A stretch of DNA of 64,000 bases from Corynebacterium occultum (lineage in GTDB: Bacteria; Actinomycetota; Actinomycetes; Mycobacteriales; Mycobacteriaceae). The position numbers were made by a program, and so were the translations under genes. Location of the stretch: positions 1,364,001 through 1,428,000 of the forward strand of contig NZ_CP046455.1 of NCBI RefSeq assembly GCF_009734425.1. The letters run 5' to 3'. This document shows, in pieces, positions 1-64,000 of the stretch. Numbering within the stretch: position 1 is the first letter of the stretch; each line of letters opens with the position of its first letter. The notes under the pieces were generated by a model. That model did no database searches. It was not told the DNA's origin and worked only from the letters and a program-made list of their open reading frames with translations.

Positions 1-99
1 GTGGGCCCGGTGGTAATCCTCGGCATCGCTATCCCAGTGAAAGCGGTTTGCACGTGCGATTTCCGGGGCTGAAGGGGGTGGTGGGAAAGAGTTCGACAT
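1..99 (-). CDS. SAM-dependent methyltransferase, N-terminal fragment
   Basis: Only the first 33 codons are inside the window; the gene runs off the left edge on the minus strand. The ATG at 99 opens a Pro/Ser-rich start followed by ARANRFHWDSDAEDYH, which resembles the N terminus of class I SAM-dependent methyltransferases often found beside rpsA in actinobacteria (family memory, not a search). A TAGAAT -10 element at 113-108 lies 7 nt before the ATG, so the transcript is probably leaderless. The gene is divergent from rpsA. The substrate cannot be judged from this fragment. Confidence 0.6.
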   Translation of the reverse strand, partial: MSNSFPPPPSAPEIARANRFHWDSDAEDYHRAH

Positions 100-296
100 G
101 ATGAAGATTCTATTTGCCTGCGCTGGGAAAACCCACTATGGTTTAGGAAGCGTATCCACGCCCTGGAGGGTGCCCGGTCTTAATAGGAGGACTTGGCATG
201 TTCTGGAGTGAGATCTGAAGCCCTGAGGATCAGGGAAGAGGAGAGATGCGTTCCTGTCCGTTTTCTATCTCCTATCCATTTCGGAGCAAATTACAT
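100..296 (+). promoter_or_regulatory. rpsA leader with mini-ORF and alternative start
   Basis: The region between the divergent methyltransferase and rpsA contains a strong AGGAGG (186-190) followed by ATG at 198 and a six-codon ORF (MFWSEI, stop 216-218). A second good ribosome site, GAGGAG, precedes an ATG at 246 that is in frame with rpsA and would add 17 residues. Conserved S1 proteins of this genus start at MPTNN (297), so the 246 start is either an extension or a coincidence. Translational control of S1 through this leader is an inference. Confidence 0.4.
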
Positions 297-1760
297 ATGC
301 CCACCAACAACGCACCTCAGGTAGCCATCAACGACATTGGCTCCGCTGAGGACTTCCTCGCCGCGATCGACGCGACCATCAAGTACTTCAACGACGGTGA
401 CATCGTTGAAGGCACCGTTGTCAAGGTTGACCGCGATGAGGTCCTGCTCGACATCGGCTACAAGACCGAGGGTGTCATCCCCTCCCGCGAGCTCTCCATC
501 AAGCACGATGTCGACCCGGATGAGGTCGTCCAGGTTGGCGACGAGATCGACGCACTTGTCCTCACCAAGGAGGACAAGGAAGGCCGTCTGATCCTCTCCA
601 AGAAGCGCGCACAGTACGAGCGTGCATGGGGCGCCATCGAGGAGCTGCAGAAGAACGACGAGCCGGTCACCGGTACCGTCATCGAGGTCGTCAAGGGCGG
701 CCTCATCCTGGACATCGGTCTGCGCGGCTTCCTGCCGGCATCCCTCGTTGAGATGCGTCGCGTCCGCGACCTGGAGCCCTACATCGGCCAGGAGCTCGAA
801 GCCAAGATCATCGAGCTGGACAAGCAGCGCAACAACGTTGTCCTGTCCCGCCGTGCACACCTCGAGCAGACCCAGTCCGCGGTCCGCTCCGAGTTCCTGC
901 ACCAGCTTCAGAAGGGCCAGGTCCGCAAGGGCGTCGTGTCCTCCATCGTCAACTTCGGCGCCTTCGTCGATCTCGGCGGTGTCGACGGCCTGGTTCACGT
1001 TTCCGAGCTGTCCTGGAAGCACATCGACCACCCGTCTGAGGTTGTCACCGTTGGCGACGAGGTCACCGTGGAGGTGCTCGACGTCGATCTCGACCGCGAG
1101 CGCGTCTCCCTGTCCCTGAAGGCCACCCAGGAAGATCCGTGGCGCGTCTTCGCCCGTACCCACGCTGTGGGTCAGATCGTCCCGGGCAAGGTCACCAAGC
1201 TGGTTCCCTTCGGTGCGTTCGTTCGCGTCGAAGAGGGAATCGAGGGTCTGGTCCACATCTCCGAGCTGGCTCAGCGCCACGTCGAGGTCCCGGACCAGGT
1301 TGTCACCGTCGGCGAAGAGGCAATGGTCAAGGTCATCGACATCGATCTCGATCGTCGTCGTATCTCCCTGTCCCTCAAGCAGGCTGACGAGGACTACACC
1401 GAGGAGTTTGACCCGTCCAAGTACGGCATGGCCGACTCCTACGACGAGCAGGGTAACTACATCTTCCCTGAGGGCTTCGACGCCGAGACCAACGAATGGC
1501 TCGAGGGCTTCGACGAGCAGCGTCAGGCATGGGAGGCACGCTACGCAGAATCCGAGCGTCGCTTCCAGCTGCACACCGCTCAGATCGAGCGTCACCGTGT
1601 CGCCGCCGCCGAGGCTGCCGAGCAGTCCGCCACCAACTACTCCTCCGAGTCTGAAGAAGCAGCTCCGGCTTCCCAGGACGCAGAGGTTGAGACCACCGGT
1701 GGTTCCCTGGCTTCCGACGAGCAGCTCGCTGCTCTGCGCGAGAAGCTGGCCGGCAACTAA
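297..1760 (+). CDS. rpsA: 30S ribosomal protein S1
   Basis: This is ribosomal protein S1, which helps mRNA bind to the 30S subunit. The 487-residue product carries four S1 OB-fold repeats, each recognisable by phrases such as DGDIVEGTVVKVDRDEVLLDIG, VTGTVIEVVKGGLILDIG, RKGVVSSIVNFGAFVDLGG and VPGKVTKLVPFGAFVRVEEG. An acidic tail follows and ends in REKLAGN. The start at 297 matches the usual genus N terminus (MPTNN); a weak GGAG lies about 10 nt upstream. Codon use is that of a highly expressed gene. An intrinsic terminator follows at 1799. Four repeats rather than six is normal for Gram-positive S1. Confidence 0.97.
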   Translation: MPTNNAPQVAINDIGSAEDFLAAIDATIKYFNDGDIVEGTVVKVDRDEVLLDIGYKTEGVIPSRELSIKHDVDPDEVVQVGDEIDALVLTKEDKEGRLILSKKRAQYERAWGAIEELQKNDEPVTGTVIEVVKGGLILDIGLRGFLPASLVEMRRVRDLEPYIGQELEAKIIELDKQRNNVVLSRRAHLEQTQSAVRSEFLHQLQKGQVRKGVVSSIVNFGAFVDLGGVDGLVHVSELSWKHIDHPSEVVTVGDEVTVEVLDVDLDRERVSLSLKATQEDPWRVFARTHAVGQIVPGKVTKLVPFGAFVRVEEGIEGLVHISELAQRHVEVPDQVVTVGEEAMVKVIDIDLDRRRISLSLKQADEDYTEEFDPSKYGMADSYDEQGNYIFPEGFDAETNEWLEGFDEQRQAWEARYAESERRFQLHTAQIERHRVAAAEAAEQSATNYSSESEEAAPASQDAEVETTGGSLASDEQLAALREKLAGN

Positions 1761-1798
1761 GAGGTCCGCCACCAGGGTCTAGCACCCTGATGCGCCCA

Positions 1799-1848
1799 CG
1801 AGCCCTACCCCAGGATAAATTCCTGAGGTAGGGCTCGTTTCGCTTTTT
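1799..1848 (+). terminator. intrinsic terminator after rpsA
   Basis: A perfect 11-bp stem (CGAGCCCTACC pairing with GGTAGGGCTCG) encloses a 17-nt loop and is followed by a T-rich tract. Confidence 0.85.
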
Positions 1849-1977
1849 CTGGTGGGGTACTGCAGCACCGGGATCTGTGGCGGTGTTACTGCCCTGTTCC
1901 CGAAGTGGACTCTGGATACACCGTATTTCCGGGGCAAAACTTCAGACTGATCGTAGCTGCCCCTCCCAGAAAAAGAG

Positions 1978-2906
1978 GTGGCCGTGACTTCCCATAGCCC
2001 ACATCCCCAGCATTCCCCTCTGCACCATCGATCCCCAGGCATCACCGGAACATTGCTCGGGGTCACCGGACTCTTCGTGGTGCTCACCATCTGGAGCACA
2101 GTCTTGGCCATCGCCTACGCTTACGGTGGCCGGGCCGGTTGGATCGGTTGGCTCCGACTACCGGAAAGCATCGCACCCTCCACCCACGGAACCTCTTCAT
2201 GTTCCTGCTGTCCTACCTCCTTCTGCTGTCCACCATCGCATCCCTGCCGGAGTGGAAGAACACCGGATTCTTCCGCCGGCAGGTCGAAGATAACGCCCAG
2301 GAATCAGCGAAGCGGCTGAAACTCCTACAGGAAAGCATGCGGTTGAAGAGCCTGCCGGTGCTGCACCTCAGCCGCCGTTCCACCGTCTTCGGACTGCTCG
2401 GCTATGTCATCTACGCGATGCTCTTCTCCTTGGGACTGCAGATCTCAGTGGGGGCCTTTGCTGCGGAGGCCGGGTACGGGGATGTGTTCAACAGCGGAAA
2501 GCAGGTGTTCTGGTTCATCCTTTTTGCCGTCACAGCCAACCTGATCTCCAGTGGGGTGGGTTCGGTGGCCATGAGACTGCTGCACCTGCAGTCACATGGT
2601 GGCGTATTGATGCTGGGTTCTGCGGTGCTGATAGCCATCGGCGCCTTCTATGTCTTCACCGGTGAGGGCTGGTGGTTGGCCATCTCGGTGGCCATCGTGG
2701 TGGGAATTTTCCTGGCCTGGTGGATCATCCTCTACAACCGGGGCAGGGGAGTGCTGATGGATGGGGATGTCCGGCCCTGTCGTTTCCTGATCAACCCGCC
2801 CCGCTACCTCATTGCCCGCCGCTATGAGACCATGCGCCACACCATTCATCCGGGGGAGGACAACTCCTCCTTCGGTGCTGAGACCGCTGAGCAGGTGGAT
2901 CAGTAG
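1978..2906 (+). pseudogene. Membrane protein, apparently frameshifted
   Basis: Two overlapping reading frames together look like one membrane protein. Frame A starts at GTG 1978 (or 1984) behind AAAAGAGG and encodes a His/Pro-rich start and a first membrane helix (TGLFVVLTIWSTVLAIAYAY), then loses sense after about 2185. Frame B is open from 2139 to 2906 and continues sensibly from NLFMFLLSYLLLLST with several more hydrophobic segments and a soluble tail. A single-base indel near 2180-2190 would join them. Alternatively frame B is an intact gene starting at ATG 2199. No family is recognised. It sits just upstream of coaE. Sequencing error and true inactivation cannot be told apart here. Confidence 0.5.
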
Positions 2907-2967
2907 CGGGGGATCCTGGTTCCCTCCACCCAGCGATGAGCCAGGTGAATCCACTAGAGTCAGGGGC

Positions 2968-3576
2968 ATGCTGAGAATCGGACTCACCGGCGGAATCGGC
3001 AGCGGAAAATCCACCGTTGCCCAGATGTTCATCGACAGGGGAATCCCCGTCATCGACGCAGATCAGGTGGCACGCGAGGTTGTTGAACCCGGGCAGCCAG
3101 CCCTGCGGCGACTGGCCGAAGCTTTCGGGGAGGACATCCTCAACGAGGACGGCAGCCTCAAGCGATCCGAACTCGCCCGCCGTGCCTTCGTGGATCGCAG
3201 CCACACCGAAATCCTCAACGCGATCACCCATCCCGCCATCGAGGACACCGTGGGGGAACGTTTCGCCGCCTTTGCCGAGGCCGACACCCCGGCCGTGATC
3301 TATGACATGCCGCTGTTGGTGGACAAGAACCTCCATCTGGAGATGGGGATGGTCATCGTCGTCGATGTGGAGCTGGAGACCCGTGTCAAGCGTCTGACCG
3401 AATCCCGTGGTCTGGACGGCGATGATGCCCGCCGCCGCATCGCCTCCCAAGTGGATGATGCCACCCGGTTGGCCGCCGCAGACCTGGTCATCGACAATAA
3501 CCGCAGCCTGGAGGATCTGATTCCCCAGGTGGAGAAGGCGGTGGAGGAGATCAACCGCCGGGTGGCTGCGGCTTAA
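2968..3576 (+). CDS. coaE: Dephospho-CoA kinase
   Basis: Dephospho-CoA kinase phosphorylates the ribose 3'-OH of dephospho-CoA, the last step of coenzyme A synthesis in the cytosol. The 202-residue product starts MLRIGLTGGIGSGKST, giving the P-loop at residues 8-16, followed by DADQVAREV typical of the family. I chose ATG 2968 over upstream in-frame codons because the P-loop lies only a few residues from the N terminus in this family and a TAGAGT -10 element ends 7 nt before it, predicting a leaderless mRNA. The length is normal for actinobacterial CoaE lacking a C-terminal extension. Confidence 0.96.
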   Translation: MLRIGLTGGIGSGKSTVAQMFIDRGIPVIDADQVAREVVEPGQPALRRLAEAFGEDILNEDGSLKRSELARRAFVDRSHTEILNAITHPAIEDTVGERFAAFAEADTPAVIYDMPLLVDKNLHLEMGMVIVVDVELETRVKRLTESRGLDGDDARRRIASQVDDATRLAAADLVIDNNRSLEDLIPQVEKAVEEINRRVAAA

Positions 3577-3655
3577 GGTTCTTGCCCCAGGTGGTGCCCG
3601 AGGGGCAGATTCAGGGGGCTGTTGTGGGACCCCGGATGGGCCTACCCTTAAAGCC

Positions 3656-3838
3656 ATGAAGACATTCCTCATCGCAGCAACCGCAGGGGTCATGACTTCA
3701 CTCGGCCTGAGCCGGGACCCCCTGAACACTGCCGGAGACCAGAGCGGTTGGATCAGCCTCCTGGTGGCCGGACTGCTGGTCATCCTGATCGGCCTGATCA
3801 CCCTGGCGCTCTCTAAGCCGGCGAAGCCCGGGAACTAA
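3656..3838 (+). CDS. Small single-span membrane protein
   Basis: This is a 60-residue hypothetical protein. It has a short N-terminal hydrophobic stretch (about residues 3-17) and a clear transmembrane helix (about 32-52, ISLLVAGLLVILIGLITLAL), ending in a charged tail KPAKPGN. A TACCCT element at 3643-3648 lies 7 nt before the ATG, which supports both the start and a leaderless transcript. I recognise no family. It lies between coaE and a nitrobindin-like gene, each with its own promoter, so operon context says little. Confidence 0.6.
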   Translation: MKTFLIAATAGVMTSLGLSRDPLNTAGDQSGWISLLVAGLLVILIGLITLALSKPAKPGN

Positions 3839-3850
3839 AGCCCCGGCAGC

Positions 3851-3864
3851 GCTTATCGACGCCC
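3851..3864 (+). repeat. GCTTATCGAC motif, copy 1
   Basis: Intergenic copy in the full 14-base form GCTTATCGACGCCC. See the finding on this dispersed motif. Confidence 0.7.
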
Positions 3865-3924
3865 CCCGTTCCCGGCCCGAGGTGGGGGGTGCGTTCTCAG
3901 GTTTCTGGCCTAAGATCTGAAGAT

Positions 3925-4401
3925 ATGGACCTTCATCCGAATGTGCAGCCCTATGAGTTCCTTCTCGGCACCTGGACCGGCGAAGGAAAGGGAATCTATC
4001 CCACCATCAGCAAATTCTCCTACACCGAGACCCTGAGCTTTGCCGCTATCCCGGGCAAACCTTTCCTCCGCTATGAGCAGAAGACCATGGGTCCGCAGGG
4101 GCCGATGCATACCGAGGTCGGTTATCTCCGCCCGGTGGCCGAGGATCGCCTGGAGCTGGTGGTCGCCCAGCCGACCGGACAGACTGAATTGCTGGAAGGC
4201 GAGGTCCGTTCGGAGGGAAGGCTTTTCGTCTTCGAGAAATCAGTGGTGAAAAGTTCCGCTACCGCCAAGCAGGTGGATGCCACGAAGCGGACCTACACCT
4301 TCAATCCGGAGCGCACCGAGATGCTCACCGCATTCGGTATGGCCGCCGTCGGTCAGCCCATGCAGCAGCACCTGGAGAGTCGATTGCTCAAGGGGTCGTA
4401 G
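3925..4401 (+). CDS. Nitrobindin-like heme-binding beta-barrel protein
   Basis: This 158-residue protein belongs to the FABP-like/THAP4 (DUF1794) family, whose members include nitrobindins, small ferric-heme beta-barrels proposed to isomerise peroxynitrite. Support comes from the N-terminal block YEFLLGTWTGEGKGIYP with the GxWxGxG motif, the FxYxExLxF strand, and the C-terminal HLESRL segment, whose His is the likely heme ligand by family analogy. The start at ATG 3925 is backed by a TAAGAT -10 element 8 nt upstream (leaderless). Binding of heme in this protein is inferred from the family. Confidence 0.8.
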   Translation: MDLHPNVQPYEFLLGTWTGEGKGIYPTISKFSYTETLSFAAIPGKPFLRYEQKTMGPQGPMHTEVGYLRPVAEDRLELVVAQPTGQTELLEGEVRSEGRLFVFEKSVVKSSATAKQVDATKRTYTFNPERTEMLTAFGMAAVGQPMQQHLESRLLKGS

Positions 4402-4513
4402 GAATTGAAGAGCAGCAGGGAGAACCTGCTAGAGATCTTCCCGGTGTGGCTGCAGGCCGCCGCAGAGGTGGTTCACTCTCTCCGAGACGCTATTTTTCTT
4501 CCCGGACTGCCGG

Positions 4514-4882
4514 GTGGCGGTGGGAGGGGAGATCTACCTCAATAATGAGAAGCTGAAGGATTTCCCGGTGCCCCTGCTCGTTGACCGGGACGGTCTGATC
4601 GATGATCTGCTGGCCCATGAACCCGGCACCTTCTTCTACCCCGGCAATACCCTCAACTTCACATCCACCTGGGAAGAGGCGACTCCAGCGCAGGTGAAGG
4701 ATTACCTCTGGTACACATTGGAGAACTCTCTCTTCCTTTTCAGCTTCAGGGTGGAGTTCGAGGTCGACATGAACCGCAGGAACCCCGAGAATTCTCCCTA
4801 TTCTCCCTGTTACAGCTGCTATGTGGGGTCTTTTTCGGAAGGCGTTGAACCGAAGTCCAGATCGGTGGGCTGGGGGAGATGA
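4514..4882 (+). CDS. Hypothetical protein, possibly a broken gene
   Basis: The 122-codon frame from GTG 4514 reads sensibly (GGEIYLNNEKLKDFPVPLL, then a Phe/Tyr-rich middle). The same frame is open upstream to 4433 and still looks protein-like (RWFTLSETLFFFPDCRVAV) with no start codon. A neighbouring frame from TTG 4405 (LKSSRENLLEIFPVWLQAAAE) could be its true N terminus after a frameshift near 4460. The last third is Ser/Arg-rich and may be non-coding. No family is recognised and no good ribosome site is seen at 4514, so this may be a decayed gene. Confidence 0.35.
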   Translation: MAVGGEIYLNNEKLKDFPVPLLVDRDGLIDDLLAHEPGTFFYPGNTLNFTSTWEEATPAQVKDYLWYTLENSLFLFSFRVEFEVDMNRRNPENSPYSPCYSCYVGSFSEGVEPKSRSVGWGR

Positions 4883-5023
4883 TGGTGAAAGGATCAACCC
4901 TCTGAGATACCTCTCGACTGGGGGCGGTTAGGGGGTGCATGTCCGAAGAGTCATGCGGCCCACACGCCTGATGTAGCATCATATTTTTCTCCCAGATTTT
5001 TCACAGAAAGGCCGATAGGTCCT

Positions 5024-6142
5024 ATGCGTTCGACACGCCCCTACCTTATTTTCTCCGTGTCCCTGCTCGCCGCTACGACTCTTTCCGGGTGCACCAGCTC
5101 TGGTGAGAGCACCCAGGTGACCTCCTATGTCACGGAAACCCTCACCAGCGCGGCGGACGAAGGTTCCTCGCAGGATATGGCAACCGGTGCATCTGAGCCG
5201 TCTGGGGCAGCCCCTTCGGTGAACGCAGTTGTCGGGGCGTATTCGGCGGTTCTGGATAACCCAGGTCAGTACTCCTACACCGGAGGTGCGGATTATCCCC
5301 TCAACGGCGAATACCAGTACGCCCTTGTGGAAATGACCGGCGGGGGTTTCCCGGAACTTCTGGTTCAGGCGATGAGCGCTGAACACATCAACCCGATCCG
5401 GGTGTTCAGCACCACTGATGACGGCACCCTGGCATCACCCCAGGACACTCTGGTCAGCGGAGCCGCCGGGGCAGGTGGCTACCGCGCCGGAATCTTTGGT
5501 GCCCCTGAGGGCAACCGCCTCTTCCAGGCGGAGTGGCATTCGGTCCAACCGGGGATGTCCATCAGGGGGTTTGTCCTCCAGGGGGATCGTCTGGTCTCCA
5601 ACGGTGAGGAATGGGAGGATGACCAGCTTGCGCCTTCCGATGCCTTGGCCACCATCACCTTCCACCCACTCAATAACCGGGGCCCGCTGGAGACCATGAC
5701 ATCTGGCGCTGGCACGGGAAATGCCAGCAGCGGAGTGGAGGCGAATGCAGGTGCCCCCAGCCCCACCCTCGCACCTTCGGCCAGCACCGGAAATACTGCG
5801 GCAGGTACTGTTCGGGTGTTGACCGCACCGGAACTGGCTCAGCTCCAGGGGCATGCTCAGACCCCCAACGGTGAGGGGCCCGAACATCGTTTCGCCATGT
5901 TCATCTTCGATTCCCCCACGGCGTTCACCGCTAAAGCTTCGGGTGACCGCGGAGCCCTGCAGGAGCGGGAGGCATCCATGGTCCTGATCGGATCACATAC
6001 CCCGCACACCTCCAATGCCATCGGCTTTGACCTGGAAGGACAGCACCTGACCTTGTCTTTCGATCAGAATGGCTGCTGGTTTCCTTCGGATGCTTCGCTG
6101 CCACTCGGACAGCCCCGTTGCTCTGACTTCACTCAGCAATAA
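5024..6142 (+). CDS. Putative secreted lipoprotein
   Basis: The 372-residue product has a lipoprotein signal peptide: positively charged start, hydrophobic core, and lipobox LSGC with Cys23 as the lipidation site, so it should sit on the outer face of the plasma membrane. A Ser/Thr-rich linker follows. The rest contains two parts separated by another Ala/Ser/Gly/Pro-rich linker (about residues 225-265). The N-terminal part has a FFPELLVQAMS-like strand region; the C-terminal part ends with a possible disulphide pair (CWFPS...PRCSDF). GAAAGG lies before ATG 5024. I recognise no family. It is flanked by single-gene units, so no operon partner is evident. Confidence 0.75.
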   Translation: MRSTRPYLIFSVSLLAATTLSGCTSSGESTQVTSYVTETLTSAADEGSSQDMATGASEPSGAAPSVNAVVGAYSAVLDNPGQYSYTGGADYPLNGEYQYALVEMTGGGFPELLVQAMSAEHINPIRVFSTTDDGTLASPQDTLVSGAAGAGGYRAGIFGAPEGNRLFQAEWHSVQPGMSIRGFVLQGDRLVSNGEEWEDDQLAPSDALATITFHPLNNRGPLETMTSGAGTGNASSGVEANAGAPSPTLAPSASTGNTAAGTVRVLTAPELAQLQGHAQTPNGEGPEHRFAMFIFDSPTAFTAKASGDRGALQEREASMVLIGSHTPHTSNAIGFDLEGQHLTLSFDQNGCWFPSDASLPLGQPRCSDFTQQ

Positions 6143-6371
6143 CTCCCCTGCGGTAGACAGCCTTTTGGGGTGCATGAGTCCACTGCCAGGTCTGGCCAGA
6201 GGGATATAGCTCCTGGCATTGAGTGCTGGGGGTGAAATCGGCGACCCTGTTCTGAGGGGTGGAACACTCCTGCTCCGGGTTTCCTCCATCATGGGACAGT
6301 GAGATGCAACCTGGGTGATGCAGGATAAGATCCTGCTCCGAAGAATTTCTCTCGAAGGAAGGTAATCCACC

Positions 6372-6962
6372 ATGACCACGTTGCTTTCAGAGCGCACCGC
6401 GCTGCTTGTTGTTCACCTGCAGCACGATATCGTCTCCCCGGGCACCGCATTCGGTTCTCTTTTCCATACGCAGGTGGAGGCCCGAAACATCCTGGCCCAG
6501 TGCGATAAGGCAATGAAGGCGGTGCGCGAGGCCGGTGGGCTGGTGGTCCCGCTGCAAATCGCCTTCCGGGAGGACTACTCGAACCTCAATCCCTCCCTCC
6601 CCCTGCTACAGATGGTGGAGCAGGCCGGCTGCCTCAAGGACGGTAGCCGAGGCGCTGCCCTGGTCGACGATATCTCGGTGGAACCTGGTGATCTGGTTAT
6701 CACCCATCAGCGGCCAGGTCCCTTCACCGACACTGACCTTCACCAGGTGCTGCAGGAGAGGGGAATTGAGAATGTGCTGGTCTGCGGGGTGGCCACCAAT
6801 GCTTCCGTGGAAGGGGCTGCCCGCCAGGCCGCGGACCTCGGCTACCACACGGTGGTCTTGACGGACGCCTCTTCGGCAGCTGAGGAAGCAGCCCACGAGG
6901 CGTCACTGGCATCCCTCAGCCTTGTCGCCCAACACGGAAGTGTGGCAGAGCTGACTGCCTGA
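6372..6962 (+). CDS. Isochorismatase-fold protein with altered catalytic triad
   Basis: This 196-residue protein has the fold signature of isochorismatase/nicotinamidase-type cysteine hydrolases: ALLVVHLQHDI near the N terminus, GDLVITHQRPGPFTDTDL in the middle, and LVCGVATNASVEGAAR plus VVLTDASSA near the end. Aligning these blocks with the family by eye, the catalytic Asp of the usual IVDxQ is His15, the catalytic Lys of KxRxxxF is His112, and the nucleophile Cys of TNxCV is Ser145. All three triad positions are therefore changed, so the usual thiol chemistry is unlikely. GAAGGAAGG precedes ATG 6372. It is convergent with the DUF4389 gene. Confidence 0.8.
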   Translation: MTTLLSERTALLVVHLQHDIVSPGTAFGSLFHTQVEARNILAQCDKAMKAVREAGGLVVPLQIAFREDYSNLNPSLPLLQMVEQAGCLKDGSRGAALVDDISVEPGDLVITHQRPGPFTDTDLHQVLQERGIENVLVCGVATNASVEGAARQAADLGYHTVVLTDASSAAEEAAHEASLASLSLVAQHGSVAELTA

Positions 6963-6968
6963 GGGGGT

Positions 6969-8477
6969 TCAGCTCTCCTCGGTTACTGAGCTTCTCCGGG
7001 GTTCCGGCGGTGCGGGCATTTCAGTGGGCCCCTGATCCAGCCGGAAGGGTGGGTAATCATCCCGGAGCAGCAGTACGTAGGTGGAAACCCGGTAGACCCA
7101 TCGGTTCAGCCCCATGACCAGATCAAAGATCCCTCGGCGGTAAGTCCCGGTGAACAGCAGTACCACTGCCGCGATGAGCACCAGAATTCCTAGCAGGGAC
7201 ATACCCCAGCCGGTGTTGTCGCGGACCGAACCGATTCCGACAGCCCCGCCGCTACCGGTGAGGATCCCCACGATGAGCAGGTGTGGGATGGCCAGCAGCC
7301 ACCACTTCACCAGCACCAGGCCCCGGGAGAGTCGTTCGGGATAGTCCACATCCAGCTCCGCGGGGTAGTCGGCCGCCGCTAGGGTGAAGGGGGGATACCG
7401 GTCGGTACCCAGGGCTGAGTAGGCATAGAATCCCACCCGCCAGCTCCAGCGCAGCACCCCGACGCTGAAGGAGAACCAGGAACGGGGATAGCGGCCGGTG
7501 AACAGTATCGCCAGTCCGGCGGCAATGGTGGTGATCATCAGGGCAAACCACAACAGACCCAGAATGAAGTAGTGCGGGATCGCCAGCAGCCACTTGATCA
7601 ACCACAATCCCCGGGAAAGCGCAGGGTCCAGATGACCGCTGAAGGCCAGGGGACAGGGGCCTGGCAGATCTGTTCCTCGCTGGGTGCGCTTATCGACGTC
7701 GCGGCCCAGCCCGGCGGTGCCGAAGAGGAGCAGGGGAATGCCAAGGAGCAGCCCCACCAATCCGGCGATCAACGTTCCGGGGTTAGCGAGTCCAAGCAGT
7801 TCCGTGCGGGCGCCAACCTGTAGATCTGCCCACACCGGCCGGGTGCCGTCCGCATTCATCACCACCAGAGTCCACTGGCCCGGCTGCAGGTCGAAAGTGA
7901 TCTCCTGGGTGTCGGTACCTGATGCTGAAATCGCCCAGAAATCTTGTTCACCCGGCGGTGTTGCAGGTTGAATCCCCGACACCTCCCGGAGTGCCTCCCG
8001 CTTATCCGACGACCAGGACCATTGTGCCGGATCCGGTCCCATACCTGACCAGGGCAGGTCTTCGAGAACGGAGTAACCAACACCCTCAAGATAGGAGGAG
8101 GTGTCCTCGGAGTCAGCGATACCGAGGAAAATTTCCTGGCCGGGGATGATGGACGTCACCCTGACCTGGATGCTGGCCAGTTCCTCAAGTGGTGGGACAC
8201 CGGAAAGCCCCGCATCGTCGGGGGCAAACACCGCGGATGCGGTGGCGATCGCATACCCGGCGCTCTGGAGTTCTTCGGAACTGCTGGAGATATATCGCCC
8301 ATCCTGCTGGGCTGACTCGGCACTCATGAGCACCGCCCCTATGATGGTCAGACTCAAACCCATTGAGGTGAGGAGAACCCCCACTACGAGCAGGACCCAG
8401 TTCAGCGGTTTCATACGTGGAGGTTCTTCGGTGGATGAGGGATGTGGACTGATCGGATATGTCGGATCTGCATCCAT
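6969..8477 (-). CDS. DUF4389 membrane protein
   Basis: The 502-residue membrane protein has one N-terminal helix (about residues 25-50), an extracytoplasmic domain of about 180 residues, another helix (about 235-258), and two tandem DUF4389 units. The first is LSRGLWLIKWLLAIPHYFIL...GRYPRSWFSF...YPPF; the second is LSRGLVLVKWWLLAIPHLLI...GTYRRGIFDL...YPPFRL. Such proteins are common and uncharacterised in actinobacteria. ATG 8477 has AGAGGAAC upstream; a start at Met22 is possible. The gene is convergent with the isochorismatase-fold gene and divergent from corA. Confidence 0.8.
   Translation of the reverse strand: MDADPTYPISPHPSSTEEPPRMKPLNWVLLVVGVLLTSMGLSLTIIGAVLMSAESAQQDGRYISSSSEELQSAGYAIATASAVFAPDDAGLSGVPPLEELASIQVRVTSIIPGQEIFLGIADSEDTSSYLEGVGYSVLEDLPWSGMGPDPAQWSWSSDKREALREVSGIQPATPPGEQDFWAISASGTDTQEITFDLQPGQWTLVVMNADGTRPVWADLQVGARTELLGLANPGTLIAGLVGLLLGIPLLLFGTAGLGRDVDKRTQRGTDLPGPCPLAFSGHLDPALSRGLWLIKWLLAIPHYFILGLLWFALMITTIAAGLAILFTGRYPRSWFSFSVGVLRWSWRVGFYAYSALGTDRYPPFTLAAADYPAELDVDYPERLSRGLVLVKWWLLAIPHLLIVGILTGSGGAVGIGSVRDNTGWGMSLLGILVLIAAVVLLFTGTYRRGIFDLVMGLNRWVYRVSTYVLLLRDDYPPFRLDQGPTEMPAPPEPRRSSVTEES
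7688..7697 (+). repeat. GCTTATCGAC motif, copy 2
   Basis: Exact 10-mer inside the DUF4389 gene, read there as DVDKR on the minus strand. Confidence 0.6.
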
Positions 8478-8767
8478 GATGGTTCCTCTGGAGGGGAGAG
8501 TTACTGAAATTGAATGATGAGTCGGGGCTGGTGTGCACTATTCAACACCATTTCAATTGAATTTCCTTATCATATTCAAATACTAATTCTATCAGTCTCT
8601 TGGTTTGGGGTAAAGGGGTAAACCAGATCCCAGGGACTCTCCTGAACCCAGGGGAAGGTTTCCAGGTTCCCCGACAGCCACCGGCCCAGTGGATAAGTAA
8701 TCTGGACCAGACCAGGGGCAATTCCACAGCAGTGCCGGATCTCATTCAGCCCAGGAAAGGTGAATTC

Positions 8768-9784
8768 ATGACCATCGTGGACAATGCCGTGTACGTGAAC
8801 GGATACCGGACCGATGATCCGCAGAATCTAGACCAGACCTATGAGATGATGCGGACCCACGCAGGCCTGGCATGGATCGACCTGGATCACCCCGATGAAG
8901 CAGAAATCCAGTCGATCACAGCAGAATTCGGCCTGCATGACCTCGCCGTCAGGGACACACTCCACGGCCACCAGCGCGCAAAGCTGGAGCACTACGGGGA
9001 CATCATCTTCACCGTGCTGCGCCCGGCCCGATACCGGGATGAAACTGAAAAGGTGGAGTTCGGTGAGCTGCACGTGTTCATCGGCCCGGACTTCGTGGTC
9101 ACCATTGAACAGACCCAGTCCCCACACCTGGATCAGGCCCGTAAAAAGCTGGAGGCAGCCCCGAAAATACTGGCACTGGGCCCACTCGCGGTGCTCTATG
9201 GAATCCTCAACGAAGTCGTAGACGGGTACACCCCAGTGGTCTCCGGCCTCGAGAATGACATCGATGAAATCGAGGACGACCTCTTCGGTGCCAGCGCAGA
9301 TGTGGCCCGGCGAATCTACGAACTCTCTCGCGAAGTCATCGAATTCCAACGCGCCACCCACCCCTTGGGCACCATCGTGGAGACCCTGCAACAGGGATCA
9401 GGGAAATACGTAGTGGACACCGAACTTCAGGATCGGCTGCACAACATCCACAACCGCATCATCCGGGTGGTTGAACGCGGAGACGCATTCCGGCTACTGC
9501 TCCAGAATGCCCTCAGCGTCCATGCCACCCTGGTAGCCCAACGACAGAACGAGGAAATGCGGCGCCTGAGCGAATCCAGCCTGGCCCAGAATGAAGACGT
9601 CAAGAAGATCTCTTCCTGGGCAGCCATCCTCTTCGCTCCCACCGTCGTCGGTACCGTCTACGGAATGAACTTCCACTCCATGCCCGAACTGGGCTGGCTC
9701 CTGGGCTATCCACTCGCAGTAGGACTCATGGTGACCCTCAGCGTGGGGCTGTACGTGACCTTCAAACGCCGCGGATGGCTCTGA
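8768..9784 (+). CDS. corA: CorA-family magnesium/cobalt transporter
   Basis: This 338-residue protein is a CorA/MIT-type divalent cation channel in the plasma membrane, homopentameric in the family. The large N-terminal cytoplasmic domain begins with TIVDNAVYVNGY and contains the family phrase AWIDLDHPDEAEI. Two C-terminal helices (about residues 278-298 and 310-330) flank the diagnostic YGMN loop, which forms the selectivity ring. ATG 8768 is preceded by AGGAAAGGTG. The gene stands alone, with about 290 bp upstream and a small hairpin downstream. Mg2+ versus Co2+ preference cannot be decided from sequence. Confidence 0.92.
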   Translation: MTIVDNAVYVNGYRTDDPQNLDQTYEMMRTHAGLAWIDLDHPDEAEIQSITAEFGLHDLAVRDTLHGHQRAKLEHYGDIIFTVLRPARYRDETEKVEFGELHVFIGPDFVVTIEQTQSPHLDQARKKLEAAPKILALGPLAVLYGILNEVVDGYTPVVSGLENDIDEIEDDLFGASADVARRIYELSREVIEFQRATHPLGTIVETLQQGSGKYVVDTELQDRLHNIHNRIIRVVERGDAFRLLLQNALSVHATLVAQRQNEEMRRLSESSLAQNEDVKKISSWAAILFAPTVVGTVYGMNFHSMPELGWLLGYPLAVGLMVTLSVGLYVTFKRRGWL

Positions 9785-9791
9785 TACCCGC

Positions 9792-9811
9792 GCCGGGACA
9801 AACTTCCCGGC
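9792..9811. terminator. hairpin between convergent genes
   Basis: A 7-bp stem (GCCGGGA pairing with TCCCGGC) with a 6-nt loop lies between corA and the convergent lipoprotein gene. It has no clear T tract in either direction, so the call is weak. Confidence 0.4.
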
Positions 9812-9832
9812 TGGGGGGGTGACATTTCTCCG

Positions 9833-10477
9833 CTAACTCAGCTCCACACCTTCCTGGCTGACCGCGAAGCTGTAGAAGTCGATGGCGCACATCACGCGGA
9901 CATCGCCTTCTGGGATAGCGCAGCTGACGGGTCCGTGAACAACCCGGGATCCGGGCTGGAGCACCTGGGTCTGCTCATGGGGAAAGAAGATCCGGTTGAC
10001 ATTGTGAGTGGTCGCCGGCTCACCCTGGTGAACAGAGACCGCATTGATATCCCCCTCACCCTCGTGGGAACACATGGCGGTGGGATCCTCCTCGGCATAC
10101 ATTTCACAGTAGGTGCCGTCCGGGCCCTGGAACTGTAGACCTGGTTGCGACGGGAAGATCAGGGAGGAGACGAAGGGGGAAGAGTCAATTTCGGGGACGT
10201 CGGCTATCTCCTCGACAAAACGACTGCCGGGGATCCCCACCCAGGGATCGGAGGTTTCCGCCGGGCTACTTTCCGACGTCATCTCCGGAGTGGTTTCCGT
10301 GACCGTCGTGGGGGCCGGGGCTGGTGGGAGGCTTTCCGTGACTGTTGCGGTGGTTGCCACCGCGGTCGTGCTGTCTGCCGGTGCCTCTTCGCTGGCACAG
10401 CTCATGAGGGCGGTGGCTCCCAGGAGAAGAGCTGCCAAGGTCGTGCTGGTTCGGAAGTTTGGGGTGCATTGCTTCAC
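9833..10477 (-). CDS. Putative lipoprotein
   Basis: This protein of about 214 residues has a lipoprotein signal peptide with lipobox LMSC, then a Thr/Pro/Ser-rich linker, then a domain of about 130 residues with four scattered Cys that may form disulphides (TYCEMYAEEDPTAMC, SCAIPEGDVRVMC). I placed the start at GTG 10477 because AAGGAG lies 10 nt upstream; the earlier GTG at 10486 would touch that ribosome site. The conserved-looking tail resembles small secreted proteins of mycolata, but I cannot name a family. It is divergent from uvrB. Confidence 0.65.
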   Translation of the reverse strand: MKQCTPNFRTSTTLAALLLGATALMSCASEEAPADSTTAVATTATVTESLPPAPAPTTVTETTPEMTSESSPAETSDPWVGIPGSRFVEEIADVPEIDSSPFVSSLIFPSQPGLQFQGPDGTYCEMYAEEDPTAMCSHEGEGDINAVSVHQGEPATTHNVNRIFFPHEQTQVLQPGSRVVHGPVSCAIPEGDVRVMCAIDFYSFAVSQEGVELS

Positions 10478-10864
10478 TTTGATCACGCTCCTTGCGTGGA
10501 AAGCCTAGATTGCTAAAAGCGATGTGGAAACCTTATATGTCTAATTGAGATGCTTCTGTCACCAAGTCGTCAACGCGAAAAGCGGGGGGTGATTCTTCGG
10601 CAGGGCCGCAATTTGCAGAGGGATGACACATGCCCATCGTTGGTGGAGTACTGAACGTACCGCGGGGAGACTTCTCCTCACCCCGGATCGAGAGACGGGA
10701 ACGTAGCGGCGCTCGCGATGGCGGCCCGGGGAAGGTGAACTAACTGGTGGGTAAGTCCGGTTCAACAGTCCTCACCAGCCGGATATCCTCGCTCGGCTCG
10801 AATGCGGACCTTCCCCACCACGGGGCCGTCGATAAGCACCCCCGAACGGAGTATCCTGTGGGTT
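10478..10864. other. Intergenic region before uvrB
   Basis: About 390 bp between divergent genes with no convincing ORF. It holds one copy of the GCTTATCGAC motif (10828-10837, reverse) and the uvrB -10 element TATCCT at 10852-10857, which predicts a leaderless uvrB transcript starting about 8 nt downstream. No clear LexA box was seen here. Confidence 0.5.
10828..10837 (-). repeat. GCTTATCGAC motif, copy 3
   Basis: Intergenic reverse-orientation copy about 28 bp upstream of the uvrB start. Confidence 0.6.
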
Positions 10865-12964
10865 ATGGCTTTCGCTGCTGAACATCCCGTCCTGTCCCAT
10901 TCCGAGCACCGCCCGGTCGGCGAGATCGAACGTTCCGATGCGAAGTTCGAGGTCATCTCGGAATTTCAGCCGGCCGGTGATCAGCCGGCCGCCATCAAGG
11001 AGCTCGATGAGCGTCTGCGCCGTGGTGAGGAGGACATTGTCCTGCTCGGTGCCACCGGTACCGGTAAGTCGGCGACGGCCGCCTGGCTGATCGAGAAGCA
11101 GCAGCGCCCCACCCTGGTGATGGCACCGAATAAGACCCTGGCCGCCCAGCTGGCCAATGAGCTGCGCCAGCTGCTGCCCAATAACGCGGTGGAGTACTTC
11201 GTCTCCTATTACGACTACTACCAGCCTGAGGCGTATATCGCGCAGACGGACACCTACATTGAGAAGGACTCCTCGATCAATGAGGATGTGGAGCGTCTGC
11301 GGCACTCCGCGACATCATCCCTGCTGTCAAGGAGGGATGTCGTGGTGGTCTCCTCGGTGTCCTGCATCTACGGTCTGGGTACCCCGCAGTCCTACCTGGA
11401 TCGTTCCGTGGTGCTGAAGGTGGGGGAGGAGGTGGAACGTGATCGTTTCCTGCGTCTGCTGGTGGACATCCAATATGACCGCAACGACATTTCCTTCACC
11501 CGTGGCGCTTTCCGTGTCAAGGGGGACACGGTGGACATCATCCCGGCCTATGAGGAGCTGGCGGTGCGGGTGGAATTCTTCGGTGATGAAGTGGACGCCC
11601 TGTACTACATCCACCCCCTGACCGGTGACGTGATCCGCCAGGTGCAGGAGATCCGCATCTTCCCCGCCACCCACTATGTGGCCGGCCCGGAGCGCATGGA
11701 GAAGGCCGTGGCTGACATCAAGGCGGAGCTGGCGGATCGCCTGGCCAGCCTGGAGAACCGCGGCAAGCTGCTGGAGGCGCAGCGGCTGCGGATGCGCACC
11801 GAATATGACCTGGAGATGATTGAGCAGGTGGGTTTCTGCTCTGGCATCGAGAACTACTCCCGACATATCGACGGCCGCCCGGCAGGGACTTCCCCGGCTA
11901 CATTGATGGATTATTTCCCGGAGGATTTCCTCACCATCATCGATGAGTCCCATGTGACTGTCCCGCAGGTCGGCGGCATGTTCGAGGGCGATATGTCCCG
12001 TAAACGCAACCTGGTGGACTTCGGTTTCCGCCTACCCTCCGCCCTGGATAACCGCCCTTTGACCTGGGAGGAGTTTGAGGAACGCAAGGGTCAGTGCGTG
12101 TACATGTCCGCGACACCGGGCAAGTATGAGATGGCCGCCTCCGGTGGTGAGTTCGTGGAGCAGGTGATTCGACCCACCGGCCTGGTTGACCCGAAGATCA
12201 CCGTCAAACCGACCAAGGGCCAGATCGATGATCTGATCCACGAGATCCGGGAGCGCACCGCCAAGCAGGAGCGTGTCCTGGTGACCACCTTGACCAAGAA
12301 GATGTCGGAGGACCTCACCGAGTACCTCATGGAGAATGGCATCCGGGTGCGTTACCTCCACTCTGATATCGATACCTTGCAACGCGTGGAGCTGCTGCGT
12401 CAGCTGCGGCTGGGGGAGTATGACGTGCTGGTGGGCATCAACCTGCTGCGTGAAGGCCTTGACCTGCCTGAGGTGTCGCTCGTGGCCATCCTCGATGCAG
12501 ATAAGGAGGGGTTCCTGCGTTCCACGACCTCCCTGATCCAGACGATTGGCCGTGCCGCCCGAAATGTCTCCGGTGAGGTGATCATGTACGCCGACAAGAT
12601 CACCGACTCCATGAGCAACGCCATCGAGGAGACGGATCGACGCCGTGAGAAGCAGGTCGCCTACAACAAGGAGCATGGCATCGACCCGCAGCCTCTGCGC
12701 AAGAAGATCGCCGACATCCTCGACCAGGTCTATGAGAACAATGCTGAGGCGGGGGAGAGCTCCGCGGGTGGCGACGCTGCGGTCATCGAGAAGCCGGACA
12801 TCTCCAACATGCCCGCGGCACAGGTCCAGAAGCTTATCGACGACCTGAGCGCCCAGATGGGTGCCGCGGCCAGGGAGCTCAAGTTCGAACTGGCGGGCCG
12901 ATTACGTGATGAGATCGCCGAGCTGAAGAAGGAACTGCGGGGCATCAAGGATGCGGGTATCTGA
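10865..12964 (+). CDS. uvrB: Excinuclease ABC subunit B
   Basis: UvrB is the damage-verifying helicase-like subunit of nucleotide excision repair; it is loaded by UvrA and recruits UvrC. The 699-residue product has the P-loop GATGTGKS at 62-69, the beta-hairpin region with [11 protein letters not shown], helicase motifs ([31 protein letters not shown]), and a C-terminal UVR domain ([22 protein letters not shown]) that contacts UvrC. ATG 10865 is chosen from the leaderless-type TATCCT -10 element. uvrA lies about 10 kb downstream rather than in the same operon. Confidence 0.97.
12832..12841 (+). repeat. GCTTATCGAC motif, copy 4
   Basis: Exact 10-mer inside uvrB, read as KLIDD in the UVR domain, where the residues are partly constrained. 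Confidence 0.5.
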
Positions 12965-13041
12965 TTCCCATGTCGCTGCGGCGCTAGCATGGGACATTGT
13001 CACCCCCTAACCCCGTACCCCGAAGGAAGGGCAGCTCAAAC

Positions 13042-13494
13042 GTGAAGAAGTACCACACCATTGCCGTGGGAACTGATGGTTCCGAATCCGCCATGGAGGC
13101 CGTGAAAACCGCGGCCAGCCTGGCTGGCCTCTACCAGGCCGAACTGGTGGTCATCTGCGCCCACTACAGCAACACCGGCTCCTTGTTGGGTGCCCGCCAA
13201 TCGGATATCAGCTCCATCGCTGTGATCAGCGAAGATGATGCTCAGGAGCATTTAGCCGCAGCTCGAGAGGTGGCGCAGGCCGAAGGTGCGAAGGCGATTT
13301 CCCTCCATTTGGCGGAGGGTTCCCCGGCGGATGTACTGGTCCGCACCCTGGCAGAGGTGGGCGCGGATCTGGTGGTCGTGGGAAATAAGGGTGTGAACAC
13401 CCTGAGCGGACGTGTCTTCGGCAGCATTCCCACCGAAGTGTCCCGTAAGGCACACATCGACGTGATGCTGGTCAACACTTCAGGGGGGCGTTAA
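13042..13494 (+). CDS. Universal stress protein (UspA family)
   Basis: This 150-residue single-domain UspA protein starts VKKYHTIAVGTDGSESAMEAV with the N-terminal Asp typical of the fold. It carries the ATP-binding signature G-x2-G-x9-G-S as GNKGVNTLSGRVFGS, so it is the nucleotide-binding subtype. GTG 13042 is preferred because GAAGGAAGG precedes it and the fold begins there. A paralogue follows 90 bp downstream. Cellular role (stress, redox or growth arrest) cannot be fixed from sequence. Confidence 0.9.
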   Translation: MKKYHTIAVGTDGSESAMEAVKTAASLAGLYQAELVVICAHYSNTGSLLGARQSDISSIAVISEDDAQEHLAAAREVAQAEGAKAISLHLAEGSPADVLVRTLAEVGADLVVVGNKGVNTLSGRVFGSIPTEVSRKAHIDVMLVNTSGGR

Positions 13495-13583
13495 TTAGCT
13501 CAAATCCCAAGTCGTTTCTCAGTCTGCTTGGTAGAGTGTTCAGCTAGTAACACCCACCAGAATTTCACGAGGGAAAGGGTCCC

Positions 13584-14027
13584 ATGAGCGAGACTTACGA
13601 AAAGATTGTTGTCGGTACCGACGGCTCCAAGTCCTCCCTGCTGGCGGTAGAGCGCGCCGCCAAGATTGCCGCCGCTTTTGACGCAACCCTCATCGTTGGC
13701 GTGGCATTCTACGAGTCCAAGGAGGATGCCTCCAAGACTCTGCGTCAGGACTCGGTCACCGTCCTCGGCGATGAGGTGGCCAAGGAGAACCTGGCGGCCG
13801 CTGCAGCTCACGCCAAGCAGTTCGGCGTGAGCAAGATCGAGACTGCGGTTCGCCCCGGTACTCCCGTCCAGGCACTGATGTCCATCGTCACCGACAACAA
13901 TGCTGATCTTCTCGTGGTGGGCAACCGTGGCATCAACTCCCTGACCGGCCGTCTGTTGGGCTCTGTCCCGGCTGATGTCGCCCGCCAGTCTGACTGTGAC
14001 GTGATGATCGTCCACACCGTCAACTAA
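13584..14027 (+). CDS. Universal stress protein (UspA family), second copy
   Basis: This 147-residue UspA-domain protein is a paralogue of the preceding gene. It begins MSETYEKIVVGTDGSKSSLLAV and has the ATP-binding motif [25 protein letters not shown] lies before ATG 13584. The two genes run in tandem with a 90-bp gap, and a strong terminator follows this one, so they may form a short operon or two separately started units. The pair probably arose by tandem duplication, though the sequences have diverged considerably. Confidence 0.9.
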   Translation: MSETYEKIVVGTDGSKSSLLAVERAAKIAAAFDATLIVGVAFYESKEDASKTLRQDSVTVLGDEVAKENLAAAAAHAKQFGVSKIETAVRPGTPVQALMSIVTDNNADLLVVGNRGINSLTGRLLGSVPADVARQSDCDVMIVHTVN

Positions 14028-14047
14028 AGCACTCAGGCTTTAACGAG

Positions 14048-14082
14048 ACTCCCGTGACCCCTTGGGGCACGGGAGTTTTTGT
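14048..14082 (+). terminator. intrinsic terminator after usp pair
   Basis: A 9-bp stem (ACTCCCGTG pairing with CACGGGAGT) is followed directly by TTTT. Confidence 0.85.
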
Positions 14083-14198
14083 CTCCCCGGCCCGGGGGTG
14101 GACATCGATGAGCATCTCGGTGACGCCAGGGGCGCTGACTGGCACAGGTGAACTAGTCTCGGGGGTATCTGTACCCGAGATTTAATCTGGAGGCTTCC

Positions 14199-15461
14199 GT
14201 GGACTGGAGCGAGCACGCAATTTTCTGGCACATCTACCCGCTCGGCTTTTGTGGCGCACCCATCCGTGAACCCGATGCCCAGCCCCAGCCGCGGTTGCGC
14301 ACTCTGCTGAACTGGCTCGACTATGCCGTGGAACTGGGCATCAATGGGCTGCTGTTAGGGCCGGTCTGTCACTCCCAGACCCACGGTTATGATGTGCTCG
14401 ACCAGCTCAAGATCGACCCCCGTCTGGGCGGTGTGGAGGACTTTGATGAACTGCTCCGCGAAGCCAAACAGCGTGGACTGCGCATCGTGATGGACGGGGT
14501 TTTCAGCCATGTCGGTGACCAGCACCCCGACCTGCTGCAGGCCCTTGCCGAAGGGCCCGACAGTGAAAAAGCCGCCCGCTTCGACATTGACTGGAAAGCT
14601 GAAGGTGGGCCGAAGCCGCGGGTCTTTGAGGGACATGAGGGCCTGGTACGCCTCAACCATGCTGACCCCGGCACCCGTGACCATGCGGTTGAGGTTCTCA
14701 ATTATTGGCTGGAACGTGGAATTGACGGTTGGCGGCTGGATGCCGCCTACTCGGTGGATCCCGGATTCTGGGATGAGGTGCTGCCCAGGGTGCGTGCGGA
14801 ACATCCAGATGTCTGGTTCCTCGGTGAGGTCATCCACGGGGACTACTCCGCGTTCAGTTGGGACGCCAAGATGGATTCCATCACCCAATATGAGCTGTGG
14901 AAGGGGATCTGGTCCTCGATCAAGGAGAATAACCTCTACGAACTGGACCACACCCTGCAGCGCCATGACGAGTTCCTGGAGTCCTTCGTGCCGCAGACCT
15001 TCATCGGCAATCATGACGTCACCCGGATCACCAGCACCCTCGGGGTGGAGGGCGCGGTGACCGCACTGGCCATCCTGATGACCATCGGTGGGGTGCCCTC
15101 CATCTACGCCGGGGACGAACAGGGCTACACGGGCATCAAACGTGAGCAGGTCGGTGGGGATGATGAGGTGCGCCCAGCCTTCCCCGAGCATCCCTCGGAG
15201 CTGAGTGAACTGGGGGCTGATATTTTCCGGGCGCACAAGGAACTGATCGGGCTGCGCCGCCGCAACTCCTGGCTCCATGACTCCATGCTGAAAATGCACG
15301 ACCTGAGCAACACCACCTGCCGCTACCAGGTGGTGGGCACGGACAGTTCTGAGGTACTCGACGTCTCCATCAACCTCAAGCCCGGCAAGGGCCAGCCGCG
15401 GGTGGTCATCCGAGATCATCAGGGTGGGGTGTTGTGGAAGCAGAAGGCCCCCAAGAAATAA
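14199..15461 (+). CDS. GH13-family alpha-glucan enzyme (alpha-amylase-like)
   Basis: This 420-residue protein has no signal peptide, so it is probably cytoplasmic. It contains the four GH13 regions: MDGVFSHVG (region I), GWRLDAAYS with nucleophile Asp181, FLGEVIHG with acid/base Glu210, and FIGNHD with Asp273. It should act on alpha-glucosidic bonds; hydrolase or transferase specificity cannot be fixed. It is shorter than typical amylases and has only a small C-terminal beta domain. GTG 14199 has CTGGAGG upstream. A hairpin at 15474-15497 follows. Confidence 0.85.
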   Translation: MDWSEHAIFWHIYPLGFCGAPIREPDAQPQPRLRTLLNWLDYAVELGINGLLLGPVCHSQTHGYDVLDQLKIDPRLGGVEDFDELLREAKQRGLRIVMDGVFSHVGDQHPDLLQALAEGPDSEKAARFDIDWKAEGGPKPRVFEGHEGLVRLNHADPGTRDHAVEVLNYWLERGIDGWRLDAAYSVDPGFWDEVLPRVRAEHPDVWFLGEVIHGDYSAFSWDAKMDSITQYELWKGIWSSIKENNLYELDHTLQRHDEFLESFVPQTFIGNHDVTRITSTLGVEGAVTALAILMTIGGVPSIYAGDEQGYTGIKREQVGGDDEVRPAFPEHPSELSELGADIFRAHKELIGLRRRNSWLHDSMLKMHDLSNTTCRYQVVGTDSSEVLDVSINLKPGKGQPRVVIRDHQGGVLWKQKAPKK

Positions 15462-15473
15462 AGGAATCGGGGA

Positions 15474-15497
15474 GTTTCAAGTGTGGAAGCTTGAAAC
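15474..15497 (+). terminator. hairpin after GH13 gene
   Basis: A perfect 8-bp stem (GTTTCAAG pairing with CTTGAAAC) with an 8-nt loop is followed by a pyrimidine-rich stretch rather than a clean T run. Confidence 0.45.
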
Positions 15498-15640
15498 CAT
15501 CCTCTTTCCCTATTTTCCGCTGAGCCGGCCGCACTCTTTGTGGGCACCGCTATTCCAGCCGCCCCGGGATTGCGGGCTGAGGTATAACATCGGCTTCACA
15601 GGCTGGAACCTCTCCACCGGAGCTAAAAGAAGGCAGCACA

Positions 15641-16549
15641 ATGGCCCCCACCAAGATCATCATTTCCGGTTCTTCCGGACTGATCGGATCCGCGCTCGTA
15701 CGTTCCCTACGGGCTGATGGCATTGAGGCCATCAGGCTGGTTCGTCGGCAGCCCCGCGAAGCCGATGAAGTGTTCTGGGATCCCGGCCGCCGGGAACTCG
15801 ACCCAGGTCTCCTGGCAGGTGCTGACGCGGTGGTCAATCTCAATGGGGCCAGCATCGGGAAGCTTCCCTGGACCCGTAGCTACCGGGAGGCGCTTCGGAC
15901 ATCGCGTCTGCTGCCGACCCGCACTCTTGCCGAAGCCATCCGCCAGCTGGGTGGGGATGCCCCGATGTTCCTCTCCGGTTCCGCAACCGGATTCTACGGG
16001 CATCGCCCCGGGGAAACCCTGACCGAAGAGAGCACCCCGGGGGATTCCTTCCTGGCCCAGCTCTGTGTGGACTGGGAGGCGGCGGCGCTGCAGGCTGGTC
16101 CGCAGGCCCGGGTGGCGCTGCTGCGCACCGCATCCCTGCTGCACCCCGAGGCGGTGCTCAAACCGCTGATCCTGCTCACCAGGTTCGGAGTGAGTGGTCC
16201 CCTCGGTGGGGGCAGGCAGATCTGGCCCTGGTTCTCCCTGGAGGATGAGGTCCGGGCGATCCGGCACATCATCGATGAGGGCATCGTCGGCCCCGTCAAT
16301 CTCAGCGGTCCGACTCCGGCAAGTGCCAATGAGATCGGCAAAGACCTCGCGCGGCGGATGCGGCGTCCCTTCCTGCTTCCGGCCCCCAAGTGGGCACTGC
16401 GTCTCGGGATTGGACGTTCGGCCGCCGATGCGCTGCTGCTCTCTGATGCGAGGGTGCAGCCGGAGGTGCTGCGAAACTCCGGTTTCCAATTCGCCCATGA
16501 CACCGCCCAATCCGCCATCGCGGATGTACTACCCACTTCTGGCAGGTAG
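15641..16549 (+). CDS. TIGR01777-family SDR (YfcH-like) protein
   Basis: This 302-residue extended short-chain dehydrogenase-like protein has the Rossmann start KIIISGSSGLIGSALVRSL. The family is recognised from the blocks VRRQPREADEVFWDP, DAVVNLNGASI and SGSATGFYGHRPGETLTEES, with a C-terminal DUF1731 segment (RPFLLPAPKWALRL...LLLSDARVQPEVLRNSGF). The biochemical role is unknown for the family; nucleotide binding is inferred from the GxxGxxG motif. AAGAAGG precedes ATG 15641. It is convergent with the HelD-like gene. Confidence 0.88.
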   Translation: MAPTKIIISGSSGLIGSALVRSLRADGIEAIRLVRRQPREADEVFWDPGRRELDPGLLAGADAVVNLNGASIGKLPWTRSYREALRTSRLLPTRTLAEAIRQLGGDAPMFLSGSATGFYGHRPGETLTEESTPGDSFLAQLCVDWEAAALQAGPQARVALLRTASLLHPEAVLKPLILLTRFGVSGPLGGGRQIWPWFSLEDEVRAIRHIIDEGIVGPVNLSGPTPASANEIGKDLARRMRRPFLLPAPKWALRLGIGRSAADALLLSDARVQPEVLRNSGFQFAHDTAQSAIADVLPTSGR

Positions 16550-16633
16550 GTACCGGGGAGGAGATTAATGCGCTAACCCGCTCCTTTATCTCTAGTTCTG
16601 TCCACATGGTCGACCGTGGCCGCGCAGGACAGG

Positions 16634-18898
16634 CTATTCCGCGGGTTGGGGGATCTCCCCGATCAGGCTCAAGGTCTGGGTGGCACGGGTGACCGCGACA
16701 TAGAGGTCCTGCCAACCCTGGGGGCTCTGCTCGATGATGCCCAGGGGATCCACCACGATGACATGGTCGAACTCCAGGCCCTTGATGTCATTGACCCCGA
16801 GTACCTGGATCGCAGGGTCCGCCCCCTTAGACCGGGCATGGTTGTGGTCCTGGGGCAGGATGATCGCCACCAGTCGCTCTGCATCCTCGGCCAGACGACG
16901 GGCGGCCACCTCCCAGGGATCATGGTCGGCAGGCAGCTGTTCCGGCTGGACACCGGACTCCCGGATCGCGGTGGCCGGCTGGGCTGTTGGGTCGATCCGG
17001 GCCAGGATCTGGTTTGCCACGACCATGATCTCAGCGGGGGTGCGGTAGTTCACGCTCAGCTCATGATGGCGGAAACGGGTCTTCACATAAGGTTCCAGCG
17101 CCTCCTCCCAGGAATCAACCCCGGCGGGGGAGCCGGTCTGGGCGGTGTCGCCCACCAGTGTCATCCAGCGGGAGGGGCTGCGACGCATCACCATCCGCCA
17201 GTCCATGGGGCTGAGCTCCTGGGCTTCATCGATGATCACATGGCCATAAGCCCAGGTGTGATCCAACCGGGCGCGGTCCGCGGTGGAACGAATATCGCGC
17301 ACCTCCTGACGCTGGGCCAGGGTCTCGGCATCGATGACGTCATGGGCGGAAAGAATCTCAGCCTCATATTGATCATCATCATTATCGGTGGAGTCTGAAC
17401 TGCTCAGGATATCCAGGGCATCCTGGGCATCCTCGATCAGTTCACGGTGTGCCGCCTCGGCGGCGGCCCGGGCCTGCTCCGGGTCGGGGATGCCGATCAG
17501 CACCGCCAGTTCATCCAGGAGAGCGGCATCCGAGGGGGTCCATCTGGAACCGGGTTCCCGGTAGAGTGCCGCCTGGGTCTCCTCGTCATAGTCGTGGGCG
17601 GCCCGGGCGATCGCCTCCTGATCCTCCAGCAGTCCGCGCAGCACCTCGGTGGGTTCCAGCTCAGGCCAGAACTCATCGAGCAGGTCGGCCACGGCGTACT
17701 CCTCGGCGAGGTCATCGTGGAGCTGATCGATATCAGCCCGGCTGAGCAGGTTCTTCCCGCCCAGGGGATCCGCGCCGATCTTCTGGGCCAGCTGCTGGGC
17801 CAGCTGCTCCAGGAGGTGTTCCCGGAAGATCTTCCGGGCGTCATTGTGGGGCTGGCGGGAACGGCGCGCACGGGTGCGTGCGGCCTTGACCATCGCGACG
17901 TCGACCAGCAGGGTGAGGGAATCCACCCGCAGCTCCACCGGGGAATCGGGGAGCACCTGACGGTCCTTCACCGCCTCACGCAGGATCTCCACCATCTCCG
18001 CTGAACCCTTGATTTCCCGGGCCAGCAGGGATTCCGGGGCGGTACCGGACACCCCGGGGTAGAACTCGCCGAGGGTGGAGAGCACCACGCCGGTTTCACC
18101 GAGTTCCGGCAGGACCCGGGAGATGTAGTCCAGGAAAGTACGGTTCGGGCCGATGATCAGCACACCGGTCTTGGCCAGCTGATCGCGGTGGGTGTAGAGC
18201 AGGTAAGCCACACGATGCAGAGCAACCGCCGTTTTACCGGTGCCTGGGCCACCCTGAACCACCATCACGCCGCGGGTGGCGTCACGGATGATCTGGTCCT
18301 GCTCACGCTGGATGGTCTCCACGATATTGCGCATATGCCCCGAACGAGCCTGCTGCATGGCGCGGTAGAGCGCGGACTCCGAACCCACCCCGGTGCGTTC
18401 CACCCCGGCGGACTCACCGGCGAGGAACTCATCATCGACCCCGAGCACCTTGCGGCCCTGGGTGCGGATATGGCGGCGGACATGCACACCTTCCGGGTTC
18501 GCGGTGGTCGCCAGGTAGAAGGGGCGGGCCTGATCGGCACGCCAGTCCAGCAGGAGAGTGCGGTAACCGTCCTCCCGGTCCAGCAGCCCCATGCGGCCGA
18601 TATAACGACGATCCAGGCCAGGACTGCCAGGTACCGGGTTCTCCATATCATCGGTTGCCACATCGATGCGGCCGAAGACCAGTCCCAGCTGGGCGATATT
18701 GAGACGGTCCAGGCGGGCGTTCAGTCCGTGGTATTCGGTCTCGCGCTGAACCAGCGCCTCAGGGTCCGGGTTGGAGGGGTCGACCCGCAGCATCACTTCC
18801 TGCAGGCGGGCGTTCGCCTGGGTCACCTCATCATCGAGTCGGGCGAAAAGGTCATCGATATATTCTTGCTCGACCTTCAGTTCATCCTCCGCGGCCAA
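16634..18898 (-). CDS. helR: HelD/HelR-type RNA polymerase-recycling ATPase
   Basis: This protein of about 754 residues is a superfamily 1 helicase-like ATPase of the HelD class, which in actinobacteria binds RNA polymerase, removes stalled enzyme from DNA and can give rifampicin tolerance. Evidence is an N-terminal coiled-coil stalk (EQEYIDDLFARLDDEV onward), Walker A GGPGTGKT at 216-223, the family block GPNRTFLDYISRVLPELGE, Walker B HVIIDEAQELSPMDW, GDTAQT, and motifs V/VI near the end (IKGLEFDHVIV, YVAVTRATQ). No ATG/GTG fits, so I chose TTG 18898, which has GAGGAGG upstream and a TAGACT -10 about 56-61 bp before it. The gene symbol follows family usage, not a search. Confidence 0.82.
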   Translation of the reverse strand: MAAEDELKVEQEYIDDLFARLDDEVTQANARLQEVMLRVDPSNPDPEALVQRETEYHGLNARLDRLNIAQLGLVFGRIDVATDDMENPVPGSPGLDRRYIGRMGLLDREDGYRTLLLDWRADQARPFYLATTANPEGVHVRRHIRTQGRKVLGVDDEFLAGESAGVERTGVGSESALYRAMQQARSGHMRNIVETIQREQDQIIRDATRGVMVVQGGPGTGKTAVALHRVAYLLYTHRDQLAKTGVLIIGPNRTFLDYISRVLPELGETGVVLSTLGEFYPGVSGTAPESLLAREIKGSAEMVEILREAVKDRQVLPDSPVELRVDSLTLLVDVAMVKAARTRARRSRQPHNDARKIFREHLLEQLAQQLAQKIGADPLGGKNLLSRADIDQLHDDLAEEYAVADLLDEFWPELEPTEVLRGLLEDQEAIARAAHDYDEETQAALYREPGSRWTPSDAALLDELAVLIGIPDPEQARAAAEAAHRELIEDAQDALDILSSSDSTDNDDDQYEAEILSAHDVIDAETLAQRQEVRDIRSTADRARLDHTWAYGHVIIDEAQELSPMDWRMVMRRSPSRWMTLVGDTAQTGSPAGVDSWEEALEPYVKTRFRHHELSVNYRTPAEIMVVANQILARIDPTAQPATAIRESGVQPEQLPADHDPWEVAARRLAEDAERLVAIILPQDHNHARSKGADPAIQVLGVNDIKGLEFDHVIVVDPLGIIEQSPQGWQDLYVAVTRATQTLSLIGEIPQPAE

Positions 18899-19035
18899 AG
18901 GGTCGTCCTCCTCAAAGAAAAGATCCGGGATGCTCTCCCGAAAGTGGGGTATAAGTCTACAACGATTTAATGCTGCGGCAGATTCCCCGGGGTGGGGGGT
19001 GCTGCCAGGCCCTGCACAAAGCTCAGGACGGCAAG

Positions 19036-19073
19036 GAACCCCCTCCACCTGAAACCCAGGCGGAGGGGGTTCG
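19036..19073 (-). terminator. terminator after DoxX-like gene
   Basis: A near-perfect 16-bp GC-rich stem (GAACCCCCTCCACCTG against CAGGCGGAGGGGGTTC) lies just past the minus-strand stop at 19089. It isolates this gene from the helR promoter. Confidence 0.75.
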
Positions 19074-19088
19074 GAAAGAAGTGGGGGA

Positions 19089-20003
19089 TCAGCCCTGCAG
19101 GTCACCGATCTTGCGCTGGGCGCGGGCGATGGCCTGGTCGGCACGTTCCTGGAACTTGCCGGCCTCCTTATCAGCGCGCTTCTTCGCGCGACCGCTGGCA
19201 TCCTCGGCGCGAGCCAGTGCCGTGTTGGCACGCTCCTGGGCCTTGGTGGCGGCCTTCACGGCACCGGAACGGGCGGTCTTGGCGTTGTCCTGGGCGGCGG
19301 TCAGCCAATCGTCCTTGTTGCCCTTCCAATAATCCTGGGCCAGGTGGGCGTACTCCCCAACCTTGGCGGCACCGACCTGCGCGGTGGTCAGCCAGTCTTC
19401 CTTGTTGTCCTCGTAGTAGTCCTGGGCCTTGTGGGCGTACTCCCCAACCTTGGTGGAGGCATCATCGAGCCATTCCTGGGCGGTGCCGGTGAGCTGCTCG
19501 GTGGTCTTCTCCGTCTCAGACTTGGTCGGCAGGGCAGCATGGACCTTCTTGTTGGCCACCTCGGCGGCCTTGGTGGCACGCCACTTCAGACCGGGCTTGC
19601 CGGCGGTGTCCACACTGGTGATGGCCAGGCCGCCCAGCAGGGCGATATTGGTGATGAAACCGTTGCGGCGGGCCTGCTTCTCCTCCTTGTCCTGGGTCTC
19701 CCAGAAAGCATGGCGGGCCAGGATGGTCGGGGCGGTCAGCAGTGCCAGGGTGGCGGCTGAGAAACGCGGTGCCTTGCCCAGGGCCAGCAGGGAGCCGGCG
19801 CCGACCTTGGTGCCACCAACCACGCGGGTCACCAGCTCCGGATCCCGGGGAAGCTTCTTGGCATAGCGGCGGGGGAGAACGGAGCGAACCCGCTTGAGGA
19901 GGGTTTCAGTGCCCTCGACATGGGCATCGGTGTTGAGCAGGGTGTCTGCACCATCGAGGACGTAGACGGAGGCGAGCATCGGACGGGCGATTTTACGGAT
20001 CAT
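19089..20003 (-). CDS. DoxX-family membrane protein with repeat tail
   Basis: The N-terminal half of this 304-residue protein resembles DoxX-like membrane proteins (IARPMLASVYVLDGADTLLN..., several hydrophobic segments up to about residue 132). The C-terminal half is unusual: a charged, Ala/Lys/Asp-rich tail holding two 25-residue repeats at 185-209 and 214-238 (period 29; core KVGEYAH.AQDY..NK.DWLT.AQ), followed by a helical Lys/Ala/Arg segment likely to form a coiled coil. AAGGAG precedes ATG 20003, with a TAAAAT -10 upstream. The tail might contact the envelope or nucleic acid; this is not shown by sequence. Confidence 0.75.
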   Translation of the reverse strand: MIRKIARPMLASVYVLDGADTLLNTDAHVEGTETLLKRVRSVLPRRYAKKLPRDPELVTRVVGGTKVGAGSLLALGKAPRFSAATLALLTAPTILARHAFWETQDKEEKQARRNGFITNIALLGGLAITSVDTAGKPGLKWRATKAAEVANKKVHAALPTKSETEKTTEQLTGTAQEWLDDASTKVGEYAHKAQDYYEDNKEDWLTTAQVGAAKVGEYAHLAQDYWKGNKDDWLTAAQDNAKTARSGAVKAATKAQERANTALARAEDASGRAKKRADKEAGKFQERADQAIARAQRKIGDLQG

Positions 20004-20170
20004 GAATTTTGCTCCTTAGATGAAATAGCTGCCTATCGTTGCAGTCGATTTTAACGACTTTGCACCCGCCGCGAGGGGTGATCGGGGAAGTTCGCGGACT
20101 GAGCAGCTGGGATGGGGGTCAATGTTCGCTCTCAGCGATGAGGGAGGGTGGGATTCCACCACCCCGCCCC

Positions 20171-20773
20171 TTACCAGCGTCGGGCGTACCACTCGTCCAG
20201 GTGCGGACGTTCCGCACCTAGCGTGGTGTCCTTGCCGTGGCCGGGGTGGACCACCGCATCATCGGGGTGGGGCTCGAAGAGATGGGTCTTGACATCATTG
20301 AAGAGACGAACGAAGTCACCTTCGCTGGAGGTTTTACCCAGGCCACCGGGGAAGAGACTGTCACCGACGAAGAGATGGGTGGTGCCCTTGATCTCGGCGG
20401 TGATGGCTGCACCGCCCGGGGTGTGGCCCCGCAGGATGCTCACCGGGAATTCATGGCCGGCAAACGGCAGTACATCGCCTTCCTGCAGCTCCACATCCGG
20501 GGCGACAGGCAGGGCGGGGGCATCCAGGAAAGAGCCGTAGTGGGTGGCGCCGGTGGCCTCGAGCACCTCCTTCAGGGCCCGGGTGTGGTCAGCGTGACGG
20601 TGGGTGGTCAGCACCGCGGTGATCTTGACCCCGGCCTCCTCGGCGAGTTTGAGGAGCGCGGGGGCGTTGTCCGCGGCGTCGATAAGCAGTCCTTCTTCGC
20701 CGGCGGCGAGGAGGTAGCAGTTATTGTCCATCTCGGACACGGAGACACGGTGCAGGGAGAGTTCATTGCTCAT
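20171..20773 (-). CDS. MBL-fold metal-dependent hydrolase (glyoxalase II-like)
   Basis: This 200-residue metallo-beta-lactamase-fold hydrolase has the metal-binding motif THRHADH (His58, His60, Asp62, His63), later metal-ligand blocks RGHTPGG and FVGDSLFPGGLGKT, and HPGHG near the C terminus. The pattern is that of the glyoxalase II-like subgroup, probably a thioester hydrolase; the substrate is unknown. A TACGCT -10 element 7 nt before ATG 20773 indicates a leaderless transcript. It is divergent from uvrA with about 134 bp between starts. Confidence 0.88.
   Translation of the reverse strand: MSNELSLHRVSVSEMDNNCYLLAAGEEGLLIDAADNAPALLKLAEEAGVKITAVLTTHRHADHTRALKEVLEATGATHYGSFLDAPALPVAPDVELQEGDVLPFAGHEFPVSILRGHTPGGAAITAEIKGTTHLFVGDSLFPGGLGKTSSEGDFVRLFNDVKTHLFEPHPDDAVVHPGHGKDTTLGAERPHLDEWYARRW
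20678..20687 (-). repeat. GCTTATCGAC motif, copy 5
   Basis: Exact 10-mer inside the MBL-fold gene, read as LLIDAA on the coding strand. Confidence 0.6.
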
Positions 20774-20853
20774 ACGGCCCAGCGTACCGAGGTCCCGGGC
20801 AACTGGTGCGGGCTTGCACAGATAGACTTCAGTGAATGGCGAAAACCGCCTGA

Positions 20854-20869
20854 TCGTTGGTATGTTCGA
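20854..20869 (+). promoter_or_regulatory. Candidate LexA (SOS) box before uvrA
   Basis: TCGTTGGTATGTTCGA matches the corynebacterial LexA consensus TCGAACANNTGTTCGA fully in its right half (TGTTCGA) and in the outer TCG of its left half. It lies about 39 bp before the uvrA GTG, where a repressor could act. SOS control is inferred. Confidence 0.4.
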
Positions 20870-20907
20870 AAGACATTTTCCGCAGAAATGAAGGGTTGGA
20901 TACTGCC

Positions 20908-23763
20908 GTGGCTGAGCGTCTCATCGTGCGAGGAGCACGTGAACACAACCTGAAGAATGTCGATGTCGACCTTCCCCGTGACGCCATGGTGGTGTTCACC
21001 GGGCTCTCGGGTTCCGGTAAATCCTCGCTTGCCTTCGACACGATCTTCGCTGAGGGGCAGCGCCGTTATGTGGAGTCCCTGTCCAGTTACGCCCGTCTCT
21101 TCCTGGGGCAGATGGACAAACCCGATGTGGACCTCATCGAGGGTCTTTCCCCGGCGGTGGCGATCGACCAGAAGTCGACCAACCGCAACCCGCGTTCCAC
21201 GGTGGGCACCATCACCGAGGTCTATGACTACCTGCGGCTGCTCTTCTCCCGCGCCGGTAGCGCGCACTGTCCGGTCTGTGATGCCAAGGTGGAACGCCAG
21301 ACCCCGCAGCAGATCGTCGACCAGGTCCTGGCCCTGGAGCCGGGCCTGAAGTTCCAGGTCCTGGCGCCGGTGGTGCGTACCCGCAAGGGTGAGTTCGTCG
21401 ACCTCTTCGCCGACCTGGCGTCCCAGGGTTACTCTCGTGTCCGGGTGGACGGACAGGTGCACCAGCTTTCTGATCCGCCGAAGCTGGAGAAGCAGATCAA
21501 GCACGATATCGACGTGGTGGTCGACCGTCTCCAGGTCAAGGAATCCCAGAAGCAGCGCCTCACCGAATCGGTGGAAACCGCCCTCGGCATCGCCGATGGT
21601 GTGGTGGTGCTTGAATTCATCGACCTGGCTGAGGATGATCCGCAGCGGGTCCGTCGTTTCTCGGAGAAGATCTCCTGCCCCAACGGCCATGCCCTGGCCC
21701 TGGATGAGCTGGAACCGCGGGCCTTCTCCTTCAACTCGCCTTACGGCGCCTGCCCGGACTGTGATGGCCTGGGCACCCGCACCGAGGTCGACATCGAATT
21801 GATCATCCCGGACCCGGATGCCCCGGTCACCGACTCGGTGCAGCCTTGGAACTCCAGTCCCAACCACAGCTACTTCGCCAAGCTGATCGAGGGTCTGGCC
21901 AAGGCCATGGACTTCGAGCCGGACACCCCCTACTCCTCCCTGAGTGCCGCCCAGAAAAAGGCGCTGGTTTATGGCACCAAGAAGGAGGTCAGTGTCCGCT
22001 ACAAGAACCGCTATGGCCGGGTCCGCAGCTGGACCGCCCCCTTCGAGGGTGTGATGGGCTGGATCAGCCGCAAGCTGGAGGAGGCGGAATCCGAGAAGGC
22101 CAAGGAACGTTTCCTGGCCTACACCCGTGAGATCGCCTGCCCCACCTGTGAGGGCACCCGCCTCAAGCCGGAGATCCTGGCGGTACGCCTGGCGTCGACC
22201 TCCGAGGGTGAGCTCTCCATCGCCGGGCTGACCGCACTGTCCATCGAACGCGCCGCCCATTTCCTGGACACCCTGGATCTGGGGAAGCGGGAGAAGATCA
22301 TCGCCGGTGCCGTGCTCAAGGAGATCCAGGCCCGCCTGCGCTTCCTCAACGATGTGGGCCTGTCCTACCTCACCCTCAACCGGGCGGCCGGCACGCTTTC
22401 CGGTGGTGAGGCGCAGCGCATCCGCCTGGCCACCCAGATCGGTTCCGGCCTGGCGGGCGTGCTCTATGTCCTTGATGAGCCCTCCATCGGTCTGCACCAG
22501 CGTGATAACCAGCGGTTGATCGCCACCCTGAAGAAGCTGCGCGACCTGGGCAACACCCTCGTTGTGGTGGAACATGATGAGGACACCATCAAGTCCGCCG
22601 ACTGGCTGGTCGATATCGGACCCCGGGCCGGTGAGTACGGTGGCGAGGTGGTCTACCAGGGTGAACCCAAGGGCATTCTCACGGCAGAAAACTCCCTGAC
22701 CGGCGCCTACCTTTCCGGGCGCCGCACTCTCGGTGTGCCGGAGAACCGCCGTGAGATCGACCCCGAACGGGTGCTCAAGGTAGTGGGTGCCCGCGAGAAT
22801 AACCTCCGCGACATCGATGTCACTCTGCCCCTGGGTGTGTTGACCTGTGTCACCGGTGTCTCCGGCTCCGGCAAGTCCACCCTGATCAATCAGATCCTGG
22901 CCAAGCAGCTGGCCAACACCCTCAACCGGGCCCGCCAGGTCCCCGGACGCGCCAAGCGGGTCGAGGGCCTGGACCACCTGGACAAACTGGTGCAGGTGGA
23001 CCAGTCACCGATCGGGCGCACCCCGCGTTCCAACCCCGCCACCTACACCGGTGTCTTCGACAAGATCCGCAACCTCTTCGCCGAAACCAGCGAAGCCAAG
23101 GTGCGTGGCTACAAGGCGGGGCGTTTCTCCTTCAACATCAAGGGTGGGCGCTGTGAGGCCTGCCGGGGTGACGGCACCATCAAGATCGAGATGAACTTCC
23201 TGCCGGACGTCTACGTCCCCTGCGAGGTCTGCAACGGTGCCCGCTACAACCGCGAAACCCTCGAGGTCCGTTACAAGGGCAAGAGCATCGCCGAAGTCCT
23301 CGACATGCCCATCTCTGAAGCTGCCGGGTTCTTCGAACCGATCAGCTCCATCCACCGCTACCTGGCCACGCTTGTCGACGTCGGTTTGGGCTATGTCCGC
23401 CTGGGGCAGGCGGCCACCACGCTCTCCGGCGGTGAGGCGCAGCGCGTCAAGCTCGCAGCTGAACTGCAGAAGCGTTCCAATGGCCGCACCATCTACATCC
23501 TTGATGAACCGACCACCGGCCTGCACTTCGAGGACATCCGTAAACTGATGCTGGTCATCCAGGGACTGGTGGACAAGGGCAACTCCGTCCTGGTCATCGA
23601 GCACAACCTGGACGTGATCAAGTCCGCTGACTGGGTCGTGGATATGGGGCCGGAGGGTGGTTCCGGTGGTGGCACCGTCGTCGCGGAGGGCACCCCGGAG
23701 CAGGTCGCCGAGGTGGAGGGCTCCTACACCGGTAGCTTCCTCAAGGAGATGCTCGCTCGCTGA
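20908..23763 (+). CDS. uvrA: Excinuclease ABC subunit A
   Basis: UvrA is the damage-sensing ATPase of nucleotide excision repair and loads UvrB. The 951-residue product has two ABC ATPase modules: P-loops GLSGSGKSS near the N terminus and GVSGSGKST in the second half, each with the LSGGEAQR signature. It also has zinc-binding Cys pairs ([15 protein letters not shown] with [10 protein letters not shown]). The family N terminus is (M)[16 protein letters not shown], which fixes the start at GTG 20908. A candidate LexA box sits upstream. The gene is divergent from the MBL-fold hydrolase and convergent with the CDF transporter. Confidence 0.97.
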
Positions 23764-23797
23764 GCCAGGTGCTCCCCTCGCCGGCAGGGGGTGGTGC

Positions 23798-24808
23798 TCA
23801 GAGCTCGGAATGCTCCGCATCCTCACGAGTGGCCCTGTCCACCCGCAGCAGGGGGGATAGTTCCGTGACCGGGATGAGGGAAACATCCTTGATCTTCCAA
23901 TGCAGGTTGCGACAGATCTCCCGTGCCTTCATCAGTTCTGTGGCGGTGATCTGCTCGGGGTGATGGGGAACCACATAGGCATCGACATGGAAGTACTGTC
24001 CTTCTTCGCGGGTCCGGTTGCCCACCTCACGAACCCAGGGCAGCTCGGCCAGACGCATATTGACCAGGGCCGGCACGGGGTGGGGCTCTGTGGTTCCCAG
24101 GCTCTTGGGGACGGCTTCCACCATGGAGGTCAGCGAGCCCCGGAGATTTTTGAAGCCATCCGCCAGGATGTCCAGGGAGATGATGGCCGCGGCGATCGCA
24201 TCAGCCCACCAGAACCCCAGGCCGATGCCGGTGATCCCCATGATCGTGGCCAGCCCGGCCATCCAGTCGGCCTTGTTCATCTGGGCGTCGGCAAAAAGGG
24301 CCTTATTGTGCAGCAGTTTCGCCGGTTTCATCTTCAACCGGCCCAGAATCAGGGGCGGGAAGAGGGTGATGAACATGAAGGCGATCATGACCCAGCCCTG
24401 CCAGATATCGAAGCTGAGGAGGGAGAACATGCCGATATCGGGGCGCTCGCCCTGCAGCAGCGTCATGGCTGACTGATAGAGGAGAAAACCACCGAAGCCC
24501 AGGAGTGCGGTTCCGGAGATCAGGTGGGCGATGTCCATGGCTTGGGCGAAGCCATAGGGGTGGTCTGCGGTGGCTCTTTTCCGCGCTATCCGCATACCGA
24601 TGAGAAAGGCCAGGGGTGGGATCATGCCCAGCAGGTCCTGGATCCAGGCGGCCTGCATGGCCTGTGAGTTGCCCTTGATCAGGAACAGGACGGCGGTGTC
24701 CACTGCGAGGTAGGCGAGGGTCCACCAGGCCAGTAGGGTGCCCCGCCGGACGGCCCACTTCTGAGCCTCCGGCAGGGTGGGGCGCTTGCCTCGTGCGGCA
24801 GTGCTCAT
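23798..24808 (-). CDS. Cation diffusion facilitator family transporter
   Basis: This 336-residue membrane protein has about six hydrophobic segments and a cytoplasmic C-terminal domain, matching the CDF (cation/proton antiporter) family. A recognisable block is the membrane segment with HLISGTALLGFGGFLLY, and the helix V/VI region has NKADWMAG and WADAIAAAIISLDILADG, which supplies the metal-site Asp residues. The N-terminal metal-site HxxxD is not obvious (AAWIQDLLG occupies that place), so this is a divergent CDF member. A TAGAGT -10 lies 6 nt before ATG 24808, so it probably has its own leaderless start although DUF2339 ends only 19 bp upstream. Confidence 0.8.
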   Translation of the reverse strand: MSTAARGKRPTLPEAQKWAVRRGTLLAWWTLAYLAVDTAVLFLIKGNSQAMQAAWIQDLLGMIPPLAFLIGMRIARKRATADHPYGFAQAMDIAHLISGTALLGFGGFLLYQSAMTLLQGERPDIGMFSLLSFDIWQGWVMIAFMFITLFPPLILGRLKMKPAKLLHNKALFADAQMNKADWMAGLATIMGITGIGLGFWWADAIAAAIISLDILADGFKNLRGSLTSMVEAVPKSLGTTEPHPVPALVNMRLAELPWVREVGNRTREEGQYFHVDAYVVPHHPEQITATELMKAREICRNLHWKIKDVSLIPVTELSPLLRVDRATREDAEHSEL

Positions 24809-24827
24809 GAATTCACTCTACGTCTGT

Positions 24828-26726
24828 TCAGTTGCTCGGGGAAGACACCTCGGCCGCCCCCTTCGGCTGCTCAGGTTCAGTGCTACGGCGGCTGCGGATG
24901 GTGGCGATCGCGAGCAGCACCACACCACAGACCAGGAAAGCAAAGACCCGGGGCACCCCACTCAGAGCGCTCAGGTCGAAGAACACCAGCTTCACGGTGG
25001 CGGACACCGCCAGAATCAACCCGATGCCCAGGGCAGTGTCATTGTTCAGCGGGTTCCGGGCCAGCAGCACCCAGGCTGCCAGGACCATCCAGATGATGGA
25101 GACCAGGGCATGACCGAAGTAGTAGCCGGTCCAGGGCTGAACATCACCGCCGAGGTAGAAGTCGACATTGGTGCTCAAGGTGACGACCACCAGCATGGAG
25201 AGATAGAGCGTCGCGATGCCACCCGACACCTGCTCCCAGGTGTCGAAGATACTGAAGACCCGGGCGCTGAGCAGCACCCTGGTGATGAAGGCCGCCAGCA
25301 ACAGCGCCAGAATGATGCTCTGGTACCCGGAGATGACCAGCGGCTCCCGGAAGGCCGCCCCGTAGCCCAGGGAAGCGGTGATCAGTAAGGTGGCGGCCAG
25401 CCAGCAGACCCAGGGGGAACGGCCGAAACTCTCCTGCCGGGACAACCACCACACCATGAGGATCCCCACGCCGAGGAAGACCATGATGACTGAGGGGCCC
25501 TCCCACTCCTGCAGGGGGAGGGGACTGTGCTGGGTCAGCCACCACAGCGGGAGGAAGGTCAAGGGCAGGGCACTGAGGGAGAGGACGGTGCTGGCTCGCT
25601 CCCCGTACTTCAGCGCCATCAGGAGGAAACCGAAGGCGGCGATGGGGGAGAGCCACACCCAGTAGGTGTCATCGGCGTTGAGGGAGATCAGTGGCAACAG
25701 CGCAGCAGCCAGACCCAGTTGAATCAGGCGGTGGGACAAAGTGAGTGGCTCCTGCTGGGAGATCCACTCATTGGTGCTCTGCCGCGGCCGGGGCAACTGT
25801 TCCCCTTCCTCGGGTAGCGGATCCTGGAGGTTGACCCACAGCAGGGCGAGGGCGGAGACGGTGGCCAGGATGGCGCCGAAGGTGTTGAGGTTGTCCTGCC
25901 AGGTGCCGAGCAGGGACAGATGCAGCAGCACCATGGCGAGGGCGGCGATCATGCGGGTCCAACCCCAGTTGGAACGGTAGGTGGAGGCCAGGGTGATCAG
26001 CGGCAGGCTGGCGATCGCCCAGGTATCGGGCGCCGCGTCGAAGTATGTCAGGGCCAGGATTCCGCCGATCGCGGCCACCACATAGGAGAGCCACTCCATG
26101 TGGAAGTAGCGGGCCATGCCCAGGTAGGCGCTGTGAATGATGATGAGCACGACAGCACCGAGCAGTTCCGGCCACCACTCCAGCCAGTGGACCAACGTGA
26201 CGGTCAGCAGCGAGTAGATCAGATAGGAGGTGATGATCAGCGCATTGGCACCGGTGGTATTGGGCTTCTCCAGCATGATCTGGCGGATACCGATGCCCAG
26301 CAGAATGGTGGCGAGAAGAGCGGTGCCGATCACCCTGGCCAGGGGGCCGAGCAACCCCAGCTGGATGGCCAGGGCAATCAGGAGGGCCACACCGATCAGG
26401 GTGATCACCGCGCCACCGATGGCGATGCCGCGCATGACCTTCTGCTCCAGCGTCAGCGGCGGCTTCCGCGGTTTTGTCGGGGGTGGGGGAGCCTGTCTGG
26501 GTGGCGGTGGTCCCTGGCGGACCGTGGGATAAGGCCGGGGTCCGGCCAGTGCAGGCATCGGGGCCTGCTGTGGTGCAACCGGGGTCAGGTGGACGGTGGG
26601 CGTCGATAAGCTCTCTTCGGTGAGTGCTGCCAGGGATGCCTTCACCTCTGCGATGGCATCCTCGGCCGCATTCAAGCGCGCTAATGCGGTCCTCAGCTCG
26701 AGTCCGCTGATCCTGTGCTCACTCAT
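24828..26726 (-). CDS. DUF2339 multi-pass membrane protein
   Basis: This 632-residue protein has an N-terminal heptad-like coiled coil (LELRTALARLNAAEDAIAEV), a Pro-rich linker (about residues 60-92), and about 16 hydrophobic segments filling the rest. This is the usual make-up of DUF2339 proteins. Family function is unknown; the many helices suggest a transporter or envelope scaffold. A TAGCGT -10 lies 8 nt before ATG 26726, again predicting a leaderless mRNA. The gene is followed closely by the CDF transporter on the same strand. Confidence 0.82.
   Translation of the reverse strand: MSEHRISGLELRTALARLNAAEDAIAEVKASLAALTEESLSTPTVHLTPVAPQQAPMPALAGPRPYPTVRQGPPPPRQAPPPPTKPRKPPLTLEQKVMRGIAIGGAVITLIGVALLIALAIQLGLLGPLARVIGTALLATILLGIGIRQIMLEKPNTTGANALIITSYLIYSLLTVTLVHWLEWWPELLGAVVLIIIHSAYLGMARYFHMEWLSYVVAAIGGILALTYFDAAPDTWAIASLPLITLASTYRSNWGWTRMIAALAMVLLHLSLLGTWQDNLNTFGAILATVSALALLWVNLQDPLPEEGEQLPRPRQSTNEWISQQEPLTLSHRLIQLGLAAALLPLISLNADDTYWVWLSPIAAFGFLLMALKYGERASTVLSLSALPLTFLPLWWLTQHSPLPLQEWEGPSVIMVFLGVGILMVWWLSRQESFGRSPWVCWLAATLLITASLGYGAAFREPLVISGYQSIILALLLAAFITRVLLSARVFSIFDTWEQVSGGIATLYLSMLVVVTLSTNVDFYLGGDVQPWTGYYFGHALVSIIWMVLAAWVLLARNPLNNDTALGIGLILAVSATVKLVFFDLSALSGVPRVFAFLVCGVVLLAIATIRSRRSTEPEQPKGAAEVSSPSN
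26602..26611 (-). repeat. GCTTATCGAC motif, copy 6
   Basis: Copy inside the DUF2339 gene with the 14-base form, read as SLSTP, a different frame from the copies read as LID or VDK. Confidence 0.6.
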
Positions 26727-26815
26727 ATCTGAGGACGCTAGCGCGAATCCCGGTCAGTGGGGCAGGGAAAGGGATATCTTTTCAGGATTGAGATCCTATT
26801 CATTAGAATCAGGGC

Positions 26816-27586
26816 ATGCCGTCGAACCCGCATCATCCGGAAGAGTCGGGAGGCTCCGGGTTTTCTGACCCTGCTTCCGAAGTCCGGTTCCGATATGCGG
26901 CGCCTTCCCCGACGAATCCCTGGGATGGCCGCCGTTATAAGGTCGCGCGCAAACGCAACCACAGTCGTATCCTCGCCCTGCTGATCCTGATTTTCGGCCT
27001 CTTCATCCTGGGCTCGGCGATGCTCTACGCCCAGCAGGTCAGCAGCGCCGACCAGGCCTCCCCACCCAGCTTGACGACGCCCGCGCCTCCCGCGCCCCCG
27101 GCACCCAGTGAAGCTCCGGCGCCCCCGTCCGCGGAAACCAGCATCATCGTGGAAACCTCCACGGTGGTCATCGTCTCCAGTGCCCCTGCGGAACCCACAC
27201 CGGTGGTGGCCGAGGTGTCTGCCGACACTCCGGTCACCGAGGAAAAAACGGTGGCAAAGAGTGCCCCGGCAACAAGCGCAGCTGAATCCAGCGCCCCGTT
27301 ATACAGGGCCCCAGCCGCAGCGAAGCAGTGTGCTGCAAATGTGAACTGGCGGATCTTCAGCGCCACCGAGGCCACCAGCTGCCCCTTCGCTGAGAATGTT
27401 GCGATCGCCATGAAGGGAAGTGCCGGCACCAAAGCTGCGCAGCAGCTGCGGGTCGCCAGTCCGGTGACCGGCAAGGAGTACCTGGTTGACTGCCAACCAG
27501 CTGGTCAAGGATCCTTCGTCTGTGAAGGTGGGGCAGGGGCGCAGGTGGTGCTGGAACACCGTCATGATCTCCGCCCGGGTTATTGA
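26816..27586 (+). CDS. Membrane-anchored protein with Ala/Pro linker
   Basis: The 256-residue protein has a cytoplasmic N terminus of about 50 residues, one membrane helix (about 52-72, ILALLILIFGLFILGSAMLYA), a long Ala/Pro/Ser/Val linker, and a C-terminal extracytoplasmic domain of about 90 residues with Cys pairs (KQCAANVNWRIF, TSCPFAENV, VDCQPAGQGSFVCEGG). The domain layout suggests an envelope-exposed module on a cell-wall-spanning stalk. TAGAAT 6 nt before ATG 26816 supports a leaderless start. It is divergent from DUF2339. No family is recognised. Confidence 0.7.
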   Translation: MPSNPHHPEESGGSGFSDPASEVRFRYAAPSPTNPWDGRRYKVARKRNHSRILALLILIFGLFILGSAMLYAQQVSSADQASPPSLTTPAPPAPPAPSEAPAPPSAETSIIVETSTVVIVSSAPAEPTPVVAEVSADTPVTEEKTVAKSAPATSAAESSAPLYRAPAAAKQCAANVNWRIFSATEATSCPFAENVAIAMKGSAGTKAAQQLRVASPVTGKEYLVDCQPAGQGSFVCEGGAGAQVVLEHRHDLRPGY

Positions 27587-27709
27587 ACGGCTGAATTTGC
27601 GTATCGCAGATGGTGATGTTAAAGTATGGGTCACTACCGCCCGGGCAGCATTTCATGGCCTGGGTCGCAAGAGGAGATCTTCCCACCTTAAGCCGCCGGA
27701 GTGATTCGG

Positions 27710-27885
27710 TTGGACACAGGTTCAAGCCAGTAGTTTACACTCGGGAGTCATTTGGCTCCCCGGTTTTCAACTACCAGGCACAATAAGATCTCCCGTACAC
27801 CTCTGAGGTGTACGGGATTTTTTAGATGAAGCTCTCCACTTGTGGCGAGGTACGTGAATTCTACCCAGCTACTTGAGGAGTACAC
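27710..27885 (+). promoter_or_regulatory. infC operon promoter and attenuator-type leader
   Basis: A promoter-like pair (TTGGAC at 27710-27715, TACACT at 27736-27741, spacing slightly long) is followed by a small hairpin (GGGAG...CTCCC) and by a full terminator at 27792-27823. About 60 nt later comes the infC ribosome site GAGGAG. A terminator between promoter and gene suggests premature termination control of this ribosomal-protein operon, as known for infC-rpmI-rplT leaders in other bacteria. The ligand or protein is not identified. Confidence 0.6.
27792..27823 (+). terminator. leader terminator upstream of infC
   Basis: A perfect 11-bp stem (CCCGTACACCT pairing with AGGTGTACGGG) with a 3-nt loop is followed by ATTTTTT. 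It lies inside the infC leader. Confidence 0.85.
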
Positions 27886-28407
27886 ATCAGCGCTGAAGCT
27901 CGCATTAATGAGCGAATCCGAGTTCCCGAGGTCCGTCTTGTTGGACCGAGTGGTGAGCAGGTTGGCATCGTCCGCACCGAAGATGCCCGCAAGCTCGCAT
28001 ACGACGCCGATCTCGACTTGGTTGAGGTCGCACCTACTGCCAAGCCGCCGGTCGCCAAAATTATGGACTACGGAAAGTTCAAGTACGAGGAGGGCCAGAA
28101 GGCCCGCGAGTCCCGCAAGAACCAGCAGCAGACTGTCGTCAAAGAGCAAAAATTCCGTCCCAAGATCGATATTCACGATTATGAGACGAAAAAGGGTAAC
28201 GTGATCCGATTCCTGGAAAAGGGATCCAAGGTCAAGGTGACCATCATGTTCCGTGGCCGCGAGCAGTCGCGTCCGGAGCTGGGCTACCGCCTCCTCGAGC
28301 GTCTGGCTGAAGATGTTGCCGAGTTCGGCACCGTTGAGACCCGCGCGAAGCAGGATGGGCGCAACATGACCATGGTTATCGGTCCGCTGCGCAAAGGCAA
28401 GAACTAA
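27886..28407 (+). CDS. infC: Translation initiation factor IF-3, ATC start
   Basis: IF-3 binds the 30S subunit and proofreads start-codon selection. The frame gives (I)[17 protein letters not shown], the conserved N domain, then the linker and the C domain ([19 protein letters not shown] to [11 protein letters not shown]), 173 residues. The frame is closed by TGA at 27874, and between that stop and the conserved ARINERIR block there is no ATG, GTG or TTG. The only well-placed codon is ATC 27886, about 5 nt after GAGGAG. Rare AUU-type starts are the classic autoregulation device of infC. A GTG/ATG-only search would call a protein truncated at 28018. Confidence 0.9.
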
Positions 28408-28443
28408 TAACTAACTACTACAGGGATTAAGGACTTAATTCTC

Positions 28444-28638
28444 ATGAAGCAGAAGACCCACAAGGGTACCGCCAAGCGCGTGAAGATCACCGGCTCCGGC
28501 AAGCTGCGTCGCGAGCAGGCCGGCCGTCGCCACCTGCTCGAGGGCAAGCCCTCCACCCGCACCCGTCGCCTTAAGGGCACCGTTGACGTCGCTCCGGCCG
28601 ATGTCAAGCGTATGAAGCGTCTTCTGGGCAAGGCTTAA
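28444..28638 (+). CDS. rpmI: 50S ribosomal protein L35
   Basis: This 64-residue basic protein starts MKQKTHKGTAKRVKITGSGK and contains RREQAGRRHLLEGK and KRMKRLLGKA, all typical of L35, a small 50S component. It lies 36 bp after infC and 53 bp before rplT in the standard infC-rpmI-rplT order. Expression is probably governed by the infC leader. Confidence 0.97.
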   Translation: MKQKTHKGTAKRVKITGSGKLRREQAGRRHLLEGKPSTRTRRLKGTVDVAPADVKRMKRLLGKA

Positions 28639-28691
28639 TTAAGTCACCTGCCCCACCCACCCCCCACCAAACGTTTTAAGGAAGTATCACC

Positions 28692-29075
28692 GTGGCACGT
28701 GTCAAGCGGTCAGTTAACGCCCAGAAGAAGCGTCGCGAAATCCTGAAGTCCGCCAAGGGCTACCGTGGCCAGCGCTCCCGTCTTTACCGTAAGGCCAAGG
28801 AGCAGTGGTTGCACTCCATGACTTACGCTTACCGCGATCGCCGTAAGCGTAAGTCCGAGTTCCGTAAGCTTTGGATCCAGCGTATCAACGCTGCAGCTCG
28901 CATGAACGACATCACCTACAACCGTCTCATCCAGGGCCTGCGCCTTGCTGGGATCGATGTCGACCGCAAGATCCTCGCCGAGCTGGCGGTCAACGATTTC
29001 GCAACCTTCTCCGCAATCTGCGAGGCTGCCAAGGCTGCCCTGCCGGAGGATGTCAACGCTCCGAAGGCTGCCTAA
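28692..29075 (+). CDS. rplT: 50S ribosomal protein L20
   Basis: This 127-residue protein is L20, an early-assembly 23S-binding protein: [61 protein letters not shown] and the IDRK-type tail. GTG 28692 follows AAGGAAG. In other bacteria L20 represses its own operon by binding leader RNA; whether that holds here is unknown. A strong terminator follows. Confidence 0.97.
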
Positions 29076-29116
29076 ACTCAGCTATTGCGTCCCAGGGCGT
29101 CAACAGTCTTTGCTTG

Positions 29117-29160
29117 AACACCACATGCACAGGATAAACCCTGTTCATGTGGTGTTTTTT
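29117..29160 (+). terminator. terminator after rplT
   Basis: A perfect 11-bp stem (AACACCACATG pairing with CATGTGGTGTT) is followed by a run of T. Confidence 0.88.
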
Positions 29161-29244
29161 GCGTTCCCGGGATATCCACCAGAAGTAATCTTGAATCGTC
29201 AACCATCCGATAGTGGGCAGTTCAAGCATGGCCGACTAATTCGT

Positions 29245-29283
29245 GGTGGCGCCGGGGGCTGCGTATGCGCATCCAGCGCCACC
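29245..29283 (+). promoter_or_regulatory. Stem-loop upstream of whiB gene
   Basis: GGTGGCGC (29245-29252) pairs with GCGCCACC (29276-29283) about 105 bp before the whiB start. A -10-like TATGAT follows near 29323. The role is unknown. Confidence 0.35.
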
Positions 29284-29387
29284 CTCTTAAGTCCTATGGG
29301 TCGACACTCTCAGGTTTAGCTAATATGATTCGGTTTCTCAGGAAAAAGTATATTTAATCCAGGTTTTCCACGGAGGAAAAATTCACG

Positions 29388-29747
29388 ATGACCGCATCGC
29401 TTTACCTTGGCCAGCAGCGCACTGTTCCTATGTGGCAGGAACCTGTCAGGACAGGTAGTCAGGAGATCTCCCCGGAGTCGGAGGAATGGATCGCCCAGGC
29501 CCGGTGTCGTCAAAATGATCCTGATGCACTGTTTGTCCAGGGTGCGGAGCAACGCAGGGCGGCCGCACTTTGCCGGCCTTGCCCTGTGCGGCAGCCGTGC
29601 CTGGCCACCGCATTGGACAACCGGGAGGACTTTGGGGTGTGGGGTGGGTTGACTGAACGTCAACGCCGTGCCCTGCTGCGAAAAAACCCCCACATCGATA
29701 ACTGGGCAGACCACCTTGCCGCCGACGGCGAGATTATCGGCATCTAA
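29388..29747 (+). CDS. WhiB-family iron-sulfur transcriptional regulator
   Basis: This 119-residue Wbl protein has four Cys for a [4Fe-4S] cluster at residues 40, 62, 65 and 71 (C..., CRPCPVRQPC), followed by the signature turn GVWGGLTERQRRAL and a basic segment. Wbl proteins are actinobacterial regulators that often partner with the main sigma factor and respond to redox or nitric oxide. CGGAGGAAAAA precedes ATG 29388. Which of the corynebacterial Wbl/Whc types this is cannot be decided by eye. It lies just downstream of the rplT terminator. Confidence 0.93.
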   Translation: MTASLYLGQQRTVPMWQEPVRTGSQEISPESEEWIAQARCRQNDPDALFVQGAEQRRAAALCRPCPVRQPCLATALDNREDFGVWGGLTERQRRALLRKNPHIDNWADHLAADGEIIGI

Positions 29748-29825
29748 ATTCCGTTCATTGAACCCCGATGCTCCTGCGCTTCCCCCGAGCTTCGTTCTCG
29801 AGTTCCTCATCTTGAAGAGGTGCCC

Positions 29826-29841
29826 GGGGGGGGGGGGGGGG
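29826..29841 (+). repeat. Run of 16 consecutive G
   Basis: A mononucleotide tract of 16 G lies 79 bp after the whiB stop in non-coding DNA. Such tracts are prone to slippage; see the findings. Confidence 0.8.
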
Positions 29842-29897
29842 ATTCTCGGCGCACACCGTGGTGTGGGTATTCGGAAGCCGCCATCACACAGGAGGAA

Positions 29898-30003
29898 ACT
29901 ATAGCTCTCCCAAAACAAAAGCTTAGGAGCCATTTCCAATATTTGCAGGTAGAACGAGTTTCCGGCGTCAAACTCAAAAGCTTTTGAATTGAGAGAGCTA
30001 TAG
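29898..30003. repeat. 26-bp inverted repeat flanking 53 bp
   Basis: The left arm (29898-29924) and right arm (29978-30003) are inverted copies with about 3 mismatches, each ending in CTATAGCTCTC or its complement, with an inner AAGCTT. The 53-bp core contains no ORF. The form fits a small MITE-like element or a cruciform regulatory site. I saw no convincing target-site duplication. Confidence 0.6.
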
Positions 30004-30006
30004 CTC

Positions 30007-30243
30007 GTGTACGACACCGAGACTGACCCCTTCGACTGGCCCAGCGGCCACGAACTGCTGCGCCGCCTTCGAGTCCTCGCAGCGGAAAACTTCCCCGATA
30101 TCGGGCTGAGGGAAAACTCCTGTGCCGCCAATGCTGCCGGGGTAATCATCGCTAATGGATGGCTCACTCTCGAGCAGGCCCGCGACGACCACCCAGCCCT
30201 CCTGGAGCAGATCCTCACTGAGAACGGCATCGTCCGAGAATAA
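30007..30243 (+). CDS. Hypothetical 78-residue protein
   Basis: The frame from GTG 30007 reads as a compact acidic, helical protein (DWPSGHELLRRLRVLAAENF, AANAAGVIIANGWLTLEQAR). It begins 4 nt after the inverted repeat, and the TATAG of the right arm may serve as its -10. No Shine-Dalgarno site is visible and no family is recognised. It could be the tail of a larger, partly deleted gene. Confidence 0.45.
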   Translation: MYDTETDPFDWPSGHELLRRLRVLAAENFPDIGLRENSCAANAAGVIIANGWLTLEQARDDHPALLEQILTENGIVRE

Positions 30244-30461
30244 ACTGCTAGGGATATTTTATATTAGGTTGAGACTCGTCCGTAGTGCTGACAACACCCC
30301 CAGAGCTGGATGACCACGGTCTGGAGTTCGGTGAGTGCGCCATGAAAACTCAACCCGCTGCCCCAGGTTTTCAGTCGTGACCGACGGGGTGTAGTGACAC
30401 CAGCCTAAGCAACTGTCAGAGTCAGAAGACGTTGGGGGCTGCATGAAATGGCAACCTGGCA

Positions 30462-30758
30462 GTGGATCAGGTGCACACTGACCAACTGGAAGCAGCCAAC
30501 ACGTTGCACAGTGACTTCCTGGATGCCGAGGGCATCAACTTTGGCTACCACCTACCGGCCTTCCCTATACTGTACGCCGAGTACGTTGCCAGCCAGGTGC
30601 GCATGTTCGCTGACCAGAAACCCACCGTGGTCTACATTGCGCACGGGCTGAAGATGGACCGGAAGTGGGATCAGGTTCAGAGTCTCGACGAACACCGTGG
30701 GGCCCGCACGGCGCTGTTGCAATGGTGCCACCTCTGGTCTGCTATTTCCCCGGGGTAG
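30462..30758 (+). CDS. Hypothetical fragment
   Basis: A 98-codon frame whose first 80 residues look protein-like (QLEAANTLHSDFLDAEGINF, HLPAFPILYAEYVASQVRMF) and whose end is not convincing. No ribosome site precedes GTG 30462. It ends inside the convergent interrupted gene. The family is not recognised; it is probably a gene remnant. The 218 bp before it (30244-30461) hold nothing I can assign. Confidence 0.25.
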   Translation: MDQVHTDQLEAANTLHSDFLDAEGINFGYHLPAFPILYAEYVASQVRMFADQKPTVVYIAHGLKMDRKWDQVQSLDEHRGARTALLQWCHLWSAISPG

Positions 30759-31095
30759 CTTCGGCAACCTTCTGGAGTACCTCATCCCGGTCGGTGCCGA
30801 CGGCTCTGATGGAGCTGTGGTTGACCACGACTGTGGCACGTATCGGAGGAGTCCGCTGCACATGCTGGTACAGCCTGATCTCCCCGTCTTCATGCAGGTA
30901 AACGGTGTACACGACCATTTCTGGCACTTCATCATAAAGCACCCGATCGTCCTCCCATACCTCGATCGCGGGGATCCCGTGAACACTGATAGATGTTTTC
31001 TCCACCAGTCTCTGGGCTTCTCGCAGATGATCGAAGACACCGAGAATGCACTACTCCGAGTCTTGGACCTGAGTTACCACGTAATGCCTGTTCAT
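30742..31095 (-). pseudogene. Small protein gene interrupted by an amber codon
   Basis: On the minus strand one frame runs from ATG 31095 (MNRHYVVTQVQDSE) into a TAG at 31053-31051. It then continues without shift as CILGVFDHLREAQRLVEKT and on to a stop at 30742. The two parts read as one protein of about 117 residues. The downstream part could restart at GTG 31005 (87 residues: charged, beta-rich, EIRLYQHVQRTPP). This is a nonsense mutation, a sequencing error or read-through. The family is not recognised. Confidence 0.45.
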
Positions 31096-31715
31096 GTTTT
31101 AAGTTTAAAGAATCATCCTGAAACCTCCACTTAATTTTGCGTAGAAAAATAGTAGTTTTAATCTAAGTAGGGATAAATTATCTAAAACGCGATAATTTAC
31201 CTTTTCCTCAAGACGCCATCGGTGATGATGGCCCCCGCCCCCACTTCTCATGAGCTGCCAGTTTGGATCGCCTGAGGGGAAGTATGGCTGGGATGTGGCT
31301 CCCAGCTTCATTTAACAGTTTTCCCAATTTTGGAAAGCAGTTTCAGTTTCAAGGTGGAGATGTGGGGCCGGGAAGTCGGCGGGCCTTGTATGGACATTCT
31401 CGTCGGGCGGGGGTGATCTCTAACCGCACCGGTGGAACGCAGGGGGAGAGCCACGTCGGTTCTGAGGTTCTGGTCGGCAGGGGAGTTCGATCCGTGACCG
31501 CGCCTACCCAGCTGCAAGGAGGGTGAAGCAGTCCCGGTCCTGCTAGGGGTCGCGGGTGGGTTTAATCACATGAAGTTGTGGAACATGCTCAGCTAAGGCA
31601 CAGTTTCTTAACATACTGAAACTGATGTCCAGCAGGTGATGAGTCTCGCTGGACGGACATACCTGCCCTCAGGGTGCATCCCGCTCGGGAAACCCCGGCG
31701 CGAGAGGAAAAGAAC
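31096..31715. other. Intergenic region before TM2 gene 1
   Basis: About 620 bp with no convincing gene. The first 100 bp are AT-rich. Frames of up to 87 codons near 31263-31526 are Gly/Arg-rich without a ribosome site and look random. A CATACT near 31612 may be the -10 of the TM2 gene. Confidence 0.4.
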
Positions 31716-32162
31716 ATGAGTAATTCTTTCGACAATCAGCCCTATGGCCAAGACGGGTTCCCCCATGACCCGGCACAGAGGTTCAATCAGGGCTACGGTC
31801 AGCAGCCCTACCCGATGCAGCAGCCCGGCTATGGCCAGCAGCAGGGATTTGCCCAGATGCAGCCCCAGGTGGGTTATGCCCCCGTTTACCAGGAGCAGAA
31901 GTCCTGGTTGGTTACCCTCCTGTTGTGTTTCTTCCTGGGCACTCTCGGCATCCACAACTTTTATCTCGGTTACACCGGGAGGGGCATCGGTCAGCTGATC
32001 CTGGCCATCGTCGGTTGGGGTCTGACGGCGACTTTCTTCGGAGCTATCATCGGCATCCCAATGGTGGCTGTCCTCGGGGTCTGGGTGTTGGTGGACTTCA
32101 TCATGATCGTGGTTCGGGGCGGGGCATTCTCCACCGATTCACGTAGGATTCCGCTTAAATAG
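31716..32162 (+). CDS. TM2-domain protein with Q/Y/G-rich N terminus
   Basis: The 148-residue protein has a low-complexity N-terminal half (about residues 1-62) rich in Gln, Tyr, Gly and Pro, and a C-terminal TM2 domain: KSWLVTLLLCFFLGTLGIHNFYLGY, a charged turn, then a second membrane helix and VDFIMIVVRGG. TM2 domains are paired-helix modules; the GxHxFYLG block is diagnostic. GAGAGGAAAAG precedes ATG 31716. A paralogue with the same layout follows 450 bp later. Function is unknown. Confidence 0.85.
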   Translation: MSNSFDNQPYGQDGFPHDPAQRFNQGYGQQPYPMQQPGYGQQQGFAQMQPQVGYAPVYQEQKSWLVTLLLCFFLGTLGIHNFYLGYTGRGIGQLILAIVGWGLTATFFGAIIGIPMVAVLGVWVLVDFIMIVVRGGAFSTDSRRIPLK

Positions 32163-32203
32163 GGGAAATCGGCCCTGTTGACTAAACGTAGCGAAGGCCG
32201 TGA

Positions 32204-32243
32204 AAGGCGCACCTCCTCCAACATGTGAGGGGTGCGCCTTATT
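32204..32243 (+). terminator. terminator after TM2 gene 1
   Basis: A perfect 10-bp stem (AAGGCGCACC pairing with GGTGCGCCTT) with a 17-nt loop is followed by a short ATT stretch. Confidence 0.65.
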
Positions 32244-32619
32244 CGTTCATCCTGAGCGTCTCATATGGCACAGCCGCCCCTTTTTCATGTCATCGCACAG
32301 TGGGGGAAATAGGTACCAGTGAGGCACCTTATTTTTTCCTCAGCCCACTGGAATGGAGGCTGATCAGAGCAGTGGTCAACTCCTCGCTCTGTGAGGGGTG
32401 ATCCCGCAACCTGCAAACGTGATGCCGAGACACCCTTTAGAGCTAATTATCAGGAGAGGAAAATTTAAACCTTTTCAATTCGCTACTCCACTTGCAGTCT
32501 CACCCAGTAAAGAGCCGGTTATGCTTGCTATTAAGCGAGACTATTAACCCGACGCAGGAGCACGTCGGTGGAAATCTGAAACCGCACAAAAAGAAACCGC
32601 ACAAAATAAGGAGATACCG
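32244..32619. other. Intergenic region before TM2 gene 2
   Basis: About 375 bp without a gene. It includes an AT-rich patch near 32440-32480 likely to hold the promoter, and a short direct repeat (AAACCGCACAAAA twice, about 32580-32608) just before the ribosome site AAGGAG of the second TM2 gene. Confidence 0.45.
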
Positions 32620-33102
32620 ATGACGAATCCCAATGGCGGACCGATGTACGACAAGGACGGTCTGCCCATCAACCCTCAGGGTCCGACTCCCTTCGCCCAG
32701 CCGGGTTATAACCCCCAGAATCAGGGCTATCAGCAGGCTTATCAACAGCCCCTGCAGAACCCTGGTTTCCAGAACTTCGCGCAGGCTCCACAGCAGAACT
32801 ACGGCCAGATGCAGCCCCAGCAGTCCTATAGCCCCGCACAGTACGGGCAGAAGTCGATGATCATTGCCGCAGTGCTGGCTTTCTTCCTTGGCCCTTTCGG
32901 TGTCCACAACTTCTATTTGGGCTACATGAAGCGCGGCGCCACCCAGCTGGCCCTTTACCTGATCGGTATTGTCCTGAGCATTGTGGGCATCGGTATCATC
33001 TTCATTTTTGCGGTGGGGGTCTGGGCCTTCGTCGAGTTCATCATGATCCTGGTGCGTCATGGTCGCTATGCCACGGATGCCACTGGCGTGCCGCTCGCCT
33101 GA
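32620..33102 (+). CDS. TM2-domain protein, second copy
   Basis: The 160-residue paralogue of the gene at 31716 has a Gln/Tyr/Pro/Asn-rich N-terminal half (about residues 1-76, with repeated YQQ/QQNYGQMQPQQ phrases) and a TM2 domain (IIAAVLAFFLGPFGVHNFYLGY ... FVEFIMILVRHG). AAGGAG lies 8 nt before ATG 32620. Both paralogues end in a similar short polar tail (RRIPLK, TGVPLA). The tandem pair may act together at the membrane. Confidence 0.87.
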   Translation: MTNPNGGPMYDKDGLPINPQGPTPFAQPGYNPQNQGYQQAYQQPLQNPGFQNFAQAPQQNYGQMQPQQSYSPAQYGQKSMIIAAVLAFFLGPFGVHNFYLGYMKRGATQLALYLIGIVLSIVGIGIIFIFAVGVWAFVEFIMILVRHGRYATDATGVPLA

Positions 33103-33178
33103 CCCACTCATCCTCTTCAATCACCTCGCCCCGCCCTGACACCTCAGTCGGGGTGGGGTGAAGGCTATTCTGGAGGGC

Positions 33179-34006
33179 ATGAACCTGGATTTCACCGAAG
33201 CATTCACCGAGCGCACCCCGCGTATCGTCAACGCCGCCAAGCTGCACCGCGCCGCCGCCCGCAAGAAGGCCGGGATTTTCCTGGTGGAGGGGGAGAACAG
33301 CGTGGAGGCTGCGGTGGCCACCGGTGCTGCCCGGGATGTCTTTGTCACTGAGCCAGCTGCGGAACGCTTCCGCGAGATCCTGATCACCGCCGGCCACATG
33401 GGTGTCTATGTCCACCCGATCACTGAGCGTGCTGCTGACCATCTCAGCGACACCGTCACCACCACCGGGCTTTTCGCCACCTGCAAGCCGGTGTTGTGGA
33501 CCGTGGGCAAGGCGCTGCAGGGTCGCCCGAAGCTGGTCAGCGTGCCGGTGGCCACCGCTGAGCCGGGTAATGCGGGAACCCTGATCCGTGTTTCCGATGC
33601 CATGGGGGCCGATGCCGTGGTCTTCGCCGGTGAGACCGTCGATCCGCTCGGCGGGAAGGTGTCCCGGGCATCGGCAGGTTCCCTCTTCCATATCCCGGTG
33701 GCCCGGCAGAGCAATATTGATGATGTGCTCGGTCAGCTGCGTGCCAAGGGCCTGAATATCTTGGCCACCACCGCTGATGGTGAGGTGGAGCTTGATGATG
33801 CAGATGAACTGCTGGCCCAGCCCACCGCCTGGCTCTTCGGCAATGAAGCCCACGGGCTGGGGGAGGAGCTGCTGGCCAAAGCAGATCACCGCGTACGCAT
33901 CCCGATTCGGGGGCGTGCCGAGTCGCTGAACCTGGCCACCGCTGCCTCCATCTGTCTCTATGAGTCGGCCCGCATCCAGAGTGCGGCCGCCGCACAGCAG
34001 CAGTAG
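33179..34006 (+). CDS. TrmH/SpoU-family RNA 2'-O-methyltransferase
   Basis: This 275-residue SPOUT methyltransferase probably modifies 2'-OH of an rRNA or tRNA nucleotide. It has an N-terminal RNA-substrate-binding domain (NAAKLHRAAARKKAGIFLVEG) and a C-terminal knotted domain with the three SpoU motifs: NAGTLIRVSDAMGADAVVF, WLFGNEAHGL and IPIRGRAESLNLATAASICLYE. TATTCT 7 nt before ATG 33179 indicates a leaderless start. It sits just upstream of pheST, as in many actinobacteria. The target nucleotide is not predictable by eye. Confidence 0.92.
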   Translation: MNLDFTEAFTERTPRIVNAAKLHRAAARKKAGIFLVEGENSVEAAVATGAARDVFVTEPAAERFREILITAGHMGVYVHPITERAADHLSDTVTTTGLFATCKPVLWTVGKALQGRPKLVSVPVATAEPGNAGTLIRVSDAMGADAVVFAGETVDPLGGKVSRASAGSLFHIPVARQSNIDDVLGQLRAKGLNILATTADGEVELDDADELLAQPTAWLFGNEAHGLGEELLAKADHRVRIPIRGRAESLNLATAASICLYESARIQSAAAAQQQ

Positions 34007-34122
34007 GACCCCGCCCCCGCGGTCTGGGCGTCGCAAAGCATGCCCCTGGGTGGCGATAAAATGCCGGGTCCGGGGTGGTGGGTATGATGATCGGGTCAAC
34101 AGTGGGAATCAACGAGTAGTGA

Positions 34123-35199
<1,077 letters not shown>

Positions 35200-35243
35200 C
35201 ACCCCGTCCACCCACAACTCTTTAACTAGGGAGAAGATTCACC

Positions 35244-37751
35244 ATGCTCATCGCACAGAACTGGGTGACGGGGCTGCTCGGCCACTCCAACCCCGGCTGG
35301 TCCGTGACCTCCGAGGAACTCGATGCCGGTTATGTCCGCGTCGGTTTCGAGACCGAGGGTTATGAGACCATCCCGGAGACCACCGGCCCGCTGGTGATCG
35401 GCCGGGTTGAGACCATCGAAGAACTCACCGAATTCAAGAAGCCGATCCGCCACTGCCATGTCAACGTCGGTGATGCCAACGGCACCGGCGAGCTGCAGTC
35501 CATTGTCTGTGGTGCCCGCAACTTCGCTGAGGGCGACCTGGTTGTGGTCTGTCTGCCCGGTGCGGTTCTGCCCGGTAATTTCGCCATTTCCGCCCGCGAG
35601 ACCTATGGCCGCACCTCTGCCGGTATGATCTGCTCTGCTTCGGAACTGGGTCTGACCGAGAAGCAGAATTCCGGCATCATCACCCTGCCCGCTGACTACG
35701 GCCAGCCCGGGGATGAGGTGCGCCAGCTCATCGGACTGGATGACACTGTCTTCGACGTCAATGTCACCCCGGACCGCGGTTACGCCCTCTCCGCCCGTGG
35801 CTTGAGCCGTGAATTGGCCTCCGCCTTCAACCTCACCTTCGCTGACCCGGCCCAGGACACCAGTGTCGCCGGGATCGAGCTGGCGGCACCGGCAGTCGAG
35901 GGCACTCTCATCGAGGTGGATCTGCGCGAGGAGACCAAGGCCATCCGCTTCGGTCTGCGCAAGGTCAGTGGTATCGACCCGAAGGCAGAGTCCCCTTATT
36001 GGCTGCAGCGTGAGCTCATGCTTTCCGGGCAGCGACCCGTCAATGCCGCCACTGACGTGACCAACTACGTCATGCTGCTGCTTGGTCAGCCGATGCACGC
36101 CTTCGACGCCGCCAAGATCCAGGGCAACCTGACGGTCCGCAACGCTGCAGCGGGGGAGAAGTTCGAGACCCTCGACCATGTCAAGCGTGAACTGGGTGCC
36201 GAAGATGTCGTCATCTGTGATGAGAGCGGCATCCAGTCCATGGCAGGTGTCATGGGTGGCACCAGGTCCGAGATCTCTGATGAGACCACTGAGGTCTACT
36301 TCGAGGCCGCGATCTGGGATCCGATCACCGTGGCCCGGACTTCCCGCCGCCATAAGCTCAGCTCCGAGGCTTCCCGTCGTTTCGAGCGCGGTGTGGATCC
36401 GGCCATCGTCGAGGTCTCCCTCGATCTGGCGGTCACGCTGCTGGTGGAGATCGCCGGCGGCACCATCGAGGCGGGTCGCACCCTGGTCGGTGAGGTTCCG
36501 GCCATGCCGACCATCACCATGGCGACCTCCCATCCCTCAAAGTTGGCAGGTGTGGAGTACTCCGAGGACACTGTCATCGCCCGTCTCCGAGAAGTTGGCT
36601 GCACCGTGGACACCGATGGTCAGGGCACCCTGTCGGTGACCCCGCCGACCTGGCGCAATGACATCAGCATGCCCGCTGACCTGGTGGAGGAGGTCCTGCG
36701 TCTGGAGGGCCTGGAGGCCATTCCGACCATCCTGCCGACCCCGGTCGGTGGCCGTGGCCTCACCCCGGTACAGAAGCGTCGCCGTGCGGTCGGCCATGCC
36801 TTGGCCTACAACGGTTATGCCGAGATTCTGCCCACTCCTTTCATCGCCAATGACACTTTCGATGTCTGGGGCCTGGAGGCTGATGATCCGCGCCGCAATG
36901 TGGTGAAGGTGCAGAACCCCCTGGAATCGGACCGTGCCATCCTGGGCAGCAGCCTGCTGCCCTCCATGCTGGATTCCCTGGGACGTAATGTCGCCCGTGG
37001 CACCAGGGATGTCACCCTCTTCGGTCTGCAGCAGGTCTCCTTCGCCCGTGGGGCGAAGTCCCCGATGCCCTCGGTGGCGCAGCGCCCCGATGCGGCGACG
37101 GTCACCGAGCTCCTGGAGACTCTGCCGGATCAGCCGCTCTATGTGGCCACCGTCGGTACTGGCCTGCTGGATCTCGAGGGACCCTGGGGTGAGGGCAGGG
37201 CCTACACCTTCGCCGATGCCATCGAGTCTGCCCGCATCGTGGCCCGTGCCGCCGATGTGGATCTTGAGGTCATCAACACAGAGGAACTGCCCTGGCACCC
37301 CGGTCGCTGTGCGGCACTGCTTGTCGACGGCCAGGTTGTCGGCCACGCCGGTGAACTCCATCCCAAGGTGCTTGAGGCCCTGGAGCTGCCGGCCCGCACC
37401 TGCGCCATGGAGCTCAACATCTCCGCTCTGCCGGTCCGGGAATCCCTGCCCGCCCCGGTGCTCTCCGCCTTCCCTGCCCTGCATCAGGACATCGCCCTGG
37501 TTGTGGAGGAGGAGATCCCAGCGGAGAAGGTCCGCAAGGTGGTTGAGGAGGGTGCCGGCCCGCTCCTGGAGTCCGTCGAACTCTTCGATATCTATCGTTC
37601 AGAGCAGTTGAGGGAGGGCCGCAAATCCCTGGCCTTCAAGCTGCTCTTCCGTGCGGCTGACCGCACCCTGACCGATGAGGAGGCCAGCGAGGCTCGGCTC
37701 AAGGCTGCTGAACTGGCCAGCGAGAAATTCGGTGCGGAGATGCGCGCCTAG
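35244..37751 (+). CDS. pheT: Phenylalanyl-tRNA synthetase beta chain
   Basis: The 835-residue beta subunit has the EMAP-like OB fold near residues 40-150 (HCHVNVGDANGTGELQSIVCG), B1/B3-B4 editing region, B5 domain and the C-terminal FDX-ACB anticodon-binding domain (FPALHQDIALVVEEEIPAEK to LFRAADRTLTDEEA). ATG 35244 is preceded by AGGGAGAAG. It forms an operon with pheS and is closed by a very strong terminator, beyond which the accessory island begins. Confidence 0.97.
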   Translation: MLIAQNWVTGLLGHSNPGWSVTSEELDAGYVRVGFETEGYETIPETTGPLVIGRVETIEELTEFKKPIRHCHVNVGDANGTGELQSIVCGARNFAEGDLVVVCLPGAVLPGNFAISARETYGRTSAGMICSASELGLTEKQNSGIITLPADYGQPGDEVRQLIGLDDTVFDVNVTPDRGYALSARGLSRELASAFNLTFADPAQDTSVAGIELAAPAVEGTLIEVDLREETKAIRFGLRKVSGIDPKAESPYWLQRELMLSGQRPVNAATDVTNYVMLLLGQPMHAFDAAKIQGNLTVRNAAAGEKFETLDHVKRELGAEDVVICDESGIQSMAGVMGGTRSEISDETTEVYFEAAIWDPITVARTSRRHKLSSEASRRFERGVDPAIVEVSLDLAVTLLVEIAGGTIEAGRTLVGEVPAMPTITMATSHPSKLAGVEYSEDTVIARLREVGCTVDTDGQGTLSVTPPTWRNDISMPADLVEEVLRLEGLEAIPTILPTPVGGRGLTPVQKRRRAVGHALAYNGYAEILPTPFIANDTFDVWGLEADDPRRNVVKVQNPLESDRAILGSSLLPSMLDSLGRNVARGTRDVTLFGLQQVSFARGAKSPMPSVAQRPDAATVTELLETLPDQPLYVATVGTGLLDLEGPWGEGRAYTFADAIESARIVARAADVDLEVINTEELPWHPGRCAALLVDGQVVGHAGELHPKVLEALELPARTCAMELNISALPVRESLPAPVLSAFPALHQDIALVVEEEIPAEKVRKVVEEGAGPLLESVELFDIYRSEQLREGRKSLAFKLLFRAADRTLTDEEASEARLKAAELASEKFGAEMRA

Positions 37752-37782
37752 GTTCTTATCAGTTCCCAACCCTGGCAAGCGG

Positions 37783-37826
37783 AACGGCCCTCGAGGATGC
37801 ACTTTGGCATCCTCGAGGGCCGTTTG
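37783..37826 (+). terminator. terminator after pheT
   Basis: A perfect 18-bp stem (AACGGCCCTCGAGGATGC with its complement) and 6-nt loop. It marks the left border of the glycan island. Confidence 0.85.
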
Positions 37827-37929
37827 GCTATCGGGGTTTGGGGCAGCAGCAGGAATATTCGGGGATTTCCCTATGCTTTTAGCCGGAAATGGGCCACATA
37901 CCAGGCACCTGATCGCGGCACTGTGCCGC

Positions 37930-38260
37930 TTGCTTACCTTAGTGGAACAACGCATTCTTGCTTCTTTGGTTACCTGATCGGGCAGGGAACTCACCCTTGA
38001 TAGACGTGCCAGATCTTCGTGTCGCCGGGGGCGGCAACAAGACCTGAGGATAAGAGGGAAATCCGCCGACAGCTCTTCCACCTGCTCAGCAATGGTTTGG
38101 CGCTGCTCGATCACTGCCTTGATGTTGGTTCCAGTTGCAGGATGACGATCTCTGCTAGGCCAGTGCCTGACACCGTGACGGTCTGGGCTTTTCGTTCCTC
38201 AAAGATCACATCCACGAACTTTGCGGGGTCTTTCTTGGTTCGTCCCGCTCAATGTAGTGG
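37930..38260 (-). mobile_element. Decayed IS110-family transposase remnant
   Basis: On the minus strand, pieces in different frames match the order of an IS110-family transposase as I know it: AQTVTVSGTGLAEIVI (about 38190-38140), then after a frameshift NIKAVIEQRQTIAEQVEELS (about 38125-38065), then after loss of the central PGVG region, PATRRSGTSIKGEFPARSGN and QRSKNALF (about 38030-37950) ending in stops. At least one frameshift and an internal deletion make it inactive. No terminal repeats are seen. Weaker resemblance may extend to about 38400. Confidence 0.65.
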
Positions 38261-38633
38261 AGCAGCATGCCCAACGTGTGTGTATTCGGCAGTGCTGGCA
38301 ATGAACCTGATCAGCTGAACCGGATTGATTGCCACCGCCACGCTGCCACTTTCAACCGGCAACCAAAAATCTTAAGCGCCCGGGATGTTATCGATCACCG
38401 GTGTCGTGGTCCGGTACACCGTGAGTCGCTGGGACATGGCTTGTCACGGTTGAGGTCCATGACTCGACTCTTGGGCCCACGTTGACCCGCCCTTTTGTCA
38501 GTGCACAGTCCACATTACTTGCTACTTCAAGGATCTTGAAACCTGGTTTTCCCGGCACCAGCACCCCCGTCGGGATTCTCTCGACCCCTGGTGGCAACCA
38601 CCCCTCACTGATCTACCGGGGGACATCTTAACT
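38260..38633. other. Degenerate DNA after IS remnant
   Basis: About 370 bp with no intact ORF. A minus-strand stretch (VAVAINPVQLIRFIAS, about 38335-38290) could be further transposase debris. Nothing else can be assigned. Confidence 0.35.
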
Positions 38634-39042
38634 AGGGGCACTTAATCTGGTGTCGACTTTATTAATGGGCTAGAAACAGGGGTCGCTATTTCTGGTGGTA
38701 TTAGTCTTTATGGCACTTAATTGGGCGTTTAATTGGCTGCTAATTGCGGCTTTATAGGCGTTGATCTGAGCCCTGAAATAAGAAAAAGGCACTTCCTTAT
38801 TGGCGCAAAAGTATAACGGGGGGATATTCTTTTTCGCGCCGCAAAGCTTCTAGCACCACGTTTGATGAGCGACTACCCCCTTTGTCCATCCTGAGGTATC
38901 TATAAGCTTTCTTTCAGGTTGGCCTCGTGTTCAAATAGGCACCAGGAGGGTAGGTGTATCTAAATTGCCTGAACAGTGGGTGATTTTCCCCTCCACGCGG
39001 AAATTATTGGTGCGACCAATTGAGGGTCCTCATAGATAAAGG
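38634..39042 (+). promoter_or_regulatory. AT-rich control region of the glycan operon
   Basis: This gene-free region is notably richer in A/T than its surroundings. It has TAATTG at 38718, 38730 and 38741, spaced 12 and 11 bp (about one helical turn), and GGCACTTAAT twice (about 38635 and 38713). About 300 bp further downstream the BY-kinase gene begins. Such phasing suggests cooperative binding of a regulator on one face of the DNA. The promoter itself was not pinned down. Confidence 0.45.
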
Positions 39043-40491
39043 GTGATGAAGTTGGAATTTCACGAGTATCTGAGAATCGCTCAGAAATACTGGGTGCTCA
39101 TAATGGCCATGGCCATTATTGGGCTCGGAATGGGTGCGGGAGTCACTTATCTACTGCCGCCTAAATATGAATCCCATACCCAGTTATATGTTTCTGTGGG
39201 GACGAATGAGGGAAGCACGGGGGACCTTGTACAAGGGGCCACATTCGCCCAGCAGATTGTGAATAGCTATGTCGATATCATTGAAAACGGCGGGGTATTA
39301 GACCCGGTTGTGGAGGAACTGGGACTCGATATGTCGGGTAGTGAACTGGCCCGGCACATCGAGGCCGATTCACCCCCGGAGACAGTGCTGATCAATATCT
39401 CCGCCACCAACCCCAACCCGGACCGGGCGGTGGCAATCGCCGATGCGGTCCGTGCCAGCTTCATCAAATTCGTCCAGACCGAATTGGAAACTGATGGGGT
39501 GTCCGGGGGCAGCCTGGTGAATCTGACCACCACCCATACCGCGGAGGTAGCGGAGAAGCCCATCAGCCCTAACCTGCGGAATAACCTGATCATGGGGTTG
39601 CTGCTGGGCTTCCTACTGGGCTTTGGCATCGCACTGCTGCGTAGCGTCCTCGATAACCGCCTTCATTCCACCGAGGACATAGAGCAGATCAGCGATACCC
39701 CGGTCATCGGTGAGATCTTCAATGACCCCAATGCCGCCAAGTCCCCGGTTCTCTTCGGGGGAGAATGGCAAAACCCCCGGGCGGAGGCCTTCCGGGTTCT
39801 CCGAACCAATCTGCAATTCCTCAACGTTGACTCCGCCAGCCGCATTTTCGTCCTGACCTCGGCCAACCCGGATGAGGGCAAGACCACCACGGCGATCAAC
39901 CTGGCGATCGCGCTGGCCCAGAACAACGCGCGGGTGGCACTGCTGGAATGCGATCTTCGACGACCCAAGATCTGTGAGTACCTGGGCATGGAGTCCGGTG
40001 TCGGGCTGACAGATGTACTCATCGGTAGTGCTGAGCTTCCGGATGTCATCCAGAAGTGGGGGAGGCAGGGGCTCCATGTCCTGCCGGCCGGCCAAATTCC
40101 ACCGAATCCGAGTGAGCTGCTTGGTTCCGATGAGATGGAGAAGACCCTGGCACAGCTCAGGGAAGAGTTTGACTATGTCATCATCGACGCACCCCCGGTT
40201 CTGGCGGTGACCGATGCCGCGGTCGTCGCCAAGCATGCCACCGGGGTGTTGTTGGTTGCCGCCGCCGGATCCACCTCCCGACCCTCCCTGCGTGAAGCGC
40301 TTCGACTGCTCGACACCGCTGGTTCCAATGTGCTCGGGCTGGTCCTGACCATGCTGCCCCTCAAGGGGACGCGCACCTACAGTTACACCTCCAGCCAGCC
40401 CATCCCTCCCCCGACGCTTGAATTTGCGGAGGACTCTAAAACATCTGCTCTGAGCAGGAAGAGTCGAAGGGGAGCCCACCATGTCGTCTAA
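39043..40491 (+). CDS. Wzz/BY-kinase polysaccharide co-polymerase
   Basis: This 482-residue protein fuses a Wzz-type chain-length domain to a bacterial tyrosine kinase. Two membrane helices (about 17-38 and 181-201) flank an extracytoplasmic loop with the YxSxxQLYVS-type start. The cytoplasmic kinase has Walker A SANPDEGKTT (273-282, Lys280), Walker A' LLECDLRRP (300-308) and Walker B YVIIDAPP. The C-terminal tail has only a few Tyr (RTYSYTSS), fewer than in Wzc. It starts at GTG 39043 or ATG 39046 with no strong ribosome site. Its stop overlaps the phosphatase start. By family it regulates export of a surface polysaccharide. Confidence 0.9.
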   Translation: MMKLEFHEYLRIAQKYWVLIMAMAIIGLGMGAGVTYLLPPKYESHTQLYVSVGTNEGSTGDLVQGATFAQQIVNSYVDIIENGGVLDPVVEELGLDMSGSELARHIEADSPPETVLINISATNPNPDRAVAIADAVRASFIKFVQTELETDGVSGGSLVNLTTTHTAEVAEKPISPNLRNNLIMGLLLGFLLGFGIALLRSVLDNRLHSTEDIEQISDTPVIGEIFNDPNAAKSPVLFGGEWQNPRAEAFRVLRTNLQFLNVDSASRIFVLTSANPDEGKTTTAINLAIALAQNNARVALLECDLRRPKICEYLGMESGVGLTDVLIGSAELPDVIQKWGRQGLHVLPAGQIPPNPSELLGSDEMEKTLAQLREEFDYVIIDAPPVLAVTDAAVVAKHATGVLLVAAAGSTSRPSLREALRLLDTAGSNVLGLVLTMLPLKGTRTYSYTSSQPIPPPTLEFAEDSKTSALSRKSRRGAHHVV

Positions 40492-41206
40492 CTTCCACAT
40501 CCTCATGGTCTGCACGGGCAATATCTGCCGCTCTCCGCTGGCACAGCAGCTCTTGAGCCAGCGGGTGGCGAACTTCCCGGAAATCACCGTCTCCTCCGCG
40601 GGCACCCACGCCCTGGAAGACCACCCGACCCCTGCCTACGGCCGGGACATCGCCCGAAAAATGGGTGTGGAACAACCCGAATTACACCGTGGGCGTTCCC
40701 TGACCAGCGAGATGCTGGCGGAAGCCGACCTCATCCTGACGATGTCCCGGGAACAACGCAGAATCGTCGCTCAGCTGAACCCACAGGTGGTGAAGCGGGT
40801 ATTCACCTTGAGGGAATTTGCGCGCCTGGCTGAGAAAGCCCTGGAAGGTGGGTTGGCCATTGAGATCGCGGGGTGTGATGAGCAACCGCTGGAGAGGCTG
40901 CGGGCCGCCATCCAGGCGGTGACCTATGCCCGCGGTGAAAGTCTTCCCCCCGACAATATCGCCCACGATGAGGTCACTGATCCTTATCGGCGCAGCTACG
41001 AGGCCTACCACCGTTCCGCGCAGCAGATTCTCAGTGCAGTGGACGCCACGGCGATCCTCCTCGGTTGCGCTTTGGTGGGGTTGATCACCATACCCAGCCA
41101 GTCGGTGGACACCGCCGGAAAAAACACACCCCAGTGGCAACCCGTTGCCCTCATGCTCATCCTTTCCGCAATGGCACAGGGACTGCTCTACGCCACCAGT
41201 AAATGA
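40481..41206 (+). CDS. LMW tyrosine phosphatase with membrane tail
   Basis: The N-terminal part (about residues 1-190) is a low-molecular-weight protein tyrosine phosphatase with active site CTGNICRS (Cys11, Arg17) and the general-acid loop VTDPYRRS. It should dephosphorylate the preceding BY-kinase, as Wzb does for Wzc. At 241 residues it is much longer than the usual 150-160. The middle is expanded (about 100-155), and the C terminus has two hydrophobic segments (about 192-207 and 221-239) that probably anchor it in the membrane. It overlaps the kinase gene by 11 bp, so translation is coupled. A hairpin terminator follows. Confidence 0.88.
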   Translation: MSSNFHILMVCTGNICRSPLAQQLLSQRVANFPEITVSSAGTHALEDHPTPAYGRDIARKMGVEQPELHRGRSLTSEMLAEADLILTMSREQRRIVAQLNPQVVKRVFTLREFARLAEKALEGGLAIEIAGCDEQPLERLRAAIQAVTYARGESLPPDNIAHDEVTDPYRRSYEAYHRSAQQILSAVDATAILLGCALVGLITIPSQSVDTAGKNTPQWQPVALMLILSAMAQGLLYATSK

Positions 41207-41252
41207 GCCCCAGGTTTCGTGAGAAACCCTGGGGTAGACCCCCCCTTTTTTC
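41207..41252 (+). terminator. hairpin terminator after phosphatase gene
   Basis: CCCCAGGTTTC pairs with GAAACCCTGGGG (one bulge), followed by C/T runs ending in TTTTTT. It splits the cluster into a kinase/phosphatase unit and a biosynthetic unit. Confidence 0.75.
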
Positions 41253-41336
41253 CACAACTCTGCCGCGGGGCCTGATTCATCTTTCCCTGAATCAGCGGTC
41301 CCCGCGCCAGCCACCTGATTCCGATGGAGATTAGAC

Positions 41337-43154
41337 ATGTCTTTGAGAACGGAAACCAGACCCGCCAAAAGAAGCCCGCTGCTTAGTTTCAGCAGCCGCC
41401 TGTACCACATGGATGCGATGATCTGGCTGCTCAGTATCTTCCTGGGCACGGCCGTCCGCTACGAATTTCAACCCAGCCAGATTCACCTGGGCTTCTGCCT
41501 GGCATTAGCTCTGCTGGCCATACTGCTCCAGCTGCTGATCGGCTCATCCCTGCAGCTCTACCGACGTGGGCTCCGCTCCTGGACGGGCACCTTCGAGGAG
41601 GCCTTCACCCTCGGACTGGTGGTCACCATAACAGGGGTGCCTCTCCTCATCTTCACCCTGATCTTCGGCACCGACTGGGGAGTCTCCCGCGGCAAGATAC
41701 TGATCATTACGCCACTGGCACTGATCCTGATGCTGGTAGTCCGTTATATCGCCCGAACCCGGGAGGAGCGCGCTCTTCGGCCCCGCCCTGGTTCCACCCC
41801 GGTTCTCATCCTGGGTGGCGGTTATGTGGGCAGCAACCTGATCCGCTGGATGATGTCGGATCCCAATTCTGAATACCGCCCGGTGGGGGTGCTTGATGAT
41901 GACCCCGAACTATCGAAGCTGCGGGTTCTGAACGTCCCTGTTCTGGGGACTATGGATGATATTCAGTCGGCGGTGGAAGCAACCTGGGCCAAGACCCTGA
42001 TCCTCGCGGTCAATCAGGCACAGCCAGAGTTGCTGCACCGTATTCAGGATCAGGCCAGCCAGCTCGGCCTGAGTGTGAAGGTCATGCCTGATATCGGGGA
42101 AGTGGTCAATCGGGGCCTGCGGGAAAATGATCTGCGCGATCTGTCCATTGAAGATCTCCTCGGCCGGAAACCGGTCCAAACCAATGTTTCTGAGATCGCC
42201 GAATACCTGGCGGGGAAAAGAGTCCTGGTCACCGGGGCAGGTGGTTCCATTGGCGCCCAGCTCTGTGTGGAAATCAATAAGTATGAACCCAGTGAACTGA
42301 TCATGCTGGACCGGGATGAAACCGGACTGCAGACCGCCCTGATCAATGTGGCCGGCAATGGTCTCCTGGACACTGATGCCGTCGTACTCGCCGACATCCG
42401 GGACGGGGTGGAATTGGAGCGGATTTTCCGTCGACGCCGACCGGAGGTGGTGTTCCATGCCGCAGCCCTCAAGCACCTGCCGATGCTGCAGCAGTATCCG
42501 GAGGAAGCCTGGAAGACCAATGTCATCGGCACCCACAATGTCCTGATGGCGGCCGAGGCCGCGGATGTGGACACCTTCATCAATATCTCCACCGATAAGG
42601 CGGCGAACCCCACCAGCGCCTTGGGTCACTCCAAGCGTCTGGCGGAGAAACTCACCGCCTGGTTCGGTGCCAGCACCGGGAAAACCTATCTCTCCGTCCG
42701 CTTCGGCAATGTGATCGGCAGCCGTGGTTCCATGCTCCCCACCTTCATGCGACTGATTGAAGAGGGCAGACCGCTGACGGTGACCCACCCCAAGGTCACC
42801 CGCTACTTCATGACCATCCCGGAGGCCTGCCAGCTGGTGCTGCAGGCGGGTGGAATCGGCGGGGCCGGCGAGGTGCTCATCCTGGACATGGGTGAACCGG
42901 TCAGCATCCTCGGCATCGCGGAAAGGATGATCGAACTTTCCGGAAAGGATGTCGAGATCATCTACACCGGGCTGCGAGAAGGCGAGAAGCTCCATGAGGA
43001 GCTGGTGGGCGAAGGTGAAACCGAGGACCGCCCCTACCATCCGAAGATCTCCCACACCTCTGCCGAGATCCTCTCTCCGATGGACCTGAATGAAAGTGAA
43101 TTCCTGGACTCTCTGGTTCAGGAACCGCAGATCGAAAGTCGGGTGACACAGTGA
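41337..43154 (+). CDS. CapD/PglF-like nucleotide-sugar 4,6-dehydratase
   Basis: This 605-residue polytopic enzyme has four membrane helices (about 27-140), a first Rossmann-like domain (VLILGGGYVGSNLI), and a C-terminal extended SDR domain with VLVTGAGGSIGAQL (NAD site). The catalytic stretch is ISTDKAANPTSALGHSKRLAEK. By family it converts UDP-GlcNAc to a 4-keto-6-deoxy sugar, the first step to bacillosamine-type sugars. The position usually Met (or Tyr) four residues before the catalytic Lys433 is Leu429 here, while the Asp420-Lys421 pair is kept. ATG 41337; its stop overlaps the next gene by 4 nt (GTGA). Confidence 0.9.
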   Translation: MSLRTETRPAKRSPLLSFSSRLYHMDAMIWLLSIFLGTAVRYEFQPSQIHLGFCLALALLAILLQLLIGSSLQLYRRGLRSWTGTFEEAFTLGLVVTITGVPLLIFTLIFGTDWGVSRGKILIITPLALILMLVVRYIARTREERALRPRPGSTPVLILGGGYVGSNLIRWMMSDPNSEYRPVGVLDDDPELSKLRVLNVPVLGTMDDIQSAVEATWAKTLILAVNQAQPELLHRIQDQASQLGLSVKVMPDIGEVVNRGLRENDLRDLSIEDLLGRKPVQTNVSEIAEYLAGKRVLVTGAGGSIGAQLCVEINKYEPSELIMLDRDETGLQTALINVAGNGLLDTDAVVLADIRDGVELERIFRRRRPEVVFHAAALKHLPMLQQYPEEAWKTNVIGTHNVLMAAEAADVDTFINISTDKAANPTSALGHSKRLAEKLTAWFGASTGKTYLSVRFGNVIGSRGSMLPTFMRLIEEGRPLTVTHPKVTRYFMTIPEACQLVLQAGGIGGAGEVLILDMGEPVSILGIAERMIELSGKDVEIIYTGLREGEKLHEELVGEGETEDRPYHPKISHTSAEILSPMDLNESEFLDSLVQEPQIESRVTQ

Positions 43155-44161
43155 ATATCCTCCTCTCTTCCGTGGGGCGCCGCCCCTACCTGGTCCGTTG
43201 GTTCCAGGAGGCCCTCCTGGCCAATGGTCTCGAAGGCCGGGTCATTGCCGCTGACCTGGACCCACTCTCTCCCGCAAGCGCATTCACCGCGGACTTCCTG
43301 GTGGCCCCGCGTGTTGATGATCCGGCATACCCGGGCTGGTTGAACCGGGTTCTGCAGGAATGGGAGGTGGATCTGGCGGTTTCCATCAATGACTTTGAAC
43401 TCTCCGAATGGGCACGTCTGCCCAACGCTGAACAATGGCGGTCCCTGGTCCGCTTCAACTCCGACACCCAGAACCTCATCGAGGACAAATACGCCATGGC
43501 TGCGGTCCTCGACCAGCATGGGATCCTCAACCCCCTCACCTGGCTGGGGAATCAACCCCCGGCGCTGGGGTGGGAAAACGGGGAATACGTCACCAAGGGC
43601 CGCTTCGGCAGTGCCTCCCGGGGCCTGAGGTTCACCTCGGCAACCGATTTATATGAGGCCATCACCTCCGCCACTGGAGAAGTGACCACACGGCAGGGAA
43701 AACCGGCCCTGGGCCAGCGGAAGGAAGAACCCCGCAGCCTGGTGATAGTGCAGGAAATGATCCACGGGGTGGAATACGGCCTAGATGTGGTCTGTGACCT
43801 GCAAGGTGAATTCTCCGGAGTACTGGCACGACGCAAGATCGCGATGCGGGCAGGGGAGACCGACCGGGCGGAATCCGTGGACGGTATCCAATTCGAGGCG
43901 CTGGCACGACAACTCGCGGAAGCAGTGCCCCATCCCGGAACCATGGACGTGGACGTCATTGTGGATGCCGCTGGGCAGTGCCACGTCATCGACATCAATC
44001 CCCGCTTCGGCGGAGGCTACCCCTTCTCCCACCTCGCCGGGGCCCGCATCCCGGATGCCTATGTCGCCTGGGCCGCCGGATTAGAACCCCCGGCAAGGTG
44101 CCTCGAGAGTAACCACGGCGTAGTCGGCGGAAAGATGGTTGAGGCGGTGAGGATTTCATGA
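43151..44161 (+). CDS. ATP-grasp ligase (CarB/PylC-like)
   Basis: The 336-residue protein has an N-terminal pre-ATP-grasp fold (MNILLSSVGRRPYLVRWF, as in CarB/PylC-like proteins) and an ATP-grasp domain: VTKGRFGSASRGLRF as nucleotide-binding loop, QEMIHGVEYGLDVVCDLQG, and the Mg-binding block VIDINPRFGGGYPFSHLAG. ATP-grasp enzymes join a carboxylate to an amine or thiol through an acyl phosphate. In this cluster it could attach an amino acid or other acid to a sugar amino group. It overlaps both neighbours by 4 nt (GTGA and ATGA), showing tight coupling. The substrate is inferred only from context. Confidence 0.85.
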   Translation: MNILLSSVGRRPYLVRWFQEALLANGLEGRVIAADLDPLSPASAFTADFLVAPRVDDPAYPGWLNRVLQEWEVDLAVSINDFELSEWARLPNAEQWRSLVRFNSDTQNLIEDKYAMAAVLDQHGILNPLTWLGNQPPALGWENGEYVTKGRFGSASRGLRFTSATDLYEAITSATGEVTTRQGKPALGQRKEEPRSLVIVQEMIHGVEYGLDVVCDLQGEFSGVLARRKIAMRAGETDRAESVDGIQFEALARQLAEAVPHPGTMDVDVIVDAAGQCHVIDINPRFGGGYPFSHLAGARIPDAYVAWAAGLEPPARCLESNHGVVGGKMVEAVRIS

Positions 44162-45303
44162 GTACGGCCCTGAAACAGAACACCGCGAGGCAGCTGCCCA
44201 CCCGACGCCGTCACCTGGCGCTGAAGCGAATATTCGATACGACCCTCGTGCTGGCCAGCGCCCCGATCACCCTTCCGGCCGCCACCCTGACCGCGGTCAT
44301 GGTCCGCTGGAACATGGGCTCCCCGGTGCTCTTCCGCCAGCAGCGGGTAGGCCTGGACGAGCAGACCTTCGAGCTGCTGAAATTCCGCTCCATGCTGCCG
44401 GAGAAAGACACCGAGGGAAACTCCCTCAGCGAGGGCGAAAGGATCACCACCTTCGGCAGACTGCTGCGCAGCTCAAGCATGGATGAGCTGCCCCAGCTCC
44501 TCAATGTGCTGCGCGGAGAGATGTCACTGGTCGGGCCGCGACCCCTGCTGCTCAACTATCTCCCGTACTACCGGTCCGCAGAACGTGCCCGCCACTCCGT
44601 CCGGCCGGGTATCACCGGTGCGGCCCAGGTAAACGGCAGAAATAACCTCGACTGGGAGGGGCGGCTCCTCCTCGACGCCCACTACGCCCAAACAGCTGGG
44701 CTGGGGCAGGACCTTAAAATCCTCTGGCAGACCTTCACCAGCGTGCTCCGCAGTGAGGGCACCGTGGCGGACTCCTGGGAGCACTTCGAGGACTTCGATG
44801 ACTACCGCAGCTACCCAGTCACCGATACCCACGCCCTGCGGCGTTTTGAACCCCGCGATGTGGACACCCTGGCCGGTTGGCTGCAGCACACCAAGGTCCC
44901 GGCAGCAATGAGGCTGTCCGACACCACCACGGTAGGTATCGGGGACTGGCTCCGGGACAACCGACAAGATCCTGATTGCCGCACGCTGGCGGTTTATGAC
45001 CACCAGGCCCGGGTACTGCGCGGGATCACCGGATACCACACCCCGACACCAGGAAGCCTGCCCCAGATCTTCCTGCTCCCCGAAGCAGGGCAGGAGGACC
45101 CGAACTTGGCTGACACCATCCTGGGTCTACTCCTGAAATACCTCAGAAAACAGGAGAACAGCACCGGAGCCACCGCAGAAGTGGACGGCACCCGGCGCGG
45201 CAGCACCGGGCGTCGAGAAGCAGCGGAGCTTTATCGCAGACATGGATTCCAGCCGGCCGGGGAAGACCCGGCCGACGTGGAGAGGTGGGAAATCAGGTGG
45301 TGA
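44158..45303 (+). CDS. Phosphoglycosyl transferase fused to GNAT-like domain
   Basis: Residues about 1-205 form a monotopic phosphoglycosyl transferase (bacterial sugar transferase, PglC/WcaJ core): re-entrant helix KRIFDTTLVLASAPITLPAA, the catalytic pair Asp109-Glu110 in SSSMDELPQLLNVL, and LVGPRP. It loads a sugar phosphate onto undecaprenyl phosphate. Residues about 228-381 resemble a GNAT acyltransferase (RRFEPRDVDTLAGWL start, and AAELYRRHGFQPAGE, the typical C-terminal LYxxxGF motif). In the bacillosamine route the acetyltransferase PglD is a separate protein of another fold, so this fusion is unusual. It overlaps the next gene by 4 nt. Confidence 0.85.
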   Translation: MSTALKQNTARQLPTRRRHLALKRIFDTTLVLASAPITLPAATLTAVMVRWNMGSPVLFRQQRVGLDEQTFELLKFRSMLPEKDTEGNSLSEGERITTFGRLLRSSSMDELPQLLNVLRGEMSLVGPRPLLLNYLPYYRSAERARHSVRPGITGAAQVNGRNNLDWEGRLLLDAHYAQTAGLGQDLKILWQTFTSVLRSEGTVADSWEHFEDFDDYRSYPVTDTHALRRFEPRDVDTLAGWLQHTKVPAAMRLSDTTTVGIGDWLRDNRQDPDCRTLAVYDHQARVLRGITGYHTPTPGSLPQIFLLPEAGQEDPNLADTILGLLLKYLRKQENSTGATAEVDGTRRGSTGRREAAELYRRHGFQPAGEDPADVERWEIRW

Positions 45304-46226
45304 AACAGGAAACCTGCCTCAACTGCGCCCCCATCCTGCAACGCTGGGACAGCCTCGATGACCTCCTGGGGGCCAAGTTCTGGGTTATCAGGGATGATCT
45401 GCTGCCTTTCCCACTCCCGGGAAATAAGGTCCGGAAGATCGCTGCGGAACTGGCTTCCCTGAACTTCCCGGTTGAGGTGCTCATCAGCAGTGGGGAGGTC
45501 GACTCCAACCACTGCCGCACCTTGGCAATGTTTGCCGCCCAGCAGGGAATCAAGGCTCACCTGGTGTTGCACGGCAACACAGTAGATGAGGACAGCGTCG
45601 GCCTGCGCATGCTCCGACAGCTGGGCGCGAATTTCGAGGTGGCTGAACCGGGGAGCATCGCGGAGCAGATTAAGCAGCTCCGGGCTGGTTATGAAGCTCA
45701 GGGGTTGCGGGTTCATGTGGTCTCCAGTGGAGGCCACACCGTGGCTGGGGCGCATGCTTTCCGGGCCGCCGGGACCGAAATCCTCAAGAGAAGAGCCTTC
45801 ACCCAGCTGTTCGTGGCCTCCGGTACCGGAGCTACCCAAGGTGGGCTGATCGCAGCGGCCCAGGCCGAAGGGGATAGCACCGAAATCATCGGGGTATCGG
45901 TGGCCGAGCCCCGGGAACGGGGTGTTCCCCCGGTTCGGGAAGCCGCCCGCTGGGCAGGTGCCCAGAACCGTCACGTGGTGTTCCTGGACGGCTACCGCGC
46001 CGGGGGTTACGGGAAAAGTGATGCAGCGGTGGAAGAGGCGGTGCGGATCGGTTGGGAACATGGCCTGCCACTGGACCACACCTACACGGGTAAAGCCTTC
46101 ACCGCCCTCCTGGACTGGTCGCGTCGCGGGCTGTTGGATTCCTCGGTCGCCTTTTGGCACACCGGTGGATTGTGGAACTACCTTGCCGAGGATCAGGGGC
46201 TGGAGGTGCGTTGCAGTGCCCAGTGA
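45300..46226 (+). CDS. ACC deaminase/D-cysteine desulfhydrase-like PLP enzyme
   Basis: This 308-residue fold-type II PLP protein matches the 1-aminocyclopropane-1-carboxylate deaminase/D-cysteine desulfhydrase family: PLPGNKVRK with PLP lysine Lys43, SSGEVDSNHCRTLAM, and the phosphate-binding loop VASGTGATQGGLIAA. In other organisms these enzymes deaminate ACC, D-Cys or other D-amino acids. Its place inside a glycan operon (GTGA overlap with the transferase-GNAT gene) suggests it makes or removes an amino-acid substituent. GTG 45300 is preferred over an in-frame codon at 45285 because of that overlap. Confidence 0.85.
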   Translation: MKQETCLNCAPILQRWDSLDDLLGAKFWVIRDDLLPFPLPGNKVRKIAAELASLNFPVEVLISSGEVDSNHCRTLAMFAAQQGIKAHLVLHGNTVDEDSVGLRMLRQLGANFEVAEPGSIAEQIKQLRAGYEAQGLRVHVVSSGGHTVAGAHAFRAAGTEILKRRAFTQLFVASGTGATQGGLIAAAQAEGDSTEIIGVSVAEPRERGVPPVREAARWAGAQNRHVVFLDGYRAGGYGKSDAAVEEAVRIGWEHGLPLDHTYTGKAFTALLDWSRRGLLDSSVAFWHTGGLWNYLAEDQGLEVRCSAQ

Positions 46227-47532
46227 CATGGAGGAAAGCGGTGGCTCTGTGGGAAGTTCCCGGATGGCGGCCATCACCCTGGTCGCAGGTCAGGTCCTGG
46301 CTGCGGCCGCCGCGTTCCTGGTCAACCTGCTCGCTGCCAGGGTGCTGGATCCGGCACCTCGTGGTGATCTGGCTTTTGCGCTGCAGCTCTCCTACTTTTT
46401 CTCGGTATTGGCGGTAATGGGTCTGGAGCGGCCCTATATGGCTACCCGGGCAGGTTCCTTCAATTCGGAGTACCGCAGTTTCGCCCGCATGGTGCTGCCC
46501 GGAACGATCGCGGTTATTCCCTTGATTTTCCTGGTCACCGCGGTTTCTCCTTTTAGTTTCAGCTGGTTATGGCTGGGGGCTGCGGTTCTCACCGCTTATG
46601 TGGTGCTGAATTCCCTGACCCTGGCGGTTCGGGTTGCCTACGTCAGCAGCCGGAATTGGAAACAGTTCGCCCTGAACGCGATTGCCGCTCAGCTGATCAT
46701 TGTTCTCGGGGCGGGTGTCCTGACTTTCCTCGAGGTGCGGGATCCCATCCTGTGGATGGGCATCTATGCCCTGTCCGGGCTCCCTGCGCTGTTCCTGCTC
46801 TGGATGGCATGGCGGACCGGCCCGGTGATTAATTCCCCCACACTCATTGAGCAGAAACTGCTCCGCCGGCGGGGTTGGATCCTGTTGCCCTCCACCTTCA
46901 GCAATATGGCGATGCTCCGGGCTGACCGCCTGCTCCTGCCGGTATTGAGCTCATCGGCGCAGCTGGGACTGTACGTGACCGTTGCGACGGTCATGGAGAT
47001 GGCGACCTGGCCGGTGCAGCAGTGGGTGGATGCCTCCCTACGGCAGTGGGCCCAAAGCCCCGGAATGCCCACGAAATTCATCCGACACCTGATGTTTCGT
47101 TCCTTCCTGTTGTTGACTCTGCTCTCTGCCCTGCTCGGAGTGGCGGCCTGGGTGATGGTCGAGACCTTCCTCCCGGACTCTTACCAGGCGGCGAAGGCAG
47201 TGATCCTGCCCTTGGCCGTTGCCTCAGTCATCTACGGGATGACCCGGGTGCAGGAGGGAATCCTCATCGCCTTCGGTGCGGAGGCCAGGGTCGCCGTGAT
47301 CGAGATTGTCGGCGCACTGGTCGCCATCGCCGCCTATGTCCTTCTCATCCCGGCCTTCGGCATGCTCGGCGCCGCCTATGGCTCCATCCTCGGTTACCTG
47401 GCCTGCGCCATCACCGCCTGGGTGTTGATCACCGGGCTCAAGCGCCCCACCCCAGAAGAACAACCGTCTCAAGAATCCGCACCCCTGCCAAGGACTTCCC
47501 TGGCCAGTGACCCCCTTAAAGAAAGAAAGTGA
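46216..47532 (+). CDS. Wzx/MurJ-like lipid-linked oligosaccharide flippase
   Basis: The product of about 438 residues has 12 or so hydrophobic segments and the opening typical of polysaccharide exporters (MAAITLVAGQVLAAAAAFLVNLLAARVL, GDLAFALQLS). It belongs to the MOP flippase superfamily and should flip undecaprenyl-linked glycan across the membrane. I chose GTG 46216, which has GGAGG 9 nt upstream and overlaps the preceding gene; ATG 46228 is possible but lacks a ribosome site. The tail is hydrophilic. Its stop overlaps the glycosyltransferase start. Confidence 0.87.
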   Translation: MPSDMEESGGSVGSSRMAAITLVAGQVLAAAAAFLVNLLAARVLDPAPRGDLAFALQLSYFFSVLAVMGLERPYMATRAGSFNSEYRSFARMVLPGTIAVIPLIFLVTAVSPFSFSWLWLGAAVLTAYVVLNSLTLAVRVAYVSSRNWKQFALNAIAAQLIIVLGAGVLTFLEVRDPILWMGIYALSGLPALFLLWMAWRTGPVINSPTLIEQKLLRRRGWILLPSTFSNMAMLRADRLLLPVLSSSAQLGLYVTVATVMEMATWPVQQWVDASLRQWAQSPGMPTKFIRHLMFRSFLLLTLLSALLGVAAWVMVETFLPDSYQAAKAVILPLAVASVIYGMTRVQEGILIAFGAEARVAVIEIVGALVAIAAYVLLIPAFGMLGAAYGSILGYLACAITAWVLITGLKRPTPEEQPSQESAPLPRTSLASDPLKERK

Positions 47533-48737
47533 AGAAAACCATGCGTAACACCGACATCCTGATCATCGCCCATTTCACCGACCCCTCCCGGGGCTCCAAC
47601 AACCGTTTCCGTGAACTGGCACATGTCCTCAGCCGACGTGGTGCCGCTGTTGAACTGGTCACCTCATCTTTCGATCACCAGAGTAAAACCCAGCGGGATC
47701 TAGAGTCGGAGGAGACGACACCATTCAGCATCACCCATATCCAGGAACCGACCTACTCCGCGAATATCTCGCTGGGGCGGATCCGCAGTCACGTGGTGAT
47801 GGCCCGCAACCTCGCCGAATACCTGGACACCCGGGCAACCCCCGATGTCATCTACTGCGCCATGCCCTCTGATGCGGTGGCCTCCGTCGCCAATGAGTAT
47901 GCCGAACGCCGGGGAGTGCGTCTGATCCTTGATGTTCAGGACCTCTGGCCGGAAGCCTTCGAAATGGTCCTCAAGCCCAGACCGCTGGCCCGGTGGGCAC
48001 TGACCCCCTTAAGAATCCGCGCCAATCAGATCTACCGGAAAGCCGACGGGGTGGTCACCGTTTCCGACACCTATTCCGATCGGGTGAGAGAAGCCCGGGG
48101 CGGGAAGGTCTCCACCACCTACCTGGGAACCAACCTAAAAGCCTTCGACACTTTTGCCGCGTCCCCCCGCAGCGAGGAAAAGTCTGAGCATCCTGAGGCG
48201 CCGATCCGACTGGCCTATGTCGGCACCCTGGGACACAGCTACGACCTCCCGGTGGTCTTCGACGCCATCCGGAATCTGACCCGGGAGAAGCAAAACGTAG
48301 AACTGCACGTGATGGGAAGCGGACCCCTGGAAGAAAAATGGCGGGCAGACACCAAGGACCTGTCGAAAGAAGTGATCTTCCACGGTTTATTGGCATACCC
48401 GGAGATGGTGTCCCTGCTGAACTCCTGCGATATCGCCCTGAACCCGATCATGCCAGGCGCCGCGCAGAGCATCGTGAACAAGGTCTGTGACTACGCCGCC
48501 GCCGGTCTGCCAGTGGTCAGCACCCAGGAATGTGAAGAGTACCGCCACCTGCTGCAGGAATTCCAGGCAGGCATCAGTTGCCCCCCGAATCCCGGAGCCG
48601 TGGCCACCGCACTCAAGCAACTGATCGCCGACCCTGAACTCCGCCAGAACATGGGTGAGGGTTCCCGCCGTCTGGCAGAGCGCCACTTCGATCGGGAGGT
48701 GACTTATGAACGTCTCGCGGATCTCGTCCTCAGTTAA
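47529..48737 (+). CDS. Family GT4 glycosyltransferase
   Basis: This 402-residue GT-B enzyme has an N-terminal acceptor domain (ILIIAHFTDPSRGSNNRFRELAHVL), DVQDLWPEAF (a GT4 hallmark), a central hinge, and a nucleotide-sugar domain with LAYVGTLGHSYDLPVVFDAI and VNKVCDYAAAGLPVVST. It probably adds a sugar to the PGT-loaded lipid. It is the only canonical glycosyltransferase seen in the cluster, which implies a short unit or help from genes elsewhere. GTG 47529 overlaps the flippase stop; ATG 47541 is an alternative. It ends overlapping a small ORF at 48706. Confidence 0.92.
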   Translation: MKKTMRNTDILIIAHFTDPSRGSNNRFRELAHVLSRRGAAVELVTSSFDHQSKTQRDLESEETTPFSITHIQEPTYSANISLGRIRSHVVMARNLAEYLDTRATPDVIYCAMPSDAVASVANEYAERRGVRLILDVQDLWPEAFEMVLKPRPLARWALTPLRIRANQIYRKADGVVTVSDTYSDRVREARGGKVSTTYLGTNLKAFDTFAASPRSEEKSEHPEAPIRLAYVGTLGHSYDLPVVFDAIRNLTREKQNVELHVMGSGPLEEKWRADTKDLSKEVIFHGLLAYPEMVSLLNSCDIALNPIMPGAAQSIVNKVCDYAAAGLPVVSTQECEEYRHLLQEFQAGISCPPNPGAVATALKQLIADPELRQNMGEGSRRLAERHFDREVTYERLADLVLS

Positions 48738-48885
48738 GTTCCCCGCCGATGTCTCCCGCGCCGGGAAGAACCGCGACCCCCTGGAACATGCCAGGGAAGC
48801 CCGATCTGCCTTATCCGGTGATGAGCTCTCTTCCCGGGCGCAGCGAACTCTTCCCGAATCTGAAGAAAGGTACGTCCTCTCATGA
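48706..48885 (+). CDS. Unrecognised 59-residue coupled ORF
   Basis: ATG 48706 lies inside the end of the glycosyltransferase gene and has a very strong ribosome site (GGGAGGTGA, 48694-48702). The frame runs 59 codons and its TGA overlaps the next gene's ATG as ATGA. Start, spacing and overlap all fit a real coupled gene in this operon. The product is hydrophilic and charged (MNVSRISSSVKFPADVSRAG ... TLPESEERYVLS), with no signal peptide or membrane helix. No family is recognised. It could be a small partner of the aminotransferase or simply a translation relay. Confidence 0.55.
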   Translation: MNVSRISSSVKFPADVSRAGKNRDPLEHAREARSALSGDELSSRAQRTLPESEERYVLS

Positions 48886-50048
48886 ACTCCCGAATTCTGC
48901 TCTCCCAGGCCACCGTCACTGAAACAGAGGAAAACGCCGTCCTCCGTGCTCTCCGCTCAGGTTGGGTCGCCCCCGTCGGACCCGAACTTGAGGCCTTTGA
49001 AAAGGAGATGGCTGAACGTACCGGTGTCAGCCATGCTTTAGCGCTTTCCTCTGGGACCGCGGCACTCCACCTCGCACTGCTCCGCATGGGAGTGGGCCCC
49101 GGTGACCGCATCCCGGTTCCCACCCTGACCTTTGTCGCAACCACCAACGCCATCGCTTATACGGGTGCCACCCCGGTGTTCGTCGACTGCCTGCCTGATG
49201 GAAATATCGACCCCGTTCTTCTCCTCCACAGCATCGACACCCTCCAGGCCGCAGGGCATCGGGTTCCCGTGGCCATCACCGTCGACCTGATGGGACGCTG
49301 CGCCAACTACCAGGAGATCGAGGCCCCGCTCCAGGAGCGGGGGGTTGAACTGCTTGCCGACGCCGCGGAATCTCTCGGTGCCACTCTCAATGGCAGGGCC
49401 GCCGGTTCTTTCGGCAAGGCTGCGGCCATCTCCTTCAACGGAAACAAAATCATGACCACCTCCGGTGGTGGCATGTTGCTCAGCAATGATGCTGAACTGA
49501 TCGACACCGCCCGCTACCTTTCCACCCAGGCCCGCCAGCCTGCCCCCTGGTATCAGCACACCGAAATCGGTTATAACTACCGGCTCTCCAATATCCTTGC
49601 GGCGCTCGGCCGAGCTCAGCTTGGCAGACTTGATCAGCTGATTCAGCGACGCACCGAAATCCGGGACCGCTACGCCGAAGCTGGCGGGGAGCTGGGCTAC
49701 CGGCTCCTCGGGGATGTTCCGGAGACCGCCGAACACCGCGAGAACGCCTGGTTGAGCACCATCGTTCTCGATGAAGCCAGCCCAGTGACCCCGAGCGAGG
49801 TGATCAAGGCCCTGGAACAGGAGAATATCGAGGCACGTCATATCTGGAAACCCATGCACCTGCAGCCCCTGCATGCGGGTTCCCTGGGTTTCCTCAACGG
49901 TGTCTCAGAGGATCTTTTCGCCCGTTCCGTCACCCTGCCCAGCGGTGCTGGTCTCAGTGAGAGTGATATCGAGCGGGTGATTGATTCCCTGCGGCGGCTC
50001 CTGACCGGGGGTCGACGCCGACAGGTTGCGGCCGTCAGAGTCGGGTAG
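48882..50048 (+). CDS. DegT/DnrJ-type sugar aminotransferase (PglE-like)
   Basis: This 388-residue fold-type I PLP enzyme of the DegT/DnrJ/EryC1/StrS family has the PLP lysine Lys189 in SFNGNKIMTTSGGGML, the form typical of bacillosamine-pathway aminotransferases. It also has ALALSSGTAALHLAL and DAAESLGATLNG. It should transfer an amino group from glutamate to the 4-keto sugar made by the CapD-like dehydratase. GAAAGG precedes ATG 48882, which overlaps the 59-codon ORF. It is the last clear biosynthetic gene of the cluster. Confidence 0.92.
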   Translation: MNSRILLSQATVTETEENAVLRALRSGWVAPVGPELEAFEKEMAERTGVSHALALSSGTAALHLALLRMGVGPGDRIPVPTLTFVATTNAIAYTGATPVFVDCLPDGNIDPVLLLHSIDTLQAAGHRVPVAITVDLMGRCANYQEIEAPLQERGVELLADAAESLGATLNGRAAGSFGKAAAISFNGNKIMTTSGGGMLLSNDAELIDTARYLSTQARQPAPWYQHTEIGYNYRLSNILAALGRAQLGRLDQLIQRRTEIRDRYAEAGGELGYRLLGDVPETAEHRENAWLSTIVLDEASPVTPSEVIKALEQENIEARHIWKPMHLQPLHAGSLGFLNGVSEDLFARSVTLPSGAGLSESDIERVIDSLRRLLTGGRRRQVAAVRVG

Positions 50049-50153
50049 GGTTCGGATGTCGGGCATACAGTTCCTGCGCAGGTGATACTGCTGCGGGGTC
50101 AAGGGATCCCGCAGGAAAATAGGTCACGGAATTGGTGGGGGAGCGTGGGATCA

Positions 50154-50708
50154 GTGAAAGTTCCTGCTCTGAAACGGTTGCTGCTGGGTTGTCTGGTCAT
50201 GCTGCTGCTTCTGGGTTGCATGATGGCCTGGTACCTCTTTCCCGGCCAGTCACGCCCGGTTCGGGTGGATGTGGTGGTGGTGCTGGCGGGAGTTGATGAT
50301 GGCCGTCACGCGCTGGGTGCGGAGCTGGTCAAGGCCGGTGTGGCAGAGAACCTGGTGATTTCCAATCCTGCGGGCACCGAGGACGTGGTGGGCAGTTCCT
50401 ACTGCCGTGGTAAGCGGGCCCCTGTCGAGGCGGCGGGGACTTGGTGCATGAATCCGGACCCCGTGACCACCATCGGGGAAGCCCTGACCTTCGGCCAGTT
50501 GGCCGCTGAGCAAGGGTGGTCATCGGTGGCGGTGGTGACCAACCGTCCCCATACCCGCCGGGTGCGGATGATGTTCCGGGAGTGTACTGACCTTGATTCT
50601 GAGGTGATCCATATCAAGGGAGTGGATTGGGCTGCTTTTCCCACTCAGATGATTCATGAGATCGGTGGCCACCTGAAGTACCGGTTATTTGACTCCTGTG
50701 TCTCCTAG
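50154..50708 (+). CDS. DUF218 (YdcF/ElyC/SanA-type) membrane protein
   Basis: This protein of about 184 residues has one N-terminal membrane helix (LLLGCLVMLLLLGCMMAWYLF) and a DUF218 domain: VDVVVVLAGVDDGRHALG, TIGEALTFGQLAAEQGWSSVAVVTNRPHTRRVRMMF. Members such as ElyC and SanA affect envelope polysaccharide or lipid-carrier metabolism; none is fully characterised. I chose GTG 50154 since the membrane helix follows at once and GGGAG is upstream. It lies after the aminotransferase on the same strand and may belong to the glycan operon. Confidence 0.82.
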   Translation: MKVPALKRLLLGCLVMLLLLGCMMAWYLFPGQSRPVRVDVVVVLAGVDDGRHALGAELVKAGVAENLVISNPAGTEDVVGSSYCRGKRAPVEAAGTWCMNPDPVTTIGEALTFGQLAAEQGWSSVAVVTNRPHTRRVRMMFRECTDLDSEVIHIKGVDWAAFPTQMIHEIGGHLKYRLFDSCVS

Positions 50709-50785
50709 GGTGGTGGGGCATTGCTCCGTATATCTCGTCTGGGTGAGTGAGGGGCAGGCCCACTGTGGCTTAAGCGATAATTTGC

Positions 50786-50821
50786 TGCATACTTTCCATT
50801 GGAGTGCATAATTGCTATAGT
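50786..50821 (+). promoter_or_regulatory. argC promoter with candidate ARG boxes
   Basis: The -10 element TATAGT (50816-50821) lies 7 nt before the argC ATG, so the operon mRNA is probably leaderless. TGCATA occurs at 50786 and 50805; the second is part of the palindrome GCATAATTGC (50806-50815) touching the -10. This is where an ArgR hexamer could block RNA polymerase. ArgR binding is inferred from position and from argR being in the operon. Confidence 0.5.
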
Positions 50822-50828
50822 CGGGTGC

Positions 50829-51872
50829 ATGACAATCAAGGTTGCAGTTGCCGGTGCCTCGGGCTACGCGGGCGGGGAGATCCTGCGCCTGCTCCTGAGC
50901 CACCCGGCCCATGAATCCGGGGAGCTCCAGATCGGAGCCCTCACCGCCAATTCCACCGCCGGTAAGCTGCTCGGGGAACTGATGCCCCATCTGCCGCAGC
51001 TGGCCGATCGCGTCGTGGAGGAAACCAGTCCGGAGACCCTCGCCGGACATGATGTCGTATTCCTGGCCCTGCCGCATGGCCACTCCGCCGAGATTGGCCG
51101 CCAGCTGGGGGAGGAGGTCCTGGTCATCGACTGTGCCGCCGACTTCCGTCTCACCGACGAAGCCGCCTGGGGCCACTACTACGGTGGCGAGTACGCCGGT
51201 TCCTGGCCCTATGGCATCCCCGAGATGCCCGGCCACCGTGAGCAGATCCAGGGTTCCAAGCGGGTCGCCGTGCCGGGTTGTTTCCCCACCGGTGCCACCT
51301 TGGCACTGCTGCCGGCCGTGGCCGAGAAGCTGGTTCAGCCGGATGTCACCATCACCTCCATCACCGGTGCTTCCGGTGCCGGCAAGAAGGCTTCGGTGCC
51401 GCTGCTCGGCTCCGAGGTCATGGGCTCGCTCAAGGCCTACGGCACCGCCGGTACGCATCGCCACACCCCGGAGATCTCCCAGAATCTCAGCGAGTTCAGC
51501 GAGGAGAAGGTCACCGTCAGTTTCACCCCGGTGCTGGCACCCCTGCCACGTGGCATCCTCACCACTGCCACCGCAGCCCTGCAGGAGGGTGTCACCGAGG
51601 AACAGGCCCGCACCACCTACGAGGAGTTCTATCAGGATGAGCCCTTCGTCTATGTGCTCCCCGCCGGTCAGCAGCCCCAGACCCAGAATGTGCTCGGCTC
51701 CAATATGTGCCACATCCAGGTCGAGGTGGATCCCTTCTCCCACAAGCTGCTGGTGACCTCCGCGATCGACAACCTCACCAAGGGCACCGGTGGCGCCGCG
51801 GTCCAGTGCATGAACATCGCCCTGGGCCTGCCGGAGACCGCAGGTCTGCCGCGCGCCGCAGTCGCCCCCTGA
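50829..51872 (+). CDS. argC: N-acetyl-gamma-glutamyl-phosphate reductase
   Basis: ArgC reduces N-acetylglutamyl phosphate to the semialdehyde with NADPH, the third step of arginine synthesis. The 347-residue product has the Rossmann start [19 protein letters not shown], the catalytic Cys in VPGCFPTGA and HRHTPEI. ATG 50829 is set by the leaderless-type -10 box. It is the first gene of argCJBDFRGH. Confidence 0.97.
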
Positions 51873-51916
51873 GTAAAGGTCCCTTTCCGCCACCTTCCCG
51901 AAGAAAGACACAGCAT

Positions 51917-53080
51917 ATGAGCAGTATCGGCATCACCGCCCCGGCCGGCTTCCGGGCCGCCGCGATCACCGCAGGCATCAAGGCCTCCGGCAATCCGGAC
52001 ATGGCCCTGGTGGTCAATGACGGCCCCGAGAATGTCGCGGTGGGGGTGTTCACCCGCAACCGGGTTGTCGCCTCCCCGGTCAAGATCACCCGCGCCGCCC
52101 TGCAGCAGGGACAGAGCCTCAAGGCGGTGCTCTACAATGCCGGCAATGCCAATGCCTGTAACGGCACCCAGGGTGATGAGGACGCGAAGGAACTGGTGAC
52201 ACACCTGGCCGGGAAGCTGGGTGTGGAGGCCCACGAGATCGGCATCTGCTCCACCGGCCTGATCGGTGAACTGCTACCCATGGACATCATGCGCACCGGC
52301 GTGGACACCCTCCCGAACCGCCTCGGCGATAACGGCAGGGCCGCCGCCGAATCCATCATGACCACCGACACCGTCGCCAAGGAGACCGTGGTCAACCGTG
52401 AAGGCTGGGTCATCGGCGGCATGGGCAAGGGCGTGGGCATGATGGCCCCCTCCTTGGCCACGATGCTGGTCTGCCTGACCACCGACGCCAAGGTCAGCGC
52501 CGAGATGGCGGACACCGCACTGCGGGCCGCCACCGCGCTGACCTTCGACACCCTCGACATCGACGGTTCCACCTCCACCAATGACACTGTGTTGCTGCTG
52601 GCCTCCGGGGCCTCCGGTGTGGAGCCCACCCAGGAGGAGCTCAACGCCGCGGTCAAGGAAGCCTGCGTCGACCTGGCAGCCCAGCTGCAGGCAGATGCCG
52701 AGGGCGTGACCAAGCGGGTGAGCATCACCGTCACCGGCACCGCCGACAATGAGCAGGCGCTCAATGCCGCCCGCACCGTCGGCCGGGACAACCTCTTCAA
52801 GTGCGCCATGTTCGGTTCCGACCCGAACTGGGGCCGCGTCCTCGCCGCGGTCGGCATGGCTGATGCCGAGATGGACCCGGAACGCATTTCCGTCCACTTC
52901 AATGAGCAGCCGGTCTGCCTCGACTCCACCGGAGCTCCCGGTGCCCGTGACGTCGACCTCAGTGGTGCCGATATCGCGGTCCGCATCGACCTGGGAACCT
53001 CCGGTGAGGGCACCGCAACGGTGCGCACCACGGATCTCTCCCACGCCTATGTAGAGATCAACTCCGCCTACAGCACCTAG
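51917..53080 (+). CDS. argJ: Ornithine acetyltransferase/amino-acid acetyltransferase
   Basis: ArgJ moves the acetyl group from N-acetylornithine to glutamate, recycling acetyl in the cyclic arginine route; bifunctional forms also use acetyl-CoA. The 387-residue precursor self-cleaves between Ala181 and Thr182 in the motif APSLATMLV to give alpha and beta chains with Thr182 as nucleophile. [18 protein letters not shown] opens the protein. GAAGAAAGA precedes ATG 51917. Whether it is mono- or bifunctional is not visible. Confidence 0.96.
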
Positions 53081-53137
53081 GAACCTCTCCCGGCATTCCC
53101 GCTCAACCCCGAACCCCCACAACCCAAGGATTCCCTC

Positions 53138-54078
53138 ATGGATGACTCACTCAAGCAGCTGAAACCGGAGGTCAAGGCAGCCATCCTGGCCGAGGCCCTG
53201 CCCTGGCTCCAGCACTTCCGGGACCGCATCGTCGTGGTCAAGTACGGCGGCAATGCGATGGTCGACGAGAAGCTCAAGGCAGCCTTCGCCGCTGACATGG
53301 TCTTCCTGCGCACCGTCGGGGCCAAGCCCGTCGTCGTGCACGGCGGCGGCCCGCAGATTTCCGACATGCTGCGCCGAGTGGGTCTGGAAGGGGAGTTCAA
53401 GGGTGGCTTCCGCGTCACCACCCCGGAGGTCATGGAGATCGTCCGGATGGTGCTCTTCGGACAGGTCGGCCGGGACCTCGTCGGCCTGATCAACTCTCAC
53501 GGCCCCTACGCCGTGGGCACCTCCGGCGAGGACGCCAACCTTTTCACCGCCACCAAGCGCTATGTCGATGTGGATGGCGTGCCCACCGACATCGGGCTGG
53601 TCGGCGATATCGTCGACGTCAACCCGGATGCGGTCATGGACATCATCGAGGCAGGCCGCATCCCGGTGGTCTCCACCATCGCTCCCGGTGAGGACGGCAA
53701 TGTCTACAACATCAACGCCGACACCGCCGCCGGGGCCCTGGCCGCTGCCCTCAAGGCGGAGCGTCTGCTGGTGCTGACCAATGTCGCCGGGCTCTACACC
53801 GACTGGCCGAACCAGGATTCCCTGGTCTCCAAGATCACCGCCAGTCAGTTGGAAAACCTGCTGCCGGCCCTGGATTCCGGCATGATCCCCAAGATGGAGT
53901 CCTGCCTCCGGGCGGTTCAGGCAGGAGTCGCCGCTTCCCATGTCATCGACGGTCGGATCGCCCACTCGGTGCTGCTGGAACTGCTGACCATGGGAGGTAT
54001 CGGCACCATGGTGCTGCCCGACAACTATGACCGCAATGACTACCCCGAAGGCACCGTGCTGCGAAAGGACGATGGAAA

Positions 54079-54082
<4 letters not shown>
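53138..54082 (+). CDS. argB: Acetylglutamate kinase
   Basis: This 314-residue amino-acid kinase phosphorylates N-acetylglutamate, usually the feedback-controlled step of the pathway. It has [15 protein letters not shown] (ATP-binding Lys), [14 protein letters not shown] and the [15 protein letters not shown] block. The N-terminal helix before the kinase core (residues about 1-25) is the arginine-sensing extension seen in feedback-inhibited enzymes, so arginine inhibition is likely. The stop overlaps the argD start (ATGA). Confidence 0.97.
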
Positions 54083-56275
<2,193 letters not shown>

Positions 56276-56303
56276 AGTGCCGCAGACAGAGGAAAGGAAT
56301 ACT

Positions 56304-56816
56304 TTGCCCCCCATGAGCGGTGATAAGAACCACGGTGCCACTGCACAGGTCACCCGCACCGCGCGGCAGGCCCGCATCCTCTCCGTCCTGGAGAAGACCC
56401 GGGTCTACTCCCAGGTACAGCTCTCGGAGCTGTTGCTGGATGAGGGAATCGACATCACCCAGGCCACCCTCTCCCGGGACCTGGATGAGCTGGGTGCGAA
56501 GAAGATCCGTCCCGAGGACGGGGGCCGGGCCTTCTATGCGGTCGGCCCCGTCGAGCAGGCCCTGGCGGAGCAGTTGAGTGGGCCCCGGGAGAAGCTCCGC
56601 CGCATGCTCGACGACCTGGTGGTCTCGGTGGATCACTCCGGGAGCATCGCGGTGCTGCGAACCCCACCGGGGGCCGCACAATACCTGGCCAGCTTCATCG
56701 ACCGGGTCGGAATGAACGAGATCGTCGGCTGTATCGCCGGCGATGACACCATCTTCGTCCTGGCCCGTCACCCGATGACCGGCCGGGAGCTGGGGGAACT
56801 GCTCAGCAAACGCTAG
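56304..56816 (+). CDS. argR: Arginine repressor ArgR
   Basis: ArgR is the arginine-sensing hexameric repressor, here encoded inside the operon it should control. The protein of about 170 residues has the N-terminal winged helix ([24 protein letters not shown]), and the C-terminal arginine-binding and oligomer domain ([33 protein letters not shown] with the GDDT motif). GGAAAGGAA fits TTG 56304 better than ATG 56313, only 3 codons later; either may be used. Confidence 0.94.
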
Positions 56817-56894
56817 GCCCCCGCTAGACTGAAACATTGAACAAGACTGGGATTCCCGCTGCCGTGGAATCACCACACCTGATAGGAGACCTAC

Positions 56895-58094
56895 ATGACC
56901 AACCGCATCGTGCTCGCATACTCCGGCGGCCTCGACACCACCGTCGCCATCCCGTACCTGAAGAAGATGATCGAGGGCGAAGTTATCGCCGTCTCCCTGG
57001 ACCTGGGCCAGGGTGGCGAGGACATGGAGTCCGTGCGCCAGCGCGCCATCGATGCCGGCGCCGCCGAGTCCATCGTCATTGACGCCAAGGATGAGTTCGC
57101 CGAGGAGTACTGCCTGCCGACCATCAAGGCCAACGGCATGTACATGAAGCAGTACCCCCTGGTCTCCGCCATCTCCCGGCCGCTGATCGTCAAGCACCTC
57201 GTGGAGGCCGGCAAGCAGTTCGGCGGCACCCACGTCGCCCACGGCTGCACCGGCAAGGGCAATGACCAGGTCCGCTTCGAGGTCGGTTTCATGGACACCG
57301 ACCCGGACCTGAAGATCATCGCCCCGGCACGTGACTTCGCCTGGACCCGGGACAAGGCCATCGCCTTCGCTGAGGAGAACAACGTTCCGATCGAGCAGTC
57401 CGTCAAGTCCCCCTTCTCCATCGACCAGAACGTCTGGGGCCGCGCCATCGAGACCGGTTACCTCGAGGACCTGTGGAACGCCCCGACCAAGGACATCTAC
57501 GCCTACACCGAGGATCCGGCCCTGGGCAACGCCCCCGATGAGCTGATCATCTCCTTCGAGGCCGGTAAGCCGGTCGCCATCGACGGCCGTCCCGTCACCG
57601 TCCTGCAGGCCATCGAGGAGCTCAACCGTCGCGCCGGCGCCCAGGGTGTGGGCCGCCTGGACATGGTCGAGGACCGCCTGGTGGGCATCAAGTCCCGCGA
57701 GATCTACGAGGCACCGGGTGCGCTGACCCTGATCAAGGCCCACGAGGCCCTGGAGGATGTCACCATCGAGCGTGAGCTGGCGCGCTACAAGCGCGGCATC
57801 GACGCCCGCTGGTCCGAGGAGGTCTACGACGGTCTGTGGTTCGGCCCGCTGAAGCGCTCCCTGGATGCCTTCATCGACTCCACCCAGGAGCATGTCACCG
57901 GTGATATCCGCCTGGTGCTGCACGCCGGTGCGATCACCGTCAACGGACGTCGTTCCAGCCACTCCCTCTACGACTTCAACCTGGCCACCTACGACACCGG
58001 TGACACCTTCGACCAGACCCTGGCCAAGGGCTTCGTCGAACTGCACGGGCTGTCCTCCAAGATCGCCAACAAGCGCGACCGCGACGCCAACTAA
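56895..58094 (+). CDS. argG: Argininosuccinate synthase
   Basis: This 399-residue ATP pyrophosphatase-type ligase joins citrulline and aspartate. The P-loop-like AYSGGLDTT is near the N terminus, [13 protein letters not shown] follows, and the C-terminal multimerisation region ends KLRDRDAN-like (NKRDRDAN). A -10-like TAGACT near 56825 upstream, with AGGAGA before ATG 56895, suggests an extra promoter inside the operon. High-expression codon use is evident. Confidence 0.97.
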
Positions 58095-59564
<1,470 letters not shown>

Positions 59565-59582
59565 TCAGAACTGAAGCATGAG

Positions 59583-59621
59583 AACCGGGGGTGGCGAGCA
59601 CGATCCACCCCCGGTTTTCTC
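59583..59621 (+). terminator. terminator after argH
   Basis: A perfect 12-bp stem (AACCGGGGGTGG pairing with CCACCCCCGGTT), 10-nt loop, then a T-rich end. Confidence 0.88.
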
Positions 59622-59840
59622 CTGTTGCGGGGCTCTCAGTCCTGGTCTTCCCCTCTTCGGCTCCGGCCGACCATTGATTCGCTGAAGCTGCCACACAGTG
59701 AAAGCGAGGAAATCCGCACCGCCATCGGGGAGAACAATGTCCGCGCCCTGGCGAACCACCGTGACATGCTCCGCCTGACTTCCTGGCCGGGACAGGGTCT
59801 CGATCAGCCGGGTTCCGGCCGCCAGGTAAGATGAGCCACC

Positions 59841-60017
59841 ATGAGTCTTGATCCGAAATTGCTGGATGTCCTCGCCTGTCCCAAGGACAAGGGCCCGCTG
59901 GAGTATCTGGAAGATGAGCAGGTCCTGGTGAATAAGCGACTGAAGCTCGCCTATCGCATCGACGATGGGATCCCGGTGCTGCTCATCGACGAAGCCACCC
60001 CCTGGCCCAAGCCCTAA
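59841..60017 (+). CDS. Trm112-family small protein (UPF0434/YcaR-like)
   Basis: This 58-residue protein starts [20 protein letters not shown], has the central [16 protein letters not shown] and ends DEATPWPKP, the pattern of bacterial Trm112-like proteins. In other lineages Trm112 activates RNA and protein methyltransferases; bacterial members are little known. Only one Cys (Cys13) of the usual zinc-site pair is present, as in many actinobacterial versions. TAAGAT 8 nt before ATG 59841 supports a leaderless start. It lies 94 bp upstream of tyrS. Confidence 0.85.
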
Positions 60018-60021
60018 GCGC

Positions 60022-60035
60022 GCTTATCGACGCCC
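60022..60035 (+). repeat. GCTTATCGAC motif, copy 8
   Basis: Intergenic 14-base copy GCTTATCGACGCCC, 5 bp after the Trm112 stop and upstream of tyrS, closely resembling copy 1. Confidence 0.7.
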
Positions 60036-60111
60036 ACCCCTCCCCGGGGATGCGGTGAAGATCCACATTTCCCTCGAAGACCCCATCATTCCCATAAGGA
60101 ACATCCCCACC

Positions 60112-61377
60112 ATGAACATCATTGAAGAACTCCAGTGGCGCGGCCTGATCAACCAGTCCACCGACCTCGAAGCACTACGCAAGGCCACCGAGGAAGGAAC
60201 GATCACCCTCTACTGCGGTTTTGACCCGACCGGCCCCTCCCTCCACGCCGGCCACCTGGTTCCGCTGCTGATGCTGGCCCGTTTCCAGCAGGCTGGCCAC
60301 CGGCCCCTGGTTCTGGCGGGTGGCGCCACCGGCATGATCGGTGATCCCCGTGATGTCGGGGAGCGCAGCATGAATGACGCCGACACCGTGAAGGACTGGG
60401 CTGGCCGTATCTCCGGGCAGCTGCAGCGCTTCGTTTCCTTCAAGGGTGAGAACTCCGCCGAACTGGTCAACAACAATGACTGGACCAAGGATCTCTCGGT
60501 GATCACCTTCCTGCGTGACATCGGCAAGCACTTCCCCCTGAACACCATGCTCGGCCGTGACACCGTCAAACGTCGCCTCGAGAATGACGGCATCTCCTAC
60601 ACCGAGTTCTCCTACATGCTGCTGCAGGCCAACGATTATGTGCAGCTGCACGACAACTACAACTGCGTGCTGCAGGTCGGCGGGGGTGACCAGTGGGGCA
60701 ACCTGGTTGCCGGTGTCGACCTGGTCCGTCGCGTCCGTGGTGAATCCGTCCACGCGCTGACCGTTCCGCTGGTCACTGACTCCGAGGGCAAGAAGTTCGG
60801 CAAGTCCACCGGTGGGGGCAGCCTCTGGCTGGATCCTGAGATGACCAGCCCGTACACCTGGTACCAGTACTTCATCAACACCGGTGATGCCGATGTCATC
60901 CGTTACCTGCGCTGGTTCACCTTCCTTTCCCGCGAAGAACTCGCCGAGCTGGAGGTCGAGGTCGCCGAGCGTCCCTTCAAGCGGGAGGCCCAGAAGCGAC
61001 TGGCCCGCGAGATGACCAACCTGGTTCATGGTGAAGATGCCACCCAGGCAGTTGAACTCGCCTCCCAGGCACTCTTCGGTCGGGCCGAGCTGGCAGACCT
61101 GGATGAAGCGACCCTGGCTTCCGCTGTTTCCGAGACTGAGATCGTCGAGCTCAACAGCGGCGATGAGCGCAGCATCGTTGACCTGCTGGTGGCTGCTGGG
61201 CTGAGCAAGTCCAAGGGTGAGGCACGCCGCGCCGTTAAGGAAGGTGGCGCCTACGTCAATAACGCCCGCATTGAGGATGAGTCCTGGGAGCCGGCGGCAT
61301 CAGACCTTCTGCATGACAAGTGGCTGGTGCTGCGCCGAGGCAAGAAGAACTTCGCCGGCGTGAAGGTTAACGGCTGA
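60112..61377 (+). CDS. tyrS: Tyrosyl-tRNA synthetase
   Basis: This 421-residue class I synthetase charges tRNA-Tyr. It has the HIGH-type motif [10 protein letters not shown], the KMSKS-type loop KKFGKSTG, the tyrosine pocket QANDYVQL and [10 protein letters not shown], and a C-terminal S4 RNA-binding domain ([22 protein letters not shown]). The start at ATG 60112 fits the family N terminus and ATAAGGA lies upstream. No T-box leader is evident. A large hairpin follows at 61482. Confidence 0.97.
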
Positions 61378-61481
61378 AAGAGCTGTCTCCCGAGCTATCT
61401 CCCAGAAATTAAAGACAAATAGGGAAGTGGCTCCACTGAAATGAAGCTCTTTTAAACGCTGGAGTTTGTGCCCATCCCGGC

Positions 61482-61521
61482 ATTAATCCCCCGGACACCA
61501 CCAGGTGTTCGGGGGATTAAT
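61482..61521 (+). terminator. Large hairpin between tyrS and rrn
   Basis: An 18-bp stem with one mismatch (ATTAATCCCCCGGACACC against GGTGTTCGGGGGATTAAT) and a short loop. It is not followed by a T run, but its place between tyrS and the rRNA promoter fits a transcription barrier. Confidence 0.65.
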
Positions 61522-61624
61522 GCTTTGACCTGGTGATTTGTGGGAAATCGGGAAGGTATGTAGATTAATGCCCTGTCGCCGCAACGAGGTGTTACACCGA
61601 GTTGAAGCGAAGATGAACCCGAAG

Positions 61625-61654
61625 TTGACATTCTCTGAATGTCGGGAGTAGGGT
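61625..61654 (+). promoter_or_regulatory. rRNA operon promoter
   Basis: TTGACA (61625-61630) and TAGGGT (61649-61654) are spaced 18 bp apart, a near-consensus strong promoter about 420 bp before 16S. Confidence 0.7.
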
Positions 61655-61713
61655 TGCAATTCAGCCGCAGAAACACCTGCCCCATGATAATGGGTGTGAG
61701 TGCTGTGTGTGAA

Positions 61714-61736
61714 TGTTGTGTGAGAACTCAATAGTG
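61714..61736 (+). promoter_or_regulatory. rrn leader BoxA-like antitermination element
   Basis: It contains GAGAACTCAATAGTG, the element found in actinobacterial rRNA leaders next to BoxA. A near-identical copy lies in the 16S-23S spacer at 63857. The 330 bp from here to 16S hold only leader sequence and probable processing stems. Confidence 0.65.
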
Positions 61737-62071
61737 TGCCATTTTATTTTTTGTTTGTCGTGGCCTGCCTGCATCCGGTTTGGGTGTGGTGGGTCGGGTC
61801 ATACCGGGTGTGAGAGATCGTTGCTTGCACTGTAAATCATGGGCCGCATCTTTCGGGGTGGGGTCAGTCGGTATGGTTGACTAAGTTTTTATGTCGGATC
61901 CCCGTTTGTTTTTCCCCGTCAGGGAAGGGGGGGTCTGATGGTTGATCAGTAATTTTTTGGATGAATTGCCAGTGGCCTGTTCCTCTTTCTGGGGGGTGGG
62001 TCGTGGTTTGTTTGTCAGGTTGTCGGGCTTTTCAGTCTGATTGATCGGCGTCCTTCGGGGTGTTGGTTGTC

Positions 62072-63948
<1,877 letters not shown>

Positions 63949-64000
63949 TGTGTGTTTTTTAAGGGCACACGGTGGATGCCTTGGCATACTGAGCCGATGA
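63949..64000 (+). rRNA. rrl: 23S ribosomal RNA, 5' end only
   Basis: The window ends inside the 5' end of 23S, recognised from GGGCACACGGTGGATGCC and CTTGGCATACTGAGCCGATGA-like sequence. The exact start is approximate. Confidence 0.9.

Follow-up and report, generated by a model that had tools for sequence, protein, structure and literature searches.

A gapped DNA word with three dialects in Corynebacterium genomes, probably a self-marker of the DNA-uptake kind

To our knowledge, uptake words are known only from the Neisseriaceae and Pasteurellaceae, and a self-recognition uptake tag would be unexpected in the bacterial group to which Corynebacterium belongs. Chi and KOPS/AIMS are short words distributed genome-wide on the chromosome, as is the word described here, and HIP1 of cyanobacteria is a highly iterated, palindromic genome-wide word. 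The uptake sequence of the Neisseriaceae (DUS) has the minor pilin ComP as its receptor. The DUS is described as occurring in dialects, located in the core genome and conserved above its flanks (PMC3630211, PMC2397512). For the uptake sequence of the Pasteurellaceae (USS), the minor pilin ComN/PpdA was proposed as the reader in 2025 (PMC12616744). Micrococcus luteus, an actinobacterium, uses Flp pili and a comEA-comEC operon for transformation (PMC8467076). None of the literature matches listed reports natural transformation in Corynebacterium and, with most subscription papers outside the scope, none deals with such a word in the genus; the matches to the 10-mer discussed below or to its complement were, judged by their titles, chance or primer matches.

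The window (the whole 64-kb stretch of DNA analysed) lies in the 3.11-Mb contig of the Corynebacterium occultum assembly, which also contains a second contig of 0.109 Mb. The first-pass annotation of the window had drawn attention to an exact 10-mer, GCTTATCGAC, and proposed that it is a genome-wide functional DNA word. Counts over the whole genome support this proposal. The 10-mer has 281 copies, compared with 2 for its reversed control, and the 14-mer that extends it has 82 copies, all of them chromosomal, compared with 0 for the control; a local coincidence, which the annotation had named as a possible refutation, does not hold. The exact 10-mer is, however, just the most frequent version of a degenerate 13-mer in which 10 bases are fixed. 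When words of 9–12 bases were ranked by unbiased counts in 444 kb of the genome, pieces of this 13-mer came out on top, and base-by-base variation gave ten fixed and three free positions, GCTT-NN-CGACG-N-C (GCTTNNCGACGNC, designated dialect D1), with 97 copies on both strands of the same sample. AT is the most frequent NN spacer, followed by CT or GT, and because AT predominates, the first-pass annotation picked up the AT form.

The definition of the D1 word is sharp. The 97 copies all have a spacer of 2 bases, whereas spacers of 0, 1, 3 or 4 bases give 1–3 copies in 444 kb, and the 30 variants that differ at a single fixed base total 84 copies (mean 2.8, maximum 10). The USS is likewise a genome-wide symmetric word, but it is a different word from a different phylum, and its one-mismatch forms are not known to be comparably scarce. 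Over the whole C. occultum genome, D1 has 642 copies (31 for the control), approximately one per 4.8 kb, with 333 and 309 on the two strands. In contrast to HIP1, the Corynebacterium word is non-palindromic and has switching dialects.

The window contains 16 copies of GCTTNNCGACGNC. The eight copies of the 10-mer recorded by the first-pass annotation are all present, far above shuffled windows (mean 0.03, maximum 1 in 100 shuffles). Seven of them stand at the coordinates it gave, whereas the one placed at 59398 (-) occupies 59388-59397. Four are exact 14-mers, as it had reported, and our crude gene calls agree with its assignment of three of the eight to intergenic regions and five to genes. 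The spelling GCTTATCGACGCC is found between genes at 3851..3863 (+), 26599..26611 (-) and 60022..60034 (+), and within genes at 20675..20687 (-, sense) and 59385..59397 (-, antisense). Other copies are located at 7688..7700 (+, GCTTATCGACGTC, antisense within a gene), 10825..10837 (-, GCTTATCGACGGC, antisense at one end of a called gene), 12832..12844 (+, GCTTATCGACGAC, sense within a gene, in an L-x-D frame) and 23370..23382 (+, GCTTGTCGACGTC, sense within a gene). The annotation had further stated that the 10-mer is missing from the 33 kb that include the glycan island. This is correct for the GCTTATCGAC spelling but not for the full word, because the 32.8 kb at 26612-59387, which include the island, hold seven copies of GCTTNNCGACGNC, equal to the genome-average density. 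Two of these are intergenic, GCTTGACGACGCC at 27069..27081 (+) and GCTTTGCGACGCC at 34027..34039 (-), and the others are within genes: GCTTGTCGACGGC at 37319..37331 (+, sense), GCTTGGCGACGAC at 40222..40234 (-, antisense), GCTTCTCGACGCC at 45209..45221 (-, antisense), GCTTGCCGACGCC at 49352..49364 (+, sense) and GCTTGTCGACGCC at 58553..58565 (+, sense).

Codon-aware and Markov null models, and the division into genes and intergenic regions, were applied to a 484-kb sample of the genome, which was partitioned by our own crude gene caller and in which 4 kb (L041 and L110) is counted twice. Within genes, 81 copies of D1 were observed, compared with 7.84 ± 2.43 (maximum 13) in 100 synonymous-codon shuffles within genes. 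The corresponding values for the 10-mer were 26 and a mean of 2.4 (maximum 7 in 100 shuffles), in agreement with the earlier view that protein coding does not account for it. Between genes, 19 copies were observed and 0.10 (maximum 1 in 50) expected under a third-order Markov model. Of 103 copies in the same 484 kb, 83 are genic and 20 intergenic; with 15.7% of the sequence lying between genes, this is not a significant intergenic enrichment (p 0.28). One frame, CTT NNC GAC GNC, is shared by 51 of the 83 genic copies. Known uptake-word families also favour one frame (PMC2346458).

The 82 14-mers are evenly spread over the chromosome (KS p 0.33), and they exhibit no replication-strand bias, as 39–41 of the 82 fall on the polarity-favoured side depending on which of four assumed termini is used. 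Spacing and strand skew had both been put forward in the first-pass annotation as checks. Close pairs amount to 18 of all kinds (10 inverted and 8 direct), with about 15.3 expected; inverted pairs are thus not in excess, and a role as terminator-type inverted pairs was rejected. Over its full 108,872 bp, the second contig has a single D1 copy, compared with about 22 predicted from the chromosomal density. This contig is probably a plasmid. The signals from mobile or acquired DNA are mixed: the second contig has almost none of the expected copies, yet the 33-kb stretch containing the suspected island is at average density.

We extended the counts to 201 genomes that sample the larger genus Corynebacterium. 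Their D1 counts fall into two main classes and run from 3 to 1,563 copies, with 200 or more in 134 of the 201 genomes. The related genomes, in which the first-pass annotation had suggested counting, carry the word widely: 140 genomes were assigned to D1, 13 to D2, 6 to D3 and 42 to none, with an arbitrary boundary of 65 copies between D1 and none (five genomes have 83–114 copies and one has 185). The 140 D1 genomes have 83 to 1,563 copies each, and their strand totals are 51,335 and 51,623. In 246 genomes from other genera of the order, D1 was near or below its reversed control, or at most approximately 2.3 times as frequent, and no comparable enrichment was found.

The second dialect, D2 (GCTTNNCGATGNC), was found by K-mer scans in five of ten word-poor genomes, and 13 of the 201 genomes are rich in it (167–1,090 copies). 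The third, D3 (TCTTNNTGACGCC), was indicated by a gapped scan of the word-poor genome G054. Among the 55 genomes searched for D3, which include all 48 without D1 or D2, exactly six of the 48 have 154–187 copies and the other 49 of the 55 have 0–9. When genomes without D1 or D2 were scanned for spellings up to three changes away from the word, nothing convincing emerged beyond D3; the scan covered 52–92 kb per single genome and 24–324 kb per pooled set, a coverage at which rare dialects would be missed. The dialects are congruent with the phylogeny. On a 51-genome helicase tree, the D1/D2/none labels (two D3 genomes still being marked none) require 7 changes, compared with 21.7 for shuffled labels.

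In the tree of the helicase encoded beside the tad genes, a trio of D2 genomes (G006, G105 and G152) is nested in an otherwise D1 clade. At the com and tad loci, the same aligned word reads mostly CGACG in the D1 sisters and CGATG in the D2 trio, and a few D1 sisters retain the D2 form at single sites. We compared one D1 genome (G004) with one D2 genome (G006) over 64.7 kb of alignment (80.5% identical). Among 20 shared 11-base word cores, 18 read C in D1 but T in D2, one has C in both and one has T in both; this count leaves out six positions where just one of the two genomes has the GCTT half and ten G004 words without CGAYG in G006. The 290 aligned CGAYG sites outside words, which overlap in sequence with a second control set, comprise 38 C>T, 53 C>C, 182 T>T and 17 T>C. 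The difference between words and controls is significant both given C (Fisher, 1.8e-5) and given T (6.4e-12), and a single pair of lineages documents the concerted switch. Seven D1 sisters have 95–122 D2-spelled copies each, whereas the median D1 genome has 26, and this surplus looks like a residue of an older dialect. Conservation at aligned sites was among the checks proposed by the first-pass annotation: at 18 sites in the seven D1 sisters, the fixed positions were changed in 1.9% of cases and the flanks in 6.0%. At the phase corresponding to third codon positions of the most common frame, the values were 3.0% for the word and 10.3% for the flanks.

Because the word is sharp, has genus-wide dialects and is switched in concert at many sites, a trans-acting reader is called for. 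The symmetry of the word, its near-absence from the second contig, its dialects and its conservation match the neisserial uptake words. In addition, the Flp pilus and comEA-comEC of M. luteus take part in transformation, and corynebacteria resemble Gram-negatives in that a second outer layer has to be crossed. For these reasons, an uptake-type reading is favoured, and the uptake or recombination signal was the best fitting of the options offered by the first-pass annotation. The word is probably a tag that marks self-DNA in the manner of DNA uptake sequences, with dialects as in the Neisseriaceae. A surface or envelope protein would bind the word on free DNA, and word-bearing DNA would be imported, most likely by the Tad/Flp pilus together with ComEA and ComEC. 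The imported DNA would then be recombined, and biased transformation (molecular drive) could spread and keep the word. If the preference of the reader shifted, the sites would be converted individually to the new dialect.

The likeness to the DUS extends to a short non-palindromic word present in many copies on both strands, dialects that differ by one or two bases and follow the phylogeny, conservation of the word above its flanks, and the presence of ComEC. In contrast to the neisserial system, the putative one described here belongs to a high-GC Gram-positive genus whose pilus is of the Tad/Flp and not the type IVa kind. The Corynebacterium envelope contains mycolic acid. Moreover, the word is gapped and shows no excess of inverted pairs, and no ComP-like coevolving receptor was seen among nine com/tad proteins in 21–24 genomes. 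If the uptake-type reading is true, this would be an uptake word outside the two Gram-negative families, in a Gram-positive genus whose outer layer consists of mycolate, evolved independently and with three dialects. Many Corynebacterium species would be, or would recently have been, naturally transformable with self-recognition, and the word would reveal a route of gene exchange among them. The D1/D2 switch between close relatives makes the dialect change testable. Even without uptake, concertedly rewritten sites demand a trans-acting reader, which can now be hunted.

The C. occultum genome has a tad locus (L110) and a comEA-comEC-holA locus (L109); tad and com genes other than tadA and comEC were named by eye and similarity. 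Among the 201 genomes, comEC is present in 200 and a ComEA profile match in all 201, although the match is very weak in three (G113, G138 and G200). Of 80 chosen genomes, which include 48 without D1 or D2, 73 have TadA above the curated cut-off. In the wordless genomes, comEC and a ComEA match are present in 42 of 42 and TadA over the cut-off in 40 of 42. Because the com/tad machinery is equally common in wordless genomes, it does not track the word, and the presence of Tad, ComEC or ComEA as an on/off switch was rejected, all three being nearly universal. Loss of Tad in wordless genomes, considered from a split in PF00437 scores, was also rejected, since tadA occurs in 41 of the 42 and exceeds the cut-off in 40, many with lower scores. 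An apparent truncation of ComEA in G120 was discarded because the gene runs across the edge of the examined stretch.

No coevolution with the dialects was detected for nine com/tad proteins (partial r −0.30 to 0.09, 21–24 genomes), and no alignment column separates the dialects in three pilin-like proteins. CpaE, TadB and HolA have single dialect-separating columns, which could be the chance expectation among many columns. The last tad gene, by eye an Rv3655-like minor pilin, shows the largest difference between D1 and D2 sisters relative to the D1 spread (97.2% vs 73.0% identity). As a candidate reader it is a weak lead, with a partial r of 0.018 in 24 genomes and 0.081 in 21.

Two alternatives to the uptake-type reading retain some weight, although we consider each of them rather unlikely. 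The word may be of a new genome-wide kind, unrelated to uptake, whose reader changes preference and recodes hundreds of sites in concert. Alternatively, it might be bound by a chromosome-organising or regulatory protein, with selection on chromosome function keeping the sites and a change in the protein recoding them; we view this with comparable reserve. A chromosomal protein would be consistent with the even spread of the 14-mers, the restriction to the chromosome in C. occultum, the conservation above flanks, the concerted switch, and the independence of word presence or absence from the com/tad genes. However, intergenic regions are not significantly enriched, copy numbers from 83 to 1,563 among D1 genomes are hard to square with a structural need, and 42 of the 201 genomes manage without the word.

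A Chi-like hotspot of recombination, recognised by a helicase-nuclease, appears improbable. The density of one word per 4.8 kb is similar to that of Chi, and Chi sites are also lineage-specific. However, RecC (PF04257) was found in 0 of 201 genomes, with a positive E. coli control, which leads us to reject the RecBCD-Chi form of this explanation; the word also lacks the strand polarity of Chi and KOPS/AIMS, and its gapped structure (4-N2-5-N-1) is unlike that of Chi, which is read on single-stranded DNA. Recognition by a DNA methyltransferase or restriction-modification system, which the sharp, protein-like motif and its lineage-specific variants would suit, is slightly more improbable still, because such sites are usually neutral or avoided, whereas D1 is tenfold over the synonymous null. 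By title, no Corynebacterium methylome paper was among the literature matches listed. An FtsK-orienting, KOPS-like sequence would share the genome-wide and chromosome-restricted distribution, but the missing polarity and the nearly equal strand counts contradict this option of the first-pass annotation, which we reject as very unlikely. A codon or composition artefact has practically no chance of explaining the word: the common frame of most genic copies speaks for it, but the codon-aware null is exceeded tenfold, the intergenic density is at least equal to the genic density, control words stay at background, and the synonymous and Markov nulls both reject it.

A separate scan of loci with generic ATPase peptides returned mostly other genera and phyla, and 2 of 80 loci were named Corynebacterium. 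One of these loci (L256), from a C. urealyticum MAG, has no D1 word in 7 kb; the tad locus of the C. urealyticum MAG is 91% identical over 4.5 kb to that of G107, which belongs to the same genus as the genomes surveyed. This match and a remark in the first-pass annotation are the basis for calling that genus Corynebacterium. The Corynebacterium locus L229 contains 13 D1 words in 21 kb.

Three genomes of the genus with some of the lowest counts of D1, the commonest spelling of the word (G013, G077 and G123; 104–114 copies in the word counts of the 201 genus genomes), also have weak profile-search scores for the DNA-uptake protein ComEA (E 4e-28 to 4e-49). This combination may reflect a decay of competence. 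However, the ComEA scores of G043, G047 and G174 are weak as well, and these genomes have normal D1 counts. Among the 201 genus genomes, a comEC match is missing only in G200, a genome of 90% completeness with a very weak ComEA profile score and 174 copies of the alternative spelling D2, a low count among D2 genomes. ComEC lies in an open frame of approximately 470–570 amino acids in the Corynebacterium occultum genome and many other word-bearing genomes, and of approximately 700–810 amino acids in many word-free genomes of the genus, with exceptions among word-bearing and word-free genomes alike.

In the 140 D1 genomes, the forward and reverse counts are closer than expected by chance (SD of the standardised difference, 0.79). 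In the inverted-pair test, such pairs did not account for the extra evenness, which may be explained by relatedness among the genomes. The D2-rich genome G142 contains 1,090 D2 words together with 146 D1 words, well over background, and is possibly another case of a recent dialect switch.

In four genomes of other genera (G360, G439, G267 and G317), the D1 count is approximately double that of the reversed control; one of them has 186 versus 91. The sole named contig found to carry the word, L229 from Corynebacterium sp. MAG S30M_Sa_12, has 13 D1 words in 21 kb.

Other repeated words were observed in the k-mer scan samples. The DnaA-box-like 11-mer CCTGTGGATAA occurs six times in 60 kb of G143, and one repeat in G014 yields overlapping 11-mers with 6–7 copies each in 60 kb.
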